Notes under the pieces: model-generated
Databases searched by the model: none
What the model saw: the letters and a program-made list of their open reading frames with translations, nothing else
Told to the model about the DNA's origin: nothing
Shown: one piece after another, positions 1-64,000 of the stretch
Numbering within the stretch: position 1 is the stretch's first letter
How the letters are laid out: every line of letters starts with the position of its first letter
Translations under genes and position numbers: made by a program
Source: Flavitalea plasmicola
GTDB taxonomy: Bacteria > Bacteroidota > Bacteroidia > Chitinophagales > Chitinophagaceae
Reading direction: 5' to 3'
DNA: 64,000 nt
Assembly (NCBI RefSeq): GCF_030546645.1
Contig: NZ_JAUOTO010000004.1
Coordinates: 124,001-188,000 of the forward strand

Positions 1-1
1 A

Positions 2-2863
2 CAGGAATTCAGCTATACGCAATATGATGTAAAAGACGGCCTTGCCGGTTCGGTGGTGTATTGTGCCGCGGAGGATAAGGATGGTTTCTTATGGTTTGGG
101 ACGGAGAGTGGCCTGAGCCGGTTTGACGGCACTCACTTTAAGAACTTCACAACGGCCAGCGGACTGCCTGACAATGAAATAATAAAGTTATTTGTCGACT
201 CCAGGAACAGGGTGTGGATCGTCCCGTTCAGAAATTCGATCTGTTATTATTACAAAGGGGAATTGCATAACCAGGATAATGATCCTGTGCTACACCGTAT
301 GTCGCTGGCAGGCGAGGTCACCTCTGTAACGGAAGATAAATATGGGAATATTATTTTGACGGAGGCGCATGGGCTGCATGTGATAGGACCTGATCAAACG
401 ATCAGGTCCATCAAGGAGATGAACGGAAATCCCATCGTAATTGCCATAGGCGGTGGATTGAACAGCGATAGATTGTTTACTTTTTTTTTACAGGAACCCC
501 GTGATGATGATTACAGGCAATACACGATTGATAAAGGGCTTGTCTATACGGGGAGAAGGGATTTTGTAGGGAGGAGCGTCAATATCACGCTGCTAACATC
601 TACTTTAAACATATTTCAGAACGAAGATACCTTGTATTTCATTCCCGCATCCGGCGGTGCTTTCGCCTTCCCGTTCCCCCGCAATTTTAATACACTATCA
701 AAAGTAGGAGATAGCCTTTTTACATTAAATACCACCGACGGGGCATTTATGTATGATCTGAAGACGAGAAAACTGTCCGCCTATTTTCTGAAGGGACAAT
801 CGGTAAATGCTGTTTTCCGCGACACGGAAGGTAACTTATGGTTTATGTGCGCCGGTGGGGGCATTTTCAGAATAGGTTCATTGGCTTTTAGGAATGTTAC
901 TTTCCGGGAGAACAATAATTTAGCTGTAACCTGTATCCAATACATCGATGGCGCCCTGTACATCGGGACGGAACACGCATGCTTATGGAGATCGGATCCG
1001 GGGCTGCAGCGGATCAGCAAGCAAAAAAGCTTTTGGCACAGTAATAACCTGAAAAGAATACTAAACATTGTGCCTCTTGATAAGAACCACTTATTGCTGG
1101 GCTCGGATGGCGGTCTTGTCAAGTTGAACCACCATAATAAAGATTCCCTGGTGGAGAGTTCTGCGATCAAAACGATTACCCATTGTAACGAAACATTATT
1201 GATCAGTTCGATGGAAAGGATAGAGCTGCTTCATTATCCCGACCTTTTCAAACAGGCGGTCATATGGGAAAAGAGATCCACCTGCGCTCTACAGGTTGAC
1301 AGCGTATTCTATATCGGTACCATCAACGGATTGTATAGTATTATCCCGGGTGAGAAACCTCGTTTTTGGGGAGACATGTACCCTGTTCTCAAGGCGAGGA
1401 TCATCGCTGTCACAAGGTCCCCTGATGGTACCTTATGGATCTGCACCAGCGGACAGGGAATAGCCGGTATTAAGGACGGACGACTGCTGTATTCAATTAC
1501 AGAAAAGGATGGACTTACCAGCAATCTCAGCAGAACTATTTTTATTTCCGGAAATGATATATGGGTGGGAACGGATAAGGGGCTGAACCGGGTGCAGCCG
1601 GAGGGCGGGCATTTCCGGATAACCAAATTCGGCAGCGAAGATGGCTTAAGCTCGGACATCATCAATGTCATCTATGTCAATAAAGATGACGTGTATGTAG
1701 GGTCTGCCAATGGATTGACCCATTTTTCCATTAACCAGGCAGGCGACAATTCTTTTTGCAAGCTGCGCATTACATCCATCCAGGCCGGACATCATACCTG
1801 GAACTACGATACTTCCGGCCTGTTGTTGCCTCACCGGGAAAATTCCCTGAGGGTGGATTTTGCAGGGATATCTTACAGAAGCGCGGGCGGTATTACTTAC
1901 AGGTACCGCTTAAAAGGATTGAATGCCAGATGGCAAACTACCCGGGAGACCTTTTTAAGCTATCCTACCCTGCCATCGGGGGGGTATGAGCTGGAGATCA
2001 CGGCCACCAATAAGTTTGGAGTGGATAGTCGTCCTATTCATATCGCTTTCACGGTGGAAAAATTATTATGGGAGAAAACCTGGTTTGTCACTTTGATGGG
2101 GCTGATAGTGGCCGGGACGATTTGGGCATTGGTATGGCTGCGTATCCGGCAGCTGCACCGCAAGAACGCGGAGAAGATAAGCATCAATAACCGGATGGCG
2201 GAGCTGGAGCAGATGTCGTTAAGGGCCCAGATGAACCCACATTTTATTTTCAATAGTTTGAATTCCATCCAGAAATATGTCATGGAGAAAGATGTAGTTG
2301 GTGCTAATAAATTTATCACGGATTTTTCCAGGTTGATACGACTTACGCTGGAAATTACTTCCAGGTCCAGGATCAGCATTGACGAAGAAGTGAGATATCT
2401 TTCCAGCTATCTGGAGCTGGAAAAAGTAAGGTTTGGCCATACTTTTCGATATGAGATAACCATTGGCCCTGACATTAACCGGATGACCTGGCAGATACCG
2501 CCCATGCTACTGCAGCCTTATGTCGAGAACAGTATCCGGCATGGACTGAGATACAGGGAGGATGATAAAGGGATGATCACTATCCGGTTCATGCAAGATG
2601 CTTTACACCTTACCTGCATCATTGAAGACAATGGCGTAGGGAGGAAGCTGGCTCAACAATATAAGAGCCTATCGCCCATAGAGTACCAGTCGCGGGGTAT
2701 GACCTTAACGGCGCGGCGGGTGGAAATGATGAACCGGGCGAAGGCAGTCCCTATGTTAATAGACGTAGAGGACATTGAGACGGGCGACCACCAAGCCGCA
2801 GGAACCAGGATAATACTTTGTTTTCCCATACAGTACGTAAAAACTCAAACACCTTTAATATGA
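2..2863 (+). CDS. Propeller-type sensor histidine kinase, LytS-like (5' end outside window)
   Basis: Membrane sensor kinase that should phosphorylate the response regulator encoded next to it. The reading frame is open back to base 2 and already shows a propeller motif (YTQYDVKDGLAG), so the GTG at 53 is not the real start and the signal peptide lies outside the window. In order: two-component-regulator propeller repeats (for example LWFGTESGLSRFDG), a Y_Y_Y domain, one membrane segment near 2075-2140, and a His_kinase domain with MNPHFIFNSLNSIQKY (phospho-His codon at 2240). The ATPase N-box is LLQPYVENSIRHG and the G-box is EDNGVGRK. This is the LytS/YehU kinase class, not the HisKA class. 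The stop overlaps the next start by 4 bp (ATGA), so the pair is translationally coupled. The ligand is unknown. Confidence 0.93.
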   Translation, partial: QEFSYTQYDVKDGLAGSVVYCAAEDKDGFLWFGTESGLSRFDGTHFKNFTTASGLPDNEIIKLFVDSRNRVWIVPFRNSICYYYKGELHNQDNDPVLHRMSLAGEVTSVTEDKYGNIILTEAHGLHVIGPDQTIRSIKEMNGNPIVIAIGGGLNSDRLFTFFLQEPRDDDYRQYTIDKGLVYTGRRDFVGRSVNITLLTSTLNIFQNEDTLYFIPASGGAFAFPFPRNFNTLSKVGDSLFTLNTTDGAFMYDLKTRKLSAYFLKGQSVNAVFRDTEGNLWFMCAGGGIFRIGSLAFRNVTFRENNNLAVTCIQYIDGALYIGTEHACLWRSDPGLQRISKQKSFWHSNNLKRILNIVPLDKNHLLLGSDGGLVKLNHHNKDSLVESSAIKTITHCNETLLISSMERIELLHYPDLFKQAVIWEKRSTCALQVDSVFYIGTINGLYSIIPGEKPRFWGDMYPVLKARIIAVTRSPDGTLWICTSGQGIAGIKDGRLLYSITEKDGLTSNLSRTIFISGNDIWVGTDKGLNRVQPEGGHFRITKFGSEDGLSSDIINVIYVNKDDVYVGSANGLTHFSINQAGDNSFCKLRITSIQAGHHTWNYDTSGLLLPHRENSLRVDFAGISYRSAGGITYRYRLKGLNARWQTTRETFLSYPTLPSGGYELEITATNKFGVDSRPIHIAFTVEKLLWEKTWFVTLMGLIVAGTIWALVWLRIRQLHRKNAEKISINNRMAELEQMSLRAQMNPHFIFNSLNSIQKYVMEKDVVGANKFITDFSRLIRLTLEITSRSRISIDEEVRYLSSYLELEKVRFGHTFRYEITIGPDINRMTWQIPPMLLQPYVENSIRHGLRYREDDKGMITIRFMQDALHLTCIIEDNGVGRKLAQQYKSLSPIEYQSRGMTLTARRVEMMNRAKAVPMLIDVEDIETGDHQAAGTRIILCFPIQYVKTQTPLI

Positions 2864-3618
2864 TCAAAGCAGTTATTGTTGAGGACGAACCCAACAACGT
2901 CATCATCCTGGAGGGGATGATACAGGAATTCTGCCCCCATGTATCCATTGCGGGCAAAGCTGGTAATGTTCATAAAGCAGAGGCGCTTATCCGCGAGACG
3001 GATCCCGACCTGGTATTTATGGATATCGAGATGCCCTATGGCAGCGGCTTTGATGTGTTGGACAGGCTAAGGCCGGCGCGCTTTGAGGTAATTTTTGTCA
3101 CCGCCTTTAACGAATATACGGTGAAGGCTTTCCGGTATAGCGCATTGGATTATCTGTTAAAGCCGATTGATATCAACGAGCTTCTGCAATCTGTCAGCAG
3201 GGCCGAGCGGAATATCCAGCTGAAAAATTTTGACCGGCGGCTGGATGGCTTTCTGCAAAGCATGAAAAAGTTGTCTTTGGAGATGCCTAAAATAGGGTTG
3301 CCGGGTAAAAATGGAGTGGTATTCGTCAATGTGTCCGATATCATGCGTCTTGAAGCCAACCGCGGCTATACCCATATCATCATAAAGGATAAGCGTAAAA
3401 TAATATCTTCCAAGAACATTCTGGAATATGAAGAGCTGCTGCCCGGGAATAAGTTTTACCGGGTGCATCATTCACACCTGGTCAATCTGTCCTATGTCAA
3501 TGGATACCAGCGTGGCAGGGGTGGGTACCTGGAAATGGAAGACGGCGCCGTCATCGAAGTGGCGGTGCGGCGGAAGGATGAGCTGATGGTGCGGCTGGGG
3601 CTTTCGCATAATGTGTAA
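2860..3618 (+). CDS. LytTR-type response regulator
   Basis: Cytoplasmic transcription regulator, partner of the kinase just upstream. The ATG at 2860 overlaps the kinase stop and gives a 252-residue protein. An upstream TTG at 2818 would add residues inside the kinase reading frame and is unlikely. Residues 1-120 form a receiver with the acidic pair VEDE, phospho-acceptor Asp55 in LVFMDIEMP, a T in FVTAF and the conserved K in LLKPID. Residues ~150-250 form a LytTR DNA-binding domain (FVNVSDIMRLEANRGYTHI, YRVHHSHLVNLSYV). This is the usual Bacteroidota LytS/LytR arrangement. Target genes cannot be read from the sequence; the M13 peptidase convergent to it is not an obvious target. Confidence 0.93.
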   Translation: MIKAVIVEDEPNNVIILEGMIQEFCPHVSIAGKAGNVHKAEALIRETDPDLVFMDIEMPYGSGFDVLDRLRPARFEVIFVTAFNEYTVKAFRYSALDYLLKPIDINELLQSVSRAERNIQLKNFDRRLDGFLQSMKKLSLEMPKIGLPGKNGVVFVNVSDIMRLEANRGYTHIIIKDKRKIISSKNILEYEELLPGNKFYRVHHSHLVNLSYVNGYQRGRGGYLEMEDGAVIEVAVRRKDELMVRLGLSHNV

Positions 3619-3630
3619 GCCTTTTTTTTG

Positions 3631-5703
3631 TTACCAGATGCTTACCCGCAGGCTGTCGGCCCTGTACATTTTATCGCCTGCCTTTACTCCGAAGGCTTCA
3701 TAAAACTCCGGGATATTGACTACGGGTCCATTGACCCTTTCCCTGGCGGGCGCGTGTACGTCGGTGAGCAGGCGGGTGGCCAGCACTTCTTTTCTATCCT
3801 GGTACATCCAGGAGTAGGCGTATCCCAGGAAGTAGCGTTGCAGGGGGGTGAGGCCGCCTATCTTCTCCCCTTTGGCGTAGGCGGCGGTGCGCCTGAAGGC
3901 ATCCAATCCCAGCAGAAGGCCGCCCAGGTCGGCGATGTTCTCGCCCTGGGTGGCGTCGCCATTGACATGGAGGGTATCCACGGGGCTGAATTCGGAGAAC
4001 TGTCGTATGATGCGGGCGGCTCTTTGTTTGAACTGGGCTTCATCGGCGGGCTGCCACCAGTTGTGGAGATTGCCTTGCTCGTCGAACTGGCGCCCCTCGT
4101 CGTCGAAGCCATGGGTTATTTCATGACCGATGGTGGAGGCTGCCGCATATCCATATACGAAGGCGTCGTCGAGGTCTTCATCTTTTTTCCCGGGTACGAT
4201 GAATATGCCGGCGGGAAGGACGATCTCGTTGTTACTGGGGTTATAATAGGCATTATATGTTTGAGGGGACATGTCCCATTCTGTCCTGTCGACCGGGCGC
4301 CCCAGCTTGCTTGTCATTTTATTATACCACCATTCACTGGCCCTTTGCATATTGAGGACGTAGGGTCCTCTGTCGATCTTCAGGGCGCTGAAATCTTTCC
4401 ATTTATCGGGATAGCCTACTTTTTTCGTGATATGGGCTAGTTTGTCCAGGGCTTTTTGTTTTGTGCTGTCACTCATCCACGCGAGGTTTTCGATCCTTTG
4501 TTTATAAGCGCTGCGGATGGCTTCGACGAGGTCGCTGTAGCGTTGTTTTGCTTTTTCCGAAAAGTATTCCTTTACGAATAATTGTCCCAGGGCCTCTCCC
4601 ATGGCGCTTTCTTCCGCATCCAGCACTCTTTTCCAGCGGGGCCTGGGTATGGAGGCTCCTGTAAGGGTTTTGCGATATTGAAAATAACTGGCGTAGGTCT
4701 TTTGATCGAGGAAGGGGGCTGAGGACAGCAGGAGGTGCGCCTGGAGATAGCTTTTCCAATCTGAAAGGGATGTCATTGCCAGCTCCGTATTCAGGGCCGT
4801 ATAAAATTCGGGTTGGCGGACGATGAAGGAGTCCAGCGGGCTGACATTTATATTCTTTAACCATTCATCCCAATCGATGGAGGGGGAAAGCTGTTGCAGG
4901 GAGGCGCGGGTGATCTTATTATAGTTTTTTATGGGGTCGCGGAGGTCTTCCAGCTTACGGGATGCTTTGGCAAGCCTGGTCTCCAGCTGGAAGACGGCGT
5001 TAGCCCGACGGTGGGCTATGGCACTGTCGCTGCCCAACTGCCGGAAAATGGCGGAGAGATAATATCTGTAGGCGTTGCGTACCTGGGTGGTTTTTTGAGC
5101 CGTATTGAAATAGTAATCCCGGTTGGGCATGCCGAGACCTCCCTGTTCCAGATGGTAGGCCATTTTTTCGCTGTTCATATCATCCTGGCTGACATTTTCG
5201 GCGAAGAGCACCTCAACGCCTTTTTTATGCAGGACGGCCGAGACCCGAAGCAAGTCGGGGATGGAGTGGATGTTCTCTATCCGGCGAAGGTCCTCTTTCA
5301 GGGGTGAGAGGCCCAACCTGTTGATGGAAGCTGAATCCATGCCGCTGTACCAAAGATCGCCTATTTGCTGCGAGACGGCGCCTGCGGGTGCTTTTGTCGC
5401 GGCAGCTGTTTCACTGATCTTACGAAGGCGGAAATAGATGTCTTCCTGTACCAATTGTCCGATGCCCCAGGAGCTTTCCGCGGCCGGGACAGGCGTCCGC
5501 CGGATCCATCCCCCATTGGCATACATGAAAAAATCCGTAGCGGGGCTTGTCCTGGCGTCGATGTTCCGGGCGAGAAAATCGGATGGATGGGCTGTTGTGT
5601 CATGGGGCTGTATTGTATTGAAGGGAGAAGGCTTTTCCTGCAGGACGGGCCCGGACGTCGAAAATAAGAGGGTGGTGATGGTAAGCAAGCTCAGCGTTCG
5701 CAT
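3631..5703 (-). CDS. pepO: M13 family zinc metallopeptidase (neprilysin/PepO-like)
   Basis: Secreted or periplasmic zinc endopeptidase that cuts oligopeptides. Residues 1-20 form a signal peptide. Residues ~45-430 are the M13 N-terminal domain and ~485-690 the catalytic domain. The substrate-binding NAYYNPSNNEIVLPAG precedes the zinc motif HEITH (His527, Glu528, His531), and the third ligand is Glu588 in GENIADLGG. The length of 690 residues is normal for bacterial M13 enzymes. The C-terminus ends SIW, where many family members end CxVW. No lipobox is present, so the protein is probably soluble in the periplasm or exported. It converges on the response-regulator gene with only 12 bp between the two stops, and no terminator hairpin is visible there. 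Confidence 0.95.
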   Translation of the reverse strand: MRTLSLLTITTLLFSTSGPVLQEKPSPFNTIQPHDTTAHPSDFLARNIDARTSPATDFFMYANGGWIRRTPVPAAESSWGIGQLVQEDIYFRLRKISETAAATKAPAGAVSQQIGDLWYSGMDSASINRLGLSPLKEDLRRIENIHSIPDLLRVSAVLHKKGVEVLFAENVSQDDMNSEKMAYHLEQGGLGMPNRDYYFNTAQKTTQVRNAYRYYLSAIFRQLGSDSAIAHRRANAVFQLETRLAKASRKLEDLRDPIKNYNKITRASLQQLSPSIDWDEWLKNINVSPLDSFIVRQPEFYTALNTELAMTSLSDWKSYLQAHLLLSSAPFLDQKTYASYFQYRKTLTGASIPRPRWKRVLDAEESAMGEALGQLFVKEYFSEKAKQRYSDLVEAIRSAYKQRIENLAWMSDSTKQKALDKLAHITKKVGYPDKWKDFSALKIDRGPYVLNMQRASEWWYNKMTSKLGRPVDRTEWDMSPQTYNAYYNPSNNEIVLPAGIFIVPGKKDEDLDDAFVYGYAAASTIGHEITHGFDDEGRQFDEQGNLHNWWQPADEAQFKQRAARIIRQFSEFSPVDTLHVNGDATQGENIADLGGLLLGLDAFRRTAAYAKGEKIGGLTPLQRYFLGYAYSWMYQDRKEVLATRLLTDVHAPARERVNGPVVNIPEFYEAFGVKAGDKMYRADSLRVSIW

Positions 5704-5951
5704 GATCTGTTTTGAATGGTTTATGGTATATGCCGCAAATATTATATGAAGAATAAAGCCGGACGCCGGAATCTTGATCAGCGGATCATTTTAGCGTACA
5801 GGTGGAGCATCCGCCTCATGTAGTTGGGTAGAATGGCTGGGCGCGATATTTTATTTGCAACAATCCTTCTTCCGGATGAAGATCGCTTTTATCATCCTGA
5901 AAAGAAAACCGCCGATTGTTTTTACGGTGACCATACCGCAAAGTTAGCAAA

Positions 5952-7274
5952 TTAATTGGAGTAATTGGAGTCGTTGATCTTCCGGTAAAGCGTTGTCAGT
6001 CCTATATTGAGCAGACGGGCTGCCTCGACCTTATTTCCCCTGGTGTAGGTCAGTACTTTTTGAAGGTGGCGTTTTTCCATGTTCTTCAGATCAAAGGCAG
6101 ACCGGATATCCAGGGAGTCGTTTTGAAAATACAGGATCTCAAAAGGGAGGTTTTCTTCCGAGAGCATGTCGCTTTCCGTCATAATGACGGCCCGTTCTAT
6201 GACGTTTTTTAATTCCCGAATATTTCCTTTCCAGGAGTATCTCTGCAAATGATAGAGGAAATCCTTGTTCATATCCTTTACTTTTTTATCGGCTTTGCGG
6301 GCAAAGTGCTTTATGAAGCGACGTGCGAGCAAAGGGATATCCATTTTGCGCTCGTGGAGCGAGGGGATGCGCAGGGTGAAAATGCTGAGCCTGTAGAAAA
6401 GGGCTTCTTCAAATTGACCGTCTTCTACCGCGGACAGGAGATCTTGTTTTGTGGTGGAGAGGATCCTGACGTTGATAGGAGTGGGCTGCGTATCCCCGGG
6501 TTTTATGAATTCATTGTTGAGAAGCGCCTGGAGAAGCTGCTTTTGCATGGCTTTGTCCAGGTGGCCTACGTCAGCAAGGAGGAGACTACCCTTGCATGCT
6601 TTTTCCAGCGCTCCTATTTTGTCTTTCGAGATGCCCGGGTAGGCGCCGGCTTTGCAGCCGAATAACTCTATTTCCAGGGCTTTCCCCGTCAGTATATTGC
6701 AATGCAAGGTTATGAAAGGATTGTTTTTGCGGGCGCTGCCTGCGTGTATGGCTCTTGCGAACAGGTGTTTACCCGTGCCGGTATTGCCTTGCAGCAGCAC
6801 GGTGTCGTCCGTAGGGGCTATTCTTTTTACCATAGCGATGGTATCGCGGATAGCGGAGGACTCTCCGATGCCATAGTCCATCTCGGGGTCCTGATCGATG
6901 CATTCTTCCAACTGGAGGATCCTTTTTTCCAACTGCACCTTTTCCAGCGTGCGACTGATCACGCTCAACAGCAGGTGTGAATCTTCCTGTGTCGCCTCTG
7001 TAAGTGAAAGAGGTACGACTTCGGCATAAGGGAAGAAGGTCTTTTTTCTTTCCGGGGATAAATATTCCGGGCAGCTGACGTCTTTGTCACAAAGGACCAC
7101 TTCGATGTCTTCCCGTATGGCTATCGCGGAGGCGTCTCCGGCGTCCGAGGCTTCGAAGACCTTGTAGCCTTCGTGGGAAATGATCCTTCTGAAAAGGCTT
7201 CGGACTTTCGGCTGCTGATGGATGATGATGATACTGCCTGGCCGTACAGCAGACTTATTTGGAAGACTGTGCAT
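5952..7274 (-). CDS. Degenerate NtrC-family (sigma-54 activator-like) regulator
   Basis: DNA-binding regulator with the layout of an NtrC protein: receiver-like domain (~13-115), AAA+ domain (~135-365) and Fis-type helix-turn-helix (RGNKVEAARLLNIGLTTLYR). Many functional residues are lost. The receiver has HQ (19-20) where the Mg-binding acidic pair should be, although Asp63 remains. Walker A is present (GNTGTGKH, Lys169). The GAFTGA loop reads GAYPGI (210-215). Walker B reads LLLADV, so its Asp is Ala234. The first arginine finger is Glu289 while Arg295 is kept. The family normally opens sigma-54 promoters with ATP; this copy probably cannot and may act like TyrR-type regulators or as a repressor. 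Its start overlaps the preceding small gene by 20 bp, so the two are co-expressed. Confidence 0.85.
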   Translation of the reverse strand: MHSLPNKSAVRPGSIIIIHQQPKVRSLFRRIISHEGYKVFEASDAGDASAIAIREDIEVVLCDKDVSCPEYLSPERKKTFFPYAEVVPLSLTEATQEDSHLLLSVISRTLEKVQLEKRILQLEECIDQDPEMDYGIGESSAIRDTIAMVKRIAPTDDTVLLQGNTGTGKHLFARAIHAGSARKNNPFITLHCNILTGKALEIELFGCKAGAYPGISKDKIGALEKACKGSLLLADVGHLDKAMQKQLLQALLNNEFIKPGDTQPTPINVRILSTTKQDLLSAVEDGQFEEALFYRLSIFTLRIPSLHERKMDIPLLARRFIKHFARKADKKVKDMNKDFLYHLQRYSWKGNIRELKNVIERAVIMTESDMLSEENLPFEILYFQNDSLDIRSAFDLKNMEKRHLQKVLTYTRGNKVEAARLLNIGLTTLYRKINDSNYSN

Positions 7275-7674
7275 ACGCGTACTTGATCTTAAATGTTTTC
7301 AAGGAAGGGAGCCAGGTTACCAGGTCATTGTCGGAATTGAAATCGGTGTGCAGCCGATAGCAAAATGTATGATTTGCGGTGTATGTTTTTTCCAGATTGG
7401 TAATAGTCAGGGGCAGGATGGTGCTGCCGCCGTCCGTGCTGAAATAATAAACTGTTCCGGGGCGGGCTATTTTCATGCCTTGTACGAGCTGTTGGTGGCT
7501 ATAGAGATAAAATCCAACGGTGTCCAGTACGCGATAGTCGCCTTTGTTGAAGGTCCGGTATGCTATGCCATTCTTTTCATGAATGCCGGGGTGGTGGCCC
7601 TGGCGGCCCGTACCAGCGAAACCTGTCATTACTCCGATGAAAATGAAAGTCAGAACCAAATTGAAAGTTTTCAT
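7255..7674 (-). CDS. Small secreted protein of unknown function
   Basis: I do not recognise this 139-residue protein. It starts with a clear signal peptide (MKTFNLVLTFIFIGVMTGFA), and the mature part is about 118 residues, rich in Tyr, Thr and Asp, with no cysteine pairs beyond a single Cys. No membrane segment follows, so it should be periplasmic or surface-exposed. Its 3' end overlaps the start of the degenerate NtrC-type regulator by 20 bp in another frame. This argues that it is real and that the two are translated from one message. A link between the secreted protein and the regulator (for example as a signal input) is only inference from this coupling. Confidence 0.7.
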   Translation of the reverse strand: MKTFNLVLTFIFIGVMTGFAGTGRQGHHPGIHEKNGIAYRTFNKGDYRVLDTVGFYLYSHQQLVQGMKIARPGTVYYFSTDGGSTILPLTITNLEKTYTANHTFCYRLHTDFNSDNDLVTWLPSLKTFKIKYAYAQSSK

Positions 7675-8050
7675 GTGTATAACTATTTATTTTTTCAAAT
7701 AAAAACCCCGCACCCGTGGCCGGGAGAAATTTTTATAATGAGCTATGGCAGAGATGAAGGTTGTAAAAACCCAAGTTAGACAATCAGCAACGCGAGTATT
7801 GGTAGATAGACCGGATAAGGAATGCACAAATTTATACGATTTGAATCTTTTATTTTTACTATTTTTTTATGTAGTAGGTTGATACCAGCGGGAGAGATAT
7901 ATGGCAACCTGTTTTATTTAATCGAATTATCGTAAAGTTGCTGCCGGGTGTAATAGAAAACACTGTCTTTATAATATTTTTTTCAAAATGAAAATTGAGG
8001 CCAATAACAAATAATTAACATTAATTTTACGGCCCTCTTATAGAAGAAAT
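7675..8050. other. AT-rich divergent intergenic region
   Basis: This 376-bp stretch separates the small secreted protein gene (minus strand) from the SNF2 helicase gene (plus strand). It should hold both promoters. The only exact match to the Bacteroidota -7 box is TAAATTTG on the minus strand (7827-7834), 153 nt upstream of the secreted-protein start, with no matching -33 triplet. I see no convincing ORF, RNA gene or terminator. Long A/T runs occur at 7850-7870 and 7970-8035. Confidence 0.4.
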
Positions 8051-10972
8051 ATGACGAATAATCCCAAGAAAACGATCATTGTCAGTGCGGGGCCGGCGGC
8101 GGCGGGAAAGAATACTTTTTCAACGGGTGTGCTGTTGAATTTAGCCAATAATAAAAAAGGAGGGATGGCCATTGAGCTGCTGATGGTGATGGACAAGAAA
8201 GAGGGCAGGACCTTTCAGCGTATACCGATGACGGGGACGAATTACCTGTCTTATCTGAATGGCCTTACGCCGGCGGTGGCTGCTGTGATCAAAAGGCTAC
8301 GGGATGATGCCCTGGTGGAGCATCTTGTACGCAATGGTTTTGGCTGGCTGCGGGATGCGGACAAGCCTTTCGAGCACCTCGATGAGCGGCATATGCCTTT
8401 ATTAAATGACTATGTAGGCAGTGTACTGCAGGAGCTTAAGCCATTGGCTCCCGCCATCGAGCGGTTGTTCTATCTGCCGGCGGGCGAGGTTTTTGCCAAC
8501 AGGAGCGTGCGGCCGGCGGCTATCAGTCCTTTCATTCCTTCGTTGCAATTCAAGGTGGAGAAGGATGATGACAGCATCGGTTTGCAATGCGCCGTCATGA
8601 TCAATAATAATCTCTTCCCGTTGGAGGATTTTTTACAGACGCCTTTTTTTCTGAAAAGCGGCAATGAATTCTTCCTGTTGAAAAAGGAGGATAGGGAAGC
8701 GCTTGAAAAGTATAAGACGGAATGGAAGAAGGTGCCTCTTTTGGGGCAGCCGCGGTTCCTGGAAACGGTCGTAAAGCCGCTGGCGGGAAAATATCCGGTG
8801 GATATGGAGGCCGTGATCCGGACGGAGTTGGTGGATGTGGCTCCCCGGGGAAAGGTATTTGTCAGTGAGCTCAATGAGAATTTTTTGCTTATCAAGCCGA
8901 AATGGGATTATTCGGGAGTGGAGGTAGAAGGGGAAGACGAGGAAGAGACAAGAGTGGAGGGGGAGGACAGGGTATTTGTGGTTGTCCGGCGCCGGCAGGA
9001 GGAAAGTGTATTGACGGAGGCGCTTCGCGGGCTGCATGCTAAATTCGCTGGGCAAAGCAATGGATATTTTTATTTAAATTTCAAGGAGGCGCTGGAGAAG
9101 AGCTGGTTCCTTCAATTTTACCAGCGGATGCTGCAGCTGGATATTCCCGTGCTTGGCATGAACAAGCTCCGGAAATTCAAGTATAACACGCATGTGCCCA
9201 AGCTGGAGATGATCGCGGGCAAAGGGATCGATTGGTTCGATCTTACTATCCGGGTGAGCTATGGTGACCAGGTGGTGCCTTTGCATGAGCTGAGGAAGGC
9301 GATATTGGGCCGGCAGGATTTTATCTTACTGGGAGATGGGTCTCTTGGCGTGCTGCCAAAGGAATGGGTCCAGCAATATGGGTTGCTGATGAAGATGGGA
9401 CAGGTGAAAGAGGGGATGTTGAAGCTGCCGGAGGTGCACTGGGGATTGCTGGAGGAAGCGGGCTCCGCCTTTTCGGATGATGGTTCGGTGCGTTTGCAGC
9501 AGGAGCTGGAATTAAAGAAGCAGCGGCTACAGGGCATCGGTGAGGAGAAAACACGGGAGGTTCCGGCGGGTATACAGGCCCGGCTGCGGGATTACCAGCT
9601 GGCCGGATTTTCCTGGATGTGCCTGTTGGACGATATGGGCTGGGGCGGATGTCTTGCGGACGATATGGGATTGGGCAAGACCTTACAGACGATCACTTTC
9701 CTGCAATACCTGGTAAATCAATACCGGGATGAAACGCACCTGGTCATCTGTCCCACCTCTCTTTTATATAACTGGGAAGCGGAGCTGAAGAAGTTTGCGC
9801 CGGGGTTGGGATGGCATATTCATTATGGGTCGGACCGGGTGCTGGACGAGGATGTATTCAGGTCGGGGCGTCTGATCATTACGAGCTATGGTATGGTGCG
9901 TAATGATATCCAGCATTTTGCTGCTTTTAAGTTTGGCTATATTATCCTGGACGAGAGCCAGGCTATCAAGAACCCTGGTTCGCAGGTGCGCAAGGCGGTG
10001 CAGCAGCTGACCGCGCGCAACAGGCTTGCCTTAAGCGGAACGCCCGTACAGAATAACACCTTCGATCTATATGCGCAAATGGATTTCCTGAACCCTGGGA
10101 TGCTGGGCAGCCAGGACTTTTTCAGGATGGAGTTTGCCACGCCTATCGATAAGAATGGGGATAAGGAGGCTGCCGCCCGGCTTCGCAAGCTCGTGTATCC
10201 ATTCATCCTTCGAAGGACCAAGGAGCAGGTGGCCCGCGATCTCCCCGACAAGACGGAAATGATCCTTTGGTGTGAGATGGGGGCGGAGCAGCGGAAGATC
10301 TATGACAGCTTTAAGGACCATTACAGGGAAAGCATATTGGAACATATCGCTGAGGATGGGGTAGGGCGCAGCAGCATCTATATTTTGGAAGGGCTCACCA
10401 AGCTGCGCCAGATCTGTGACAGTCCGGCTATTCTCCGGGAAGAGACGCCTTATCCCAACAGCAGCGCCAAGCTGGATGAATTGATCCGGGAGATCGAGGA
10501 GAATACGGGTCACCACAAGGCGTTGGTGTTTTCGCAGTTCACTTCCATGCTGGAGCTGATCCGTACGGCATTGGCCGAGCGGGGTATTCCCTATTTGTAT
10601 CTCGACGGAAGTGTTTCGGCGGAAGATCGCCGGCTGTCGGTGCAGCAGTTCCAGGAAGAGGAGGATACGCGGGTATTTCTTATCAGCCTGAAGGCGGGGG
10701 GAGTAGGACTGACGCTGACGGCGGCCGATTATGTTTATTTAGTCGATCCCTGGTGGAATCCTGCGGCCGAGCAACAGGCTATTGACCGGAGCCATCGGAT
10801 CGGACAGGTGAAGAAAGTGTTTGCTTACCGGATGATCTGTAAGGATACGGTGGAAGAAAAGATATTGCAGCTGCAGGAGAAGAAGCGGCAGCTGACAGCG
10901 GACCTGGTAGGTGATGAAGGGGGATTTGTGAAGAAGCTGACGCAGGAGGATGTGGCTTATTTGTTTAGTTGA
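8051..10972 (+). CDS. SNF2-family DNA-dependent ATPase/helicase
   Basis: Cytoplasmic SWI2/SNF2 ATPase, likely remodelling protein-DNA or RNA-polymerase complexes as RapA/HepL-type proteins do. Residues ~1-510 are a large N-terminal region of the bacterial SNF2 type. The ATPase lobe 1 has motif I LADDMGLGKTLQT (Lys543), motif II DESQ (634-637, a DEAH variant usual for SNF2), and motif III LSGTPVQN. Lobe 2 has GLTLTAADYVYLVDPWWN and the motif VI arginines in AIDRSHRIGQ. The length of 973 residues is in the usual range. No nuclease or methylase neighbours suggest a defence role. It stands alone between oppositely oriented genes; its stop is 2 bp from the stop of the convergent SIMPL gene. Confidence 0.92.
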   Translation: MTNNPKKTIIVSAGPAAAGKNTFSTGVLLNLANNKKGGMAIELLMVMDKKEGRTFQRIPMTGTNYLSYLNGLTPAVAAVIKRLRDDALVEHLVRNGFGWLRDADKPFEHLDERHMPLLNDYVGSVLQELKPLAPAIERLFYLPAGEVFANRSVRPAAISPFIPSLQFKVEKDDDSIGLQCAVMINNNLFPLEDFLQTPFFLKSGNEFFLLKKEDREALEKYKTEWKKVPLLGQPRFLETVVKPLAGKYPVDMEAVIRTELVDVAPRGKVFVSELNENFLLIKPKWDYSGVEVEGEDEEETRVEGEDRVFVVVRRRQEESVLTEALRGLHAKFAGQSNGYFYLNFKEALEKSWFLQFYQRMLQLDIPVLGMNKLRKFKYNTHVPKLEMIAGKGIDWFDLTIRVSYGDQVVPLHELRKAILGRQDFILLGDGSLGVLPKEWVQQYGLLMKMGQVKEGMLKLPEVHWGLLEEAGSAFSDDGSVRLQQELELKKQRLQGIGEEKTREVPAGIQARLRDYQLAGFSWMCLLDDMGWGGCLADDMGLGKTLQTITFLQYLVNQYRDETHLVICPTSLLYNWEAELKKFAPGLGWHIHYGSDRVLDEDVFRSGRLIITSYGMVRNDIQHFAAFKFGYIILDESQAIKNPGSQVRKAVQQLTARNRLALSGTPVQNNTFDLYAQMDFLNPGMLGSQDFFRMEFATPIDKNGDKEAAARLRKLVYPFILRRTKEQVARDLPDKTEMILWCEMGAEQRKIYDSFKDHYRESILEHIAEDGVGRSSIYILEGLTKLRQICDSPAILREETPYPNSSAKLDELIREIEENTGHHKALVFSQFTSMLELIRTALAERGIPYLYLDGSVSAEDRRLSVQQFQEEEDTRVFLISLKAGGVGLTLTAADYVYLVDPWWNPAAEQQAIDRSHRIGQVKKVFAYRMICKDTVEEKILQLQEKKRQLTADLVGDEGGFVKKLTQEDVAYLFS

Positions 10973-10974
10973 GG

Positions 10975-11706
10975 TTATTCCACGGAGAAGCGTACCCTGC
11001 AGGCGGCTTTGATGGGGTAGAAGGAACTAATGGGGACGTTTGACACCAGCACATCCGTCTCTGCGGGGCCAATGGAAGTATGCCAGCCGGGGAGGGCATA
11101 ATACCTGCTCAGCGGCGGATAGGATGTCCAACCGCCGGAGCTTTTTTCTTCCGGCGTATCTGTAACGGAAAGGACGCCGGTGATGCGGTGATTGGTGAAT
11201 GCCGCTATATGCGTTGCTTTTTCCGTGGCTTTGGCAATCAATTTTTCCCACAGCGCTTTCTGACAGGCCGATTCATCGCCGGCCACGGCTACCTCGACGG
11301 AACTGGTGATACGGCCGTCGTTCTTTATCAATTGATAGAGCTGCGCCAGGGAATCGAGGGTATGTATAAGGATGCGCCTGGAGAATGTCCTATCCGAGAG
11401 GGACGCCATCTCAAAAGTGTCCTGGGCGGAGAGGGGAAGTATACTAAATCTTTTTTGTTTCAGGGTAAGGATAAGTGAGTCGAGGGAACGTTTGGCATGT
11501 TTGTTCTGCTGTTCCATTAATTGCGTAGGGTTGGCATTGCGCGCGCTGTAGTATAGCGTATTGTCGTCCTTTGCCACTGACAGCTTGAGGACGAAGGTTT
11601 GTGCTTCCGCCAGAACGGTGTCCGAGACGGAGACCTCGATGAATTTTTCCTGGGCGGATAAGCGGGTGGTGATGGTCAGTGCGAGGAGGAGGGATAGGGG
11701 TTTCAT
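10975..11706 (-). CDS. SIMPL (DUF541) domain periplasmic protein
   Basis: Secreted 243-residue protein. Residues 1-18 form a signal peptide ending in LSAQ. The mature part starts with FIEVSVSDTVLAEAQTF and has the SIMPL pattern of a beta strand repeat, a helical middle (SLDSLILTLKQKRF) and the Ala-rich helix KATEKATHIAAF followed by a beta-rich C-terminal half. In the family these are periplasmic proteins of poorly known role, linked in other bacteria to oxidative stress (YggE) or signalling. It is a single gene, convergent with the SNF2 gene and co-directional with the CvfB-like gene 46 bp upstream. A call from pattern only; moderate confidence in the family. Confidence 0.75.
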   Translation of the reverse strand: MKPLSLLLALTITTRLSAQEKFIEVSVSDTVLAEAQTFVLKLSVAKDDNTLYYSARNANPTQLMEQQNKHAKRSLDSLILTLKQKRFSILPLSAQDTFEMASLSDRTFSRRILIHTLDSLAQLYQLIKNDGRITSSVEVAVAGDESACQKALWEKLIAKATEKATHIAAFTNHRITGVLSVTDTPEEKSSGGWTSYPPLSRYYALPGWHTSIGPAETDVLVSNVPISSFYPIKAACRVRFSVE

Positions 11707-11752
11707 GTATAGGTTTTGGCCTGGGTTTGAATGAAGATATAAAAGTTTGGAA

Positions 11753-12604
11753 TTACTTTATCAAGTCAATCCCCTCCTCCGTCAATTTTATTTTCTTTTC
11801 CTTATACAGGCGGCCTGTCGTCATTTTGAAGGTTTTTTTGCTCATGCCGAAGAAGGAGTAGATGGCTTCCGGATCGGATTTGTCGTGATAGGGCAGGTGA
11901 CCTTTGTGTTCTTTCAGGAGGCGGAGGACCTTTTCCGCGGCGTCTTCCACCCTGTCGTAGCCGGGCTTGCCGGCGACCACGTCGATCTGGGTTTCGCCCG
12001 AGGGGGAGCTTTCGGCGAGGAGGATATTTTTTATGAAACCTTTGAATTTGTCGCCTACGCGAATGTCGCGGAATATTTCATTGAAGTGAAGGACTCCCGT
12101 ATGCCGGTTGTTTATCACGACGACGTACCCGATGTCGGTGCGGCGGAGGACGGTGAGGTCGACGATGTCTTTTTCCTGTACGGTGAGGTTTTCGTTGCTG
12201 AGGTAGGAGTCTACTTTTTCGGAGGCTGCCAGGCGGCCGGTCTGTTCGTCCAGGTAGATCTTTACCAGGTAGTCGCCGCCTTTGCGCATGCCGCTGAGCT
12301 GCCTGGATTTGGGGACAAAAAGGTCTTTCATCAGGCCCCAGTCGAGGAAGGCTCCCAGTGGGGTGACGTTGACGGCCCTTAACAGCACGATGTCGCCCAG
12401 GATACCTTTGGGTTCCTGGGTGGTAGCGATCAGCCTGTCCTCGCCATCATGATAGAGGAAGACCTTCAGCTTATCGCCTGGTTTGGCTCCTTTGGGGACA
12501 AAGCGTTTGGGTAACAGAATGCCCTCTTTTCCATCTTCCAGGATGAGGCCGAAGGCCAGCTCTTTTTTTACAGTCAGCGTATTGTATTCCCCTACGTGGA
12601 TCAT
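11753..12604 (-). CDS. cvfB: CvfB-like S1 RNA-binding protein
   Basis: RNA-binding regulator of the CvfB/YitL family, which in Firmicutes affects virulence and mRNA stability. The order is an N-terminal OB fold (GEYNTLTVKK..FGLIL), tandem S1 domains (VNVTPLGAFLDWGLMKDLFVP; VLRRTDIGYVVVINNRHTG), and a C-terminal winged helix (DPEAIYSFFGMSKKTFKMT). I chose the ATG at 12604 (283 residues). An ATG at 12637 adds 11 residues that match nothing in the family, and a near-consensus -7 box (TTACTTTG) lies just before 12604. If that box is used, the message would be almost leaderless. The gene is divergent from the FecR-like gene. Confidence 0.88.
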   Translation of the reverse strand: MIHVGEYNTLTVKKELAFGLILEDGKEGILLPKRFVPKGAKPGDKLKVFLYHDGEDRLIATTQEPKGILGDIVLLRAVNVTPLGAFLDWGLMKDLFVPKSRQLSGMRKGGDYLVKIYLDEQTGRLAASEKVDSYLSNENLTVQEKDIVDLTVLRRTDIGYVVVINNRHTGVLHFNEIFRDIRVGDKFKGFIKNILLAESSPSGETQIDVVAGKPGYDRVEDAAEKVLRLLKEHKGHLPYHDKSDPEAIYSFFGMSKKTFKMTTGRLYKEKKIKLTEEGIDLIK

Positions 12605-12643
12605 GGGTGCAAAGTAAGGAAAGTTCCGTAGTTTCACGGCCCT

Positions 12644-13210
12644 ATGGGCTATCCGACTGATTCGAAGGCATATTATAAGTTAATGCTGGTACTTATGCTG
12701 GCAGGGGCCTGGCATTGCAAAGGGCGGGAAAAGCAGGCGAATGGGCAGGATCCGGGTGTGGTGGATACGATAAAAGAGAAAGCGGCTCCCCCGAAGATCC
12801 TTACGCTGCCGGATGGCACGCAGGTGGTGATGGATCCCCGGACGGAGATCCGTCCTATGGAGGGATTTGGGAAGGCGAACCGGGATGTGACGTTTGACGG
12901 GGAAGGGGTGTTGATCGTCCACGATGGGGCAAAACCTTTTGTCATTCATACGCGAAACCTGGTGGTGACCGTGGAAGGGAAGAACGCCCGCATCCATGTG
13001 GATGCGTTTGCTTCCAGTCCTGGTGAAGAGGTTGACCTGCTGGAGGGCAAGCTCAAGGTGATCAAGTCTTATCATTCCTCTACAGATAATAGCACGGAGG
13101 TGCTCCAGGCGGGCGAGATGGTGATGATCAACCGCGACATCGACCTGATGGAAAAAGAGACGCTCAAGCCTGAAGAGCAAAAGGTCCTGGAACTGAAATT
13201 TCCCAAGTGA
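12644..13210 (+). CDS. Stand-alone FecR-like domain protein, probably envelope-anchored
   Basis: The 188-residue protein resembles the C-terminal FecR domain: TLPDGTQVVMDPRTEI, then RDVTFDGEGVLIVHDG and PFVIHTRNLVVTVEG. In anti-sigma FecR proteins this is the periplasmic part, behind a sigma-binding helix and a membrane segment. Here the sigma-binding part is missing and no ECF sigma gene is nearby. A hydrophobic stretch (MLVLMLAGAW) followed by Cys looks like an export signal, but the residue before Cys is His, so the lipobox is not canonical. An alternative start at 12683 would put this stretch at the very N-terminus. Role unknown; a periplasmic scaffold or sensor is possible. Confidence 0.65.
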   Translation: MGYPTDSKAYYKLMLVLMLAGAWHCKGREKQANGQDPGVVDTIKEKAAPPKILTLPDGTQVVMDPRTEIRPMEGFGKANRDVTFDGEGVLIVHDGAKPFVIHTRNLVVTVEGKNARIHVDAFASSPGEEVDLLEGKLKVIKSYHSSTDNSTEVLQAGEMVMINRDIDLMEKETLKPEEQKVLELKFPK

Positions 13211-13259
13211 GCAATACCTGATGGACACGCATATTCATTTTTAAGAGTAACGTTTTCGG

Positions 13260-13291
13260 GGCTGCAAGCTGCAAGCCTCCAGCTGCCAGCC
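13260..13291. repeat. Short copy of the 7-bp CAAGCTG repeat
   Basis: About two and a half units of GCTGCAA followed by a degenerate reverse-like arm (AGCTGCCAGCC), between the FecR-like and DUF155 genes. It belongs to the same family as the repeats near 19.4, 27.1, 27.3, 35.6 and 55.6 kb. Any function here is unknown; it lies just upstream of the DUF155 start. Confidence 0.6.
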
Positions 13292-13330
13292 AGGGTTTTG
13301 GGGAATGTGGGGAATCGATTAACTTGTATT

Positions 13331-14113
13331 ATGCTTCCAGTCGTTTCATACCAGATAGCTGACAGTATCGACGTCAAATCATTCAAAAATATCTTCAGCG
13401 AAGGGATCACTCACTATGATGCGGACGAGCTGTTCTACAAAATGGGGCCGGAATCTTATGTATATGTTTTTAAATATGGGGTTGTCTGTTTTCTGAATGC
13501 GGACGAGGGGACCTGCAAGGGGTTCCTTGACCGGATCACCCCCTATTGCAAATATCCATTTGAGCATCCTTTAACCGAGGAATTCCAGATCGAGACCAAT
13601 GCAAAAGAGAACAAGTTTGGTTACAATACGATCGAGATCATCAATGCGGACACGGAAACACTGCGGCTGATCATGCTGAATGTCAGCCAGTCGGTGGCAT
13701 TGGATTATTTCTCGGACCAGACCAATGCGCTGCTGGAGGAGACCAATTCCCAGACCTTACTGCTGGAAAGGAAGGGCAGGCTTTCATTGTCAGGGAAAAG
13801 CCTTAAAAAATATATCGGGAGAACGCTTAATCTCAAGAACCGGATCTCGGAGAATCTATACATATTCGATTCGCCTCCTGAAACATGGGAGGATGAGAAC
13901 CTGAATAAGATCGATCTGGGGCTTAAGCGGACTTTCGACCTGCAGGAGCGATTCAGGGATGTCAAGGAGGGTTTGGAGATCATAAGAGAAAACCTGGAGC
14001 TTTTCAAGGACCTCCTGCAGTACCGTAACAGCACGGTCCTGGAATGGATCATTATTATTCTTGTCTCTGCGGAGGTGGTGAATATTCTTATCGAAAAAAT
14101 CTTCAAGTTTTGA
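13331..14113 (+). CDS. RMD1/YagE-type DUF155 protein
   Basis: Member of the DUF155 family (yeast Rmd1/Sif2, human RMND1), whose molecular activity is not established. The family hallmarks are YVYVFKYGVVCFLN near the N-terminus, the middle motif LNVSQSVALDYF, NRISENLYIFDSPPETWEDE, and a C-terminal hydrophobic anchor (WIIIILVSAEVVNILI). I chose the ATG at 13331 (260 residues). A TTG at 13298 would add 11 residues partly encoded by the repeat-rich leader. Expected location: inner membrane by the C-terminal tail. It is transcribed alone, with 217 bp or more to its nearest co-directional genes, so the context gives no clue to its job. Confidence 0.85.
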   Translation: MLPVVSYQIADSIDVKSFKNIFSEGITHYDADELFYKMGPESYVYVFKYGVVCFLNADEGTCKGFLDRITPYCKYPFEHPLTEEFQIETNAKENKFGYNTIEIINADTETLRLIMLNVSQSVALDYFSDQTNALLEETNSQTLLLERKGRLSLSGKSLKKYIGRTLNLKNRISENLYIFDSPPETWEDENLNKIDLGLKRTFDLQERFRDVKEGLEIIRENLELFKDLLQYRNSTVLEWIIIILVSAEVVNILIEKIFKF

Positions 14114-14379
14114 TGTTGGCCGGCATTATATATGAACAAAGCTAATATGATCTCAATTGATTGATCTTCAGTTTTTTGGATGAAAGGTTCCAGGTTTTAG
14201 GGCCGATATTTATTATACTATCCGAATATAAATTGCGTTTGGCTGTCTGAAATTTTTTCTTTGACAGGTGAATCGGAAACATTGCCTGTTGTATGAAAGT
14301 CCATCTTCTTCGGCTATGTCCCTCCGATGCCGGAATGTCGATTACCATCTTCCATTCTTAAACAAACAAACAGCTGTTT

Positions 14380-17300
14380 ATGACAAAAAAGCGATTGCTG
14401 CTATGGTGTACCTTGTGCACTTTTTTTCTTTTTGGGCTACGTGTTGCCCGGGCGCAGGACCGGACGATCACCGGGACGGTGAGCGATGAAAAAGGGGGAC
14501 CGTTGAATGGCGCCACGGTCAAGGTAAAGGGTTCCAGCCAGGGGGTCAGCACGGATGCCACGGGGCGTTTTTCCCTAACGGCCCCGGCTAAGGTGTCTGC
14601 CCTGGAAGTGTCCTATGTGGGTTTTGAGACGCTGCAGGTTGGGATCACGGGTAGCGGACCTTTGCAGATCATTTTGCAGCCAGCTAAGGGTAGTCTGGAC
14701 GAAGTGGTCGTAGTGGGTTATGGAACACAAAAACGTAAGGATGTAACGGGTTCTGTCGCCAGCGTAAAAGGGGCTGCCATCAAAAATCAGCCGGTGACGA
14801 ACGTGACGGAGGCGTTGCAAGGCCGGGCTGCCGGCGTGGAGGTGATAAAAAATTCGGGTGAGCCGGGCGCGACGCCGACGATCATTATCCGGGGTTTGTC
14901 CTCCCTGCACCAGCCGGGTCCATTGTATATCGTGGACGGGGTGCGTGTACCGGGGGACAATATCAATATCCAGGATATTGCGACCATCGATATTTTGAAG
15001 GATGCGAGTGCCGCCGCCATTTACGGGTCTGCGGCGGCGGGAGGGGTCATCATCATCACCACGAAGAAGGGAGGGGGCGCCAAGCCGGCGATCAATTTCA
15101 ATGCGCGCTATGGTATCACGAAACCGAAATTGGTAAAGCTGCTGGACAAGCCGGGATTTATCAAGCTGTACAATATCACGCATCCTACTTTCTTTGCGGG
15201 AGCGACGCATACGGATACGCTGGCTAATACGGATTGGGTAAAAGCGTTATACGGGGATGCCTATGAGCAGAACTACAACCTTTCCGTATCGGGCTCGACG
15301 CCTGTGGTGAACTATCTTTTCTCGGGCTTTTACAATGCGCAGAAAGGCATTTATATCAAGAACTACTCCAATATAGCCGGCGCGCGGATCAATACGGACT
15401 ATAAGCTGGCGGAATTCCTCAAGATCGGGGAGCAGCTGGCTATCTCGCAAAGGAGGACGGCCCCGCTGGTGGGCACGGAAGCGCAGCTGCACAATGCGCC
15501 TTTCCGTACGCAGCCGATCATCCCTATCAAACGTGCAGATGGCAGCTGGGGGGTGGTTCCCCCGGGATATAATGGTCTTGCTTTTGGCGGTCCGAATCCT
15601 GTAGGCTCCGCACAGTCCGCCAATGCGCAGAACTTCCGGAATAACCTGCAGGCGAATGTCTATGCCGAAGTAAAGCTGCCACTGCACCTGAGCTTCCGGA
15701 CCAATTTCGGATATTCCTATTACCTGGAGACGCAGGACTATTTCCAAAATTCCTTCAATTTCGGATCTGTCACCAATACGAATAACTCGCTCAACAAGTA
15801 TTATATCGAAAGCTCGCAACTGCTGAGCAACTATGTGCTGACCTATGACCAGCGCTTTGGGAAGCATAGCCTCAATGCCGTGGCGGGGTACGAGCAGATC
15901 AGGAACACGTTTAATACGGTGAATGCCCTGGAGACCTCTGTGGGTAAGGAGAATTATTCCTTTGTCCAGACCTCACAGACTTCGATCACTGCTTCCGGGT
16001 ATAGTGACAACAATGGGTTGATAAAGTCTTTTTTTGGCAAATTGTATTACAATTTCGACAACCGGTACTATGTCTCCGGAACGATACGCCAGGATGCCAA
16101 TTTTACGGTGTTTGGACCTAACAGGCAGAAGGGTGTTTTTGGCGCGGCCAGCGTGGGCTGGACGATCAGCGACGAGGGATTCTTCAAACCGCTGACCCGT
16201 GGGGTGAACCTGCTGAAATTCAGGGGCAGCTACGGGGCGCTTGGCAATAGCGCCATCCCTCCCTATACTTATTCGGCTACGTACAGCAAGTTCCTTGGGT
16301 CTTCGGGGCTGGGCTCTTTGTCGGGTGCGAACTTCGCCCCGGGCGCTCCGCTGCTGATCGGCAATGCGATCAACTCTATCCCCAATCCTAATATCCATTG
16401 GGAGACCGTGTATGAGACGAACATAGGGCTTGATGGCGAGGCGTTGAAAGGCAAGCTGTATTTCACGCTGGACTGGTATAATAAAACGACGAAGGATGTG
16501 CTGTATGCCTTGCCGCTGTCGCTGAGCTCAGGTTTTACGGCGCCTTATTTTACGAATATAGGGAAGGTGAGCAGCAAAGGCTTCGACATCCTGCTGGGCT
16601 ATCGCAGCAAGGCGGGAGCGCTGGGTTATGATGTGAGCGCAACGGCGGGCTTTAACAAGAACAAGGTCCAGGACCTGGATGGTATTACAACGGATGCCTT
16701 GTATGACGGCTACAATTATTACAACAATGGGAATTCGGGCTATGGCATCATGGCTAATCAGACGTTGACGATCACCAAGGCCGGCCTGCCTTTTGGCAGT
16801 TTTTATGGGTATGAGGCACAGGGGCTTTTCAAGACGGATGCGGAAGCGGCTGCCAGCGCGCAGCCCAACGCCAAAGCGGGCGACCTGAAATTTGCGCATG
16901 ATGCGAAGAATGGTACGACGTTGTCTCCCGATGACCGGCGGGTGATCGGCAATCCTAACCCGAAGCTGGTGTATGGCTTTACTGTCCGGCTGGACTATAA
17001 AAATTTCGACGCCGCCTTTTTATTCAACGGGGTAGCGGGCGTACAGCTTTTCAACGGAGTAAAGGCCTACGAGCAATATCCATTTGCCGACGGCAATACG
17101 ACCAGCAAGGTTTTTGGCGACTCCTATTTTGGCGGCAATCAATTGACCTCCCAGCCCCGCCTGGGGATTGTGAACCCGGACGGCAGCTTCAACCTGGACC
17201 CGAACAAGAACTATACTTCCGTGAACAGTTATTTTGTAGAGAGCGGCAGCTACCTGAAACTAAAGAACGTGCAGGTGGGCTATACGTTCTCGGGCGGATT

Positions 17301-17529
17301 ACTGAATAAGATCGCTGTAAGAAATGCAAGGCTGTTCGTAATGGCCAATAACCTCTTCACCATCACGCATTATTCGGGGCTGGACCCTGAGATCGGCAGC
17401 GCTTTTTCGCAGGCTGCGATGTCGGGATTCGTCGGCACAACCGTGGGAGTCACGACGCGAGGATTGGATGCGGTGTCCCAATATCCGCAAACGCGGATCT
17501 ATTCGGCCGGCATTGACTTTAATTTTTAA
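14380..17529 (+). CDS. SusC/RagA-family TonB-dependent outer-membrane transporter
   Basis: Outer-membrane importer that works with the SusD lipoprotein encoded 13 bp downstream, energised by TonB. Residues 1-26 form a signal peptide (ends RVARAQ). A CarboxypepD_reg-like domain follows (ITGTVSDEKGGPLNGATV). Then comes the SusC box (DEVVVVGYGTQKRKDVTG) and plug domain (IIIRGLSSLHQPGPLYIVDG), and a long beta barrel ending in SAGIDFNF with the C-terminal Phe typical of barrel insertion. The length of 1049 residues is normal. The GH97 gene after susD suggests an alpha-linked glucan or galactoside as substrate. No anti-sigma interaction (STN) domain and no adjacent regulator are present, so control of this locus is not visible. 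Confidence 0.95.
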   Translation: MTKKRLLLWCTLCTFFLFGLRVARAQDRTITGTVSDEKGGPLNGATVKVKGSSQGVSTDATGRFSLTAPAKVSALEVSYVGFETLQVGITGSGPLQIILQPAKGSLDEVVVVGYGTQKRKDVTGSVASVKGAAIKNQPVTNVTEALQGRAAGVEVIKNSGEPGATPTIIIRGLSSLHQPGPLYIVDGVRVPGDNINIQDIATIDILKDASAAAIYGSAAAGGVIIITTKKGGGAKPAINFNARYGITKPKLVKLLDKPGFIKLYNITHPTFFAGATHTDTLANTDWVKALYGDAYEQNYNLSVSGSTPVVNYLFSGFYNAQKGIYIKNYSNIAGARINTDYKLAEFLKIGEQLAISQRRTAPLVGTEAQLHNAPFRTQPIIPIKRADGSWGVVPPGYNGLAFGGPNPVGSAQSANAQNFRNNLQANVYAEVKLPLHLSFRTNFGYSYYLETQDYFQNSFNFGSVTNTNNSLNKYYIESSQLLSNYVLTYDQRFGKHSLNAVAGYEQIRNTFNTVNALETSVGKENYSFVQTSQTSITASGYSDNNGLIKSFFGKLYYNFDNRYYVSGTIRQDANFTVFGPNRQKGVFGAASVGWTISDEGFFKPLTRGVNLLKFRGSYGALGNSAIPPYTYSATYSKFLGSSGLGSLSGANFAPGAPLLIGNAINSIPNPNIHWETVYETNIGLDGEALKGKLYFTLDWYNKTTKDVLYALPLSLSSGFTAPYFTNIGKVSSKGFDILLGYRSKAGALGYDVSATAGFNKNKVQDLDGITTDALYDGYNYYNNGNSGYGIMANQTLTITKAGLPFGSFYGYEAQGLFKTDAEAAASAQPNAKAGDLKFAHDAKNGTTLSPDDRRVIGNPNPKLVYGFTVRLDYKNFDAAFLFNGVAGVQLFNGVKAYEQYPFADGNTTSKVFGDSYFGGNQLTSQPRLGIVNPDGSFNLDPNKNYTSVNSYFVESGSYLKLKNVQVGYTFSGGLLNKIAVRNARLFVMANNLFTITHYSGLDPEIGSAFSQAAMSGFVGTTVGVTTRGLDAVSQYPQTRIYSAGIDFNF

Positions 17530-17542
17530 TAAACTTATTTAT

Positions 17543-19384
17543 ATGATCAAGAAAATATATTTCCCCACGTTGCTGTCGATTTTGCTGATCACAGGCTGTA
17601 CGAAGGACCCTTCTCTTGTAGCGCCCACCAATCAATATTCCACGGGCAATTACCCGGCGAGCATGGATGACCTGAACAGTGTGCTGGCCACCTGCTATTC
17701 GAATCTCCGCGACCCCAACCTTTATGGGTTCAACCTGTTGCCCAAGGCATTGGCTAACTGTACGCATGTGGCTAATTCCATTTGGGATGGGGATGGATTC
17801 TGGAATGAGATGGCGTCCACCAATTTGTCGGCGCCGAATTCGTATGTGCTGGGGGCATGGACCTCTTTCTATGCGGGCGTGAAAAACTGTAACAGCCTGA
17901 TGAGCGCAGCTGATTTTTATTCCGCGCATTTTGCCAAGGCGGGGGAACAGCCGGCCATTGACCTGGTGCGGGGTCAGGCTTATTTTCTCAGGGCCTTCTA
18001 TTATTTCCAGCTGGAATGTTATTTCGGGGAAAGCTATATGACCCAGAGCGCCGGAGGGGACAAGATGGGCGTGCCCATTTTCGATAAGGTGCCATCGGGG
18101 CTGGACAGCACGCAGAAGCCGCGGAGCGCCGTAAAGGATGTGTGGGCATTTATAGAGAGCGACCTGCAGCAGGCGGCAACGCTGCTGAAGGGGACCGTGT
18201 GGACGGGTAATGACAGGGGCAGGGCCAGTGAATGGGCCGCCAAGAGCCTGCTGGGGAAGGCTTATGTGTTCACCCAGGATTGGGTCAAAGCAAAAGCGAC
18301 CTTGCTGGATGTGATCAACAATAGCGGACGGAAACTGATGCCTTATGCCAAGTACCGGGATGCTTTCATCGGAATAACGGACAATGAGTTCAACGAAGAG
18401 TCATTATTCGAGCTGAACATCGATCTGGATGCAAAAGGTAACTATGGGGTATATGGTGATGCGCCCAATGCCACTTCCATCAATGGACTGATCTGGTGTC
18501 CCTGGGCGTTGGGATATGATGGTACGGAAGGCAGCAGCATTCCATTGGGGTATGGTAACGAGATCCTTCATGATAAGAATGTATTGCGGTTTGGCTATTC
18601 CATCGGCAGCTATGGACTGGTGGACAATCCGAATTTCGACGCCAGCTACAAACCGGACAAGAGCGGCTATATCTCGGATAAATGGCCTAAAAAAATCATG
18701 GACCCTGCTTATAAGACGCAGGCATTACAGGTGAGGACCGATAAGACGGCGGACCCACGACTGTATGTGAATGCGCTGCAGCCCTGGATCGATTCTGTGA
18801 TCTTCCAGGACCCTGTATGGCAGCGGGTGTCCAGGCCAAATTTCTATGCGGAGCAATCCGACAAGTATGGATTTAGCATCCGGAAGTATTCGCCCGTCTT
18901 CAATAGCGTCAATAATGTGAAGGGGGGGCAGGCGGATGGCGCCAATATCTATCTTCTTCGCCTGGCTGATGTCTACCTGTTGTATGCCGAGGCCTGCAAG
19001 GGCAGCAATGATGATGCGAATGCGCTGGAGTATATCAACAAGGTGAAGCGGAGGGCGTATAGTTATCCCGTGGATGCGGCTTCGCCGGTGGATTATAGCA
19101 GCCTTACGGCCCAGACGAGCGCTGCTGCCGCTGCGGACCCTGTGTTGGGGAACAATCCTTTATATTATGAACGTTGGGCGGAGCTGTTCAATGAGGGGCA
19201 GTGGTGGTTTGATCTTTGCCGCTGGAAGCTGGGGGCGTCGGAGGCGAGCTTTTATGGCGCGGCGTTGAATGTGCATACGGGGGCGCTGGCTTTTCCGGCC
19301 AAGACGTATGCCTGGCCAATTCCGCAGAATGAGCTCAATTCAAATAGTAAGATCGTGGGGCAGCAAAACCCTGGGTATAACTAA
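17543..19384 (+). CDS. SusD/RagB-family surface lipoprotein
   Basis: Glycan- or nutrient-binding lid of the preceding SusC pore. I chose the ATG at 17543 (613 residues) because it starts a lipoprotein signal, MIKKIYFPTLLSILLITGC, with a proper lipobox at Cys19. A longer frame from 17468 would overlap susC. The SusD fold is supported by an N-terminal helix-rich region (AYFLRAFYYFQLECYFGE), the middle PRSAVKDVWAFIESDLQQA, and the C-terminal motif LYYERWAELFNEGQWWFDLCRW. The stop is followed directly by a long hairpin made of 7-bp repeats, which probably ends or attenuates the message before the GH97 gene. Confidence 0.95.
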   Translation: MIKKIYFPTLLSILLITGCTKDPSLVAPTNQYSTGNYPASMDDLNSVLATCYSNLRDPNLYGFNLLPKALANCTHVANSIWDGDGFWNEMASTNLSAPNSYVLGAWTSFYAGVKNCNSLMSAADFYSAHFAKAGEQPAIDLVRGQAYFLRAFYYFQLECYFGESYMTQSAGGDKMGVPIFDKVPSGLDSTQKPRSAVKDVWAFIESDLQQAATLLKGTVWTGNDRGRASEWAAKSLLGKAYVFTQDWVKAKATLLDVINNSGRKLMPYAKYRDAFIGITDNEFNEESLFELNIDLDAKGNYGVYGDAPNATSINGLIWCPWALGYDGTEGSSIPLGYGNEILHDKNVLRFGYSIGSYGLVDNPNFDASYKPDKSGYISDKWPKKIMDPAYKTQALQVRTDKTADPRLYVNALQPWIDSVIFQDPVWQRVSRPNFYAEQSDKYGFSIRKYSPVFNSVNNVKGGQADGANIYLLRLADVYLLYAEACKGSNDDANALEYINKVKRRAYSYPVDAASPVDYSSLTAQTSAAAAADPVLGNNPLYYERWAELFNEGQWWFDLCRWKLGASEASFYGAALNVHTGALAFPAKTYAWPIPQNELNSNSKIVGQQNPGYN

Positions 19385-19468
19385 GCCTCAAGCTTCAAGC
19401 TTCAAGCTGCAAGCTGCAAGCCAGGACTTAATAAGACACTTGTAGCTTGTAGCTTGAGGCTTGTAGCT
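19385..19468. repeat. Hairpin built from inverted CAAGCTT/CAAGCTA heptamers
   Basis: The left arm is 19385-19422, with heptads CAAGCTT twice and CAAGCTG twice. The right arm is 19439-19468. Bases 19385-19406 pair with 19439-19460 in 20 of 22 positions, leaving a 32-nt loop. It begins on the base after the susD stop codon and could fold as a terminator or mRNA-end stabiliser, but no T-run follows. It belongs to the repeat family found inside xdhA, allB and the haloperoxidase gene. Confidence 0.8.
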
Positions 19469-19507
19469 ATGTGAATGGCCGTTTTTTAAAAGTTTATATT
19501 TTTTACT

Positions 19508-21622
19508 ATGCTTATGATCCGTTGTAAAGCTTTCGTGTTGGCTTTTTTTGTGTTGTTTTTGCAGCATGTAAGTGCCCAGCAGCTGGTGACTGCCGGGATG
19601 AACAAAGTAAAGATGTCGTTTTCGCTGGATGGAGAGGGATCTCCCGTATATGCCGTTGAATTTTCAGGAAGGCCTGTGATCAGGCCTTCGCGGATGGGCT
19701 TTAAGCTGGACAAGGACAGTAGTTTTTACAAGGGTTTCCAGCTGTTGGGCACGGAGAAGCGTAATGTTGATGACAGCTGGCGGCCTGTTTGGGGGGAGGT
19801 GAGCCAGATACGTGATCATTACGAGCAGCTGGTGGTCCATTTGCAGCGGAAGGATGCTTCCCGCCGGCGGCTGGATATTATTTTCCGTGTTTTTGAGGAC
19901 GGAGTAGGATTCAGGTATGTGTTTCCCCATGCATCGGGGACGGGTTATTTTGTCGTGACGGATGAGGTAACGGAGTTTGCATTGGCGGGTGATCACAAGA
20001 CCTTCTGGATACCGGGCGATTATGACACCAATGAGTATCCGTATACGACCTCGCTTGTCAGTGAGATCGACAATAAGGAGATGGTGGAAAAGTCAACGGA
20101 TATTGCCGTGCGGGTGGCTCCTGACAGGTATGCGGTGCAGACGCCGCTCATGATGAAGAGCGGGGACGGGCTTTATATCAATATCCATGAGGCGGGATTG
20201 ATCGACTATCCGGCGATGCAGCTGCATGTGGACAGGGCATCGCTGACACTGACTTCCGCGCTGGTGCCGGATGCGGTGGGTAACAAGGCCTATCTGCATG
20301 CCCCTTTTTCCACTCCCTGGCGAACAGTGATCGTCAGCGACAAGGCGGCGGGGATCCTTTCCAGCAAGATCATTTTGAATCTTAACGAGCCGTCGAAGAT
20401 CGGGGATCCAAGCTGGATACACCCGATGAAATTCGTGGGTGTGTGGTGGGAGATGCAAACGGGGAAAGGTACCTGGAGCTATTCGGATTACCCCGACAGT
20501 GTGACGGCAACGGGAGCGCTTGTTCCCAGCGGAAGGCATAGCGCCAATACGGAGAATGTAAAAAGATATATTGATTTTGCCGCGGCGCATGATATCCAGG
20601 GGGTGCTGGTGGAGGGCTGGAATGTGGGTTGGGAGGATTGGTTCGGGAACTGGAAGGAGAATGTGTTCGATTTTGTCACGCCTTACCCGGATTTCAATGT
20701 GGGGGAGCTTGCTGCTTATGCGGATTCCAAGAGGGTTCATCTTATCATGCATAATGAGACCTCTGGTTCTGCGACCAATTATGAAAGGTGGATGGATACG
20801 GCTTTCAGGTATATGAACCAGCATGGATATACTTCCGTGAAGACGGGGTATGTGGGCCGGATCATCCCCCGGGGGGAACATCATGACGGACAGTGGATGG
20901 TGAATCACTATAACCGGGTGGCGGAGAAAGCTGCTTCCTATCATGTGATGCTGGATGCACACGAGCCTGTACGTCCAACGGGATTGCAGCGTACCTATCC
21001 CAACTGGCTGGCTTGCGAAGCTGGCAGGGGCAATGAGTACAATGCTTTCAGCAACGGAAGCGCGCCCGAGCATGAGACGATCCTTCCTTTTACACGGCTG
21101 ATGGGCGGCCCGATGGATTATACGCCGGGGATCTTTAAGCTACGGGGGTATACGACTGTTCCGGGGAGGCAGATGCATACGACGCTGGCCAAGCAGCTGG
21201 CGTTGTATGTGACACTGTATAGTCCGTTGCAAATGGCGGCGGACCTGCCGGAGAATTATGCCGCGCATATGGATGCATTTCAGTTCATCAGGGATGTGCC
21301 GGTAGACTGGGATGACACGAGGATACTGGAGGCTGAGCCAGGGGATTATCTTACTATTGCACGCAAGGAGAAGGGGAAAGGCAGCTGGTTTGTCGGGGCC
21401 ATTACGGACGAGCATGGGCGTGTGGCTAATTTATCACTGGACTTTTTGGATGCGGGAAAAAAATACGTGGCGACGGTGTATAAGGATGCGCCGGATGCGG
21501 ATTGGAAGGACAAGCCGGAAGCGTATGTCATCGAGCAGGTGACGGTGACCAGCAAGACGAAGCTGGCTGTGAAGCTGGCGGCGGGGGGTGGGGCAGCGGT
21601 GAGCATTGTGGCGGCCGACTGA
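19508..21622 (+). CDS. Glycoside hydrolase family 97 (SusB-like alpha-glycosidase)
   Basis: Periplasmic alpha-glycosidase that would split oligosaccharides imported by the SusC/SusD pair upstream. A signal peptide ends near FLQHVSAQ. An N-terminal beta-sandwich (~25-290) is followed by a (beta/alpha)8 barrel and a small C-terminal domain. Conserved acidic residues sit in MHNETSG (Glu417), DAHEPVRPTG (Glu486) and CEAGRGNEY (Glu504, Glu510). GH97 includes inverting alpha-glucosidases (SusB) and retaining alpha-galactosidases. Keeping Glu in the HNETS and DAHEP motifs favours the inverting, SusB-like subgroup, but this needs an alignment. The 704-residue length fits. It lies 123 bp after susD, beyond the repeat hairpin, and is probably co-regulated with it. 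Confidence 0.93.
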   Translation: MLMIRCKAFVLAFFVLFLQHVSAQQLVTAGMNKVKMSFSLDGEGSPVYAVEFSGRPVIRPSRMGFKLDKDSSFYKGFQLLGTEKRNVDDSWRPVWGEVSQIRDHYEQLVVHLQRKDASRRRLDIIFRVFEDGVGFRYVFPHASGTGYFVVTDEVTEFALAGDHKTFWIPGDYDTNEYPYTTSLVSEIDNKEMVEKSTDIAVRVAPDRYAVQTPLMMKSGDGLYINIHEAGLIDYPAMQLHVDRASLTLTSALVPDAVGNKAYLHAPFSTPWRTVIVSDKAAGILSSKIILNLNEPSKIGDPSWIHPMKFVGVWWEMQTGKGTWSYSDYPDSVTATGALVPSGRHSANTENVKRYIDFAAAHDIQGVLVEGWNVGWEDWFGNWKENVFDFVTPYPDFNVGELAAYADSKRVHLIMHNETSGSATNYERWMDTAFRYMNQHGYTSVKTGYVGRIIPRGEHHDGQWMVNHYNRVAEKAASYHVMLDAHEPVRPTGLQRTYPNWLACEAGRGNEYNAFSNGSAPEHETILPFTRLMGGPMDYTPGIFKLRGYTTVPGRQMHTTLAKQLALYVTLYSPLQMAADLPENYAAHMDAFQFIRDVPVDWDDTRILEAEPGDYLTIARKEKGKGSWFVGAITDEHGRVANLSLDFLDAGKKYVATVYKDAPDADWKDKPEAYVIEQVTVTSKTKLAVKLAAGGGAAVSIVAAD

Positions 21623-21644
21623 TATTCGATCGTTTAGGGGCTTT

Positions 21645-24023
21645 TTATTCTGTCCGGAGGGTTTTAGCAGGATTTACCAGCGCCATTTTGATCGTTTGGA
21701 AGCTGACGGTGAGTAATGCAATGAATAGTGTGGCGAAGCCCGCCGCGACGAAGGTCCAAGGGCTGATGCCGGCGCGGTAGGCGAAATGCTGCAGCCAGTG
21801 GTGCATGCAATACCATGCGATGGGAGAAGCTATGAGGATGGCTATCGCGACCAGAGAAACGAAGCTCTTACTCAGCATATAAGCAATATTGGCTACGCTG
21901 GCGCCCAGGACTTTCCTGATACCCATTTCCTTTGTCCTTTGCCTGGCGGAGAACATCGAGAGTCCGAATAAGCCCATGCAGGAAATAAAGATGGTGATGA
22001 TCATGGCGGTGTTTATCAGGAAGGCGGTCTTTGTTTCCTTGTCATACATCCTGGCAATCGCGTCATCGAGGAAGGTGTAATTAAAGGGAGTGCGAGGGTA
22101 GATATCTTTCCACTGTTGTTCTATTTCTTTCAGGATGTCCTTCAGGTTAACCATGTGTTGTCCGGCCAGGGTCAGCTTCACCGCTATACTGGTCTCCGGT
22201 GCGGACATGTCTGCCATGACGACCGGCCGGATGGGTTCATGATAGGAATATTCATGGAAGTCGGCGACAACGCCGATGATGGGAAAGGCGTGATCGCCCA
22301 TGTAGAGCGATTGACCTATGGCGTCGTGGGGGTCAGTGAAGCCCAATGCCCGGGACATGGATTGATTGATGACAAATTCTTTCAGGCCGTCGGCGTGCCT
22401 CAGGTTACTACCTGCCAATATTTTCATCTGATATAATGGGATAAAATGCTCGTCGGCGATCTGCAGGGCAGCGGGTATCTCCACTATGGTCTTGCTCTTG
22501 TATTGTAAGGGCATCGTCGTATGAAAATCAGTGATGGGATTGAAGGATTGCCGTGCAACCATGCTTACCCCGGGCAACTGCCGCAGCTTTTCGGCGAGAA
22601 TTTTTGGCCTTTGGGTAGTGTCCCCCATGCCGGTATCGAGGGTGAGTATGGCATCGGATGAAAAGCCGAGGTCTTCGGTGCGCATGTAACTTATCTGGCG
22701 ACTGATGATGATGGTGCTGATGATAAAGATCAGCGAAATGGTGAACTGAAAAACGATCAGACCTTTTCGAAGCCACCATTTTTCGCCGCCTTTTTGAGCT
22801 GCGGTTCCCTTGAGGCAGAGGACCGGAGTATGCCTGGACAAGACCCTGGCGGGGTACAGTCCGGATAAAAGAGTGGTGACGAGTGTGATCAGCACCAGGA
22901 ACAGCATCATGTCCGGGCTGAAAAGGCGGAAGCTCAGGCCGTCGGGGACCATTGAATGGAACAACCTGAGCAATGGGTTGACAAGGAGAACGGCTATAAC
23001 CATTGCAAAAAGGGTCAGCAGTCCTGTCTCGATCAGGAACAGGCGGGTGAGGCTGGCCCGGCTGCTGCCCAGGACCTTCCGTATGCCTACTTCCTTGGCT
23101 CTCCGTATGGACATGGCCGTGGATAAATTAACGAAATTGACCACTGCCAATAAAAGGATGAAAATCGCGATCCCCATCAGGATATACTGCGTCGTCATAT
23201 GGGCTTTTGCATTGCCGTCATCCACTTTGGCGTTGAAATGGATGTCCGACAGCGGCTGCAATGAAAGGGACAGTTTTTCTTCCGGTTCAAGGCGGATCCG
23301 ATCTTTGATCAATGCGGCCAGGCGGGCATTGACCTGTGCGGGTGTCGTGCCTTGGCTTAATTTTACGAAAGCCCTTGACGTCCAGGGTATTTCTCCATTT
23401 CCCCATTCATCGAGGCGGATGTCTTTCTTTAAGAAGCTGCTTTGGATCGTCCCGAATGAAATAAAGTCTGTAAAAGGGAAGTCGGTGTTGCCTTTCCAAT
23501 CTTTTATCACTCCGGATACGAGGACCCGCAATGAGTCATTGTATACAACTTCCTTACCGATGATCTCACCGGGAGGTGTGCTGCCAAAGTGTTTGCGGGC
23601 GCTCGTCTCCGAGATGACCACTTTAAAAGGCGTATTCAACGCTGTGGCGGGATTGCCTGCCAGCCAATCATAAGCGAAGATGGAGAAATAGCCGGGTTCT
23701 GTAATGACGGTGGATGCTGATAGTTTGTGATATGCTGCTATGACCTCCAATCCGGGTATAGCCTTGCGAGCTGCCAGGGGAAGGGTCGGGGGGACGGAGG
23801 CTTCCGAATGTTTATCGCCGCCATTGTGCTCTTTTTCGTGTATGATCCTGTAAATGGATTGTCTGCCGGGATGGAAAGTGTCAAAACTGAGCTCATAATG
23901 GGTGATAATATAAATGGTCAGGCAGGCGCAGATGCCAAGTGCAAGACCCCATATGTTGATGAAAGCGTAGATCTTATTGCTGGTGATATTGCGCCAGGCG
24001 ATCTTGAAATAGTTGCTCAGCAT
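21645..24023 (-). CDS. ABC transporter permease, FtsX/MacB type (duplicated)
   Basis: Inner-membrane protein of 792 residues with the Bacteroidota double-FtsX layout: N-terminal MLSNYFKIAWRNITSNKIYAF with a first membrane helix, a periplasmic MacB-PCD domain, three helices around residues 280-420, a second helix and periplasmic domain, and three more helices at the C-terminus. The repeated sequences REVGIRKVLGSS-like (AKEVGIRKVLGSS) and KEMGIRKVLGAS mark the two FtsX halves. Such proteins use a separate LolD/MacB-like ATPase to move lipoproteins, peptides or drugs, or to sense them. No ATPase gene is in the neighbourhood, so the partner must be elsewhere. It is preceded 59 bp upstream by the DUF6377 regulator on the same strand, and the two may form an operon. 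Confidence 0.92.
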   Translation of the reverse strand: MLSNYFKIAWRNITSNKIYAFINIWGLALGICACLTIYIITHYELSFDTFHPGRQSIYRIIHEKEHNGGDKHSEASVPPTLPLAARKAIPGLEVIAAYHKLSASTVITEPGYFSIFAYDWLAGNPATALNTPFKVVISETSARKHFGSTPPGEIIGKEVVYNDSLRVLVSGVIKDWKGNTDFPFTDFISFGTIQSSFLKKDIRLDEWGNGEIPWTSRAFVKLSQGTTPAQVNARLAALIKDRIRLEPEEKLSLSLQPLSDIHFNAKVDDGNAKAHMTTQYILMGIAIFILLLAVVNFVNLSTAMSIRRAKEVGIRKVLGSSRASLTRLFLIETGLLTLFAMVIAVLLVNPLLRLFHSMVPDGLSFRLFSPDMMLFLVLITLVTTLLSGLYPARVLSRHTPVLCLKGTAAQKGGEKWWLRKGLIVFQFTISLIFIISTIIISRQISYMRTEDLGFSSDAILTLDTGMGDTTQRPKILAEKLRQLPGVSMVARQSFNPITDFHTTMPLQYKSKTIVEIPAALQIADEHFIPLYQMKILAGSNLRHADGLKEFVINQSMSRALGFTDPHDAIGQSLYMGDHAFPIIGVVADFHEYSYHEPIRPVVMADMSAPETSIAVKLTLAGQHMVNLKDILKEIEQQWKDIYPRTPFNYTFLDDAIARMYDKETKTAFLINTAMIITIFISCMGLFGLSMFSARQRTKEMGIRKVLGASVANIAYMLSKSFVSLVAIAILIASPIAWYCMHHWLQHFAYRAGISPWTFVAAGFATLFIALLTVSFQTIKMALVNPAKTLRTE

Positions 24024-24082
24024 AGGCGGTGGTTGAGCTCTTAAGATAAAGCTAACCGGCCAATGCGGACGTTAAATTAAAG

Positions 24083-25708
24083 CTAAAGTGTTTTGATCTC
24101 CATGATCCTTTGTTCGAAGGCTTCGTTGGGGACGATGGATTTGTTCTTGATCCTGGTCTTATAGGTATTGATGGTATTGACGGAGTATTCGAGGATGCGG
24201 GCGATCTTTTCATTATCATGGATGCCCATTCTTATGAGGGCGAAGATGCGCAGGTCCGTGTTGAGGAACTCGTGGTCTTTCAACTGTACCCTGTCTTCTT
24301 CCCGGAAGAGGGCATTGAAGCCTTGAATGAAGTCGGGAAAGAGCTTGAGGAAGATCTTGTCAAAATTCTGCAGCAGCTCTTCTTTTTCTTTTTTCAGATT
24401 GGTATTGTTCACCAGGGTGATGAGGTCGTCCCATTTGCGATAGGCTATTTTCTGTTCCAGCGATTTTTTGAATTTTTCAATTTTCGCAAAAAATTCGGAG
24501 TCGGCGTTGAAGAAGTAGCCGATATATTCTTCCTTGATCTTATTGGCTTCCGAGAGTTTGTTGTTGGTTTCCATCAGCCGTTGGTTGACGGCCTGGACTT
24601 TCTCGTGCGCTTCGGTAATCTTTCTTTGCGCTGTTTTGAGCTTGCTGACCTGCCGGAATATGATGATGGCGAGGGTGACGACGATCAGCAGCAGGAGGGT
24701 GGTGATGACTGAATAGGTGATAAGGGTTCTTTTTTGCCCTTCTACGCGGCTGATCTTTTCGCCTTCTATGAGCGGGAGGATAGCGCTGACCTGCACCTTT
24801 CGCTGGCGGGCCCCATAGAAGCTGGCGTCCCGGATTGCGGCTTCGATATAGGAGGAAGCATTTTTTACATCCCCTTTCTTATAGAGGAGCTGGGCCAGGT
24901 TGAAAATTGCGGCAGTCTCTTTGGTGCAGGACCGGATATCCGCGATGGCTGCCCGGATGAGGAGCTGGATGGCAGTATCGGGCCGACCGTTGTAAATATA
25001 GATATCGCTGAGGGTGGAGGCGGTGACGGCGAGCTCATGATCGGAGAGGTCCGGGCGGCTGAGGAGCTGCCAGAGTTCGACCATGGCTATCTGGCGATGG
25101 TTGGATTTTATCTCTTTCAGCCCTTTGTAATAAGTGGAGAAAAAGGAGCCGGGGGCGTACAACTGCAAGGCGGAGTCCATGTACAGATTGCCTTTAGCGG
25201 TGTATACGGGTGTATAGTTCGCGTCGTTGTCGAAGTCTCCCAGGTCATAGTAGTAGCGTCCCATCAGGGCATAATATTCTGCTTTCAGGCTATCAGGGGC
25301 GCCTTTTATGGATATTTCGTTGAGGGAATCCAGGGTTTCCCTGAACATACCGGAGGACAGGAGGCAGAAGCCTGTTTTGAGGCGGGCGTATACGATGCGG
25401 GCGGGGTCGTCCAGGAGCAAAGCTATTTCCTGTAATTTCCGGGCATAAAAGGAGGCAGAATCGTAGTTAAATACCTTGTATTCCTCGTACAGGGGCTGGT
25501 AGCGCCGGAAAAGGAGCTCTTTGTCGTCGGGACCTGATGACAGAAGGTCCTTTTTTAATAATTCGATCTTTCGGAATTTTTCGGCGTCATACCGGGAGGC
25601 GGCCTCGATGGCCTGGTTGAGGTCACTCAGATCAAGGGGAGGATGATTTTGACAATAGGTTGTCAGGCATAAGGCTAATAATAGTACAGGAAGCAGTCGA
25701 TGGCGCAT
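24083..25708 (-). CDS. DUF6377 TPR-type membrane regulator with LuxR-like helix-turn-helix
   Basis: Membrane-spanning regulator common in Bacteroidota. I chose the ATG at 25708 (541 residues) because it begins a signal peptide, MRHRLLPVLLLALCLTTYC; the frame is open to 25840 but the added 44 residues look like non-coding leader. Periplasmic TPR-like helices fill ~20-330. One membrane helix follows (YSVITTLLLLIVVTLAIIIF), then a coiled coil (KTAQRKITEAHEKVQAVNQR). The cytoplasmic C-terminal domain ends in a LuxR-like HTH (IARILEYSVNTINTYKTRI). It probably senses a periplasmic signal and binds DNA directly. It may control the downstream ABC permease gene, which is co-directional at 59 bp. Confidence 0.85.
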   Translation of the reverse strand: MRHRLLPVLLLALCLTTYCQNHPPLDLSDLNQAIEAASRYDAEKFRKIELLKKDLLSSGPDDKELLFRRYQPLYEEYKVFNYDSASFYARKLQEIALLLDDPARIVYARLKTGFCLLSSGMFRETLDSLNEISIKGAPDSLKAEYYALMGRYYYDLGDFDNDANYTPVYTAKGNLYMDSALQLYAPGSFFSTYYKGLKEIKSNHRQIAMVELWQLLSRPDLSDHELAVTASTLSDIYIYNGRPDTAIQLLIRAAIADIRSCTKETAAIFNLAQLLYKKGDVKNASSYIEAAIRDASFYGARQRKVQVSAILPLIEGEKISRVEGQKRTLITYSVITTLLLLIVVTLAIIIFRQVSKLKTAQRKITEAHEKVQAVNQRLMETNNKLSEANKIKEEYIGYFFNADSEFFAKIEKFKKSLEQKIAYRKWDDLITLVNNTNLKKEKEELLQNFDKIFLKLFPDFIQGFNALFREEDRVQLKDHEFLNTDLRIFALIRMGIHDNEKIARILEYSVNTINTYKTRIKNKSIVPNEAFEQRIMEIKTL

Positions 25709-25711
25709 GCA

Positions 25712-25719
25712 CAAATGTA
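25712..25719 (-). promoter_or_regulatory. Candidate -7 promoter box abutting a start codon
   Basis: Exact match to TAnnTTTG (TACATTTG on the minus strand), only 3 nt before the DUF6377 ATG. No TTG lies 19-21 bp further upstream; the nearest is 26 bp away. If used, the transcript would be nearly leaderless. One such exact box per strand is expected by chance every ~4 kb, so support is modest. Confidence 0.35.
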
Positions 25720-25889
25720 ATATGCGCAGTTGGACCTTGGGGATGCAAGGGCAAAAAAAAGCCCAGATAGATATCCAGGCCGTTGCTAAAATCCAATATC
25801 CTATTAAAAGCCGATATATTATACGCAAAAGATGGTCCAATAGATTGCTCCCTTTAGAAAATTAATATCCACATAAAACCGGGGAATGA

Positions 25890-25909
25890 CTGGGGAAGAT
25901 TTTCCCCAG
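25890..25909. repeat. Perfect 8-bp inverted repeat
   Basis: CTGGGGAA and TTCCCCAG around a 4-nt centre (GATT), 182 bp upstream of the DUF6377 start and 219 bp upstream of guaD. There is no T-run after it, so it is more like an operator than a terminator. The binding protein is unknown. Confidence 0.5.
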
Positions 25910-25961
25910 AAGTGGATGGATTTCTTCAATTTATGAGTAACATCGACGTGGCGGGGCAGGA

Positions 25962-26087
25962 ATGGGAAAGGCAGATGGCGGCTTTGTCGACTGGACGCAG
26001 CAGCTGCCGGAGGATCGCAAGGAGCGGATGCTGATAGGGGGATTTGGGCTGGATCTTTTGTTCCGGATCCAAAAGGGATTACTGTAA
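25962..26087 (+). other. Short ORF, possible gene remnant
   Basis: A 41-codon frame from ATG to TAA. Its product ends with an amphipathic-looking stretch (QLPEDRKERMLIGGFGLDLL). It looks like the tail of a larger coding sequence: protein-like composition but no family I recognise. A second frame (25933-26034) with a plausible start (MSNIDVAGQEWERQ) overlaps it, so a frameshifted small gene is possible. It ends 40 bp before guaD. Real expression is uncertain. Confidence 0.25.
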
Positions 26088-26127
26088 TACGAATGGTTTT
26101 AGCGAGAATTTTATGTAAATTGTAGAT

Positions 26128-26607
26128 ATGGCTTCGGAAAATGACAGGAAATACTTACAACAAGCGATAGAACTGGCAAATCAAGGAATAAAGGACGGTG
26201 TGGGAGGACCTTTTGGGTGTATTATCGTCAAGGATGGAGAGATAGTGGGGAGGGGGTGCAACCAGGTGACTTCGACGAACGATCCTACGGCGCATGCGGA
26301 GGTGGTAGCGATACGGGATGCCTGCCGGCGCCTGGGTAATTACCAGCTGACGGACTGTGATGTCTACACTTCCTGTGAGCCATGTCCTATGTGTCTGGGG
26401 GCGCTGTATTGGGCCCGGCCACGCAGGGTGGTGTATGCCAGTACGCGGCACGAGGCTGCGGATGCAGGGTTTGACGATGCTTTCATATACATAGAGATCA
26501 ATGTTCCTCCGGGGGACAGGAAAATCCCTTTCAGTCATGAGTCGCTGGATGAAGCGGCGGCTGTATTCAGGTCGTGGAAGACCATGGGTGACAAGAAGTT
26601 GTACTGA
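26128..26607 (+). CDS. guaD: Guanine deaminase (cytidine-deaminase fold)
   Basis: Converts guanine to xanthine and ammonia in the cytoplasm, the first step of the purine route encoded here. The 159-residue protein matches the Bacillus GuaD type closely. Zinc and proton shuttle residues are in PTAHAEVVAI (His and Glu) and SCEPCPMCLGALYWAR (two Cys). The GuaD-specific tail AADAGFDDAFIYIEI separates it from tRNA adenosine or cytosine deaminases. It is the first gene of a run with xdhA (8 bp away), xdhB and xdhC, which turn its product into urate. The context makes the guanine assignment strong. Confidence 0.93.
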   Translation: MASENDRKYLQQAIELANQGIKDGVGGPFGCIIVKDGEIVGRGCNQVTSTNDPTAHAEVVAIRDACRRLGNYQLTDCDVYTSCEPCPMCLGALYWARPRRVVYASTRHEAADAGFDDAFIYIEINVPPGDRKIPFSHESLDEAAAVFRSWKTMGDKKLY

Positions 26608-26615
26608 TCTATTCA

Positions 26616-28163
26616 ATGATACGATTTATTCTCAATAGTAAGCTCATCGCGGCGGATGAACCGCCGGGCATGTTGCTGTTAGACCTTGTGCGTTACCGGG
26701 AGCACCTGACGGGCACCAAGATCGGATGCCGGGAGGGGGATTGTGGGGCGTGTACGGTTCTGATCGGGGAATTGACGGGAGGGGGGATGGTTTACCGTTC
26801 GGTCACTTCCTGCCTGACCGCCCTGGGGAATGTTCATCAGAAGCATGTAGTGACGATCGAAGGTATGAACATGGAGGGGTTGAATCCCCTGCAACAGGCT
26901 GTTTGCGAGGAAGGGGGAACGCAATGCGGTTTTTGCACGCCCGGGTTTATCGTTTCGATGGCGGGATTTTGTCTGAGCGGCCATGCCCCGACGCAGGCGG
27001 CGGCGCGGGCTGCTGTGGATGGGAATATCTGTCGCTGCACGGGATATAAGTCGATCGAGCGGGCGTTGGATAGGATGAATGATCTGCTGAAGGAAGCTGT
27101 GAGCGGTGAGCTGCGAGCTACAAGTGGGGGGGAAGCTGCAAGCTACAAACTGCAAGCTACAAGTGGGGGATTGGATAAGATGAGGTTTTTGGTGGAGCAA
27201 GGGATCTTGCCGGAATATTTTTTGGACATCCCTAAGCGGATGGCGGAGTTGGCATTGGAGCCGAATGGAGCGGTGAGAGCAGCTGCGAGTGAGGGAGAGG
27301 AAGCTGCAAGCTACAAGCCGCAAGCTGCAAGTGGAAGGAATGGATTGGATACGAGAGGGCGAAGGTTTTTGGGTGGAGGGACGGATCTTTATGTGCAGCA
27401 GCATGCGGCCATGGTGGGAGCTGATATTGGTTTTTTGACTGTGGGAGACCAATTGAAAGGTATCGTGCAGGAAGGGGGGCGATGTGTCATCGGCGGGGCT
27501 GCTACGGTGACGGACCTAATGGAATCTCCCGTAATACGACAGGCTTTTCCGCGATTTGAGCACTATGCCCGGCTGATCTCGTCTACACCTATACGTAATA
27601 TCGCCACGGTGGCCGGTAACTTTGTCAATGCCTCGCCGATAGGTGACCTCACCATTTTTTTCCTGGCGTTGGATGCGTCGTTAACGTTGAGCGATGGCGT
27701 TGCAAGGCGGGAGCTGCCGCTGCGGAAATTCTTTAAGAAATATAAGACATTGGATAAGCGGCCCGAAGAATTCGTTGAAAAGGTGTCTTTTGATCTTCCG
27801 GGAGGGCGGGGGCTTTTCCATTTTGAAAAGGTGAGCAAGCGGACCTGTCTGGATATTGCCAGTGTGAATACGGCGATGTTGGTGAAGATGGAGGGAGGGG
27901 TGATAACAGAAGGGCATCTTTCGGCAGGCGGTGTCGGACCGGTGCCAGCGTATTTGGAAGGCACCTCTTTGCTGATGAAGGGGCGTCGGGTGGACGAGGG
28001 GCTGGTGGCGGAAGTTTTGGAGAGCGCTGATGGCGAGATCAGACCTATCAGTGATGCCCGGGGGACGGAGGCGTATAAGCGGCTGTTGCTGGGCCAGCTG
28101 ATCAAAGGACATTTTTTGACATTGTTTCCCGGCCTGTCCGTTGAGGCGCTGCTGGAAATATAA
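26616..28163 (+). CDS. xdhA: Xanthine dehydrogenase, 2Fe-2S/FAD subunit, with repeat-encoded inserts
   Basis: Electron-transfer subunit of xanthine dehydrogenase, which oxidises hypoxanthine/xanthine to urate. Residues 1-80 form a plant-type 2Fe-2S domain (Cys38, Cys43, Cys46, Cys66). Residues 80-155 form the second 2Fe-2S domain (Cys104, Cys107, Cys139, Cys141). Residues ~185-395 form the FAD domain (FLGGGTDLYVQQ, RNIATVAGNFVNASPIGD) and the rest the CO-dehydrogenase flavoprotein C-terminal domain. Two stretches, ~162-185 and ~222-243, are encoded by 7-bp tandem repeats (peptides like AASYKLQATSGG). The first lies in the linker before the FAD domain, the second early in it, before the GGGTD loop. 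The frame stays open, so the enzyme is probably still made. Naming follows Rhodobacter (xdhA small, xdhB large). Confidence 0.95.
   Translation: MIRFILNSKLIAADEPPGMLLLDLVRYREHLTGTKIGCREGDCGACTVLIGELTGGGMVYRSVTSCLTALGNVHQKHVVTIEGMNMEGLNPLQQAVCEEGGTQCGFCTPGFIVSMAGFCLSGHAPTQAAARAAVDGNICRCTGYKSIERALDRMNDLLKEAVSGELRATSGGEAASYKLQATSGGLDKMRFLVEQGILPEYFLDIPKRMAELALEPNGAVRAAASEGEEAASYKPQAASGRNGLDTRGRRFLGGGTDLYVQQHAAMVGADIGFLTVGDQLKGIVQEGGRCVIGGAATVTDLMESPVIRQAFPRFEHYARLISSTPIRNIATVAGNFVNASPIGDLTIFFLALDASLTLSDGVARRELPLRKFFKKYKTLDKRPEEFVEKVSFDLPGGRGLFHFEKVSKRTCLDIASVNTAMLVKMEGGVITEGHLSAGGVGPVPAYLEGTSLLMKGRRVDEGLVAEVLESADGEIRPISDARGTEAYKRLLLGQLIKGHFLTLFPGLSVEALLEI
27094..27168 (+). repeat. Heptamer repeat insert 1 in xdhA
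   Basis: Two imperfect copies of a ~37-bp block, each ending CTACAAGTGGGGG and built on the 7-bp unit CAAGCTG/CAAGCTA (also degenerate GTGAGCG units). It is translated in frame inside the linker between the second iron-sulphur domain and the FAD domain. The edges are approximate. Confidence 0.75.
27278..27335 (+). repeat. Heptamer repeat insert 2 in xdhA
   Basis: A degenerate first part (AGCTGCGAGTGAGGG) followed by AAGCTGCAAGCTACAAGC units and ending GCTGCAAGTGG. It is translated in frame as ~20 residues rich in Ala, Ser, Lys and Gln, just before the FAD-binding GGGTD loop. The edges are approximate. Confidence 0.75.
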
Positions 28164-28174
28164 ATGGAAGGATC

Positions 28175-30445
28175 ATGAAGAACATCGATTCTACGGGACA
28201 TACGAGGGGGGAGTCCATTTACCTGGATGATATCCCTTTGCTGCGGGGGACCTTGTTCGGCGCCGTCTATGGCTCGCCGGTGGCGCATGGATTTATCCGA
28301 CGGCTGGATGTCAGCGGAGCGGAGGAGACCCCGGGCGTGGTCCGCGTATTTACTTTCCAGGACATCAAGGGAGAGAACCAAATAGGGGGGATCATACCGG
28401 ACGAACCATTATTTGCAGAGCATCATGTACATTTTTGCGGGATGCCGGTGGCATTTGTGGTAGCTGTTTCGGAGGATGCGGCCAGGCACGCAGTGGAAAA
28501 GATAAAGGTGGAAATCGAGCCATGGCCCGTGGTCACGGACCCGCGGGTGGCGCAGGCAAATGGCGAGCTGATCGTTCCGCCGAGGACTTTCCGGCTCGGG
28601 GATGTAGACCAGGCCTGGTCATTATGCGAGCATGTCATCGAGGGGCGGGCAGATACCAATGGGCAGGAACATCTATATATAGAAACGCAGGGCGCATATG
28701 CGATGCCGCTGGAAAATGATGTCATACGTGTGTATTCTTCCACGCAGGCGCCGACAGCTGTACAGCGGGCCATCTCCAAGGTGACGGCTTTGCCGATGCA
28801 TGCATTGGATATCGAAGTGACGAGGCTGGGCGGTGGTTTTGGAGGCAAGGAGGACCAGGCCAATGTCTGGGCTGCCTTGTGTGCGCTGGCTTGTCTTCAT
28901 CTTAAAAAGCCTGTGAAATATGCGATGCCCCGGACGGATGACATGGTGATGACGGGGAAGCGGCATCCTTATTCTTCGGACTTCAGGATCGGGGTGGACA
29001 AAGATCTGAAGATACTTGCTTACGAAGTGACCTTTTACCAGAATGCCGGTGCGGCGGCTGACTTGTCGCCGGCTGTGCTGGAAAGAACGCTTTTCCACTG
29101 TACAAATTCGTATTTCATTCCGAATGTCAGGGCTACCGCCTACAGCTGCCGGACGAACTTACCTCCCAATACGGCTTTCCGGGGATTTGGCGGTCCGCAG
29201 GGCATGTATGTCATCGAGGCGGCGATAGCAAAGGTGGCGGAGGGTTTGGGAGTGGATGCCGCGGTGATCCAAAAGAAGAACCTGCACCGGACGGGGGATA
29301 TATTTCCTTACGGACAGCTGGCGGAAAGCGAAGCGCATGCCTGTTGGCAGAAGGCGGAGGATCTGTATGACATCCAGTCGATGAGAAGGGAGGTCGAAGC
29401 ATTCAATGGAAGCAATAGGCTTTTTAAGAAAGGAATTGCATTTATGCCGGTCTGTTTTGGCATTTCATTTACCAAGACATTGATGAACCAGGCCAGAGCG
29501 CTGGTGCATGTATATACGGACGGCAGCGTTTCCCTGACGACCGGTGCGGTGGAGATGGGGCAGGGCGTTAACACCAAAATGTTACAGGTGGCGGCGGCGG
29601 TATTTTCCATAGATCCCGGATCAGTGAGGATACAGGCTACCAGTACTTTTAAGATCGCCAACACTTCTCCTTCGGCGGCCAGCGCGACGGCTGATCTGAA
29701 TGGCAAGGCCGTGCAAATGGCTTGTGTGGAGATCCTTCGCAGATTGAAGGAAGTGGCGGCGGCGGAGTTGGGGGTTGCGGTGGAGGATGTTGAATGGAGA
29801 GAGGGGATGGTATGGGTGTCTGGTGCGGCGACGGAGCTGGACTGGAAAAAATTAGTGCTGGCTGCTTTTGTCAGGCGCGTGAGCCTGTCGGAACATGCGC
29901 ATTATGCCACTCCGGGCATTCATTTCGATCCTTCGAAGGAGAAGGGGCATCCGTTCGCCTATCACGTATATGGTACGGCCATTGTCACCGTTACATTGGA
30001 TTGCCTGCGGGGGAGGTATGTTATAGACGCCGTCAAAGTCGTCCATGACTTTGGGACCAGCATGAACCCGTTGATCGACCGGGGGCAAATGGAGGGCGGG
30101 ATCGTGCAGGGCCTTGGCTGGATGACCATGGAGGAGGTGATCTATGATGAGAAGGGACGGTTGCGGTCCAATACATTATCTACTTACAAAGTGCCGGATA
30201 TTTATTCCGTGCCGGAGGAGATCAGCATTGATTTTCTTCATACCCAGCGGGATAACCTGGCGATCTTTCGCAGCAAGGCGGTGGGTGAGCCTCCGTTGAT
30301 GTATGGCATCGGCGTTTATTTTGCCTTGCGTCAGGCGATCAGGGCATTCAACCCTTCGACGGATCTTCCATTTTCCACTCCGCTGACACCGGAAAAAGTA
30401 TTGATGGGACTCTATGACAAGAAATTGGAGCATGTACCAGGATAG
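28175..30445 (+). CDS. xdhB: Xanthine dehydrogenase, molybdopterin-binding subunit
   Basis: Catalytic subunit of xanthine dehydrogenase; holds the molybdenum cofactor and hydroxylates xanthine to urate. An N-terminal aldehyde-oxidase hammerhead domain (TRGESIYLDDIP) is followed by Moco-binding motifs: GGGFGGKE, AFRGFGGPQGM, GAVEMGQGVNTKM and the C-terminal GEPPLMYGIGVYFAL with the catalytic Glu. The length of 756 residues is normal. It starts 11 bp after xdhA and overlaps xdhC. The enzyme should be cytoplasmic; no Tat signal is present. Confidence 0.96.
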   Translation: MKNIDSTGHTRGESIYLDDIPLLRGTLFGAVYGSPVAHGFIRRLDVSGAEETPGVVRVFTFQDIKGENQIGGIIPDEPLFAEHHVHFCGMPVAFVVAVSEDAARHAVEKIKVEIEPWPVVTDPRVAQANGELIVPPRTFRLGDVDQAWSLCEHVIEGRADTNGQEHLYIETQGAYAMPLENDVIRVYSSTQAPTAVQRAISKVTALPMHALDIEVTRLGGGFGGKEDQANVWAALCALACLHLKKPVKYAMPRTDDMVMTGKRHPYSSDFRIGVDKDLKILAYEVTFYQNAGAAADLSPAVLERTLFHCTNSYFIPNVRATAYSCRTNLPPNTAFRGFGGPQGMYVIEAAIAKVAEGLGVDAAVIQKKNLHRTGDIFPYGQLAESEAHACWQKAEDLYDIQSMRREVEAFNGSNRLFKKGIAFMPVCFGISFTKTLMNQARALVHVYTDGSVSLTTGAVEMGQGVNTKMLQVAAAVFSIDPGSVRIQATSTFKIANTSPSAASATADLNGKAVQMACVEILRRLKEVAAAELGVAVEDVEWREGMVWVSGAATELDWKKLVLAAFVRRVSLSEHAHYATPGIHFDPSKEKGHPFAYHVYGTAIVTVTLDCLRGRYVIDAVKVVHDFGTSMNPLIDRGQMEGGIVQGLGWMTMEEVIYDEKGRLRSNTLSTYKVPDIYSVPEEISIDFLHTQRDNLAIFRSKAVGEPPLMYGIGVYFALRQAIRAFNPSTDLPFSTPLTPEKVLMGLYDKKLEHVPG

Positions 30446-31400
30446 GAAGCTGTTGGCCTGGCGACTGGCATTTTCCAGTATGCAGCGTGGTGTTCCGGCC
30501 TTGCTGTTGTATGTGCTGGAAAGCAAGGGCAGCAGTCCGGGAAGGCAGGGCTTCTTTATGGTGGTGAATGCGGAGGGCGAGATGGAGGGCTCAATCGGGG
30601 GAGGGATCATGGAACATAAGTTTACAGAGATGGCGAAGGAGTGTCTACGCCGTGGGGAGCATCTGCTTTCGGTGCGCCGGCAGGTGCATGACAAGGAGGT
30701 GGCAAGGGATCAGAGCGGGATGATCTGTTCGGGGGAACAGACGATCGTCTTGCTGAGTTTGGGTGACAGGGATATGACGACCGTCCGGAGGTTGGTGGGG
30801 TCGATAGAAAGCTATAGCAGCGGATGTCTTCGGTTGTCGTCATCCGGGATGGAATTCCTGCCGGAGGTTCCGGGCAGGGATTTTTATTTTTTGCCAGGCG
30901 AGGATTGGGTGTATGAGGAGAAGACCGGTTATAAGGATCGTTTGTTCATCGTCGGGGCGGGCCATTGTGCGTTGGCGTTCTCGCGGCTGATGCGGACGAT
31001 GGATTTTTATATTTCTATTTATGATCACAGGGAGGGCCTGGATACGCTTTTGCGGAACGAGTATGTGCATGAGAAGGTGTTGATAAGTGATTATGGGGAG
31101 CTTGGCGGGTTAATAGGCGCCGGGCCTTCGCATCACTATGTGACGGTGATGACGCAGGGCTACCGGACGGATGACATGGCCATGCGGGTGCTGTTGCCGA
31201 TGGAGTTCCGGTATTTCGGGCTACTGGGCAGCAAGGCCAAGGTTTCAAGGATGATGGAAGGGTACAGGGCGGAGGGGATCCCGGAGGAATGGCTGCGCAG
31301 AGTGCGGGGGCCGGCGGGATTGTCTATACACAGTCAGACGCCGGAGGAGATTGCGGTGAGCATTGCGGCGGAGATCGTGCAGGTGAAGCATGGGGTGTGA
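30414..31400 (+). CDS. xdhC: XdhC-family molybdenum cofactor insertion factor
   Basis: Chaperone that binds, sulphurates or protects the molybdenum cofactor and loads it into XdhB. The N-terminal XdhC/CoxI domain shows VLESKGSSPGRQGFFMVV and EGSIGGGIMEHKF. The C-terminal Rossmann part shows FIVGAGHCALAFSRLM and ends RGPAGLSIHSQTPEEIAVSIAAEI, as in the family. The listed ATG overlaps xdhB by 32 bp; an ATG at 30432 would overlap by 14 bp and removes only six residues. I cannot choose firmly. Its stop is immediately adjacent to the stop of the convergent PAS kinase, with no room for a dedicated terminator. Confidence 0.93.
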   Translation: MTRNWSMYQDRKLLAWRLAFSSMQRGVPALLLYVLESKGSSPGRQGFFMVVNAEGEMEGSIGGGIMEHKFTEMAKECLRRGEHLLSVRRQVHDKEVARDQSGMICSGEQTIVLLSLGDRDMTTVRRLVGSIESYSSGCLRLSSSGMEFLPEVPGRDFYFLPGEDWVYEEKTGYKDRLFIVGAGHCALAFSRLMRTMDFYISIYDHREGLDTLLRNEYVHEKVLISDYGELGGLIGAGPSHHYVTVMTQGYRTDDMAMRVLLPMEFRYFGLLGSKAKVSRMMEGYRAEGIPEEWLRRVRGPAGLSIHSQTPEEIAVSIAAEIVQVKHGV

Positions 31401-33998
31401 TCAATGGACACCGGCCAACGGGATATTTACGAAGAGCGCGCAGCCCTTACCCGGAGCGGAGATAAATTGAGCTGTTCCTCCCTGGAATTCTGTCCGGCTG
31501 CGGATATTACTGATGCCAATGCCGCCTTTCTTTTCCGTGGGATCGAAGCCTACCCCATTGTCTTCAACGGAAAGCATGGCATTTGCCAGGTCTGTTCTTA
31601 TCCGTATAGTGACCTGCGTGGCCTTTGCGTGTTTGTATATATTGCTCAGCTGTTCCTGGGATATCCTAAAAAAAGTTTCTTTAATGCTGACAGCTACCCG
31701 GTCGTCGCTCCAGTCCCCTGTTTCCAGCACAATGGCCTGCGTATACTGATAGTTGTCGGCGAGCGCTTTCAGCGCCTGCGGCAAAGCGCGTTCTGAAAAA
31801 CGAGGCATTACCATCCTATGCGACAACCTGCGGGTTTCCTCCAGCGCTTCCATGATATTTTCCCGGCATTGTATAAGTATGGGTTTACAGATGGAAAAAT
31901 TATCCAGGCTGAAAGACAACTGCATGCGTATGGCGGCCAGGATCTGGTTGATATTATCGTGCAGCTCCCTTCCTAATTGATTCCTTTCCACTTCCTGCGT
32001 CTGGAGAATGACGCCTGTGATCTTCTTCTGCTGTTCGATCTCATTTTGCAGCCTTTCCTCTTCCATACGGCGTCTTTCTGTAATGTCGTAGCCAATGGCG
32101 AAATACCGGGTGATCTCGCCTTTTTTGTTTTTAAGCGGCTGTCCTGTGATATGATGGATCCTTTTCTGGCCGTCTTTTGTATAGGTGACGAGGTCGCCGC
32201 TGTAGGATTGGTCGTTGCTTATTCTATCGGCCCAGCTCTGCAGCTGACGGAGGTCAGTTTCGGGGCCCTGGATCGTCGCGACGGGGTTTTTACCTATTAT
32301 ATCTTCCGCTGTAAACCCGGTGAGCCGGGTAAACCCTTCATTTACCCATATGGTATTCCCCGACTGCTTGTCGAAGATGACTACGCCGTTGTTGGTCTCC
32401 CTGGCTACCAGCGACAGTACTTCCAGTTCTTCCAGGATCTTTTTTTCCTCGGTGATATCTGTCACGATGAGGAAATAGTTGGCGACAGCGCTATTGGCCT
32501 GCCTGATGGCCTGTCCCTGCGCTCTTGTCCATACCTTTTTGCCTTTTTTGGTATAGATCAGGAATTCCTCCAGCATGGGCAGGCCGTTCTCCCTGCAATA
32601 GGCGGCCTTTTTCATAACGGCCATATCAGTTTCGGGGCCGTTGAGGAAAGCCCTTGAACTTTTTCCCATCAGCTCTTCGGCCGAGTAGCCTGTTAGCCGT
32701 GTGAAGCCTTCATTCATCCACAACATTTCTCCATTGGGATGCAAAATACATACTGCATTCACCGTCTCCCGCGCCAGTAGTGCAAGCACTTCCATTTCGC
32801 CCAGGATCCTTTTTCGCTCTGTAATATCCTGGAAGGAAATAACAATAGCATGAGGCTCTTTCTGAGGGGTGTGGGTAACGATGCCTGAATTCAGCTTGAG
32901 CCACTGTATGCCATTCTTTTTCTGTATACCGATGATCTTATTTTTAACAGCATGCAATTTTCCGTTGGTTTTATAGAAAAGGCCTTCGTGGGTTATTTCC
33001 TTTTCATGCTCATCGACCAGGACGCAGCCGGGATAGGGGAAACCTTTTTCTTTCAGCTCGTCCACCGGCATGCCCAGTATGGCTGCAGCGTTGTGGTTGA
33101 TCGTGAGTATTTGCTTATCCAGGGTCTGCAGGATGACGCCTTCGCTCAATGAATTGACGAGGGCCCGGTATTTAATTTCGTCGGCCCTTATCTGCTCTTC
33201 GGCTTTTTTCCTTTCTGTAATGTCGCGAAAGGTGATGCTTACCTGCTGAATGGTCCCATCCTCTCCTTTTACCGGCATATAATTTATAAACAGCCATAAG
33301 CTGTCATCGTACGCTACCTCATATTCGACGGGGACACCTGACAGGGCGGAGGTCAGGTATTGTCGTGCCGGCGCTTTCCGATGTTCTGGCAGCAGGTCGA
33401 TAAAACTGTCGCCTATTTGTACTATTGTATTGATCCGGCCGAACAGGTGGATTGCCCGCCGGTTGAATGTGAGTATCCTGAAGCTGTTGTCGATGAGTAA
33501 AACGCCTTCGGGGATATTATTGATGACTGCATTTATATAATCCTGGTGCCGCAGAGCCTGCTGCAGCGCCAGCTCATTGAGCTTTTTTTCGGTGATATCG
33601 CGAAGGCTGCCGCAAATACCTGCATATTTTCCATCGCCGGACAGGAAGGGGTATAGAGAAACGCTCAGCCATTTGGTAACGGCCATCTGGTATTTCCATT
33701 CAAAATGGACCCGTTGGCCTCCTGTCACTGTGGCGAGGTGTTCCATGAACAGCGGCTGCTGCTCTTTTGTAAGCAGCTCGTTAAAATCAAAATTTACGCC
33801 CAGGTGTCTGCCTGATACCGTGTAGTAAATCTCATCGCATGCAGTGTTGTGCCAGACGAGCTTGTAGCTATCGTCCAGCAGAAACAAGGGTTCTTCCAAG
33901 GTGTTGAGTATCGCTGGGAATATCTTTTCCCGGAAGCCGGGAACAGAATGAAGGGAGATATCGGACCTATCATTTACTAAGCTACTATCAGTTGGCAT
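31401..33998 (-). CDS. Soluble five-PAS sensor histidine kinase (NarL-partner type)
   Basis: Cytoplasmic sensor kinase of 865 residues with no signal peptide or membrane segment. Five PAS/PAC units can be counted from the repeated closing motif (RDITEKK, RDITERKK, QDITERKR, TDITEEKK, YDITERRR). A HisKA_3 dimerisation domain follows (RNQLGRELHDNINQILAAI, phospho-His680), then a HATPase domain (EDNGVGFDPTEKKGGIGISN). Kinases of this class pair with LuxR/NarL-type response regulators, and none is encoded in this window. It sits inside the purine island, 99 bp downstream of uricase on the same strand. It may be co-transcribed with uricase and might sense a purine, flavin or redox signal, but that is inference. 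Confidence 0.9.
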   Translation of the reverse strand: MPTDSSLVNDRSDISLHSVPGFREKIFPAILNTLEEPLFLLDDSYKLVWHNTACDEIYYTVSGRHLGVNFDFNELLTKEQQPLFMEHLATVTGGQRVHFEWKYQMAVTKWLSVSLYPFLSGDGKYAGICGSLRDITEKKLNELALQQALRHQDYINAVINNIPEGVLLIDNSFRILTFNRRAIHLFGRINTIVQIGDSFIDLLPEHRKAPARQYLTSALSGVPVEYEVAYDDSLWLFINYMPVKGEDGTIQQVSITFRDITERKKAEEQIRADEIKYRALVNSLSEGVILQTLDKQILTINHNAAAILGMPVDELKEKGFPYPGCVLVDEHEKEITHEGLFYKTNGKLHAVKNKIIGIQKKNGIQWLKLNSGIVTHTPQKEPHAIVISFQDITERKRILGEMEVLALLARETVNAVCILHPNGEMLWMNEGFTRLTGYSAEELMGKSSRAFLNGPETDMAVMKKAAYCRENGLPMLEEFLIYTKKGKKVWTRAQGQAIRQANSAVANYFLIVTDITEEKKILEELEVLSLVARETNNGVVIFDKQSGNTIWVNEGFTRLTGFTAEDIIGKNPVATIQGPETDLRQLQSWADRISNDQSYSGDLVTYTKDGQKRIHHITGQPLKNKKGEITRYFAIGYDITERRRMEEERLQNEIEQQKKITGVILQTQEVERNQLGRELHDNINQILAAIRMQLSFSLDNFSICKPILIQCRENIMEALEETRRLSHRMVMPRFSERALPQALKALADNYQYTQAIVLETGDWSDDRVAVSIKETFFRISQEQLSNIYKHAKATQVTIRIRTDLANAMLSVEDNGVGFDPTEKKGGIGISNIRSRTEFQGGTAQFISAPGKGCALFVNIPLAGVH

Positions 33999-34097
33999 GC
34001 ACTAGGGTTTTCAGGATAGGTCGGGATGAATTTATTAAATTTATTTGTAATAACAAAATAAATAGGAGAAAAATGTAATGGGAGACAGGCTACATGT

Positions 34098-34943
34098 TTA
34101 GTTCCTTGTCAGGGTGCCTGTAATGTATCCGTAAGGTTCGTCAGTGGCGATGAAGACCTCGTTGTTATTGTCCATGCCGAATTGCTGGAGGTTGAAAAGG
34201 ATGTGATGTTTGTTGGGCATTTTCAGCGTGATCTCTTTTACTTCGGGAAAGTCTTTCAGGACGTTGGCACCCATGGCATAGAGGGTGTGCTGTACGGAGA
34301 GGCTTTTGTGGTTGGAGAAGGTTTGCAGGAGATCTTCTCTTATTGCAGCGTATAGGTGATCGGGGTTCGCGGGAAGGTTCTCATAGATCCAGGTGATGTC
34401 GCACTCGGTGGAAAAGATACGGTCGCTTGTCTCTTTCAGGGTGGTGTATTTATCCTTGATATAGTTCTCAAAGCCGGAGTCGGTGGTTTTTAAGATCAGG
34501 AGGTCGTTGATGCCTGCGGACAGGATGGTGGCCTGCCGGTTCCTGGTGATGAGGGCGACATGTTTTTCGGAGCCGCCGTTGACAAAGGAATGGGGGTGTG
34601 GGGTTCCGTTGAAGGTCATCCTGGTCCAGGAATATTCGGTGAGTCTTGTTCTCACTTCAGTAACCTGGGGGTTATTGGAGAGCAGGTAATCCGCCAGGAA
34701 AAGGCCGAATGCTTCGATGGAGGCGGTGAAGTGATCTTTGGCCAGTGCGTACACTGTATTTTTCATGGTATCGGTGGGCAGGACTTTTGTGTTATCGCCG
34801 GCGGTGTGTACGTCTTCGAAGTCCCCGGAGAGGGAGATATCGACGGAGATGTGCCGGATCTCGTGCCTGTCCGGGTGGCGAATGATCCTGGAGAGATTGA
34901 TCGCGTTTTTCCCGTAAGCATTTTTATCTAACCGGATATCCAT
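34098..34943 (-). CDS. pucL: Urate oxidase (cofactor-free uricase)
   Basis: Oxidises urate to 5-hydroxyisourate with O2, without cofactor. This 281-residue single-domain enzyme has both T-fold halves. The catalytic Lys12 lies in AYGKNAINL, Thr57 in KVLPTDTMKN, and the C-terminal His in MPNKHHILFNLQQFG. The end motif is NEVFIATDEPYGYITGT. Unlike Bacillus PucL there is no fused OHCU decarboxylase; that enzyme is a separate gene (uraD) 3.4 kb away on the other strand. It is divergent from allB with a 38-bp shared promoter gap. It is followed by the PAS kinase gene. It fills the step between XdhAB and UraH. Confidence 0.95.
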   Translation of the reverse strand: MDIRLDKNAYGKNAINLSRIIRHPDRHEIRHISVDISLSGDFEDVHTAGDNTKVLPTDTMKNTVYALAKDHFTASIEAFGLFLADYLLSNNPQVTEVRTRLTEYSWTRMTFNGTPHPHSFVNGGSEKHVALITRNRQATILSAGINDLLILKTTDSGFENYIKDKYTTLKETSDRIFSTECDITWIYENLPANPDHLYAAIREDLLQTFSNHKSLSVQHTLYAMGANVLKDFPEVKEITLKMPNKHHILFNLQQFGMDNNNEVFIATDEPYGYITGTLTRN

Positions 34944-34981
34944 ACTCCAATATAAATATTATTCTTAACTTCTCAGTATAA
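34944..34981. promoter_or_regulatory. Divergent control region between uricase and allB
   Basis: Only 38 bp, very AT-rich, separate the two start codons, so both promoters must overlap each other or extend into the genes. No exact TAnnTTTG box is present on either strand; the closest is TAACTTCT towards allB. A shared operator would switch uricase and the allantoin-urease run together. Confidence 0.45.
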
Positions 34982-36373
34982 ATGAAGACTGCTGTACATA
35001 GCAAGCGTGTGATCCTGCCCGACGGGGTCAGGGAAGCTACTTTATTCATAGAGGGTGGGATGATAACGGGGGTTGTCGGGGGGTTGGCGATGGCGGAAGG
35101 CATGGATCTGGTGGAGGTGGGGGATTCGGTGGTCATGCCGGGGGTGATCGATCCGCACGTGCATATCAATGAGCCGGGGAGGACGGACTGGGAGGGGTTT
35201 GACACGGCAACGCGTGCGGCGGCGGCAGGGGGGCTCACTATGTTGGTGGATATGCCGCTGAACTCGTCACCTGTGACTACCACCGGGGCGGCGTTTGACC
35301 GGAAGCGGGAAGCTGCTGAAGGGCGATTGCATTGCGACTGTGGTTTTTGGGGTGGCGTAGTTCCGGGAAATGAGCATGAGATTGAAGCGCTGATCGGGCG
35401 TGGCGTATTGGGTTTTAAAGCATTTCTCACTCATTCCGGGATCGATGAGTTCCCTAATGTGACGGAGGCTGATCTGCACAAGGTGATACCTATCATTGCT
35501 GCGCATGGATTGCCTTTATTGGTACATTGCGAGTTGGAAGGGGCGGGAACAGCTGCAAGCGGGGAGATACAAGCTGCAAGCTACAAGCTACAAGCTACAA
35601 GTGGGGGTAGAGGGGGAATGGATAGGGATCCCAGATCATATAGGAATTATCTTTTGTCACGACCTGCCAGGTGGGAAGTCGATGCGATCGACCTGATGAT
35701 AAGGTTGTGTGCGCAATATGGGTGCCGTACGCATATCGTTCACCTGTCATCTGCGGCGGCAATAGGGGCTATCCGGCAGGCGAAGGAGCGGGGGCTGCCA
35801 TTGACGGTGGAGACGGCGCCGCATTATTTATATTTTTCAGCGGAGGATATCGGAGACGGGGAGACGTATTTCAAATGCGCGCCTCCTATCCGTGAGCGGG
35901 AGAATAACGCGGCATTATGGGAAGCGTTGCGGGAGGGGGTGATCGACTTTGTGGCTACGGATCATTCTCCGGCGCCTCCGGCGATGAAAGAGCCGGAGGG
36001 GGGTGATCTTACCAGGGCGTGGGGTGGTATTGCTTCCTTGCAGCTGTCGCTCCCGGTTGTATGGACGGCAGCCAGGCGGAGAGGGTTTGAGGCAGGGGAA
36101 CTGGCGCGGTGGATGTGTGCGTCGCCGGCGTTGCTGGTGGGTGAAGCGGGGCGGCGTGGTAAGATCGCACGTGGATATAGCGCGGACTTCGTAATATGGG
36201 ACCCTGTGGGATCATTCCGGGTGGAGCGGGAGGGCCTGCTGCATCGACATAAGGGGACACCTTACCTGGGGGAGGAATTAAACGGAGTGGTGGAACAGAC
36301 CTGGCTGAGAGGGGAAAAAATATTTGATAAGGAAGGGGGCGTACGACTCAATAGAGGGAGGGTGGTGATATGA
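34982..36373 (+). CDS. allB: Allantoinase, with a repeat-encoded insert
   Basis: Hydrolyses allantoin to allantoate in the cytoplasm. It is a cyclic amidohydrolase with a two-metal site: GVIDPHVHINEPGRTDWEGF (His59, His61), the carbamylated Lys146 in GFKAFLTHSG, His182 in LLVHCE, a second His in THIVHLSS, and the catalytic Asp in VATDHSPAP. Allantoinase rather than dihydroorotase is supported by HVHINEPGRTDWEGF and by the neighbours. Residues ~188-211, right after the HCE metal motif, are encoded by a 7-bp tandem repeat and read AASYKLQATSGG-like. The family has a variable loop here, so activity may survive. The stop overlaps allC by 4 bp. Confidence 0.95.
   Translation: MKTAVHSKRVILPDGVREATLFIEGGMITGVVGGLAMAEGMDLVEVGDSVVMPGVIDPHVHINEPGRTDWEGFDTATRAAAAGGLTMLVDMPLNSSPVTTTGAAFDRKREAAEGRLHCDCGFWGGVVPGNEHEIEALIGRGVLGFKAFLTHSGIDEFPNVTEADLHKVIPIIAAHGLPLLVHCELEGAGTAASGEIQAASYKLQATSGGRGGMDRDPRSYRNYLLSRPARWEVDAIDLMIRLCAQYGCRTHIVHLSSAAAIGAIRQAKERGLPLTVETAPHYLYFSAEDIGDGETYFKCAPPIRERENNAALWEALREGVIDFVATDHSPAPPAMKEPEGGDLTRAWGGIASLQLSLPVVWTAARRRGFEAGELARWMCASPALLVGEAGRRGKIARGYSADFVIWDPVGSFRVEREGLLHRHKGTPYLGEELNGVVEQTWLRGEKIFDKEGGVRLNRGRVVI
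35549..35608 (+). repeat. Heptamer repeat insert in allB
   Basis: Starts with AGCTGCAAGCGGGG and continues through CAAGCTG and three CAAGCTA units, ending CTACAAGTGGGGG, the same right border as the first xdhA insert. It is translated in frame as about 20 residues. Confidence 0.8.
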
Positions 36374-37623
36374 CAGGAACGATGCCAAGAGCGGAAAAGA
36401 TATTATCCAGGATAAACGAATTGGCTTCCGTCAGCGAAGCGGCGAAAGGCATTACCCGGCGTTATGGGACGGCTGCGGCTGTGGAGGCCGGAGAGAAAGT
36501 GCGGGGGTGGATGCGGGCAGCGGGGCTGCGGGTAAGGGTGGATGCGATCGGGAATATCAGGGGGATATGGAAGTCGGAAAATGCCGGTGCGGACAGGCTG
36601 GTCATAGCTTCGCATATTGATACGGTGATCGACGCGGGGCGTTGGGATGGACCGTTGGGGGTTGTGATGGGGCTGGACCTATTGGAGAATATTATCAGCT
36701 CAGGCAGGAAGTTGCCTTTCGATGTAGAGCTGATCGCTTTTTGTGATGAAGAGGGCGTTCGATTTCATACGACCTATCTGGGCAGCAAAGTAGTGGCGGG
36801 GAGTTTTGAGCGGGACATGTTGGATAGGAAAGACGGAGAAGGGGTGAGCCTGAGGGAGGTGATCGGGATGATCGGAGGGAATGTGGAAGCGTTGGAGGGG
36901 GATGCGATACCTCCGGATCAATGGCTGGGTTACTTTGAAATACATATCGAGCAGGGGCCTGTACTATATGAGAAAAAGGCGCCCGTGGCGCTGGTGAAAG
37001 GCATTGCGGGACAAGTGAGAGCGGAGGTAGTTTTTAAGGGGATGGCGGGGCATGCGGGAACGGTACCGATGGATATGCGTAAAGATGCGTTGTGCGGGGC
37101 TGCCGCATTCATATTGGCGGTGGAGGAATTGGCGGCTCGTGCGGGAAGTGGGTTGGTGGCCACGGTAGGTAAGCTGCAGATCGCGAATGCAGCCAGCAAT
37201 GTTATACCTGGTGAGGTTGTTTGCAGCGTAGATATCCGGAGTGCGGATGAGGTTGTGCTGTCGCAGGGGCATCTTCAGCTGAAGGAGCTGTGTGAAGCCA
37301 TAGGCGCTCAACGGGCGCTGGAGGTTATTTGGACGGTTGTACAGTCTTCATCGCCTGTTGTCTGTGATGGCAGGATGAATGAGCTGCTGGGAAAGTCCAT
37401 CAGGCGCGCCGGGTATGAAGTGCTGGAGCTGGTGAGCGGGGCCGGCCATGATGCCGTGCCCATCTCTGCCGTGTCGCCTGTCTGTATGCTATTTGTGCGG
37501 TGCTACAAGGGCATCAGCCACCATCCGCAGGAGCATGTGGAGACGGAGGACCTGGCGGCTGCGATCGTTGTCGCAGATGAATTTATACATCAATTGTCTG
37601 AAATATGGAAATATCCGCTTTAA
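36370..37623 (+). CDS. allC: Allantoate amidohydrolase (M20 family)
   Basis: Removes the ureido group of allantoate, giving ureidoglycine, CO2 and ammonia. The M20 metal site is visible: IASHIDTVIDAGRWDGPLGV (His and Asp), FCDEEGVRFHTTYLGS (Glu pair), EIHIEQGPVLY (His), and the C-terminal SGAGHDAVPIS (His). The dimerisation domain carries GMAGHAGTVPMDMRKDA. The length of 417 residues is typical. M20 paralogues include ureidoglycolate amidohydrolase and beta-ureidopropionase; the position between allB and allE favours AllC. It overlaps allB by 4 bp and allE by 19 bp. Confidence 0.92.
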   Translation: MTGTMPRAEKILSRINELASVSEAAKGITRRYGTAAAVEAGEKVRGWMRAAGLRVRVDAIGNIRGIWKSENAGADRLVIASHIDTVIDAGRWDGPLGVVMGLDLLENIISSGRKLPFDVELIAFCDEEGVRFHTTYLGSKVVAGSFERDMLDRKDGEGVSLREVIGMIGGNVEALEGDAIPPDQWLGYFEIHIEQGPVLYEKKAPVALVKGIAGQVRAEVVFKGMAGHAGTVPMDMRKDALCGAAAFILAVEELAARAGSGLVATVGKLQIANAASNVIPGEVVCSVDIRSADEVVLSQGHLQLKELCEAIGAQRALEVIWTVVQSSSPVVCDGRMNELLGKSIRRAGYEVLELVSGAGHDAVPISAVSPVCMLFVRCYKGISHHPQEHVETEDLAAAIVVADEFIHQLSEIWKYPL

Positions 37624-38351
37624 CCAGATCCGTAGTAAAAAGAAGTCATGCCCTGATCAGCCAGGATGGATATATCAACAGTGTGGTGCCGGGCTGGACC
37701 CACTGCACGGTGAATGTGATCATCAATGAGCAGATGGGCGCGCGTTTTTGTCAGACGATGGTTACGCTGCAGGTGGGCGGGGTGCTATCGGGCCGTACCC
37801 GGCAGTCGCAGTTATTTATTTATGTAATAAGCGGGAAGGGCAGGGCCGTGGTCAGCGGGGAGTCGAGATACCTTTTTGCCGGTCATTTTGTCTACATCCC
37901 TGTCGGAAAGGAGTATCATTTCGATGGCGGCGAGGAGGGGACTCAGCTGCTGACCTTTCATAAAGTGTATGAGCCATTGGAGGGGGCTGCTGTTCCGTTG
38001 ACATTATTCGGCAATGCCGGAGATGTGGCAGGCAAGGAATACCTGGGGGATCGTGCTTTGCATCTGCAGGTGCTATTGCCGGAGAACTTGTCATTCGATA
38101 TGGCGGTGAACATCTTTACGTATGATCCCGGCGGACATTTGCCGATGGTGGAGACGCATATCATGGAGCATGGGCTATTGTACTTACAGGGACAGGGCAT
38201 TTACCGGCTCGACCAGGACTGGTATCCTGTTAAAAAGGGCGATAGCATCTGGATGGCGCCGTATTGCCAGCAATGGTTCACTGCCATGGGCAAGGAGCCG
38301 GCGGTATACATCTATTACAAGAACGTGAACAGGCATCCTACTACACTTTAA
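37605..38351 (+). CDS. allE: (S)-Ureidoglycine aminohydrolase (double cupin)
   Basis: Releases ammonia from (S)-ureidoglycine, giving (S)-ureidoglycolate. The 248-residue protein has two cupin domains. The N-terminal one shows IISPQ-like IINEQMGARFCQTMVTL and FVYIPVGKEYHF. The C-terminal one has the metal-binding set PGGHLPMVETHIMEHG and YLQGQGIYRLDQDWYPV, as in plant and bacterial UGHY/YlbA enzymes. The start at 37605 overlaps allC by 19 bp. With AllC it keeps the pathway on the route without ureidoglycolate racemisation. Confidence 0.93.
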   Translation: MEISALTRSVVKRSHALISQDGYINSVVPGWTHCTVNVIINEQMGARFCQTMVTLQVGGVLSGRTRQSQLFIYVISGKGRAVVSGESRYLFAGHFVYIPVGKEYHFDGGEEGTQLLTFHKVYEPLEGAAVPLTLFGNAGDVAGKEYLGDRALHLQVLLPENLSFDMAVNIFTYDPGGHLPMVETHIMEHGLLYLQGQGIYRLDQDWYPVKKGDSIWMAPYCQQWFTAMGKEPAVYIYYKNVNRHPTTL

Positions 38352-38361
38352 CCGTTTATGT

Positions 38362-38859
38362 ATGACACTGGAGGCGTTGAATGGTCTTGATAAGGGGGCA
38401 TTGCGTGCCGTATTGAGCGGCTGTTGCGGAAGCCAGGCTTGGGTGCGGGGGATGGAGGATGTATTTCCCGTAAGGGATGTTCCAGGTTTGTTAGCGGCTG
38501 CCAGCCGGATATGGCGTGCGTGCGCGCCGAAGGATTGGCTGGAGGCTTTTGACCATCATCCCAGGATTGGGGACAGGGAGGCATTGAGGAAGAAATATGC
38601 GGGAACGGGTGCGTCGGCGGAGCAGGCGGGTGCGTTGGACGCATCTGTTAAAGTGCTGGAGGCCCTGGCGGAGGGGAACAGGGCGTATGAGGAGAAGTTT
38701 GGGTATATTTTTATCGTGTGCGCTACGGGTAAGTCTGCCAGCGAGATGCTGGGGTTGCTTCGTACGAGGTTGGGGAATGATCCGGCGAAAGAGTTGGTCA
38801 TTGCTATGAGCGAGCAGGAAAAGATCACGGAACTACGACTTAAAAAATTACTGTCATGA
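38362..38859 (+). CDS. uraD: OHCU decarboxylase
   Basis: Decarboxylates 2-oxo-4-hydroxy-4-carboxy-5-ureidoimidazoline to (S)-allantoin. The 165-residue helical protein has the active-site HHPRIGD motif (His66), followed by the EEKFGYIFIVCATGKSA signature of the family. It overlaps uraH by 4 bp (ATGA), so the two enzymes that follow uricase are made together although uricase itself is on the opposite strand. Confidence 0.94.
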   Translation: MTLEALNGLDKGALRAVLSGCCGSQAWVRGMEDVFPVRDVPGLLAAASRIWRACAPKDWLEAFDHHPRIGDREALRKKYAGTGASAEQAGALDASVKVLEALAEGNRAYEEKFGYIFIVCATGKSASEMLGLLRTRLGNDPAKELVIAMSEQEKITELRLKKLLS

Positions 38860-39194
38860 CCAGGATAACGACGCATGTATTGGATACTTCGAGGGGCCGT
38901 CCTGCGGAAGGGGTGAAGGCGACGCTATGCCGGATGCAGGTAGACGGGTGGGAGATCGTAGCGAAGGGGCAGACGAATGCAGATGGCAGGATCGGGGACT
39001 GGTCTGCCGCGGAAGCGGTACCGGGGAACGGCATTTATATCATACGATTCGAGACGAAGGATTACTTCGATAAATTGGGTGTTTCTTCCTTTTATCCTTT
39101 TGTGGAAGTATATTTCGAGGTGGCGGAAGACGGCCATTATCATATTCCATTATTACTGAGCCCTTATGGTTATACTACTTACAAGGGTTCCTGA
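38856..39194 (+). CDS. uraH: 5-Hydroxyisourate hydrolase (transthyretin-like)
   Basis: Hydrolyses 5-hydroxyisourate, the uricase product, to OHCU. The 112-residue transthyretin fold starts ITTHVLDTSRGRPAEGV (His7) and has the active-site Arg in NADGRIGDW and the His in HYHIPLLLSPYGY. The C-terminal signature is YKGS, while nearly all known members have YRGS. The change is conservative but at a catalytic-site segment. No signal peptide, so it is cytoplasmic. It follows uraD with a 4-bp overlap. Confidence 0.93.
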   Translation: MTRITTHVLDTSRGRPAEGVKATLCRMQVDGWEIVAKGQTNADGRIGDWSAAEAVPGNGIYIIRFETKDYFDKLGVSSFYPFVEVYFEVAEDGHYHIPLLLSPYGYTTYKGS

Positions 39195-39206
39195 CAAATT
39201 ATCATT

Positions 39207-40640
39207 ATGCAACTTTCTATAAAAGAATCGGACAAAGAGAGCTTATTAGGCTCATTGAAGATAGCCAACCTTGCTTTCCAGGAAAAATATCCTGGTGACC
39301 GGCCGGACAGGCAGCCTGTGCATACGGTGTATGGGGGCGCCAACCTGTTCAAGGCTGACAGCTGTGTAAGGATGGGGGAAACTGCTTTGAAGAGTCTGCG
39401 TATGTATGCGCCAAATTTTGTGGAGCTGGCCCGGGCGTTGTCGCTGGAGGGACATGGGTACCTGCCTCAGACGGAGAGGGAGGTGACGAAGCTGACAGAC
39501 AGGCTGGAAGGCATGGATGAGCCGGTGCGGCGCAGGGAAAAGGCCTGGCTGGCGTGGTCGGTGTACCAGAAGATCATACGCAAGCTGGAAACGGAGCCAG
39601 TGGAGGATTTTAGGATAGATTTCGAAGATGGGTTCGGTAACCGGCCGGATGAAGAGGAAGATGCTGTTGCGTTGAAGGCTGCTGCGGAGCTGGCGGCCGG
39701 GATGAAAGCGGGGACCATTTCTCCTTTTATCGGTATCCGGATCAAGCCTTTTACGGAAGATCTGAAATACCGGGGGGTACGGACGCTGGACCTGTTCATT
39801 ACGGAATTGCTGAACAGGACGGGTGGGATATTGCCGGCTAATTTTGTGGTGATGCTGCCGAAGGTGACCATTCCCGAGCAGGTGAGCACGCTGGTGAGGT
39901 TATTCAGGATATTGGAAAAGGAGCGTGGGCTGGCGGAGGGGGTGTTGAAGATGGAGACGATGGTGGAGGCCACGCAGATCATTATGGATGACGAGGGGCG
40001 TAATCCATTGTACAGGATCATCGCTGCTTCCGAGGGGCGGTGTATCGCTGCGCATTTTGGGACTTACGATTATACGGCCTCCTGTGGTATAACGGCCAGG
40101 TACCAGACCATGTCGCATCCCGTATGTGATTTTGCGCATCATATGACCAAGGTTGCGTTGGGCGGCACGGGGATATTTCTTTCAGACGGGGCTACCAATG
40201 TGATGCCTATTGGTCCGCACAGGGGTGAGCAGCTGAGCTCAGAGCAGCTGCAGGAGAACCGGGACTCCGTGCACAGGGCCTGGAGGACGGGATATAGTCA
40301 TACCATGCATTCCCTGATCAATGGATTTTACCAGGGGTGGGATTTGAACCCCGCACAATTACCTATGCGTTATGCCGCTACGTATACTTTCTTTTTGAGC
40401 AGCCTGGAAGATGCCACTGCGCGGCTGAAGGTATTTGTCGAGCGGGCTGCCATCTCTACTTTGACCGGCGATATTTTCGATGATGCGGCTACCGGACAGG
40501 GGCTGCTGAATTTCTTTTTAAAAGCGATGAACTGCGGAGCGATTGATGAGACGGCGGCGTTGGCTACGGGGTTGAGCCTGGAGGAGATCCGCAGCCGCAG
40601 CTTCTATAAAATTTTGCAAGGAAGAAGAAGTAAGGCGTAG
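39207..40640 (+). CDS. CitE/malate-synthase-like aldolase family protein (DUF6986 type)
   Basis: TIM-barrel enzyme of unproven function. It resembles the HpcH/HpaI-CitE-malate synthase superfamily: an N-terminal DFRIDFEDGFGNRPDEEE stretch (acidic loop), IGIRIKPF (Arg), a metal-binding Glu in LKMETMVEATQII, and AAHFGTYDYTASCGI with the Asp ligand typical of this fold. The 477-residue length is longer than CitE. It sits 12 bp after uraH and 24 bp before ureA, between the allantoin and urease genes. The island lacks a recognised ureidoglycolate lyase and a glyoxylate-using enzyme, so either role (glyoxylate + urea formation, or malate-synthase-like condensation) fits the place. The reaction is inference. 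Confidence 0.8.
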   Translation: MQLSIKESDKESLLGSLKIANLAFQEKYPGDRPDRQPVHTVYGGANLFKADSCVRMGETALKSLRMYAPNFVELARALSLEGHGYLPQTEREVTKLTDRLEGMDEPVRRREKAWLAWSVYQKIIRKLETEPVEDFRIDFEDGFGNRPDEEEDAVALKAAAELAAGMKAGTISPFIGIRIKPFTEDLKYRGVRTLDLFITELLNRTGGILPANFVVMLPKVTIPEQVSTLVRLFRILEKERGLAEGVLKMETMVEATQIIMDDEGRNPLYRIIAASEGRCIAAHFGTYDYTASCGITARYQTMSHPVCDFAHHMTKVALGGTGIFLSDGATNVMPIGPHRGEQLSSEQLQENRDSVHRAWRTGYSHTMHSLINGFYQGWDLNPAQLPMRYAATYTFFLSSLEDATARLKVFVERAAISTLTGDIFDDAATGQGLLNFFLKAMNCGAIDETAALATGLSLEEIRSRSFYKILQGRRSKA

Positions 40641-40664
40641 GTTTTTTTCAGTATCTTACTGTAT

Positions 40665-40967
40665 ATGCATTTGTCACCCAAAGAAACGGAAAAGTTGTTG
40701 TTGTTCCTGGCTGGGGAGTTGGCGGAGAAGCGTTTGGCGCGTGGGCTGAAGCTGAATTATCCCGAGTCGATAGCGTTGATCAGCAGCAGGCTGCAGGAAG
40801 CGGCGCGGGACGGCAGGCCTGTGGCCGAGCTGATGCAGTATGGGACTACGATCCTTTCCCGGGCGGATGTGATGGAGGGGATACCGGAGATGATAGGGGA
40901 GATACAGATCGAAGCTACATTTCCGGACGGAACGAAGCTGGTGACCGTGCATGATCCCATCCGATGA
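40665..40967 (+). CDS. ureA: Urease gamma subunit
   Basis: Small structural subunit of urease, which splits urea to ammonia and carbamate. The 100-residue protein has the family features [29 protein letters not shown] and [20 protein letters not shown]-like C-terminus. A separate gamma subunit is usual for bacteria outside Helicobacter. It overlaps ureB by 4 bp. It opens the urease gene block and follows the DUF6986 gene by 24 bp, so it is probably part of the same long transcript from allB. Confidence 0.96.
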
Positions 40968-41272
40968 TCCCAGGAGAATATATATTGGCCAAAGAGGATA
41001 TTCCATGCAATGTTGGCCGGGAAGTCCGCAGGCTAACGGTGGTGAATAAGGGCGATCGTCCTGTTCAGATCGGCAGCCATTTTCATTTTTTCGAAGTAAA
41101 TAAGGAGATGGATCTCGACCGTGCGAAGGCATTCGGCATGCGGCTGAATATTCCTTCGGGTACGGCTGTCCGATTTGAGCCTGGCGAGGAGAAGGAAGTA
41201 GCGCTTGTGCCGCTGGGAGGATTGCGGCGGGCGGTGGGGTTCAATAATCTTGTAAACGGGCCTACGACATGA
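40964..41272 (+). CDS. ureB: Urease beta subunit
   Basis: Structural subunit of urease, 102 residues. It shows the family core [30 protein letters not shown] and the end [17 protein letters not shown]. It forms the (alpha-beta-gamma)3 complex with UreA and UreC in the cytoplasm. It overlaps both ureA and ureC by 4 bp, so the three subunits are translationally coupled. Confidence 0.97.
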
Positions 41273-42990
41273 GTTTATCCATCAACCGTACAAAGTATGC
41301 AAATCTTTATGGTCCCACGACGGGGGACAGGGTCCGACTGGCGGACACGGAGCTATTCATACAAATAGAGAAGGATCACACCGTCTATGGCGATGAGGTC
41401 AAGTTTGGCGGAGGGAAAACGATCCGGGACGGCATGGGGCAATCCGCCACGGCCACCCGGAGCGAAGGGGTGCTGGACCTGGTGATAACGGGGGTGATCA
41501 TCATCGATCATTGGGGGATCGTGAAGGCGGATATTGGCATAAAGGATGGGAAGATCGTGGGGATCGGAAAGGCGGGTAACCCGGACACGATGGAGGGCGT
41601 GGATGAGCACATGGTCATTGGCGCTTCGACAGAAGTGCATGGAGGCGCCGGGTTGATCGTGACACCGGGCGGGATCGACGCGCATATTCATTTTATCTGC
41701 CCACAGCAGATTGATCATGCGTTATATAGCGGTATCACCACGATGATCGGTGGGGGGACCGGGCCGGCGGACGGGACGAATGCCACGACGGTGACGCCAG
41801 GGGCATGGAATATCCGGCGGATGCTGGAGGCGGCGGAAGCTTTCCCCATGAATATAGGATTTCTGGGAAAGGGGAATTGTGCGACGGAGGCCCCTTTGGA
41901 GGAGCAGATCGAAGCCGGCGCCCTGGGATTGAAGATCCACGAGGACTGGGGATCGACGCCTGCGGTGATCGATGCATCGCTGAGGGTGGCGGATAAGCAT
42001 GATGTACAGGTGGCTATTCATACGGACACGCTGAATGAGGCGGGGTTCCTGGAAAGTACGATGGCGGCTATCGGTGGCCGGGTGATCCATACGTATCATA
42101 CGGAGGGTGCGGGAGGGGGGCATGCTCCTGATATCATCCGTGCAGCAATGTATCCGAATGTGCTGCCTTCGTCGACCAATCCAACCCGGCCGTATACGGT
42201 CAATACCATCGATGAGCATTTAGATATGCTGATGGTTTGTCATCATTTGAATAAGTCGGTGCCAGAGGATGTGGCATTTGCCGACTCCCGTATCCGTCCG
42301 GAAACTATTGCCGCGGAGGATATCTTACATGATATGGGGGTAATCAGCATGATGAGCTCGGATTCCCAGGCGATGGGACGTGTGAGCGAGGTGATCCTGC
42401 GTACCTGGCAGACGGCGGACAAGATGAAGAAGCAACGGGGCAGCCTGCCGGAGGATACGGACAAGGGACATGATAATTTCCGTGTAAAGCGTTATGTCGC
42501 CAAGTATACCATCAACCCCGCTATCACGCATGGGATCTCGGCGTATGTAGGGAGCTTGGAAGTGGGGAAGATTGCGGACCTCGTTTTATGGAAGCCCGCG
42601 TTATTCGGCGCCAAGCCGGAGATGATCATTAAGGGCGGGATGATCATTGCCGCCAGGATGGGTGATCCCAATGCCAGCATTCCCACGCCGCAGCCTGTGA
42701 TCTACCGGCCTATGTTCGGCGCTTATGGGAAAGCATTGTTCAATACCTGCGTGACTTTCGTATCGGGTGTGTCTTTGAGGGCGGGTACGGTACAGGGGTA
42801 TGGTTTGCAGAAGAGGGTGTTAGCTGTAGGGGGGTGTAGAGGTCTTTCCAAGCGAAGTATGGTGCATAATGATCAAATGCCTTCCATCGAGGTGAACCCG
42901 GAGAACTATGAGGTGCGGGTAGACGGACAGGTAGTCACTTGTGAGCCGTCGCGTGAGGTGGCGTTGGCGCAGCGGTACTTTTTATTTTAA
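41269..42990 (+). CDS. ureC: Urease alpha subunit (catalytic)
   Basis: Catalytic nickel subunit, 573 residues. All active-site residues can be seen: His139 and His141 in [11 protein letters not shown], the carbamylated Lys222 in [10 protein letters not shown], further nickel and substrate His in AIHTDTLNE and [12 protein letters not shown], the flap Cys324 with His325 in MVCHHLN, and Asp365 in [10 protein letters not shown]. Nothing is missing, so the enzyme should be active once nickel is inserted by UreDEFG, whose genes follow directly. It receives urea from ureidoglycolate breakdown if that step exists, or urea from outside; no urea transporter gene is present here. Confidence 0.98.
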
Positions 42991-42992
42991 CT

Positions 42993-43487
42993 ATGTTAAT
43001 AAAGGAAAGAATAGGCGTTTTGGCGTCTTTCGAGTTACGGGGACGGGTAGTCGATGTGCTTGACCTGGAGTGGTATGAGACGGGGAAGCGGATCATGCGG
43101 AAGCGGACCCGGTCGGGAAGGGAGGTGGCTATGCGGTTTATGAACGAGCGTCCGGAACTGACGGAAGGGGATGTGCTGTATGCGGATATGGATCTTGTGG
43201 TGGTTGTCTCGATCGTTCCCTGTGCCGTAATGGTCATCCGGATGGGGAGTTTATATGGGGTGGCTGCCGTGTGTTATGAGATAGGCAACCGGCATTTGCC
43301 GTTGTACTATGAAGGGGATGAATTGTTGGCGCCGTATGAGGAGCCATTATACCGATGGCTGGTGGCGGGAGGGCACGGGGTTTCCCGGGACGAAAGGAAA
43401 TTATTACGTCCGCTGCGGTCTACGGTGGCGGGGCATGTGCATGCGGAGGGAGGGTTGTTATCGAGGATATTAAAGGTTCGGGAATGA
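42993..43487 (+). CDS. ureE: Urease nickel metallochaperone UreE
   Basis: Brings nickel to the UreDFG-apo-urease complex. The 164-residue protein has an N-terminal peptide-binding domain (RSGREVAMRF) and the C-terminal nickel-binding domain with YEIGNRHLPLYYEGDEL (His) and PYEEPLYRWL. There is no long His-rich tail, only GHVHAEGG near the end, so nickel storage is not likely. It starts 2 bp after ureC and overlaps ureF by 4 bp. Confidence 0.92.
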   Translation: MLIKERIGVLASFELRGRVVDVLDLEWYETGKRIMRKRTRSGREVAMRFMNERPELTEGDVLYADMDLVVVVSIVPCAVMVIRMGSLYGVAAVCYEIGNRHLPLYYEGDELLAPYEEPLYRWLVAGGHGVSRDERKLLRPLRSTVAGHVHAEGGLLSRILKVRE

Positions 43488-44137
43488 ATTTATTGGGTTT
43501 ATTGCAACTGAGTGATCCGGCTTTGCCGATCGGGGGGTATGCGCATTCGGGCGGGCTGGAAACCTATGTGCAGGCGGGGATTGTATGCGATCCGGTCAGT
43601 GCGGGGAATTTTGTGCAGGCGCTGTTGCGGACGAGTGTGCATTATACGGATGCGGCATTGGTGGCTTTGGCTTTTAAGGCGGTGCGTGCTCCCGGGGAGT
43701 TGTCGGGTTTGGATCAGTTATGTGAAGCCGTGAAATTGCCCAGGGAGATGCGGGAGGCGAGCAGGAAGTTAGGAGGGAGGTTGGGGAAAATATTTGAGGG
43801 ATTGGTGGGCCCGGCAAGTGATGGGTGTTTCAGGTTTCCCAGGCACTATCCGGTGGCTTTTGGGTATTGCGCGGCCAGGCTGGGTATTGGGTTGCGTGAA
43901 GCGTTGACGGGATATTATTACAATGCGGCAGCGGGGATAGTGACCAACTGTGTGAAGCTGATACCGATGGGGCAGCAGGATGGGCAGGTGCTGTTGTTCT
44001 CCTTACAGCCTTTGATAACGGAGCTGGTGGAGCAGAACCTGGAGCCGGACAGGGAGTTGATCGGTATGTGCTGCGTGGGCCTGGATATCCGCTGTATGCA
44101 GCATGAGCAATTGTATTCCCGGCTATACATGTCCTGA
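43484..44137 (+). CDS. ureF: Urease accessory protein UreF
   Basis: Helical protein that links UreD and UreG in the urease activation complex and controls the GTPase. I chose the ATG at 43484 (217 residues) because it begins MNLLGLLQLSDPALPIGGYA, the family N-terminus, and overlaps ureE by 4 bp. The frame is open upstream to 43355 but that part lies inside ureE. Family motifs are SGGLETYVQAG and the C-terminal DIRCMQHEQLYSRLYMS. It abuts ureG without a gap. Confidence 0.94.
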   Translation: MNLLGLLQLSDPALPIGGYAHSGGLETYVQAGIVCDPVSAGNFVQALLRTSVHYTDAALVALAFKAVRAPGELSGLDQLCEAVKLPREMREASRKLGGRLGKIFEGLVGPASDGCFRFPRHYPVAFGYCAARLGIGLREALTGYYYNAAAGIVTNCVKLIPMGQQDGQVLLFSLQPLITELVEQNLEPDRELIGMCCVGLDIRCMQHEQLYSRLYMS

Positions 44138-44776
44138 ATGAAAGAAAGAAATTATATAAAGATCGGAATTGCCGGACCGGTGGGGTCCGGTAAAACGGCG
44201 CTTATCGAGCGGCTGACAAGGCAGTTGGCGCATACGTATAGCCTGGCTGTCATTACCAATGATATTTATACGAAGGAGGATGCCGAATTCCTCACGCACC
44301 ATAGTTTGTTGCCGGCGGAACGGATCATGGGTGTGGAAACGGGGGGGTGTCCTCATACGGCTATCAGGGAAGATGCGAGCATGAACCTGGAGGCTGTGGA
44401 GGAGATGGCCTTTCGATTCGCTGATCTGCGGATCATTTTTATAGAAAGCGGCGGGGACAACTTGTCGGCCACTTTTAGTCCGGATCTGGCGGATGTGAGC
44501 ATCTTTGTCATCGATGTGGCGGAAGGGGACAAGATCCCCCGCAAGGGAGGTCCGGGTATTACCCGCAGTGATCTGCTGGTGATCAATAAGATCGATCTGG
44601 CGCCTTATGTGGGCGCCAGCCTGGAAGTAATGGAGCGGGATGCGCGAAAGATGCGGAAGGGTCAGCCTTTTGTATTCACCAACCTGATGAGCCTGGAAGG
44701 CCTGGAAAATGTCATTGGATGGATAAAGAGATATGCATTGCTGGAAGAGTCGGAGGAGCCTGTACTATGCCGATGA
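44138..44776 (+). CDS. ureG: Urease accessory GTPase UreG
   Basis: SIMIBI-class GTPase that powers nickel delivery into urease. The 212-residue protein has a P-loop in [14 protein letters not shown], the nickel-binding Cys-Pro-His motif in [25 protein letters not shown], and the guanine-specificity motif [10 protein letters not shown]. There is no His-rich N-terminus. It follows ureF directly and overlaps ureD. Confidence 0.97.
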
Positions 44777-45570
44777 AGGGTATGCGGTCCGAAGTGGCTA
44801 TCAAGGTGGCTGTGCGCAATGGTATCAGCTACCTGGCGTCCAGCTTTTTTACGCCTCCATTAAAAGTCGCCGATATAACGGAAGACAGGGCTGCGGGTGA
44901 GCTGCATCTCATGTTGATGAGCGCTTCTCCCGGCGTACTGGATGGGGATGACCTATCCATACGCGTGGAAGTGGAAGCTTTTGGCAGGCTGCAATTACAT
45001 ACGCAGTCTTATCAACGATTGTTCCAGATGAAGGAGGGGGCTGTGCAGGCAGTGGAAGTTACTTTGGGGAAAGGGGCTTGTTTTTCCTGGCTTCCTCACC
45101 CATGTGTGCCGCATGAGCGGGCTATTTTTACGGGGAGAAATAAAATATTCCTGTCAGAAGGCAGTCAGCTGATATGGGGTGAGGTGATCACCTGCGGCAG
45201 GAAGTTAAATGGCGAGGTCTTCAGGTATTCAAAATATCACGTAAAGACGGAAGTTTTTATCCAGGGGCAGCTGGCTATATTGGAGAATGTATGTCTGCGG
45301 CCTCCGGTATTTTCTGTGGAAGGGGTGGGGCAGATGGAAGGATATACGCACCAGGCCAGTTTGTTGTATGTAGGAAGCCGGGGTGTGGAGGTTTTGCAGG
45401 CGGAAAAGTGTTTGCAAGCGCTGGAAGGGGTGATTTATGGCAGAAGTGAGGGACCGGCCGGCAGCCTGGTGATAAGGATATTAGGGAATAAGGCCGAGCC
45501 ACTGTATGATGTGCTGAAAGCGATGGGGGCATTGTTGTCGGGCTCTAAATCTGTTGGTTATGCAGGCTGA
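44773..45570 (+). CDS. ureD: Urease accessory protein UreD
   Basis: Scaffold (called UreH in Helicobacter) that binds apo-urease and passes nickel from UreG/UreF. The frame is open from 44719, inside ureG. I prefer the ATG at 44773, which gives the same 4-bp ATGA overlap seen at other junctions here; 44767 is the alternative. The ~265-residue beta-rich protein shows the family features [22 protein letters not shown]-like start, ISASPG-type [21 protein letters not shown], and [17 protein letters not shown]. Placing ureD last rather than first is a known variation in gene order. Confidence 0.93.
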
Positions 45571-46261
45571 GATGGAAGTGTTGTTAATGGCGGCCGTGAC
45601 GGTGGCCTGTCTTCATACGGTGACCGGTCCGGATCACTATTTACCATTTATTGCGTTGTCCAAGTCCAGGGGCTGGAGTTTTGGGCGGACGATCTTCTGG
45701 ACGCTGGTATGCGGATGCGGGCATGTGTGGAGCTCGGTGTTACTGGGGCTGGGCGGGGCGGCCATCGGGTGGTCGTTGAGCAAGGTGAGGTGGATGGAAA
45801 ATGTACGGGGCGGTGTTGCCGGATGGGCGATGTTGGGGTTTGGACTCGTGTATGGGGCCTGGGGTTTGGTGAGAGCCCGGCAGAACAGGCGGCATAAACA
45901 TTTCGATGTTTACGAAGACGGGAGCGTATATGTTTATGAGCATCGGCATGGCGAGCTGGTGCGTCCCAAGGACCGGCATGCGGTGACGCCGTGGGTCTTG
46001 TTCATTGTCTTTGTGCTGGGGCCTTGTGAGCCAATGATCCCTTTATTATATTTTCCCGCGGCGAAAGCATCCTGGGGGGGCATGGCTCTGCTGATCGGGG
46101 TGTATACTTTCTTTACGCTGGCGACGATGGCGGGGATGGTGGTTGCGGGATATTACGGACTTTCTTTCTTACGGACGGATAGGCTGGAGCGTTATGTGCA
46201 TGCACTGGGAGGGTTGACGTTGTTCCTGTGCGGGGCAGGGATGGTGTTCCTGGGATGGTAA
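45560..46261 (+). CDS. UreH/NicO-like membrane protein, probable nickel permease
   Basis: Polytopic inner-membrane protein with about six helices. The first helix carries HTVTGPDHYLPF, a His-x5-Asp-His motif like the nickel-binding His-x4-Asp-His of NiCoT permeases and close to the HxxTGPDH of UreH-type proteins. The loop between helices 3 and 4 is rich in His and charged residues (RRHKHFDVYEDGSVYVYEH), and WVLFIVFVLGPCEPMIPLLY follows. I chose the ATG at 45560, overlapping ureD by 11 bp; 45572 is also possible. As the last gene of the urease block it most likely supplies nickel. Cobalt or another cargo cannot be excluded. Confidence 0.8.
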   Translation: MQAEMEVLLMAAVTVACLHTVTGPDHYLPFIALSKSRGWSFGRTIFWTLVCGCGHVWSSVLLGLGGAAIGWSLSKVRWMENVRGGVAGWAMLGFGLVYGAWGLVRARQNRRHKHFDVYEDGSVYVYEHRHGELVRPKDRHAVTPWVLFIVFVLGPCEPMIPLLYFPAAKASWGGMALLIGVYTFFTLATMAGMVVAGYYGLSFLRTDRLERYVHALGGLTLFLCGAGMVFLGW

Positions 46262-46267
46262 AAGGGC

Positions 46268-46294
46268 AAAAAAAAGCTCCCCTTTTGAGGGAGC
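46268..46294 (-). terminator. Rho-independent terminator for the minus-strand secreted protein gene
   Basis: A GCTCCC/GGGAGC stem (46276-46281 with 46289-46294) and 7-nt loop, followed on the minus strand by eight U. It lies between the convergent urease permease gene and the secreted-protein gene. In plus direction it has a hairpin but only a weak T-run. Confidence 0.75.
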
Positions 46295-46313
46295 CCTTAT
46301 GTATGCAGAGGGA

Positions 46314-46799
46314 TTATTTTTTTGTTGAGCTATATTCTTCCCAGCCATCGCCGTTGGAGCGGAGGACGATCTTTTTGTCCGTGTTCTCCAGGGAGACGTA
46401 GTAGGCGTTGTCGCTGTCCCCGGTGAATTCGAAGAGCTCAGTGATCCAGTAGCCTTCGTAGTCGTTCTTCAGGCTTGTCCGCAAGCTATAAGGCAGCTGA
46501 GAGGATACGATGTTGCGGGTGACGGCTAACAACTGGCCGTTGTCGGAGTAGAAGGCGAACATGATGATGTCATCCATCTTAAAGGTGAGCTTGGTGAAGC
46601 CTTTATGGGATTCGGTGCTCATGATCTGAGCGTTCTGGAAATTTTTCCGGAAGGAGGTCTTTATTTCTCCGTTGACGGAATCGGCAGGTTTTGCAAAGCT
46701 GTAGCTGACGCAGACTGTCAGAAACAGGGCCATCATGATGGCGGCTTTTTTACTTCCTTTAAGGATTGTCTGGCTGATGAAGTTGGTTGAGCGTTTCAT
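46314..46799 (-). CDS. Secreted PepSY-like small protein, paralogue 1
   Basis: Exported 161-residue protein; signal sequence up to VSYSFAKPAD. The mature domain has the alternation of short helix and strands seen in PepSY-like (PF11396-type) proteins: TSFRKNFQNAQIMSTESHKG, then KLTFKMDDIIMFAFYSDNGQ, LAVTRNIVSSQLPYSL and GYWITELFEF. The family call is tentative and the function unknown. A second copy (49884-50321) is about 60% identical by eye over the mature part, and both have their own terminator. This copy has a good Bacteroidota promoter upstream with a dyad over its -33 box, so expression is probably regulated. Confidence 0.75.
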   Translation of the reverse strand: MKRSTNFISQTILKGSKKAAIMMALFLTVCVSYSFAKPADSVNGEIKTSFRKNFQNAQIMSTESHKGFTKLTFKMDDIIMFAFYSDNGQLLAVTRNIVSSQLPYSLRTSLKNDYEGYWITELFEFTGDSDNAYYVSLENTDKKIVLRSNGDGWEEYSSTKK

Positions 46800-46842
46800 A
46801 ACTTTTTATTTAAGTGTTTTTGTTTTTGGCTTGTTGACATAA

Positions 46843-46874
46843 CAAAGATAGTCTTAAAAGCAGGTACTATACAA
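46843..46874 (-). promoter_or_regulatory. Bacteroidota sigma-A promoter of secreted protein paralogue 1
   Basis: Minus-strand -7 box TATCTTTG (46843-46850), exact to TAnnTTTG, with TTG 21 bp further upstream (46872-46874). The transcript would start near 46835, giving a leader of about 36 nt before the ATG at 46799. It is the best two-part promoter match in the window. Confidence 0.7.
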
Positions 46875-46884
46875 TACATAGTAC
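46864..46884. promoter_or_regulatory. Dyad operator candidate over the -33 box
   Basis: GTACTAT (46864-46870) and ATAGTAC (46878-46884), perfectly inverted around a 7-nt spacer that contains the -33 TTG of the minus-strand promoter. A dimeric repressor or activator bound here would compete with polymerase. The protein is unknown. Confidence 0.5.
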
Positions 46885-46946
46885 ATTGAATGGCATAATA
46901 CTATTATGAACGGTAAGAAACGCAGGATGAACTGTGGATGCCTCGC

Positions 46947-46976
46947 TTTTTTATTCCTGATGCGGGGATAATTTTG
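46947..46976 (+). promoter_or_regulatory. Candidate promoter of the endonuclease III gene
   Basis: Plus-strand TAATTTTG (46969-46976), exact to TAnnTTTG, with TTT 19 bp upstream in place of TTG. It would give a leader of roughly 70 nt before the ATG at 47055. The leader holds a weak 5-bp hairpin (TGCAG/CTGCA, 47007-47021) followed by five T. Confidence 0.5.
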
Positions 46977-47054
46977 ACTGATTTAAGGGTTTTCCGGGTT
47001 ATTCGGTGCAGTCGGGCTGCATTTTTGCTGGAATAGATAGTAATAATTTTATCT

Positions 47055-47693
47055 ATGTTGGTATCGGTGAACTGGTCGCTTGCCCTGCGGCCTTTGTTGC
47101 GAAAGTATCATGGGAGGAGACATCCCCTGGAGTATCATAATATCTATCAGCTGGTGGTGCTGGTGGTGTTATCCGCGCAAAGTGCTGACGATCATATTAA
47201 TGCGTTTGGTCCGGGCTTATTCAAGGCTTTTCCGGATATGTCATCCCTTGCAAAGGCCTCGCGGGAAGATCTTTTCCCTTATATAAGTAAGGTGCGGAAT
47301 TTCGGGCATAAGGCGGAATGGTTGACCGCCATTGCCCGGCAAGTGAAAAAGAACAGTGATATCCCGCTGACGCTGGAAGGGCTGACGGCCTTACCTGGCA
47401 TTGGCAGGAAGTCGGCGAATGTCATTTTACGGGAAGCGGGCCGGCCGGCGGAGGGGATCATTGTGGACCTTCATGTGGTGAGGGTAGCCCAGCGTTTGGG
47501 TATTGTGGATGAAGATGACCCTAAAAAGATTGAAAAGCATCTTATGGAGATCCTGCCTAAGCGGCAATGGGAGGCAGGAATGGCGATGTCATTCCTGGGC
47601 AGGGAGATCTGTCATCCGAAGCCGGATTGTCCGAAGTGTCTTATGCGCAAGGTGTGTGCTTATTATAAGCATGTTTTTAATGCAGGTCATTGA
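47055..47693 (+). CDS. nth: Endonuclease III-type DNA glycosylase
   Basis: Base-excision repair enzyme that removes oxidised pyrimidines and nicks the abasic site. The helix-hairpin-helix LPGIGRKSANVIL holds the catalytic Lys (about residue 119), and the catalytic Asp is in IIVDLHVVRVAQ. A 4Fe-4S cluster motif is at the C-terminus, with spacing Cys-x5-Cys-x2-Cys-x5-Cys (CHPKPDCPKCLMRKVC); the E. coli enzyme has x6 in the first gap. The length of 212 residues is normal. Its 3' end overlaps the convergent cytochrome gene by 17 bp. Confidence 0.93.
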   Translation: MLVSVNWSLALRPLLRKYHGRRHPLEYHNIYQLVVLVVLSAQSADDHINAFGPGLFKAFPDMSSLAKASREDLFPYISKVRNFGHKAEWLTAIARQVKKNSDIPLTLEGLTALPGIGRKSANVILREAGRPAEGIIVDLHVVRVAQRLGIVDEDDPKKIEKHLMEILPKRQWEAGMAMSFLGREICHPKPDCPKCLMRKVCAYYKHVFNAGH

Positions 47694-48660
47694 TATAATC
47701 TTTCAGCAGCTGTAATGCCTCAGCGTGGATGATGGTGGTGCCCAGTCTGGGCATTTTTCCTTTCTGGAATTTCCTTATGATCTTTTCTTTCTTTTTGATA
47801 ATACCTGTTTGGTCGATGGGGAGGCCATAGGACAGGAACAATCCGGTCCTTTTGGCACTGCCGCCGGGATTATGGCAATGGGCACAATTAATGTCGAGAT
47901 AGGCCCTTGCCCGGTCTGCCAGGGAATGGGAGACGTTGAAAGCTTTTGCTGTCGCGGCGATCCGGTGCGGATCAAATTCATTGAGGATGCCTATGTCTTG
48001 CAGGTGTTTCAGCTGATTGACGGGTTGGTTATTGTTCAGGATATCGAAGTTCAGGTTTCTCAGTCTGAGGCCAATAGGCATCAGCTGATCATTTGCATTA
48101 TGGCAGGTAGTGCATTCTTTTGTGTTGGGTACATGATAGGAGATGTATTGCTGTTCGCCGCCGGGTGTGATCCATCTGACGGGGATGTCCTGGCTGCTTT
48201 TCAGTAAGAAGGCATCTGTTTGGGCGTCGTTCCAGCGGTAGGTGGCCGCTTTCCATTCGCCTGCCGACCGGACCAGCAACCTGGTCTCGATGATTTGCTT
48301 TCCATTCGCGGTGTCTCTTTTGTCATTGTAATAATAAAAGGTTTTGACGATGATGGTGCTGTCTGGAAATTCGGGGAGCTCTTCATTTGTTTTGATCATC
48401 CTGGTTCCCTGGGGCAGGCAGATCAGGCGTTGTTTTTCGGCATAGTCAGTGAAAAGCGGCGTGGCCAGAGCGTATGGGTGATAGGCTGTTTCGGGTTGCA
48501 GATCTTTTTGAGGGGTTTTAAAGATATGGTAACCGGATAGCAGTGGCAGGAAGGCTGTTGGAGCGGCGTGTATGTTTTTCAGGCTCCGGGACATGAGACC
48601 TGTCGAGCCCAGGATGGAGGTCGTTATTACAGCGATGGTAAGGGCTATCGATCTTTTCAT
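47677..48660 (-). CDS. Exported diheme c-type cytochrome (SO2930/TIGR03806-like)
   Basis: Periplasmic cytochrome with two CxxCH heme-binding sites, CTTCH and CAHCH. The ATG at 48660 (327 residues) starts a signal sequence, MKRSIALTIAVITTSILGS; the frame continues upstream to 48864 but that part has no homology features and lies in the repeat-bearing intergenic region. The N-terminal part has the family pattern HPYALATPLFTDYAEKQRLI, LPQGTRM and VKTFYYYND. The redox partner and physiological role are not known. The usual genomic partner of this family (a beta-helix protein) is not next to it. Confidence 0.85.
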   Translation of the reverse strand: MKRSIALTIAVITTSILGSTGLMSRSLKNIHAAPTAFLPLLSGYHIFKTPQKDLQPETAYHPYALATPLFTDYAEKQRLICLPQGTRMIKTNEELPEFPDSTIIVKTFYYYNDKRDTANGKQIIETRLLVRSAGEWKAATYRWNDAQTDAFLLKSSQDIPVRWITPGGEQQYISYHVPNTKECTTCHNANDQLMPIGLRLRNLNFDILNNNQPVNQLKHLQDIGILNEFDPHRIAATAKAFNVSHSLADRARAYLDINCAHCHNPGGSAKRTGLFLSYGLPIDQTGIIKKKEKIIRKFQKGKMPRLGTTIIHAEALQLLKDYINDLH

Positions 48661-48736
48661 GCTGTAAAAATAGTAGCCGGGGCGCCGGGGAAATAGAACA
48701 AAACCGACATCATTGGAAAGGGGATGCCTCCACAGG

Positions 48737-48865
48737 AATCCTTTCTGGCATTTCCGGCGGTCGTCAAGTTTCTTTCTTTTTTGAGAATCAATTTGTTGTG
48801 TTCTTGGTGTAGCAAGGAGTATACGTTCTTGTGATGCATGGTGTACGATTCTGAGACGGATCACA
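48737..48865. repeat. Dispersed intergenic repeat, copy A
   Basis: About 100 bp (48769-48865) are roughly 70% identical, in the same direction, to 50407-50508, including TTTTTTGAGAATCA and GAGACGGAT. To its left lies GGAATCCTTTCTGGC (48738-48752), the exact reverse complement of the motif at the left of copy B. The two copies flank the toxin-antitoxin candidate and secreted paralogue 2. No coding capacity is seen. Confidence 0.65.
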
Positions 48866-48880
48866 AAAAGGAAAAGAAGA

Positions 48881-48911
48881 TTTTACCGGGAAATGGTATT
48901 AGGTAACTTTG
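48881..48911 (+). promoter_or_regulatory. Candidate promoter of the toxin-antitoxin pair
   Basis: TAACTTTG (48904-48911), exact to TAnnTTTG, with TTT 20 bp upstream. The transcript would start about 15 nt before the GTG at 48933. Confidence 0.55.
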
Positions 48912-48932
48912 CATTTGCAAATTAACTTATAA

Positions 48933-49463
48933 GTGAATACATTTGTATTGGAAATATGGGATGATGAGGCTAATAAAGTTACGTTTTATACTGTCCGAAA
49001 AGAAAACGCCAGACAGAACGAGACGGACAGGTTCTTTAATAAATATGATGCAATCGCCGAATTCAAGAGGCCTGTTCAGGAACTGCTAAGTTTTGTTTTG
49101 GACAGCGTTGGAGAGGATCATGGGGCTATTGATGTGTTATTTAACAGATTTGAAAATGAAGTAGTAGGGTTACCTAATAAAGGTAAAGTAAATGTTGGCG
49201 GGATCGTTTTCTTATACCCAAATTTTCCTCTGAGGCTATACGCTTTAAGAATAAATGGCCGCTCAGACCTGGTAGTTCTGTTCAATGGTGGTGTCAAATC
49301 GGCCCAGACAAACCAGGGTAGCAGGGATTTGAATTTGAAATGGATCGAGGCCTGTCAATTTGCCAAGCGGATTGAAGAGGCAATACGAGATAAAGAAATA
49401 ATTATTGATAATAGAAAACGAAAAATAATATCTCCCGACGGAAGCGATGAAATAATTCTGTAA
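48933..49463 (+). CDS. Putative toxin of a type II toxin-antitoxin pair
   Basis: Cytoplasmic 176-residue protein with a GTG start; the only in-frame start near the promoter. It begins NTFVLEIWDDEANKVTFYTV and has the central strand pattern FPLRLYALRINGRSDLVVLFNGG, which recalls RelE/HigB-type toxins (LRLYALR, then VVLFNGG). An XRE-type DNA-binding protein is encoded 11 bp downstream, the order typical of higBA. I recognise this pair as recurrent in Bacteroidota but cannot prove toxicity. The coding sequence is clearly richer in A/T than its neighbours, a sign of recent transfer. Confidence 0.65.
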   Translation: MNTFVLEIWDDEANKVTFYTVRKENARQNETDRFFNKYDAIAEFKRPVQELLSFVLDSVGEDHGAIDVLFNRFENEVVGLPNKGKVNVGGIVFLYPNFPLRLYALRINGRSDLVVLFNGGVKSAQTNQGSRDLNLKWIEACQFAKRIEEAIRDKEIIIDNRKRKIISPDGSDEIIL

Positions 49464-49474
49464 AATGTCTAATT

Positions 49475-49747
49475 ATGAGAAGTAAAGTTGCAAAAAGGAT
49501 ACAAGAGGAAACACCAGAAGAGGTAAGAATATTTGTACGTCAATATACTGACATTGTACTGAGAATTAATCAAATCCTGCAGGCAAAGGGTTATACTCAA
49601 AAGGACCTGGCAGAAAAAATGAATAAGAAGCCTTCGGAGATCAATAAATGGCTAAAAGGTAATCATAATCTGACACTAAAGACATTGGCCAAATTAGAGG
49701 CCCAATTAGGAGAGCCTATTATATCTATTTCAACAAAACGGTTCTGA
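49475..49747 (+). CDS. XRE-family helix-turn-helix protein, likely antitoxin
   Basis: 90-residue DNA-binding protein. The HTH is GYTQKDLAEKMNKKPSEINK followed by WLKGNHNLTLKTLAKLEAQLG. The N-terminal helix (AKRIQEETPEEVRIFVRQY) probably contacts the partner. It lies 11 bp after the putative toxin gene and shares its A/T-rich composition. Such antitoxins repress their own promoter. No further genes follow in this direction. Confidence 0.8.
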   Translation: MRSKVAKRIQEETPEEVRIFVRQYTDIVLRINQILQAKGYTQKDLAEKMNKKPSEINKWLKGNHNLTLKTLAKLEAQLGEPIISISTKRF

Positions 49748-49837
49748 TCATCATCCGGGCAAGCGAGGCAGGTTCACTGATGAAAAGTAAATATTTTTAA
49801 TTGTGGCTGCCGCCGTAAGTCGTAAAATAAAAAAATG

Positions 49838-49868
49838 AAAAGGGCCCTTTCATCCGGGAGGCCCTTTT
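49838..49868. terminator. Bidirectional rho-independent terminator
   Basis: A perfect 9-bp stem, AAAAGGGCC (49838-49846) and GGCCCTTTT (49860-49868), with a 13-nt loop. It ends the minus-strand secreted protein gene (U-rich beyond the stem) and the plus-strand toxin-antitoxin message. Confidence 0.85.
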
Positions 49869-49883
49869 GTATATGTCGGGTTG

Positions 49884-50321
49884 TCATTGCTTTTTAGTGC
49901 TCGTGTATACTTCCCAGGAGTCGCCAATGGAACGCAGGGTAACTTTTGCGTCGGCACTTTCCAGGGAAACATAGTAGCAGCTGTCGTCATTGCCGTTGAA
50001 TTCGAAGAGTTCGGTGATCCAGTACGCACTGTAGTCTTTTTTCAGACTCAGCAGGAGGTTTATGGGCAACTGGGAGGATAAGATATTACGGGTGACGGCC
50101 AGGAGGTCTCCGGACCTGGAGTAGTAGGCGAACATGATCACGCCGTTCATTTTGAAGGTGAGCCTGGTGAATGTTTCACGCGTTTCTGTGCTCATGAGCT
50201 GGGCGGTCCGAAAGTTCCTTTTGAACGAAGTCTTAATGTCTCCGCTGATGGAGTCTGCGGATCTGGCGAAGCTGCTGAGCGTCAGGAGGAGGGCGGTTGC
50301 GAAGGTGATAATGCGGTTCAT
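49884..50321 (-). CDS. Secreted PepSY-like small protein, paralogue 2
   Basis: 145-residue exported protein, paralogue of 46314-46799. The signal peptide ends near LSSFARSAD. Shared segments are SFKRNFRTAQLMSTETRE, LTFKMNGVIMFAYYSRSGD, LLAVTRNILSSQLPINL, YWITELFEFNG and YYVSLESADAKVTLRS, ending EVYTSTKKQ. The function is unknown. It ends at a strong terminator, and its upstream region carries repeat copy B. Unlike copy 1, I find no exact TAnnTTTG box upstream. Confidence 0.75.
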   Translation of the reverse strand: MNRIITFATALLLTLSSFARSADSISGDIKTSFKRNFRTAQLMSTETRETFTRLTFKMNGVIMFAYYSRSGDLLAVTRNILSSQLPINLLLSLKKDYSAYWITELFEFNGNDDSCYYVSLESADAKVTLRSIGDSWEVYTSTKKQ

Positions 50322-50384
50322 AAAATTATTTTTTAAAATGTTTTTGGTTTTTGTTTGCTATCCAGGCGTCCCCGGGTATGCCAG

Positions 50385-50508
50385 AAAGGATTCCAGCGGA
50401 GTGCCAGTTTTCTTTCCTTTTTGAGAATCAGGTGATTGTGTTTTTAGGTGTGTTAAGGAGTGTACGGTAGTGGGATGAAGAGTGTTCGTTTTTGAGACGG
50501 ATTGAAAT
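50385..50508. repeat. Dispersed intergenic repeat, copy B
   Basis: Direct-orientation partner of copy A over ~100 bp (50407-50508). At its left is GCCAGAAAGGATTCC (50385-50399), which is inverted relative to the matching 15-mer of copy A. It lies between paralogue 2 and the FG-GAP protein gene. Confidence 0.65.
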
Positions 50509-50533
50509 GTCCTAAAGTGAGGATCGAAATGTG

Positions 50534-53500
50534 CTAAGGTTGGAAAGGCAGCTCTCTTTTATTGCCGGAGAAAGAGGTGATGATGGCCTTTTTTACATTG
50601 TTATTCAGGGGAAGTTTACGGGAGCTTTGTGACAGGTAAGTAGAGCCGTAATAGCATTCCATATGCCTTTTTTGCCCGTTGTTATATAAAATGTCGATGG
50701 AAAAGTCCTGGGGTTGCAGATCTACCCAATGGCGGGTGGGGATGGTGGAGAGTGCGGTAACGACGAGGCTGTCCTGGTTTTGGGTAGCGATCCATATGTC
50801 TTCGTTACGGGCGGTGTGGAGCCTGGCGAGGCCTTTTGCGTCCCCTTTTACATAGAAACCGCTGGCGCCAAGAGAGAGGGGGGTGAAGCCGCCTTTGCCG
50901 TCTCCGTGCATGTAGAGTCCCATGAAAGCGTCATGCCGGCCACTGTACGGATCCATACCATAATCATTACCAACCATCAGCACGTCCAGGTTACCGTCTC
51001 CGTCGATGTCTTCGGCGTCCATGCCATAGACGGGGGCTATCTGTGCGGCGGAGGGCAGCGCGCGAATGGAAAATTTTCCATTGCCCAGGTTCTCGATATA
51101 ACTGCTGGCCATATCCGTAGCCTGAAAGAAGAGGGCATTCTCTTTATCCTTTGGTTTCCAGAGGTCGTCCATGGAAGCCATGCCATAGGCTTTATAGGTG
51201 GGATACCGTCGCCGGATAGAGATCATCTGGCTGACCATGTCATCGCGGGAGGCCATGGGAAAGGGTTTGCGGGAACCGTCTTCGGCTTTCATATAGCAGA
51301 AGACCATGGCGTCCAGCAGGCCATTCTCGTCCAGGTCTTTGGCGTAGAGTGTCATGGGCTCTGCGGGGCTGGCCTGGTAGTTGGAGTTGAGCCCCAGGTT
51401 GCCAGCTATGTAATCGATGTCGCCATCGTTGTCGAAGTCTCCCGCAACCAGGCTGTTCCACCAGCCTGTATGGCCGGCAATGCCGGTGTTTTCGTTGATG
51501 TTGATGAGGCCGGCGCCCGTATTCTTCAGGAAGGTGATAGGCATCCATTCTCCCGTCAGCACGAGGTCGGGCCTGCCGTCATTGTCGAAATCGGACCAGA
51601 GGGCGTCGGTGACCATGCCGATGTACTGTAATCCGGGGCACCATCTTTTCGTGACGTCGAAGAAGCTGCCGGAATGATTTTCCAGGAGATAGCTTTGGGG
51701 AGCTGTAGGATAGGCGCCCGATGTAACTCTGCCGGCCACGAAGAGGTCCAGGTCACCATCCCCGTCGAAATCGGCGGCCCGGACGCAGCTGCCGTTGGAG
51801 AACATTTTCGGCAGCGCGGGATAGTTGGGTGTAAATCTGCCTTGTCCGTCGTTGATATACAGCACGTCCTGGCTGGCAACATGGTCGGGAGGAAATTCAT
51901 AGCTGCCGCTGACGACATAGAGGTCGAGGTCTCCGTCATTGTCTGCGTCAAAGAACAGCGCCGCCATGTCTTCGCCGGGATGACCGTCGTTCACCAGCAT
52001 ACGGGTGGAATCCAAAGTGAAAACACCTTTGGCATCCTGCAGGAAAAAGACCCCTTTGTGACCGGTTGCGCCGCCTATATAAAAATCTTCGTACCCATTC
52101 TTATCTATATCACCTACTGCGATGCCCGGCCCATACTGGCTGAGCTTGTGCGGCAGGGCCGGCTGAATATTGTAATCGATGACGTCTTTCTCCTCTGGCT
52201 TGAAATGGATGTTATAATTGGAGGAGACATCTTTGAAGAGTGGGATGGGATTGGAATGTCCGGAAGGATCTGCATATCCATTAGCGTCGGCATAGGACAG
52301 GGCCAGGGCACGGTCGACGGGAAGGTCTTTTAACAGCTGTGTTTTTCCATCGGGCCAGCGTATGCGCAGCGAGTCGATCCGTGTTACGTTGCCCAGGCCG
52401 AAATGGGCCCGGTAGTCATCGGTGGACATATAGCCGCGGCAAGGCTGGTGTTCGTATAATTGCTGCTGTCCGCCATTGTAATAAATGCGAATGACGGACC
52501 CGATGCCGTAGGTGTTCTGGCCTTGTCCTGTAAGCGCTACGGTCAGCCAATGGTCTTTTGAGGAATGGCCGGGGCTTTGCAAGGTGTTCTCGTAGACAAA
52601 TGCTGTTTCATTGATATTGTTGATCACGAGATCCAGGTCGCCGTCATTATCCAGGTCGGCATAGGCGGCTCCATTGGAGAAAGAAGGATGGGTAAATCCC
52701 CATTCGGTGCTGGTGTTGCGGAACCGATAGCCACCTGTATTTTTAAAGCAATAGCCGGGCAGGCGGACGACCGGGAGAGAGTCCACCAGCTTTAATGAGT
52801 AGTTGCCTGTGCCGCCGCCCTGTCCGTTGTTGTAGGTGACATAGTCGAGGTCGGTGACATCACGGGGCAGGCCATTGGTGACCAGGAGATCGCGAAACCC
52901 ATCGTTGTCAAAATCAGCCACGAGGGGGCACCAGCTCCAATCTGTCTCGTACACGCCGGCCATGAAACCCACTTCGCTATAGACGGAATGACCTTCCGGA
53001 GCCATGCCCCTGTTGAGCTGGAGGACATTGCGCACGTATTGATGCGTGTATCCGAAGCGCTGGCTGTTGAAGTAATTATAATACTCGTTGCCTGAGAGCA
53101 TCCTCTTCTTCCGAAGATTGTTCTCGGGCAGCATTTCAAGGGAAATGATATCAGGCAGACCATCATTGTCGACGTCCACGACATCGGTGCCCATGGCATT
53201 CCAGCCGGTGTGGCGGAAATAGTCCTTTAGCCTATCGGTGAAAGTGCCATCGTGATTGTTGATATAAAGGAGGTCGTTGGAGACGAAGTCATTGCTGACA
53301 TAAACATCGGGCCATCCGTCTCCGTTGAAATCGGAGATGCAGGCTGCGTGTCCCCATCCTTCTATCAGGATCCCTGCTTCCTTCGAGACATTAGTGAAAG
53401 TGCCGTTGCCGTTGTTCCTGTACAGGCGATCGTTGTCGAGTGCACTCCCGTCCACGACTTTTGGTCTGAAGCGGATGGGGGTTTTGGGGTCATTGATCTG

Positions 53501-54118
53501 ATTGGTTACCAGGTAAAGGTCGAGGTCTCCGTCATGATCGTAGTCGAAGAAGACACCTTGCGTGCTGAACCCCGTGTCGGCAATGCCATAGGCGAGGGCC
53601 GACTCTTTAAAGACGGGTATGCCGTCCTTACCGGCGCCCTGGTTGATATATAGCAGATTGGTCCTCAGCCGGGCGTCTTTCCGAAAAGAGGCGGAGACAT
53701 AGATGTCCAGCCACCCATCCCCATTGATATCTACGACGGAGACACCTGTGCACCATCTTCCTTCGCCAGTGACGCCTGCTTTCTCCGTGACGTCCCGGAA
53801 CTTCAGGCCGCCCGAGTTGAGGAATAATTTGCAGGAAACCATATTACCGGAGAGAAAGACGTCCTGCAATCCGTCGTGATTGAAGTCGCCGATGCCGACT
53901 CCGCCGCCATTGTAAATATTGGCCTGGTTCAGGATGTTCAGGGAATCGCTTTCGAAGATCTTATTGGAAAAGTCGATGCCTGTGCGGGCGGCGGGGAGCA
54001 ATTGAAAGAGGGTGGGGGATTTGGGCTGTGCGTAAGTTATGATGTTCACCAGGAGTGCTGGCAGGAGCAGGGCCGAAATGGAATGTAAACGTTGCCATAG
54101 CATTTGACGGGACATCAT
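50534..54118 (-). CDS. Giant FG-GAP/VCBS repeat protein with ASPIC/UnbV domain (CRTAC1-like)
   Basis: Exported 1194-residue protein with a signal peptide (ends NIITYAQ). About fourteen calcium-binding DxNxDGxxD-type loops can be counted (DFNHDGLQD, DINGDGWLD, DYDHDGDLD, DADNDGDLD and others), forming two beta-propeller blocks. Between them (~500-620) lies the ASPIC/UnbV domain (YGIGSVIRIYYNGGQQQLYEHQPCRGY then DSLRIRWPDGK). The family is common in Bacteroidota near SusC/SusD genes; the role is thought to be surface binding or adhesion but no activity is proven. It is divergent from the haloperoxidase gene with ~180 bp between the starts. Confidence 0.92.
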   Translation of the reverse strand: MMSRQMLWQRLHSISALLLPALLVNIITYAQPKSPTLFQLLPAARTGIDFSNKIFESDSLNILNQANIYNGGGVGIGDFNHDGLQDVFLSGNMVSCKLFLNSGGLKFRDVTEKAGVTGEGRWCTGVSVVDINGDGWLDIYVSASFRKDARLRTNLLYINQGAGKDGIPVFKESALAYGIADTGFSTQGVFFDYDHDGDLDLYLVTNQINDPKTPIRFRPKVVDGSALDNDRLYRNNGNGTFTNVSKEAGILIEGWGHAACISDFNGDGWPDVYVSNDFVSNDLLYINNHDGTFTDRLKDYFRHTGWNAMGTDVVDVDNDGLPDIISLEMLPENNLRKKRMLSGNEYYNYFNSQRFGYTHQYVRNVLQLNRGMAPEGHSVYSEVGFMAGVYETDWSWCPLVADFDNDGFRDLLVTNGLPRDVTDLDYVTYNNGQGGGTGNYSLKLVDSLPVVRLPGYCFKNTGGYRFRNTSTEWGFTHPSFSNGAAYADLDNDGDLDLVINNINETAFVYENTLQSPGHSSKDHWLTVALTGQGQNTYGIGSVIRIYYNGGQQQLYEHQPCRGYMSTDDYRAHFGLGNVTRIDSLRIRWPDGKTQLLKDLPVDRALALSYADANGYADPSGHSNPIPLFKDVSSNYNIHFKPEEKDVIDYNIQPALPHKLSQYGPGIAVGDIDKNGYEDFYIGGATGHKGVFFLQDAKGVFTLDSTRMLVNDGHPGEDMAALFFDADNDGDLDLYVVSGSYEFPPDHVASQDVLYINDGQGRFTPNYPALPKMFSNGSCVRAADFDGDGDLDLFVAGRVTSGAYPTAPQSYLLENHSGSFFDVTKRWCPGLQYIGMVTDALWSDFDNDGRPDLVLTGEWMPITFLKNTGAGLININENTGIAGHTGWWNSLVAGDFDNDGDIDYIAGNLGLNSNYQASPAEPMTLYAKDLDENGLLDAMVFCYMKAEDGSRKPFPMASRDDMVSQMISIRRRYPTYKAYGMASMDDLWKPKDKENALFFQATDMASSYIENLGNGKFSIRALPSAAQIAPVYGMDAEDIDGDGNLDVLMVGNDYGMDPYSGRHDAFMGLYMHGDGKGGFTPLSLGASGFYVKGDAKGLARLHTARNEDIWIATQNQDSLVVTALSTIPTRHWVDLQPQDFSIDILYNNGQKRHMECYYGSTYLSQSSRKLPLNNNVKKAIITSFSGNKRELPFQP

Positions 54119-54297
54119 ATGGTTTGCGATTCGTTTGGGTCATGCAAGATAGGTAAAGGTGTGTGGGGCGTAACATCCTGCATAGGAAATGAAACAAATG
54201 GAATATAAAATGATCGGAAATTGATAGACGGGTTTGTTCTATTGCGGTAAGTTGCCGGCCGGAACAATGTAATCGTTTGATCTCAATTGATTGCTGT

Positions 54298-55644
54298 ATG
54301 AGAATAGTTGCTATTGCTGTACTTCTGCTGGTGTTGGCCCTGCCGGGTCAATGCGGTGATTGGAAAACAAGGGTGGAAGACCCTACGCTGATCCACGAAT
54401 GTGTAAAGAAAGTCACCGATGTTATCGTTTACGATATTTTCTCCCCGCCTGTCGCCAGTCGTATTTATGCTTATATGACGGTGGCGGGGTATGAGGCTGC
54501 CCGTCCGGGTAATACGTCTTATGCGTCGTTGGCGGGAAACCTCCATGGATTGGGGAATGTCCCTGCTCCGGAGGCAGGGCGTCCCTGCAATTATTCACTT
54601 GCGGCTGTACAGGCGATCCTGTCGGTGGGAAAGGCGCTGGTGATATCCGAGGGAAAGGTGGAAGCATTCGAAACACAGCTGATGGCCGGGGTCCGGTCCT
54701 CCGGAATACCGGGTGAGGTATATGCTAATTCCGTGGAGTATGGCAGGAAAGTAGCGGCTTATATCCTGGCCTGGGCTGCAAAGGACCATTACAAGGAGAC
54801 GAGGTCGGAGCCTAAATATGACCTGAGCAATGATGCGTCGGCATGGAAGCCTACTCCCCCCGCTTATATGAAGGCGGTGGAACCACATTGGAGTGAAATG
54901 CGCACCTTTCTGTTGGATTCCGCCCGGCAATTTGTACCGCATCCCCCGACTCCTTTTTCTGCGGAGAAGGGAAGCGCTTTTTACCAGGATGCGCTGGAAG
55001 TGTATGACGCCGGCCTCAAGCTGACCGAAGAACAAAAGGCGGTGGCCAATTTCTGGGATTGCAATCCTTTTAAAATGAATGTGAACGGGCATCTGATGTT
55101 TGCAACGAAGAAGATCTCCCCGGGCGGGCATTGGATCAACATTACTTCGGTGGCCTGTCAAAAGGCCGGTGCCGACTTTATCCGTTCGGCCGAGGCCTAT
55201 GCCTGGGTTTCCATTGTCATTGCGGATGCGTTTATCAGCTGCTGGGATGAGAAATACAGGAGTAAGGCCATCCGGCCGGAGACATATATCAATCAATATA
55301 TCAGCGCGGATTGGATGCCCTTGTTACAGACGCCTCCTTTCCCGGAGTATACGAGCGGGCATAGTGTGGTGTCGGCGTGCGCCGCGGTGGTATTGACGAA
55401 GCTGTTTGGGGAAGGGTTTGCTTTTACAGACTCGACGGAAGTGGAGTTTGGGATACCGCCGAGGCGTTTTGTTTCTTTCCGGCAGGCGGCGGAGGAGGCG
55501 GCCATCAGTCGATTTTATGGGGGGATCCATTTCAAACCGGCGATCAATTATGGGCTGGAAGAGGGGGATAGGATTGGGAAGTTTGTTAGCTGCAAGCTGC
55601 GAGCTGCAAGCTGCAAGCTGCAAGCTGCAAGCTGCAAGCGGTGA
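54298..55644 (+). CDS. Vanadium-dependent haloperoxidase-like protein (PAP2 superfamily)
   Basis: Exported enzyme that may oxidise halides with H2O2 or act as a phosphatase; both use the same pocket. The ATG at 54298 (448 residues) starts a signal peptide, MRIVAIAVLLLVLALPGQCG; a TTG at 54277 is less likely. The vanadate/phosphate site is complete: Lys319-x6-Arg326-Pro, TSGH with His355, and SRFYGGIH with Arg405 and His411. The last ~20 residues are encoded by the 7-bp tandem repeat (AASCKLQ-like units) and the stop codon lies inside it, so the natural C-terminus has probably been replaced. It is divergent from the FG-GAP protein gene, a pairing often seen in Bacteroidota. Confidence 0.88.
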   Translation: MRIVAIAVLLLVLALPGQCGDWKTRVEDPTLIHECVKKVTDVIVYDIFSPPVASRIYAYMTVAGYEAARPGNTSYASLAGNLHGLGNVPAPEAGRPCNYSLAAVQAILSVGKALVISEGKVEAFETQLMAGVRSSGIPGEVYANSVEYGRKVAAYILAWAAKDHYKETRSEPKYDLSNDASAWKPTPPAYMKAVEPHWSEMRTFLLDSARQFVPHPPTPFSAEKGSAFYQDALEVYDAGLKLTEEQKAVANFWDCNPFKMNVNGHLMFATKKISPGGHWINITSVACQKAGADFIRSAEAYAWVSIVIADAFISCWDEKYRSKAIRPETYINQYISADWMPLLQTPPFPEYTSGHSVVSACAAVVLTKLFGEGFAFTDSTEVEFGIPPRRFVSFRQAAEEAAISRFYGGIHFKPAINYGLEEGDRIGKFVSCKLRAASCKLQAASCKR

Positions 55645-55745
55645 GCTACGAGCGGTGAGCTGTGAGCTGTGAGCGGTGAGCGGTGAGCTGCAAGCTGCAA
55701 GCTGTGAGCTACAAGCTGCAAGTGGTGGGCTATGAGCGGTGAGTG
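55585..55745. repeat. Long heptamer repeat array at the haloperoxidase 3' end
   Basis: The largest member of the family, about 160 bp. It starts with about six nearly perfect GCTGCAA units, then degenerate GTGAGCG/GTGAGCT units, then a second GCTGCAAGCTGCAAGC block with a CAAGTGG border. It supplies the last codons and the TGA stop (55642-55644) of the haloperoxidase gene and fills the gap to the AraC-type regulator gene. Confidence 0.85.
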
Positions 55746-55771
55746 GATGGGAGTGGACAGGTGTGTTGGGG

Positions 55772-56542
55772 CTAGGTATGTTGTTTGGAATGCATATATT
55801 CCGTGGGCGTCATATTAAATTGTTTTTGAAAGTTCCGCGCAAAGTTGCTCTGGGAGCTGAAGCCGACCATGTCGGAGATCTCGTAGATCCGGTGTTCCCC
55901 GGCGGCCAGTAGTTCCGCGGCGCGTTTGAGACGGGAGATATTGATCAGCTCGATAGGGGAAAGGTCGGAAAGGGCTTTTATCTTGCGGTATAAAGTGATG
56001 CGGCTCATCATCATGATCTTTGCCAGCTTTTCGACGTCGAGGTCCACGTCATCCATATTCCTGCTGATGGTGTCATGAAGGCTTTCCAGGAATTTCTCGT
56101 CGGAGCGGGTATGGGCGATGCTTTTGATATGCACCAGCGGCGAGGAGGCAAAGAATTCCCTTACCATATTCCTGTTTTTCAGGAGGCTGGAGATCTGGGC
56201 CAGGAGGTGTTCTTTGGAGAAGGGTTTTTCGATGTAGGCGTCTGCGCCCAGCTCGAGCCCTTCGACTTTGGCCTGGATGGTATTTTTCGCTGTGAGCAGG
56301 ATGACGGGTATATGAGAGTGATCGATGGTGGACTTGATGGTCCTGCACAATTCGAATCCGTCCATATCCGGCATCATGACGTCGCTGATCACCAACTGTA
56401 CGGCCTCTGCATCCAGTACTTTGAGGGCTTCCATTCCGTTGGTGGCTTTCAGGATCGTATAGCGGCTGTTGAGGATCCTTTCCAGGAAATCGAGGATCTC
56501 TTCTTCGTCGTCGACCAATAAGATCAATGGCAGCATATTCAT
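55772..56542 (-). CDS. AraC-type response regulator (split hybrid system)
   Basis: Cytoplasmic regulator of 256 residues. The receiver occupies 1-125: acidic pair in VDDEEE, phospho-acceptor Asp54 in VISDVMMPDMDG, Thr in LLTAKN and Lys in YIEKPFS. An AraC HTH domain follows (~150-255), with LAKIMMMSRITLYRKI and the second helix VGFSSQSNFARNFQK, ending TPTEYM. Its start overlaps the kinase gene stop by 4 bp. In most Bacteroidota these parts form one hybrid protein with the kinase; here they are separate. It probably controls the divergent SusC/SusD genes. Confidence 0.95.
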   Translation of the reverse strand: MNMLPLILLVDDEEEILDFLERILNSRYTILKATNGMEALKVLDAEAVQLVISDVMMPDMDGFELCRTIKSTIDHSHIPVILLTAKNTIQAKVEGLELGADAYIEKPFSKEHLLAQISSLLKNRNMVREFFASSPLVHIKSIAHTRSDEKFLESLHDTISRNMDDVDLDVEKLAKIMMMSRITLYRKIKALSDLSPIELINISRLKRAAELLAAGEHRIYEISDMVGFSSQSNFARNFQKQFNMTPTEYMHSKQHT

Positions 56543-59500
56543 TTGTTTATGGGTAATATCAATTTAAATTTATTCATTCCGGGCCAGGAGTCATCCAGGA
56601 AGAGCTGGCCTTTGTGTAATTCCACCAGCGAGCGGGCCAGGGCCAGGCCGATGCCTGTGCCTTTTTGCCGGATGGTTTCCTTGAGCCTGTAGAATGGCTC
56701 GAAGATCCTTTCCTTTTGCTCCTGCGGGATGACGGGCCCATCATTGGCTATCTCGATGATTATATTGCCCTCCTCATTCGTTGGCGGCAGCAGCCTGACA
56801 AATACCTGCGCCTGTCCATATTTCACGGCATTGCTAAAAAGATTGCTGAAAATCTTATTAAGGGCTTCTTCGTCGGCCATGGCGAAGACGTCTGCGGCGG
56901 GGTGTTCGAAATGGTAGGCAAGATTTTTCTTTTTGGCCATAGCGTTGAAGCTGAGGTAGTTCTCCTGCAGGACCTCCGTGATATTGACCCTGGTGAAGTC
57001 AAGCCTGAAGCCCCTCGTCTCTGTTTGCCGGAAATCCAGGATCTGTGTCACGAGGGCGATGAGCCGATTGGTATTCCTTTCCATGGTGATGACATCCTCT
57101 TTGATCTCCGGCAGCTGATCTATCATTTCACGGAGGTTTTCGGCGGGGCCTTTTATCAGGGTGAGGGGTGTGCGGATCTCATGGGCGATGTTGGTGAAGA
57201 AATCGAATTTGGCTTCATAGATCTCTTTTTCTTTTTTTATTTGTGTTCGCCTGTGGTAGCTGCGGACGATGTACCACACCAGGAGGATGACCAGCAGGCC
57301 GTAGAATGACCAGGCCCATCCGGTGGCCCAGAAGGGGGGTAACACTTCTATGGAAAGCTCTTTTTCCTTATCGCCCCAATGGCCGCCTACGGCAGCCTTC
57401 AGCCTGAAGGTGTAGGCGCCGGGCGCGAGGTTGGTGAAGTACACTTTACGGTTGGTGCTGAGATGTGTCCAGGCTTTGTCAAGCCCCTGCATGAAGTAGC
57501 TGTATTCGGTCCTTTCGGGGGCGGCGTAGCTAAGGGCAGCGAAATCGATGCTAAAGGAAGACTGGTCATAGGGAAGGGCGATCCTATCGGTATAGATAAT
57601 GGATTTTTTCAGATAGGAGCTGTCCTGGCTTATCTTCAGCTCTACATTGTCGACCTGGAAGCCTGTGATAAATACGGAGGGGGTAAAGCCGCCGAGCGCA
57701 AAATCGTTTGGAAAGAAGGTGATCAGTCCCCGTACGCCACCAAAATAGAGCTTTCCATCCTTGTCTTTAAAGCCTGAATTATAATTGAACTGATCGTTGA
57801 GCAAACCATTTGCCCTGGTGTAGACCTTGACGGTATTGTCTTTCCTGCTGATATTGGCCAGGCCTTTAGAGGTTGTCACCCAGTAATCTTTATTGTCGTC
57901 CTGAATAAAGCGGAAGATAAAATTGCTGGGCAGGCCGCTCGCCGTGGTGTAGGTGAAGAATGTCTTTCTGTCCGCGCCCAGTCTGCAAAGTCCACCGCCT
58001 TCCGTGGAGAACCACATGTTGTGGTCGCTGTCTTCGGCGATGGCGTTGAGCATGCTGGAAGAGAGTCCCTTCCCGTCTGTCGCGTTGCCCTGGATGTGGC
58101 CGGTGGCGCCGGAGAAGGGATTGAAATAAAATACGCCGGCGCCGTGGGAACCTGACCATATGACACCATCGTGATCTTCCACTACGATGGCTACGAAGGT
58201 ATGGGGTGGGATACCTGGCAGGGGCGTGAAGTCGTTGGTTCTTTCGTTGTACCAGTAAACGCCGTTGGAGGTGGCCAACACCAATTTGCCTGAGCGGGTC
58301 CTGATGATGGAGAGAACGAAATTGCTTTTGAGGTCATTGGGCCGGGGACCTGCCATGTAGTGCCGTATTACCTTACCGGTCCTTATGTCCATGACGTCGA
58401 GGCCGTGCTCGAAGGTACCGATCCAGAGTTCATTTCCCAGGGACAATAGTCCATGGATGTTGGTGTAGGCGATGTCCGTAGCAGCGCCGGTAGGCATGAA
58501 ATGGGTGATGGCGCCTGTTTTACCATCTATTTTATTGAGACCGGCGTCTTCCGTGCCGACCCAGATATTACCATTGGGGTCCTGGCAAATCTCCCGTGGA
58601 GCGCTGCCGCTGATGGAAGTTTTTGAATTATCGGGATAATATTTTTGAAAGGAGGAATATTGTTTGGAATAATAGTTTATTCCCCCGAAGTAGGTGCCTA
58701 CCCATACACCGCCTTCCGAGTCTTTACAAAGGCTGTATACGGCATTGTCGGAAAGTGAATAAGGATCGAGGAATTTTTTCCGGAGGTTGGTTGCCTGGCC
58801 GGTGGAAATGTTGAGGATGAAGACACCTGACTCGGTGCCCAGCCAGTATTCGTCACCGGAATATTGCATGATGTCCCTGACGTAGATGGTTGTTTTATCG
58901 GGATTATAGCTGAGGAGGTCCTTATAGTCGCCTGTGGCGGCATCGAAGCTTTTCAGGCCCTGATCAGTGGTGCCGATGAGAAAGCGGCCTTTCCCTGCAT
59001 AGCGGATGCGTCCCAGCCAGCGGGAACTGGGTTGAGGAGAATGGGAGAAAAGGTCATAGGACGTGAAATTTTCGGCGCCTTCGTTGAATTTTTCCACGAG
59101 ACCATTGTTGGACGTAAACCACATGGTGCCATCTTCCGTTTTGCAAATAGAGGTGGCGTAGAAGTATTGCGCCTCCGGAAAATGTTTGAGCTGCCTGGTC
59201 AGGAGGTTGTACCTGTAGACATTATTACGGGAGAGGAACCAGAGGCTGCCCTTATCGTCTGTCTGGATCCAATTGATCTCATCGAGTGAATCTATGACGC
59301 GTACAAGCTTTTCCTGTTGCTGAGAGAATATGAAAAGCCCGTTCTGTCCGCCTGCCCACAGGGTCCCGCCGGCATCATTGAAGAGGCAGTAGATCATGTC
59401 ACTGCCCAGTGTGGTCCTGTTGCCGGGAGTATAGGTGAATAATTTGAAATGGTAGCCATCGAAGCGATTGAGGCCTTCCTTTGTGCCGAACCAAAGGAAG

Positions 59501-59658
59501 CCATTCTTATCCTGGACGCTGCAGAAGACGGTGCTGTTGGAAAGGCCATTCTCCACCTGGTAGTGCCTGAAATAATAGGGTTGAGCGTTTGTCGGGCAGT
59601 GGCAGACGATGACCAGCAGTAAAGTCGATAATATGGTGGCGTTTCTCAAATGTAACAT
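56539..59658 (-). CDS. Hybrid-type propeller sensor histidine kinase
   Basis: Inner-membrane sensor of 1039 residues. A signal sequence (ends CPTNAQ) is followed by about fourteen propeller repeats of the two-component-regulator type (GFLWFGTKEGLNRFDG, GGVWVGTYFGGINYYS), a Y_Y_Y domain (~740-800) and a membrane helix (WSFYGLLVILLVWYIV). The cytoplasmic HisKA domain holds His826 in NIAHEIRTPLTLIKG and the HATPase domain ends GTGIGLALARSLVELHKG. It lacks the receiver and AraC parts of typical hybrid systems; those are encoded by the overlapping next gene. The periplasmic propeller should sense an oligosaccharide brought in by the divergent SusC/SusD system. Confidence 0.95.
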   Translation of the reverse strand: MLHLRNATILSTLLLVIVCHCPTNAQPYYFRHYQVENGLSNSTVFCSVQDKNGFLWFGTKEGLNRFDGYHFKLFTYTPGNRTTLGSDMIYCLFNDAGGTLWAGGQNGLFIFSQQQEKLVRVIDSLDEINWIQTDDKGSLWFLSRNNVYRYNLLTRQLKHFPEAQYFYATSICKTEDGTMWFTSNNGLVEKFNEGAENFTSYDLFSHSPQPSSRWLGRIRYAGKGRFLIGTTDQGLKSFDAATGDYKDLLSYNPDKTTIYVRDIMQYSGDEYWLGTESGVFILNISTGQATNLRKKFLDPYSLSDNAVYSLCKDSEGGVWVGTYFGGINYYSKQYSSFQKYYPDNSKTSISGSAPREICQDPNGNIWVGTEDAGLNKIDGKTGAITHFMPTGAATDIAYTNIHGLLSLGNELWIGTFEHGLDVMDIRTGKVIRHYMAGPRPNDLKSNFVLSIIRTRSGKLVLATSNGVYWYNERTNDFTPLPGIPPHTFVAIVVEDHDGVIWSGSHGAGVFYFNPFSGATGHIQGNATDGKGLSSSMLNAIAEDSDHNMWFSTEGGGLCRLGADRKTFFTYTTASGLPSNFIFRFIQDDNKDYWVTTSKGLANISRKDNTVKVYTRANGLLNDQFNYNSGFKDKDGKLYFGGVRGLITFFPNDFALGGFTPSVFITGFQVDNVELKISQDSSYLKKSIIYTDRIALPYDQSSFSIDFAALSYAAPERTEYSYFMQGLDKAWTHLSTNRKVYFTNLAPGAYTFRLKAAVGGHWGDKEKELSIEVLPPFWATGWAWSFYGLLVILLVWYIVRSYHRRTQIKKEKEIYEAKFDFFTNIAHEIRTPLTLIKGPAENLREMIDQLPEIKEDVITMERNTNRLIALVTQILDFRQTETRGFRLDFTRVNITEVLQENYLSFNAMAKKKNLAYHFEHPAADVFAMADEEALNKIFSNLFSNAVKYGQAQVFVRLLPPTNEEGNIIIEIANDGPVIPQEQKERIFEPFYRLKETIRQKGTGIGLALARSLVELHKGQLFLDDSWPGMNKFKLILPINK

Positions 59659-59770
59659 TTTGCAAAAATTATGATACGGGGTGAATCAGCTGCCACGTAT
59701 ATAACTTCTACTTTCGGCAAACGGTTAAAATTAGGGAATCTACCTGACAAAAACCATGTAAACGTTTGCA

Positions 59771-59809
59771 TTCATCCAAGAACGAACCGGAGGTTTGTTC
59801 TTGGATGGA
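59771..59809. promoter_or_regulatory. 18-bp-stem inverted repeat upstream of susC
   Basis: Bases 59771-59788 pair with 59792-59809 around a 3-nt loop (GGA), with only G-T wobbles as imperfections; the core is CCAAGAACGAACC with GGTTTGTTCTTGG. It lies 33 nt before the SusC start and 113 nt from the divergent kinase start. It could be the binding site of the AraC-type regulator or an RNA hairpin in the susC leader. Confidence 0.7.
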
Positions 59810-59841
59810 CGGACATTCTTTAACCAACAATTAATTGCTGT

Positions 59842-62800
59842 ATGAAATCCTACCAAGGGCATTTTCTGCATAGAATTGGGTTTTTCATGATCCAATCGCT
59901 GTTGAAAAGGAGATTCTTTCTTTCTGTGTTTCTGGTTTTTTCTTTCTATCTGACGGGTGTTTCTCAAAGCAATGCAACCATTACGGCTTCGGGCATTATT
60001 ACGGACAGTTCCGGTGTGGCGATGGCACAGGTGACTGTGACGGAGAAGGGTACGGCCAATGCCACCAGTACGGGCAGTGACGGCCGGTTCACGCTACGAG
60101 TGGCCGGAGAAAAATCGGTATTGGTAATCACTTCCATAGGATACACTACAGTTGAGATCAGGGTAGGCGGTAAAAAGGAAATCAAGGTCTCTTTGGAGCG
60201 CGCTAACAAGGAATTGAATGAGATCGTGGTTGTTGGTTTCGGTACCCGGAAGAAAGAGTCGTTGACGGGCGCCATTGCTACGGTGACGGCCAAGGATCTT
60301 GGCCGGGTGCATGGGGGATCGACGGTAAGTTCAGGACTTGCCGGAAAGCTACCCGGCGTGACTTTTCGCATGCCGGACGGACGTCCAGGGGCGTCCGCCA
60401 ATATCCAGATACGGAACATGGGTACTCCCCTGTATGTTATTGACGGGATCCAGCAGGATGAGACACAGTTCAATAATCTTGCTCCGAACGATATCGAGAG
60501 CATATCGGTGTTGAAGGATGGTTCTGCCGCCATTTATGGTGTGCGTGCCGCCAACGGGGTGGTGGTAGTGACCACAAAGAAGGGACTTGTGGGGCGCAAT
60601 AACGTAAATGTGGATGCGTACACGGGGATACAGAACTGGTCACGATTTCCCAAGGTACTGACCAATTCCTATGAGTATATGAGCTACAGGGCTGATGCCG
60701 AGATGAACAGTTTTGGCAGTACGGCTATAACGCCGGAAATCCTGGCGAAATACAAGCAGGGCGCAGCGGCGGGCCCTGAGTACAGGAGCTTCGACTGGCG
60801 CAGCTATGTGATGAACAACCAGGCCCCCCAGCGTTCGCTGAACGTCAATATCAATGGCGGGTCCGACAAGGTCAATTACTATGTATCCGCCACCAATTTC
60901 TTTCAAAATTCGGTGTTGGGTAAAGAGTATAAATTCGGGAGAACGAATGTGCAGGCGAATATCACCGCCAAGATCACCAGCCGACTGAAAGTGGGGGTGG
61001 ATATGAATGGTCGTTCCGAGTTCCATGAGAATCCCGGTGTTCCCGGCGGTGATGATTATTTCCTGGCCAGGCTGGCGATCTTGCGGAATACGCCTACGGA
61101 ACGGCCTTACGCAAATGACAACCCTGCCTATCTGAATGACCTGGGCCCGCATCTGGAGTCCAACTATGCCTTTCTGAATGAAGGGTTGTCAGGAAGGTAC
61201 AGGAGTGACAAGCGGGTGGTACAGGCGAATATGAATGTCGAGTACCAGGTCCCTGGTATTACCGGACTTAGCCTGAAAGGGGTCTATTCTTACTACTTTG
61301 CCGATTATCTGGAAAACAACCAGGAGTATACCTATAAGGCGTATACTTATCACCCGGATACCAAGGAGTACGTGGCTACGGGGGGCAGCACAAATCCCTG
61401 GCGAGATCGTGAGCAGATCAAAAATATCAATATCACGCAGCAGTTCCAGGTGAATTACGCCAATACTTTCGGGAAGCACAATATCGGGGCTACATTCGTT
61501 GCAGAAAGGATCCAGATCGATAATCTGCGGAACTGGCTGCATGCTTCTCCCATTTCGAATAATCTTCCCCTGGTGTATTTCCCCATTACGGACCAGTACC
61601 AGGATGCAGAGGAAAAAGAAGCCCGCATTGGCTACATCGGCCGGATCACTTACAGCTATGCGAACCGTTATTTCTTTGAAGCCAGCGCGAGGCGCGACGC
61701 TTCTTATCTTTTCGCCCCCGACAAGCGGGTGGGTTATTTCCCCGGTGTTTCCGCAGGCTGGAGGATCACGGAAGAGCCCTGGTTCCGGGAGCTGCTGAAT
61801 GACAAACGCGATGTCCTGACGGACCTGAAATTACGGGCGTCTTATGGACAGTTGGGAGATGACCGCACCATTACGGATGCGTTGACTTTATTCGGGGCGA
61901 AGCAGCCGATCGTTCCGCCTTATGCTTATCTCTCGGGATATAACTATAATCAAGGGACGGCCATCATCGATGGGAATCCAGTTACCGTCTCGCGTGATAA
62001 GGGGGTGCCGATCACCCGTGTTTCCTGGTCCAAGAGCAAGATCACGGACATCGGTGTCGATTTCAGCTGGCTGAATGGAAAACTGACGGGTACCATCGAT
62101 TATTTCTACCGGAAACGGAGCGGATTGCTGGGCACCAAGAACGATGTCGTCGTTCCTATCGAACTGGGATATTCGCTGCCGCAGGAAAATACGAACTCCG
62201 ACGCACAGTACGGCGAGGAGCTATCGTTGAATTATAATGGGCGGGTGGGTGAGCTGACCTTCAATGTGGGCGGCAATGTGGGTTTCACCCGCAGCAAGTT
62301 CCTCCGCTCTTATAAACCTGTATTCAATAATTCTCTGGACCAGTACAGGAACAGCGCTGAAAACAGGTATCAGAACCTGGACTGGGGTTATACCGTCATC
62401 GGGCAGTTCAAATCCATGGAAGAGATCAGGGATTACAAAGTCGATATAGATGGTAAGGGCAACACGAGCTTATTGCCGGGCGACCTGATCTATAAGGATT
62501 TTAACGGGGATGGCAAGATCGACGGCAATGACGACCGGCCGCTGGGCTTTGGTTATGGCAGGCAGCCAAATGTCAATTTCGGGTTTACTATCGGAGCGGC
62601 GTATAAGGGCTTTGATTTCCATGCCGATTTCTCCGGCGCCGGGGGCTATACCTGGTATCAGAACTGGGAGCAGCGCTGGGCTTTCCAGAACAATGGCAAC
62701 CTGAATACGATCTTCAGGGACAGGTGGCACCGTAAGGATCCATTCGATCTGAACAGTGAATGGATCGCCGGTAAATATCCAGCCAACAGGTATAACGTCG

Positions 62801-63075
62801 GCAACGGGCACAGCGATTACAATCATAATTCCACTTTCTGGCTGCACAATGTAAGATATATCAGGGCGAGGACGATCGAGTTCGGGTATACGCTGCCTTC
62901 GGAGCTGCTGAGCAGGGTGAAGGTACAGCGGGCCAGAGTATATGTGAATGCCTATAACCTCTTCTCAATCGACAATCTCAGGCAGTACGGAGTGGATCCT
63001 GAGACGGTGGATGACAATGGTCTGCAGTTCCCCCAGAACAGGGTGCTTAATGTGGGCGTAAACCTGACCTTTTAA
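59842..63075 (+). CDS. SusC/RagA-family TonB-dependent outer-membrane transporter, second copy
   Basis: Outer-membrane importer of 1077 residues, partner of the SusD gene 36 bp downstream. The signal sequence is unusually long (ends YLTGVSQ, ~43 residues); a start at ATG 59887 (MIQSLLKRRFFLSVFLVFSF) would give a normal one and cannot be excluded. The CarboxypepD_reg-like domain has ASGIITDSSGVAMAQVTV; the SusC box is NEIVVVGFGTRKKESLTG; the plug has IQIRNMGTPLYVIDGIQ. The barrel ends VLNVGVNLTF with terminal Phe. The adjacent divergent sensor system probably controls it. Substrate unknown; no glycosidase gene is seen before the window ends. Confidence 0.95.
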   Translation: MKSYQGHFLHRIGFFMIQSLLKRRFFLSVFLVFSFYLTGVSQSNATITASGIITDSSGVAMAQVTVTEKGTANATSTGSDGRFTLRVAGEKSVLVITSIGYTTVEIRVGGKKEIKVSLERANKELNEIVVVGFGTRKKESLTGAIATVTAKDLGRVHGGSTVSSGLAGKLPGVTFRMPDGRPGASANIQIRNMGTPLYVIDGIQQDETQFNNLAPNDIESISVLKDGSAAIYGVRAANGVVVVTTKKGLVGRNNVNVDAYTGIQNWSRFPKVLTNSYEYMSYRADAEMNSFGSTAITPEILAKYKQGAAAGPEYRSFDWRSYVMNNQAPQRSLNVNINGGSDKVNYYVSATNFFQNSVLGKEYKFGRTNVQANITAKITSRLKVGVDMNGRSEFHENPGVPGGDDYFLARLAILRNTPTERPYANDNPAYLNDLGPHLESNYAFLNEGLSGRYRSDKRVVQANMNVEYQVPGITGLSLKGVYSYYFADYLENNQEYTYKAYTYHPDTKEYVATGGSTNPWRDREQIKNINITQQFQVNYANTFGKHNIGATFVAERIQIDNLRNWLHASPISNNLPLVYFPITDQYQDAEEKEARIGYIGRITYSYANRYFFEASARRDASYLFAPDKRVGYFPGVSAGWRITEEPWFRELLNDKRDVLTDLKLRASYGQLGDDRTITDALTLFGAKQPIVPPYAYLSGYNYNQGTAIIDGNPVTVSRDKGVPITRVSWSKSKITDIGVDFSWLNGKLTGTIDYFYRKRSGLLGTKNDVVVPIELGYSLPQENTNSDAQYGEELSLNYNGRVGELTFNVGGNVGFTRSKFLRSYKPVFNNSLDQYRNSAENRYQNLDWGYTVIGQFKSMEEIRDYKVDIDGKGNTSLLPGDLIYKDFNGDGKIDGNDDRPLGFGYGRQPNVNFGFTIGAAYKGFDFHADFSGAGGYTWYQNWEQRWAFQNNGNLNTIFRDRWHRKDPFDLNSEWIAGKYPANRYNVGNGHSDYNHNSTFWLHNVRYIRARTIEFGYTLPSELLSRVKVQRARVYVNAYNLFSIDNLRQYGVDPETVDDNGLQFPQNRVLNVGVNLTF

Positions 63076-63111
63076 CAACAGCCAATCATTTCTGAAGTAT
63101 AAATTATTTCA

Positions 63112-64000
63112 ATGAAAAAGATCTTCTTACCAACGATACTTTCTTTTTTGCTGGCTTTTGCAGGATGCAAAAAGGACAGCGATTTTCTGAACATACCTCC
63201 TATACAGGTGGTGCCTTCGGATGTGGCTTTTTCCGATCCGGCCCTGGTATTATCCATTCTTGGAGATCTGTACAACAGGGAGCTGGATTTCTCTTCACTG
63301 GACGGCTATCTGCAGGATCCGAATGACGGTAACAGCGGCATTGCCGGCTGGCGTACATTTGCCGATTTCGGCGAAAGTTTTCCTTCGGAGTCGGGCAGCT
63401 ATTTTATCGTGCAGAACAGGAACTGGGCCTACAATTCCTGGTGGACCTGGGATTATGCTTATATACGGGATCTGAACCTGTTCATGCAACGCGACAGCGC
63501 TGCGACGAAGCTGACTGCAGGGGATAAGGCTAGGTTTTTTGCGGAAGCGAGATTTTTAAGGGCGAGCTATTATTTTGCCATGGTAAAGAGAATGGGAGGT
63601 GTGCCATTGATCCTCACTCCCCTGGAATATGATTACAAGGGGAACGTTAGTTCGCTGCAGTTCCCGCGGGCGAAGGAATCGGAGATCTATGATTTCATCA
63701 TCAGTGAGGCGGAGGCCGTCAAGGATGTGCTGCCGAAGGATGCCACTATAAAATCCAGGGCAACCAAGGGGGCAGCATTAGCGTTAGAGGCCAGGGCCGC
63801 CTTATATGCAGGCTCTATCGCCAAGTATGGAGCGACCACGCCCCAGGTGTCATTGCCCGGAGGCGAGGTAGGTATTCCTGCGGCGCGTGCGACGGGTTAT
63901 TATACGACTGCATTGAATGCGGCGCAACAGATCATCAACGGGGAAGCGGGCGCTTATGCCTTGTATAGGTTCTCTCCGGACCTGTCTGATAATTTTGCCG
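63112..64000 (+). CDS. SusD/RagB-family lipoprotein (3' end outside window)
   Basis: Surface nutrient-binding lipoprotein, partner of the preceding SusC. The ATG at 63112 starts MKKIFLPTILSFLLAFAGC with a lipobox at Cys19. The frame is open to the window end (296 codons seen). SusD features are FFAEARFLRASYYFAMVKRMGGVP, then the PRAKESEIYDFIISEAEAV helix and ATKGAALALEARAALYAGS. Full-length members have about 500-650 residues, so roughly half lies beyond the window. Confidence 0.95.
   Translation, partial: MKKIFLPTILSFLLAFAGCKKDSDFLNIPPIQVVPSDVAFSDPALVLSILGDLYNRELDFSSLDGYLQDPNDGNSGIAGWRTFADFGESFPSESGSYFIVQNRNWAYNSWWTWDYAYIRDLNLFMQRDSAATKLTAGDKARFFAEARFLRASYYFAMVKRMGGVPLILTPLEYDYKGNVSSLQFPRAKESEIYDFIISEAEAVKDVLPKDATIKSRATKGAALALEARAALYAGSIAKYGATTPQVSLPGGEVGIPAARATGYYTTALNAAQQIINGEAGAYALYRFSPDLSDNFA

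Follow-up and report, generated by a model that had tools for sequence, protein, structure and literature searches.

REP/REPIN sequences and MITEs are short, inverted, dispersed and probably non-autonomous, and in these respects they resemble the paired element described here. Intervening sequences of rRNA are also inserts bounded by inverted sequence, as here. To our knowledge, the genes encoding IVP, a four-helix-bundle protein, are widespread and have no known function. The heptamer repeats of cyanobacteria, xanthomonads and Beggiatoa are unsettled in both role and origin. GGGAATC and GGGGA(C/T)T repeats occur in Xanthomonas and Nostoc (PMC4692102), and TAACTGA repeats in Beggiatoaceae, cyanobacteria and five Bacteroidetes (PMC4679880); the available parts of both papers place these families, which differ from ours, at gene ends and leave their cause unsettled. 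The available part of PMC10053308 reports Avd, of the diversity-generating retroelements, as a homologue of PF05635, the IVP family. An original prediction for the DNA studied here named the cyanobacterial heptamers as the nearest parallel, which is fair, and knew of no described counterpart in this bacterial group, a claim overtaken by the TAACTGA repeats of Bacteroidetes. A link between heptamer arrays and IVP is described in none of the partially covered literature, which includes PMC2672173 and PMC5524665, and the available text of PMC4679880 contains no IVP terms.

How does the CAAGCTN repeat of Flavitalea plasmicola compare with these systems? The window, the whole 64-kb stretch of DNA that was analyzed, contains 11 matches to the pattern CAAGCTNCAAGCT against a mean of 0.02 expected, a count of at least 11 being reached in 0 of 100 shuffles, and the arrays are genuine by this measure. 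The repeat extends genome-wide, beyond the few window copies: the 8.73-Mb assembly (19 contigs) has 353 matches, 197 on the plus and 156 on the minus strand, and the reversed-pattern control has none. The tandem 7-bp units are dispersed and over-represented, as in heptameric (STRR-like) repeats. Among 32 other members of the genus, counts range from 0 to 16 and exceed 3 only in G023 (16) and G018 (7); counts of 1-3 are at the level of the same genomes' reversed controls (0-2). A scan of named genomes with (CAAGCTN)3 found at least 118 stretches, mostly in Pseudomonas, Stutzerimonas, Halomonas and Alcanivorax, with some in Bacteroidota, Planctomycetes, Clostridia and others. Twenty named genomes, picked for having CAAGCTN arrays, contain 5 to 343 matches each; reversed controls were 0 in 18 of them, 1 in H. 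beimenensis (G060) and 16 in H. getboli (G075).

TRF reports 7-bp arrays in the window at 19383-19421, 19439-19468, 27133-27163, 27301-27331, 35568-35601 and 55588-55722. Two CAAGC units with decayed flanks are also recognizable in an intergenic spacer at 13264-13290 (plus strand). A complete paired element begins with a left arm at 19382-19423 (plus strand; six units by the array finder), the first unit of which contains the stop codon of a SusD gene and the last of which enters the core. The core, CCAGGACTTAATAAGACA, separates the two arms at 19421-19438, and the inverted right arm follows at 19439-19470 (minus strand; finder row 19436-19470, five units). SusD and GH97 genes are present in the window, which we read as a sign of Bacteroidota. 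Three arrays lie in frame within genes, all on the plus strand: one at 27093-27171 between the Fe-S and FAD domains of an XdhA-like gene (26616-28163), a second at 27300-27338 immediately upstream of the FAD domain of the same gene, and one at 35551-35612 in an allantoinase-like amidohydrolase gene (34982-36373). Finally, a long, variant-rich array of TGAGCGG, CGAGCTA and CAAGCTG units (55586-55745, plus strand) spans the 3' end and stop codon of a PAP2-domain gene (54277-55644).

The original prediction based entry into genes on the openness of the heptamer, and it also described a shared border. CAAGCTN is indeed open in all three forward frames, and CAAGCTG, together with CAAGCTC, in all six, while the reverse strand of CAAGCTA and CAAGCTT is closed. 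This openness is not special: among the 16,384 possible heptamers, 68.7% have three open frames and 50.4% have six, and an identical cyclic peptide in the three frames is a property of any heptamer. The CAAGTGG border fared similarly. It terminates the arrays of both window genes (twice in the XdhA-like gene, once in the amidohydrolase gene) and also occurs within the 55.6-kb array, but it is not general: gene-borne arrays on contig C11 have other ends, and intergenic arrays often lead into CAAGCCAGG or CAAGCCGG plus an AT-rich core.

The anatomy of the arrays was studied in a 944-kb sample (C11:1-800000 and C14:84001-228000), with genes called by a home-made hexamer model. The sample holds 45 array rows, a few of which overlap, against none for the reversed control; 12 are genic and 33 intergenic, where the coding fraction of the two stretches is 88.8% and 94.0%. 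The arrays show the intergenic bias and the outward polarity at gene ends of STRR-like repeats. Ten facing pairs of the form (CAAGCTN)n - core - (NAGCTTG)n account for 20 of the 33 intergenic rows, and a further two rows stand on either side of the IVP gene described below. A typical paired unit measures about 75-125 bp. Its first arm, usually 4-8 CAAGCTN units long, is followed by CAAG and then by some 16-40 nt of core, from which CTTG leads into the inverted NAGCTTG repeats of the other arm. Intergenic arrays often begin at a stop codon or a few bases from it and have letters in common with it (TAAGC, TGAGCT, TAGCTN). The pattern AAGCTNCAAGN{12,42}CTTGNAGCTT occurs at 103 places genome-wide (nested starts included) and in 13 of the 20 named genomes, with 2 places in G018 and 0 in G006, G013 and G023; its reversed control is 0 in all 25 genomes searched. 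Terminal inverted repeats like those of MITEs are thus present, both in the ten sample pairs and at the pattern places. Cores in F. plasmicola often resemble CCAGGACTTAWTAAG, with 11 of 34 extracted core strings (some nested) starting CC[AT]GG, and certain cores are common to several sites; those of a Fulvivirgaceae genome are unlike them. A tRNA search of the large core found none, and an Rfam search of the window and a 20-kb stretch with the large core gave one hit, away from the arrays. We also asked whether the variable N letters pair across arms, and they do not do so above chance (combined z -0.94).

Arrays within genes in the same sample lack the second arm. All 12 genic rows, in 8 genes (two PAP2 rows overlap), are sense-oriented, presumably because antisense CAAGCTA and CAAGCTT units introduce stop codons. 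The free letter of exact genic units is G or A in 24 of 25 and T in none, and it is T in 17 of 118 units outside genes (units of overlapping rows entered twice); 8 of the 12 rows share one phase, and the other two phases have 2 each. A sense bias was rejected as a general rule: the named-genome matches listed contain 10 sense and 11 antisense genic arrays, several called at gene ends and with 6 locus-edge arrays left out.

Comparison with congeners establishes that whole units have been inserted between conserved genes at several sites. Four spacers of 133, 103, 102 and 96 bp in F. plasmicola correspond to spacers of ~16, ~5, <=12 and <=19 bp between the same gene neighbors in G006 (the upper limits being measured between alignment ends), and the longer spacers contain element sequence. 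At 24152|24287 the spacer is 134 bp compared to ~38-47 in G006, and at 237722|237909 it is 186 bp compared to ~73-85. At 43554|43803 a hairpin conserved in G006 has one element on each side, and the C-terminus of the gene at 239678-240379 enters element sequence, unlike that of G006. The three gene insertions of the window are missing from the orthologs in G006, G003 and G016; all are in frame and fall at interdomain or length-variable spots of the orthologs, which bears out the original prediction that the element can enter genes without truncating them. Orthologous sites in G006 are too diverged to display target-site duplication.

Does a protein accompany the repeat? The genome of F. plasmicola has a single PF05635 match, outside the window at G000:C11:281831-282298, and this gene is enclosed by an inverted CAAGCTN pair. 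The two arms, at C11:281831 and 282264, bracket a 116-aa ORF that matches PF05635 at 4.3e-33 and TIGR02436, "four helix bundle protein", at 1.8e-33, with 2gsc and 2rld as solved relatives. One full copy of the element therefore has a PF05635 ORF inside it, and the short copies are ORF-less. This IVP gene lies between two called protein genes rather than in 23S rRNA. The fetched G006 pieces contain no stretch orthologous to the site, so no empty site was seen. PF05635 is present in 13 of 33 genus genomes and 17 of 20 named genomes, and a search of phage records for IVP gave no match.

Of 118 IVP places, we read 60 loci, 30 of 66 from the genus and 30 of 52 from the named genomes as selected by the search tool, and scored 58 (the flanks of L301 and L325 are too short); the named genomes were preselected for CAAGCTN arrays, the genus loci were not. 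Mean period-7 scores upstream and downstream are 22.5 and 22.6 of 35 at the IVP loci and 14.7 and 14.8 at 40 control loci of other genes, whereas periods 5, 6, 8 and 9 score 14.1-16.0 in both sets. Both flanks score 24 of 35 or more in 15 IVP loci at period 7, in 2 at period 8 and in 0 at periods 5, 6 and 9, versus 0 of 40 control loci at any period. Inverted 21-mer flanks (at least 17 matches) are found at 48 of 58 IVP loci (23 of 28 genus, 25 of 30 named), compared to 2 of 40 control loci, where certain flanks start within a gene because the matches are partial, and 4 of 120 mismatched IVP flank pairs. The remaining ten loci score 16 (L303, L312, L313, L332, L336), 15 (L314, L342) or 14 (L308, L351, L355). 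IVP genes of several phyla are bracketed by inverted 7-bp arrays, and the co-occurring protein that the original prediction suggested looking for does exist.

A tblastn search with the F. plasmicola IVP extended the comparison to 21 plasmid records, of which 19 are cyanobacterial. At the 16 loci retained (H1-H16; coverage >=79%; 15 cyanobacterial), the period-7 mean is ~23 of 35. Ten have inverted flanks, of period 8 at L368, L370 and L371 and of period 7 at the other seven, among which are two near-duplicate pairs; six fail the test. Controls are higher here than in the earlier set, at 10 of 100 for mismatched pairs and 4 of 32 for shifted positions.

The heptamers that flank IVP genes are not all CAAGCTN. 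They include AACGCNN, GTTGACN, GTTGGCG, GATGACA, AAAGCCT, ATGAGTN, GGAAGTC and CAAGCTN, names given by eye where arrays are noisy. At orthologous sites one heptamer is shared by both arms and differs between genomes. Six IVP loci in one orthologous place behave in this way, as does a gammaproteobacterial IVP site with cysD- and cysN-like neighbors, identified as such from their sequence. Within the genus, 8 of 33 genomes contain (AACGCNN)3 (control 0), with 392 to 1 matches each; all eight belong to the 13 IVP-positive genomes and none to the 20 IVP-negative ones, and ignoring kinship, such co-occurrence has a chance probability of ~1e-4. G015 has 108 AACGC matches, yet its sole IVP gene has ATGAGTN arms. 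A de novo count gave 14, 2 and 1 period-7 arrays for three IVP-positive samples, corresponding to 17.5, 5.0 and 6.2 per Mb, and none for 520 kb from three IVP-negative genomes, a sample too small to decide alone. In a tree of 50 IVPs, those flanked by CAAGCTN do not form one clade, and the idea that such a clade had moved between phyla was abandoned.

On balance we favor an insertion element, small and dispersed, that has the arrays as its arms and whose full form has the PF05635 IVP gene as its core. In this reading the short arrays lack the ORF but are related to a hairpin element that carries IVP, much as MITEs are related to transposons; mobility, and a part for IVP in it, are what we infer from these arrangements. 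Given the reported Avd homology of IVP, we suggest that IVP binds nucleic acid as the partner of such a hairpin element and that a polymerase acts in trans. The RNA arms would fold into a long hairpin, so that an insert could be harmless between genes or within operons, like rRNA intervening sequences, perhaps through RNase III. IVP may bind the hairpin and aid copying or insertion, with the enzyme supplied in trans, and slippage together with conversion between arms would keep the heptamer uniform. Several results speak against this reading: the genomes, listed below, that are rich in arrays but have no IVP match; the G015 IVP gene, whose arms differ from the AACGC arrays of its genome; the lack of a single CAAGCTN clade among IVPs; the ten scored loci and six plasmid loci without clear inverted flanks; the few strong arrays of G026; N letters that do not pair above chance; and genic copies with a single arm. 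More tentatively, and with less confidence than we place in the insertion element itself, the arrays may belong to an unnamed class of mobile element, a concertedly changing heptamer-array hairpin whose full form encodes only IVP and which is copied from RNA by a reverse transcriptase in trans.

Some insertion sequences target REP palindromes, and IVP genes could likewise have travelled as passengers, with the loops of heptamer hairpins already in place as their targets and the arrays having spread otherwise. We consider this unlikely, although it is the alternative that fares best. Arrays abound without an IVP match in P. helleri (43 triple matches), P. cichorii (80) and H. smyrnensis (56), and are found without one in the congeners G023 (16 pair matches) and G018 (7; 65% complete); moreover, unrelated IVPs accompany one and the same heptamer. 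However, only 2 strong period-7 arrays were counted over 400 kb of G026, although this genome has 13 IVP matches (one below the cut-off). Even so, the three IVP loci read from it lie between inverted flanks (19, 20 and 16 of 21) made of three different heptamers. IVP and arms also remain together at orthologous sites while the heptamer differs.

Could the arrays instead be selected 3'-end elements, post-stop hairpins for transcript termination, transcript insulation or protection of mRNA? Among the named-genome matches listed, 96 arrays stand behind a stop codon and 70 of these start within 18 bp of it, and in 15 paired elements the folding energy of arms and core is -34 to -64 kcal/mol (16 strings were folded; an incomplete one at -12.1 was excluded). 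Such stable folds are expected from inverted arrays and are not proof of function. The G006 spacers are so short that any insert would fall near a stop, some copies are genic and others separate genes that run in one direction, and 53 arrays among the matches listed stand behind start codons, all of which makes this explanation improbable. Still less probable are ordinary simple-sequence repeats that arose by polymerase slippage at random sites. The arrays are tandem and variable in unit number, and slippage has already been proposed for heptamers (in the available part of PMC4692102), but it does not account for whole inverted units with a core between conserved genes, for cores common to several sites or for the inverted arrangement around IVP genes. 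Random slippage, which the original prediction had named as fatal to it should it explain the distribution, is not the explanation of the arrays; slippage may set the unit number. Least probable of all is mobilization as REPIN-like elements by a RAYT/Y1 transposase, offered by the original prediction as a possible partner. The spacers do hold inverted pairs and F. plasmicola has two Y1_Tnp matches, but G006 also has two (with one array match versus two for its reversed control), G026 has five and G009 four, each of these three with at most one array match, so that Y1_Tnp counts do not follow the arrays as a cognate transposase would. What survives of the original prediction is a genome-wide repeat that enters genes in frame and a protein that co-occurs with it, without the special openness, the general border or Y1.

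The insertion element that we favor ties heptamer repeats and IVP together, and each gains a testable explanation. It includes a repeat able to enter conserved enzymes in frame and to rewrite the end of a gene; if the more tentative reading of an RNA-copied class is true, many unexplained heptamer families of bacteria would be ORF-less copies of an IVP element. How does it stand beside known systems? The TAACTGA system, as far as the available text of PMC4679880 describes it, is similar in that heptamer arrays are dispersed over phyla, yet it has 169 direct-repeat sets and one indirect set, mostly facing start codons, and unlike CAAGCTN its units have stops in forward frames. The heptamers of Xanthomonas and Nostoc form G-quadruplexes, and the part of PMC4692102 available names no linked protein; Xanthomonas has an IVP (XCC0516, PDB 2gsc). 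Rickettsia palindromic elements, according to the available part of PMC10969869, insert in frame into unrelated metabolic genes, like these arrays, but they are ~150-bp palindromes, whereas our gene-borne copies are one-armed; in-frame insertion into conserved genes is common to both, and a palindromic insert within a gene is not seen here. In contrast to REP/REPIN sequences and MITEs, the arms are heptamer arrays that differ concertedly between genomes, and the candidate partner is a four-helix bundle rather than a transposase. Avd is a partner protein in diversity-generating retroelements (PMC10053308, from the part available), whereas a reverse transcriptase for the candidate element is hypothetical. 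The 23S rRNA intervening sequences have an IVP of the same family (PF05635, TIGR02436); compared to them, the IVP-bearing copy described here is intergenic between protein genes and has heptamer arrays as arms, and ORF-less copies are numerous.

In the long arrays at window positions 55586-55745 and at G000:C11:287680-287812, on another contig of the source genome, the CAAGCTN heptamers are interspersed with a second class of units, TGAGCGG and CGAGCTG, which are GC-richer than CAAGCTN. A single gene on that contig (G000:C11:675194-676399) carries two arrays, each adjoining one copy of an EVGE.PEVGYEE-like stretch, as if array and neighbouring stretch had been duplicated together. Within the window, a 5_ureB_sRNA match (Rfam, 52.3 bits) lies at 41422-41715 on the minus strand, antisense inside the ORF at 41269-42990; a urease coding sequence alone may account for it.

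Among the loci encoding the 23S rRNA intervening-sequence protein (IVP), L333-L338, L340 and L346 occupy one common site in gammaproteobacteria, which, judging from the adjoining sequence, looks like the cysD-cysN spacer. The inverted arrays forming the arms of some IVP genes (L368, L370 and L371) have a period of 8 rather than 7. IVP genes are also found in CRISPR operons of the cyanobacterial plasmids L362, L363 and L368, flanked by cas6 and cas4 in two of these plasmids and by cas10 and a cmr3-family gene in one; the arm period is 7 in L362 and L363 and 8 in L368.
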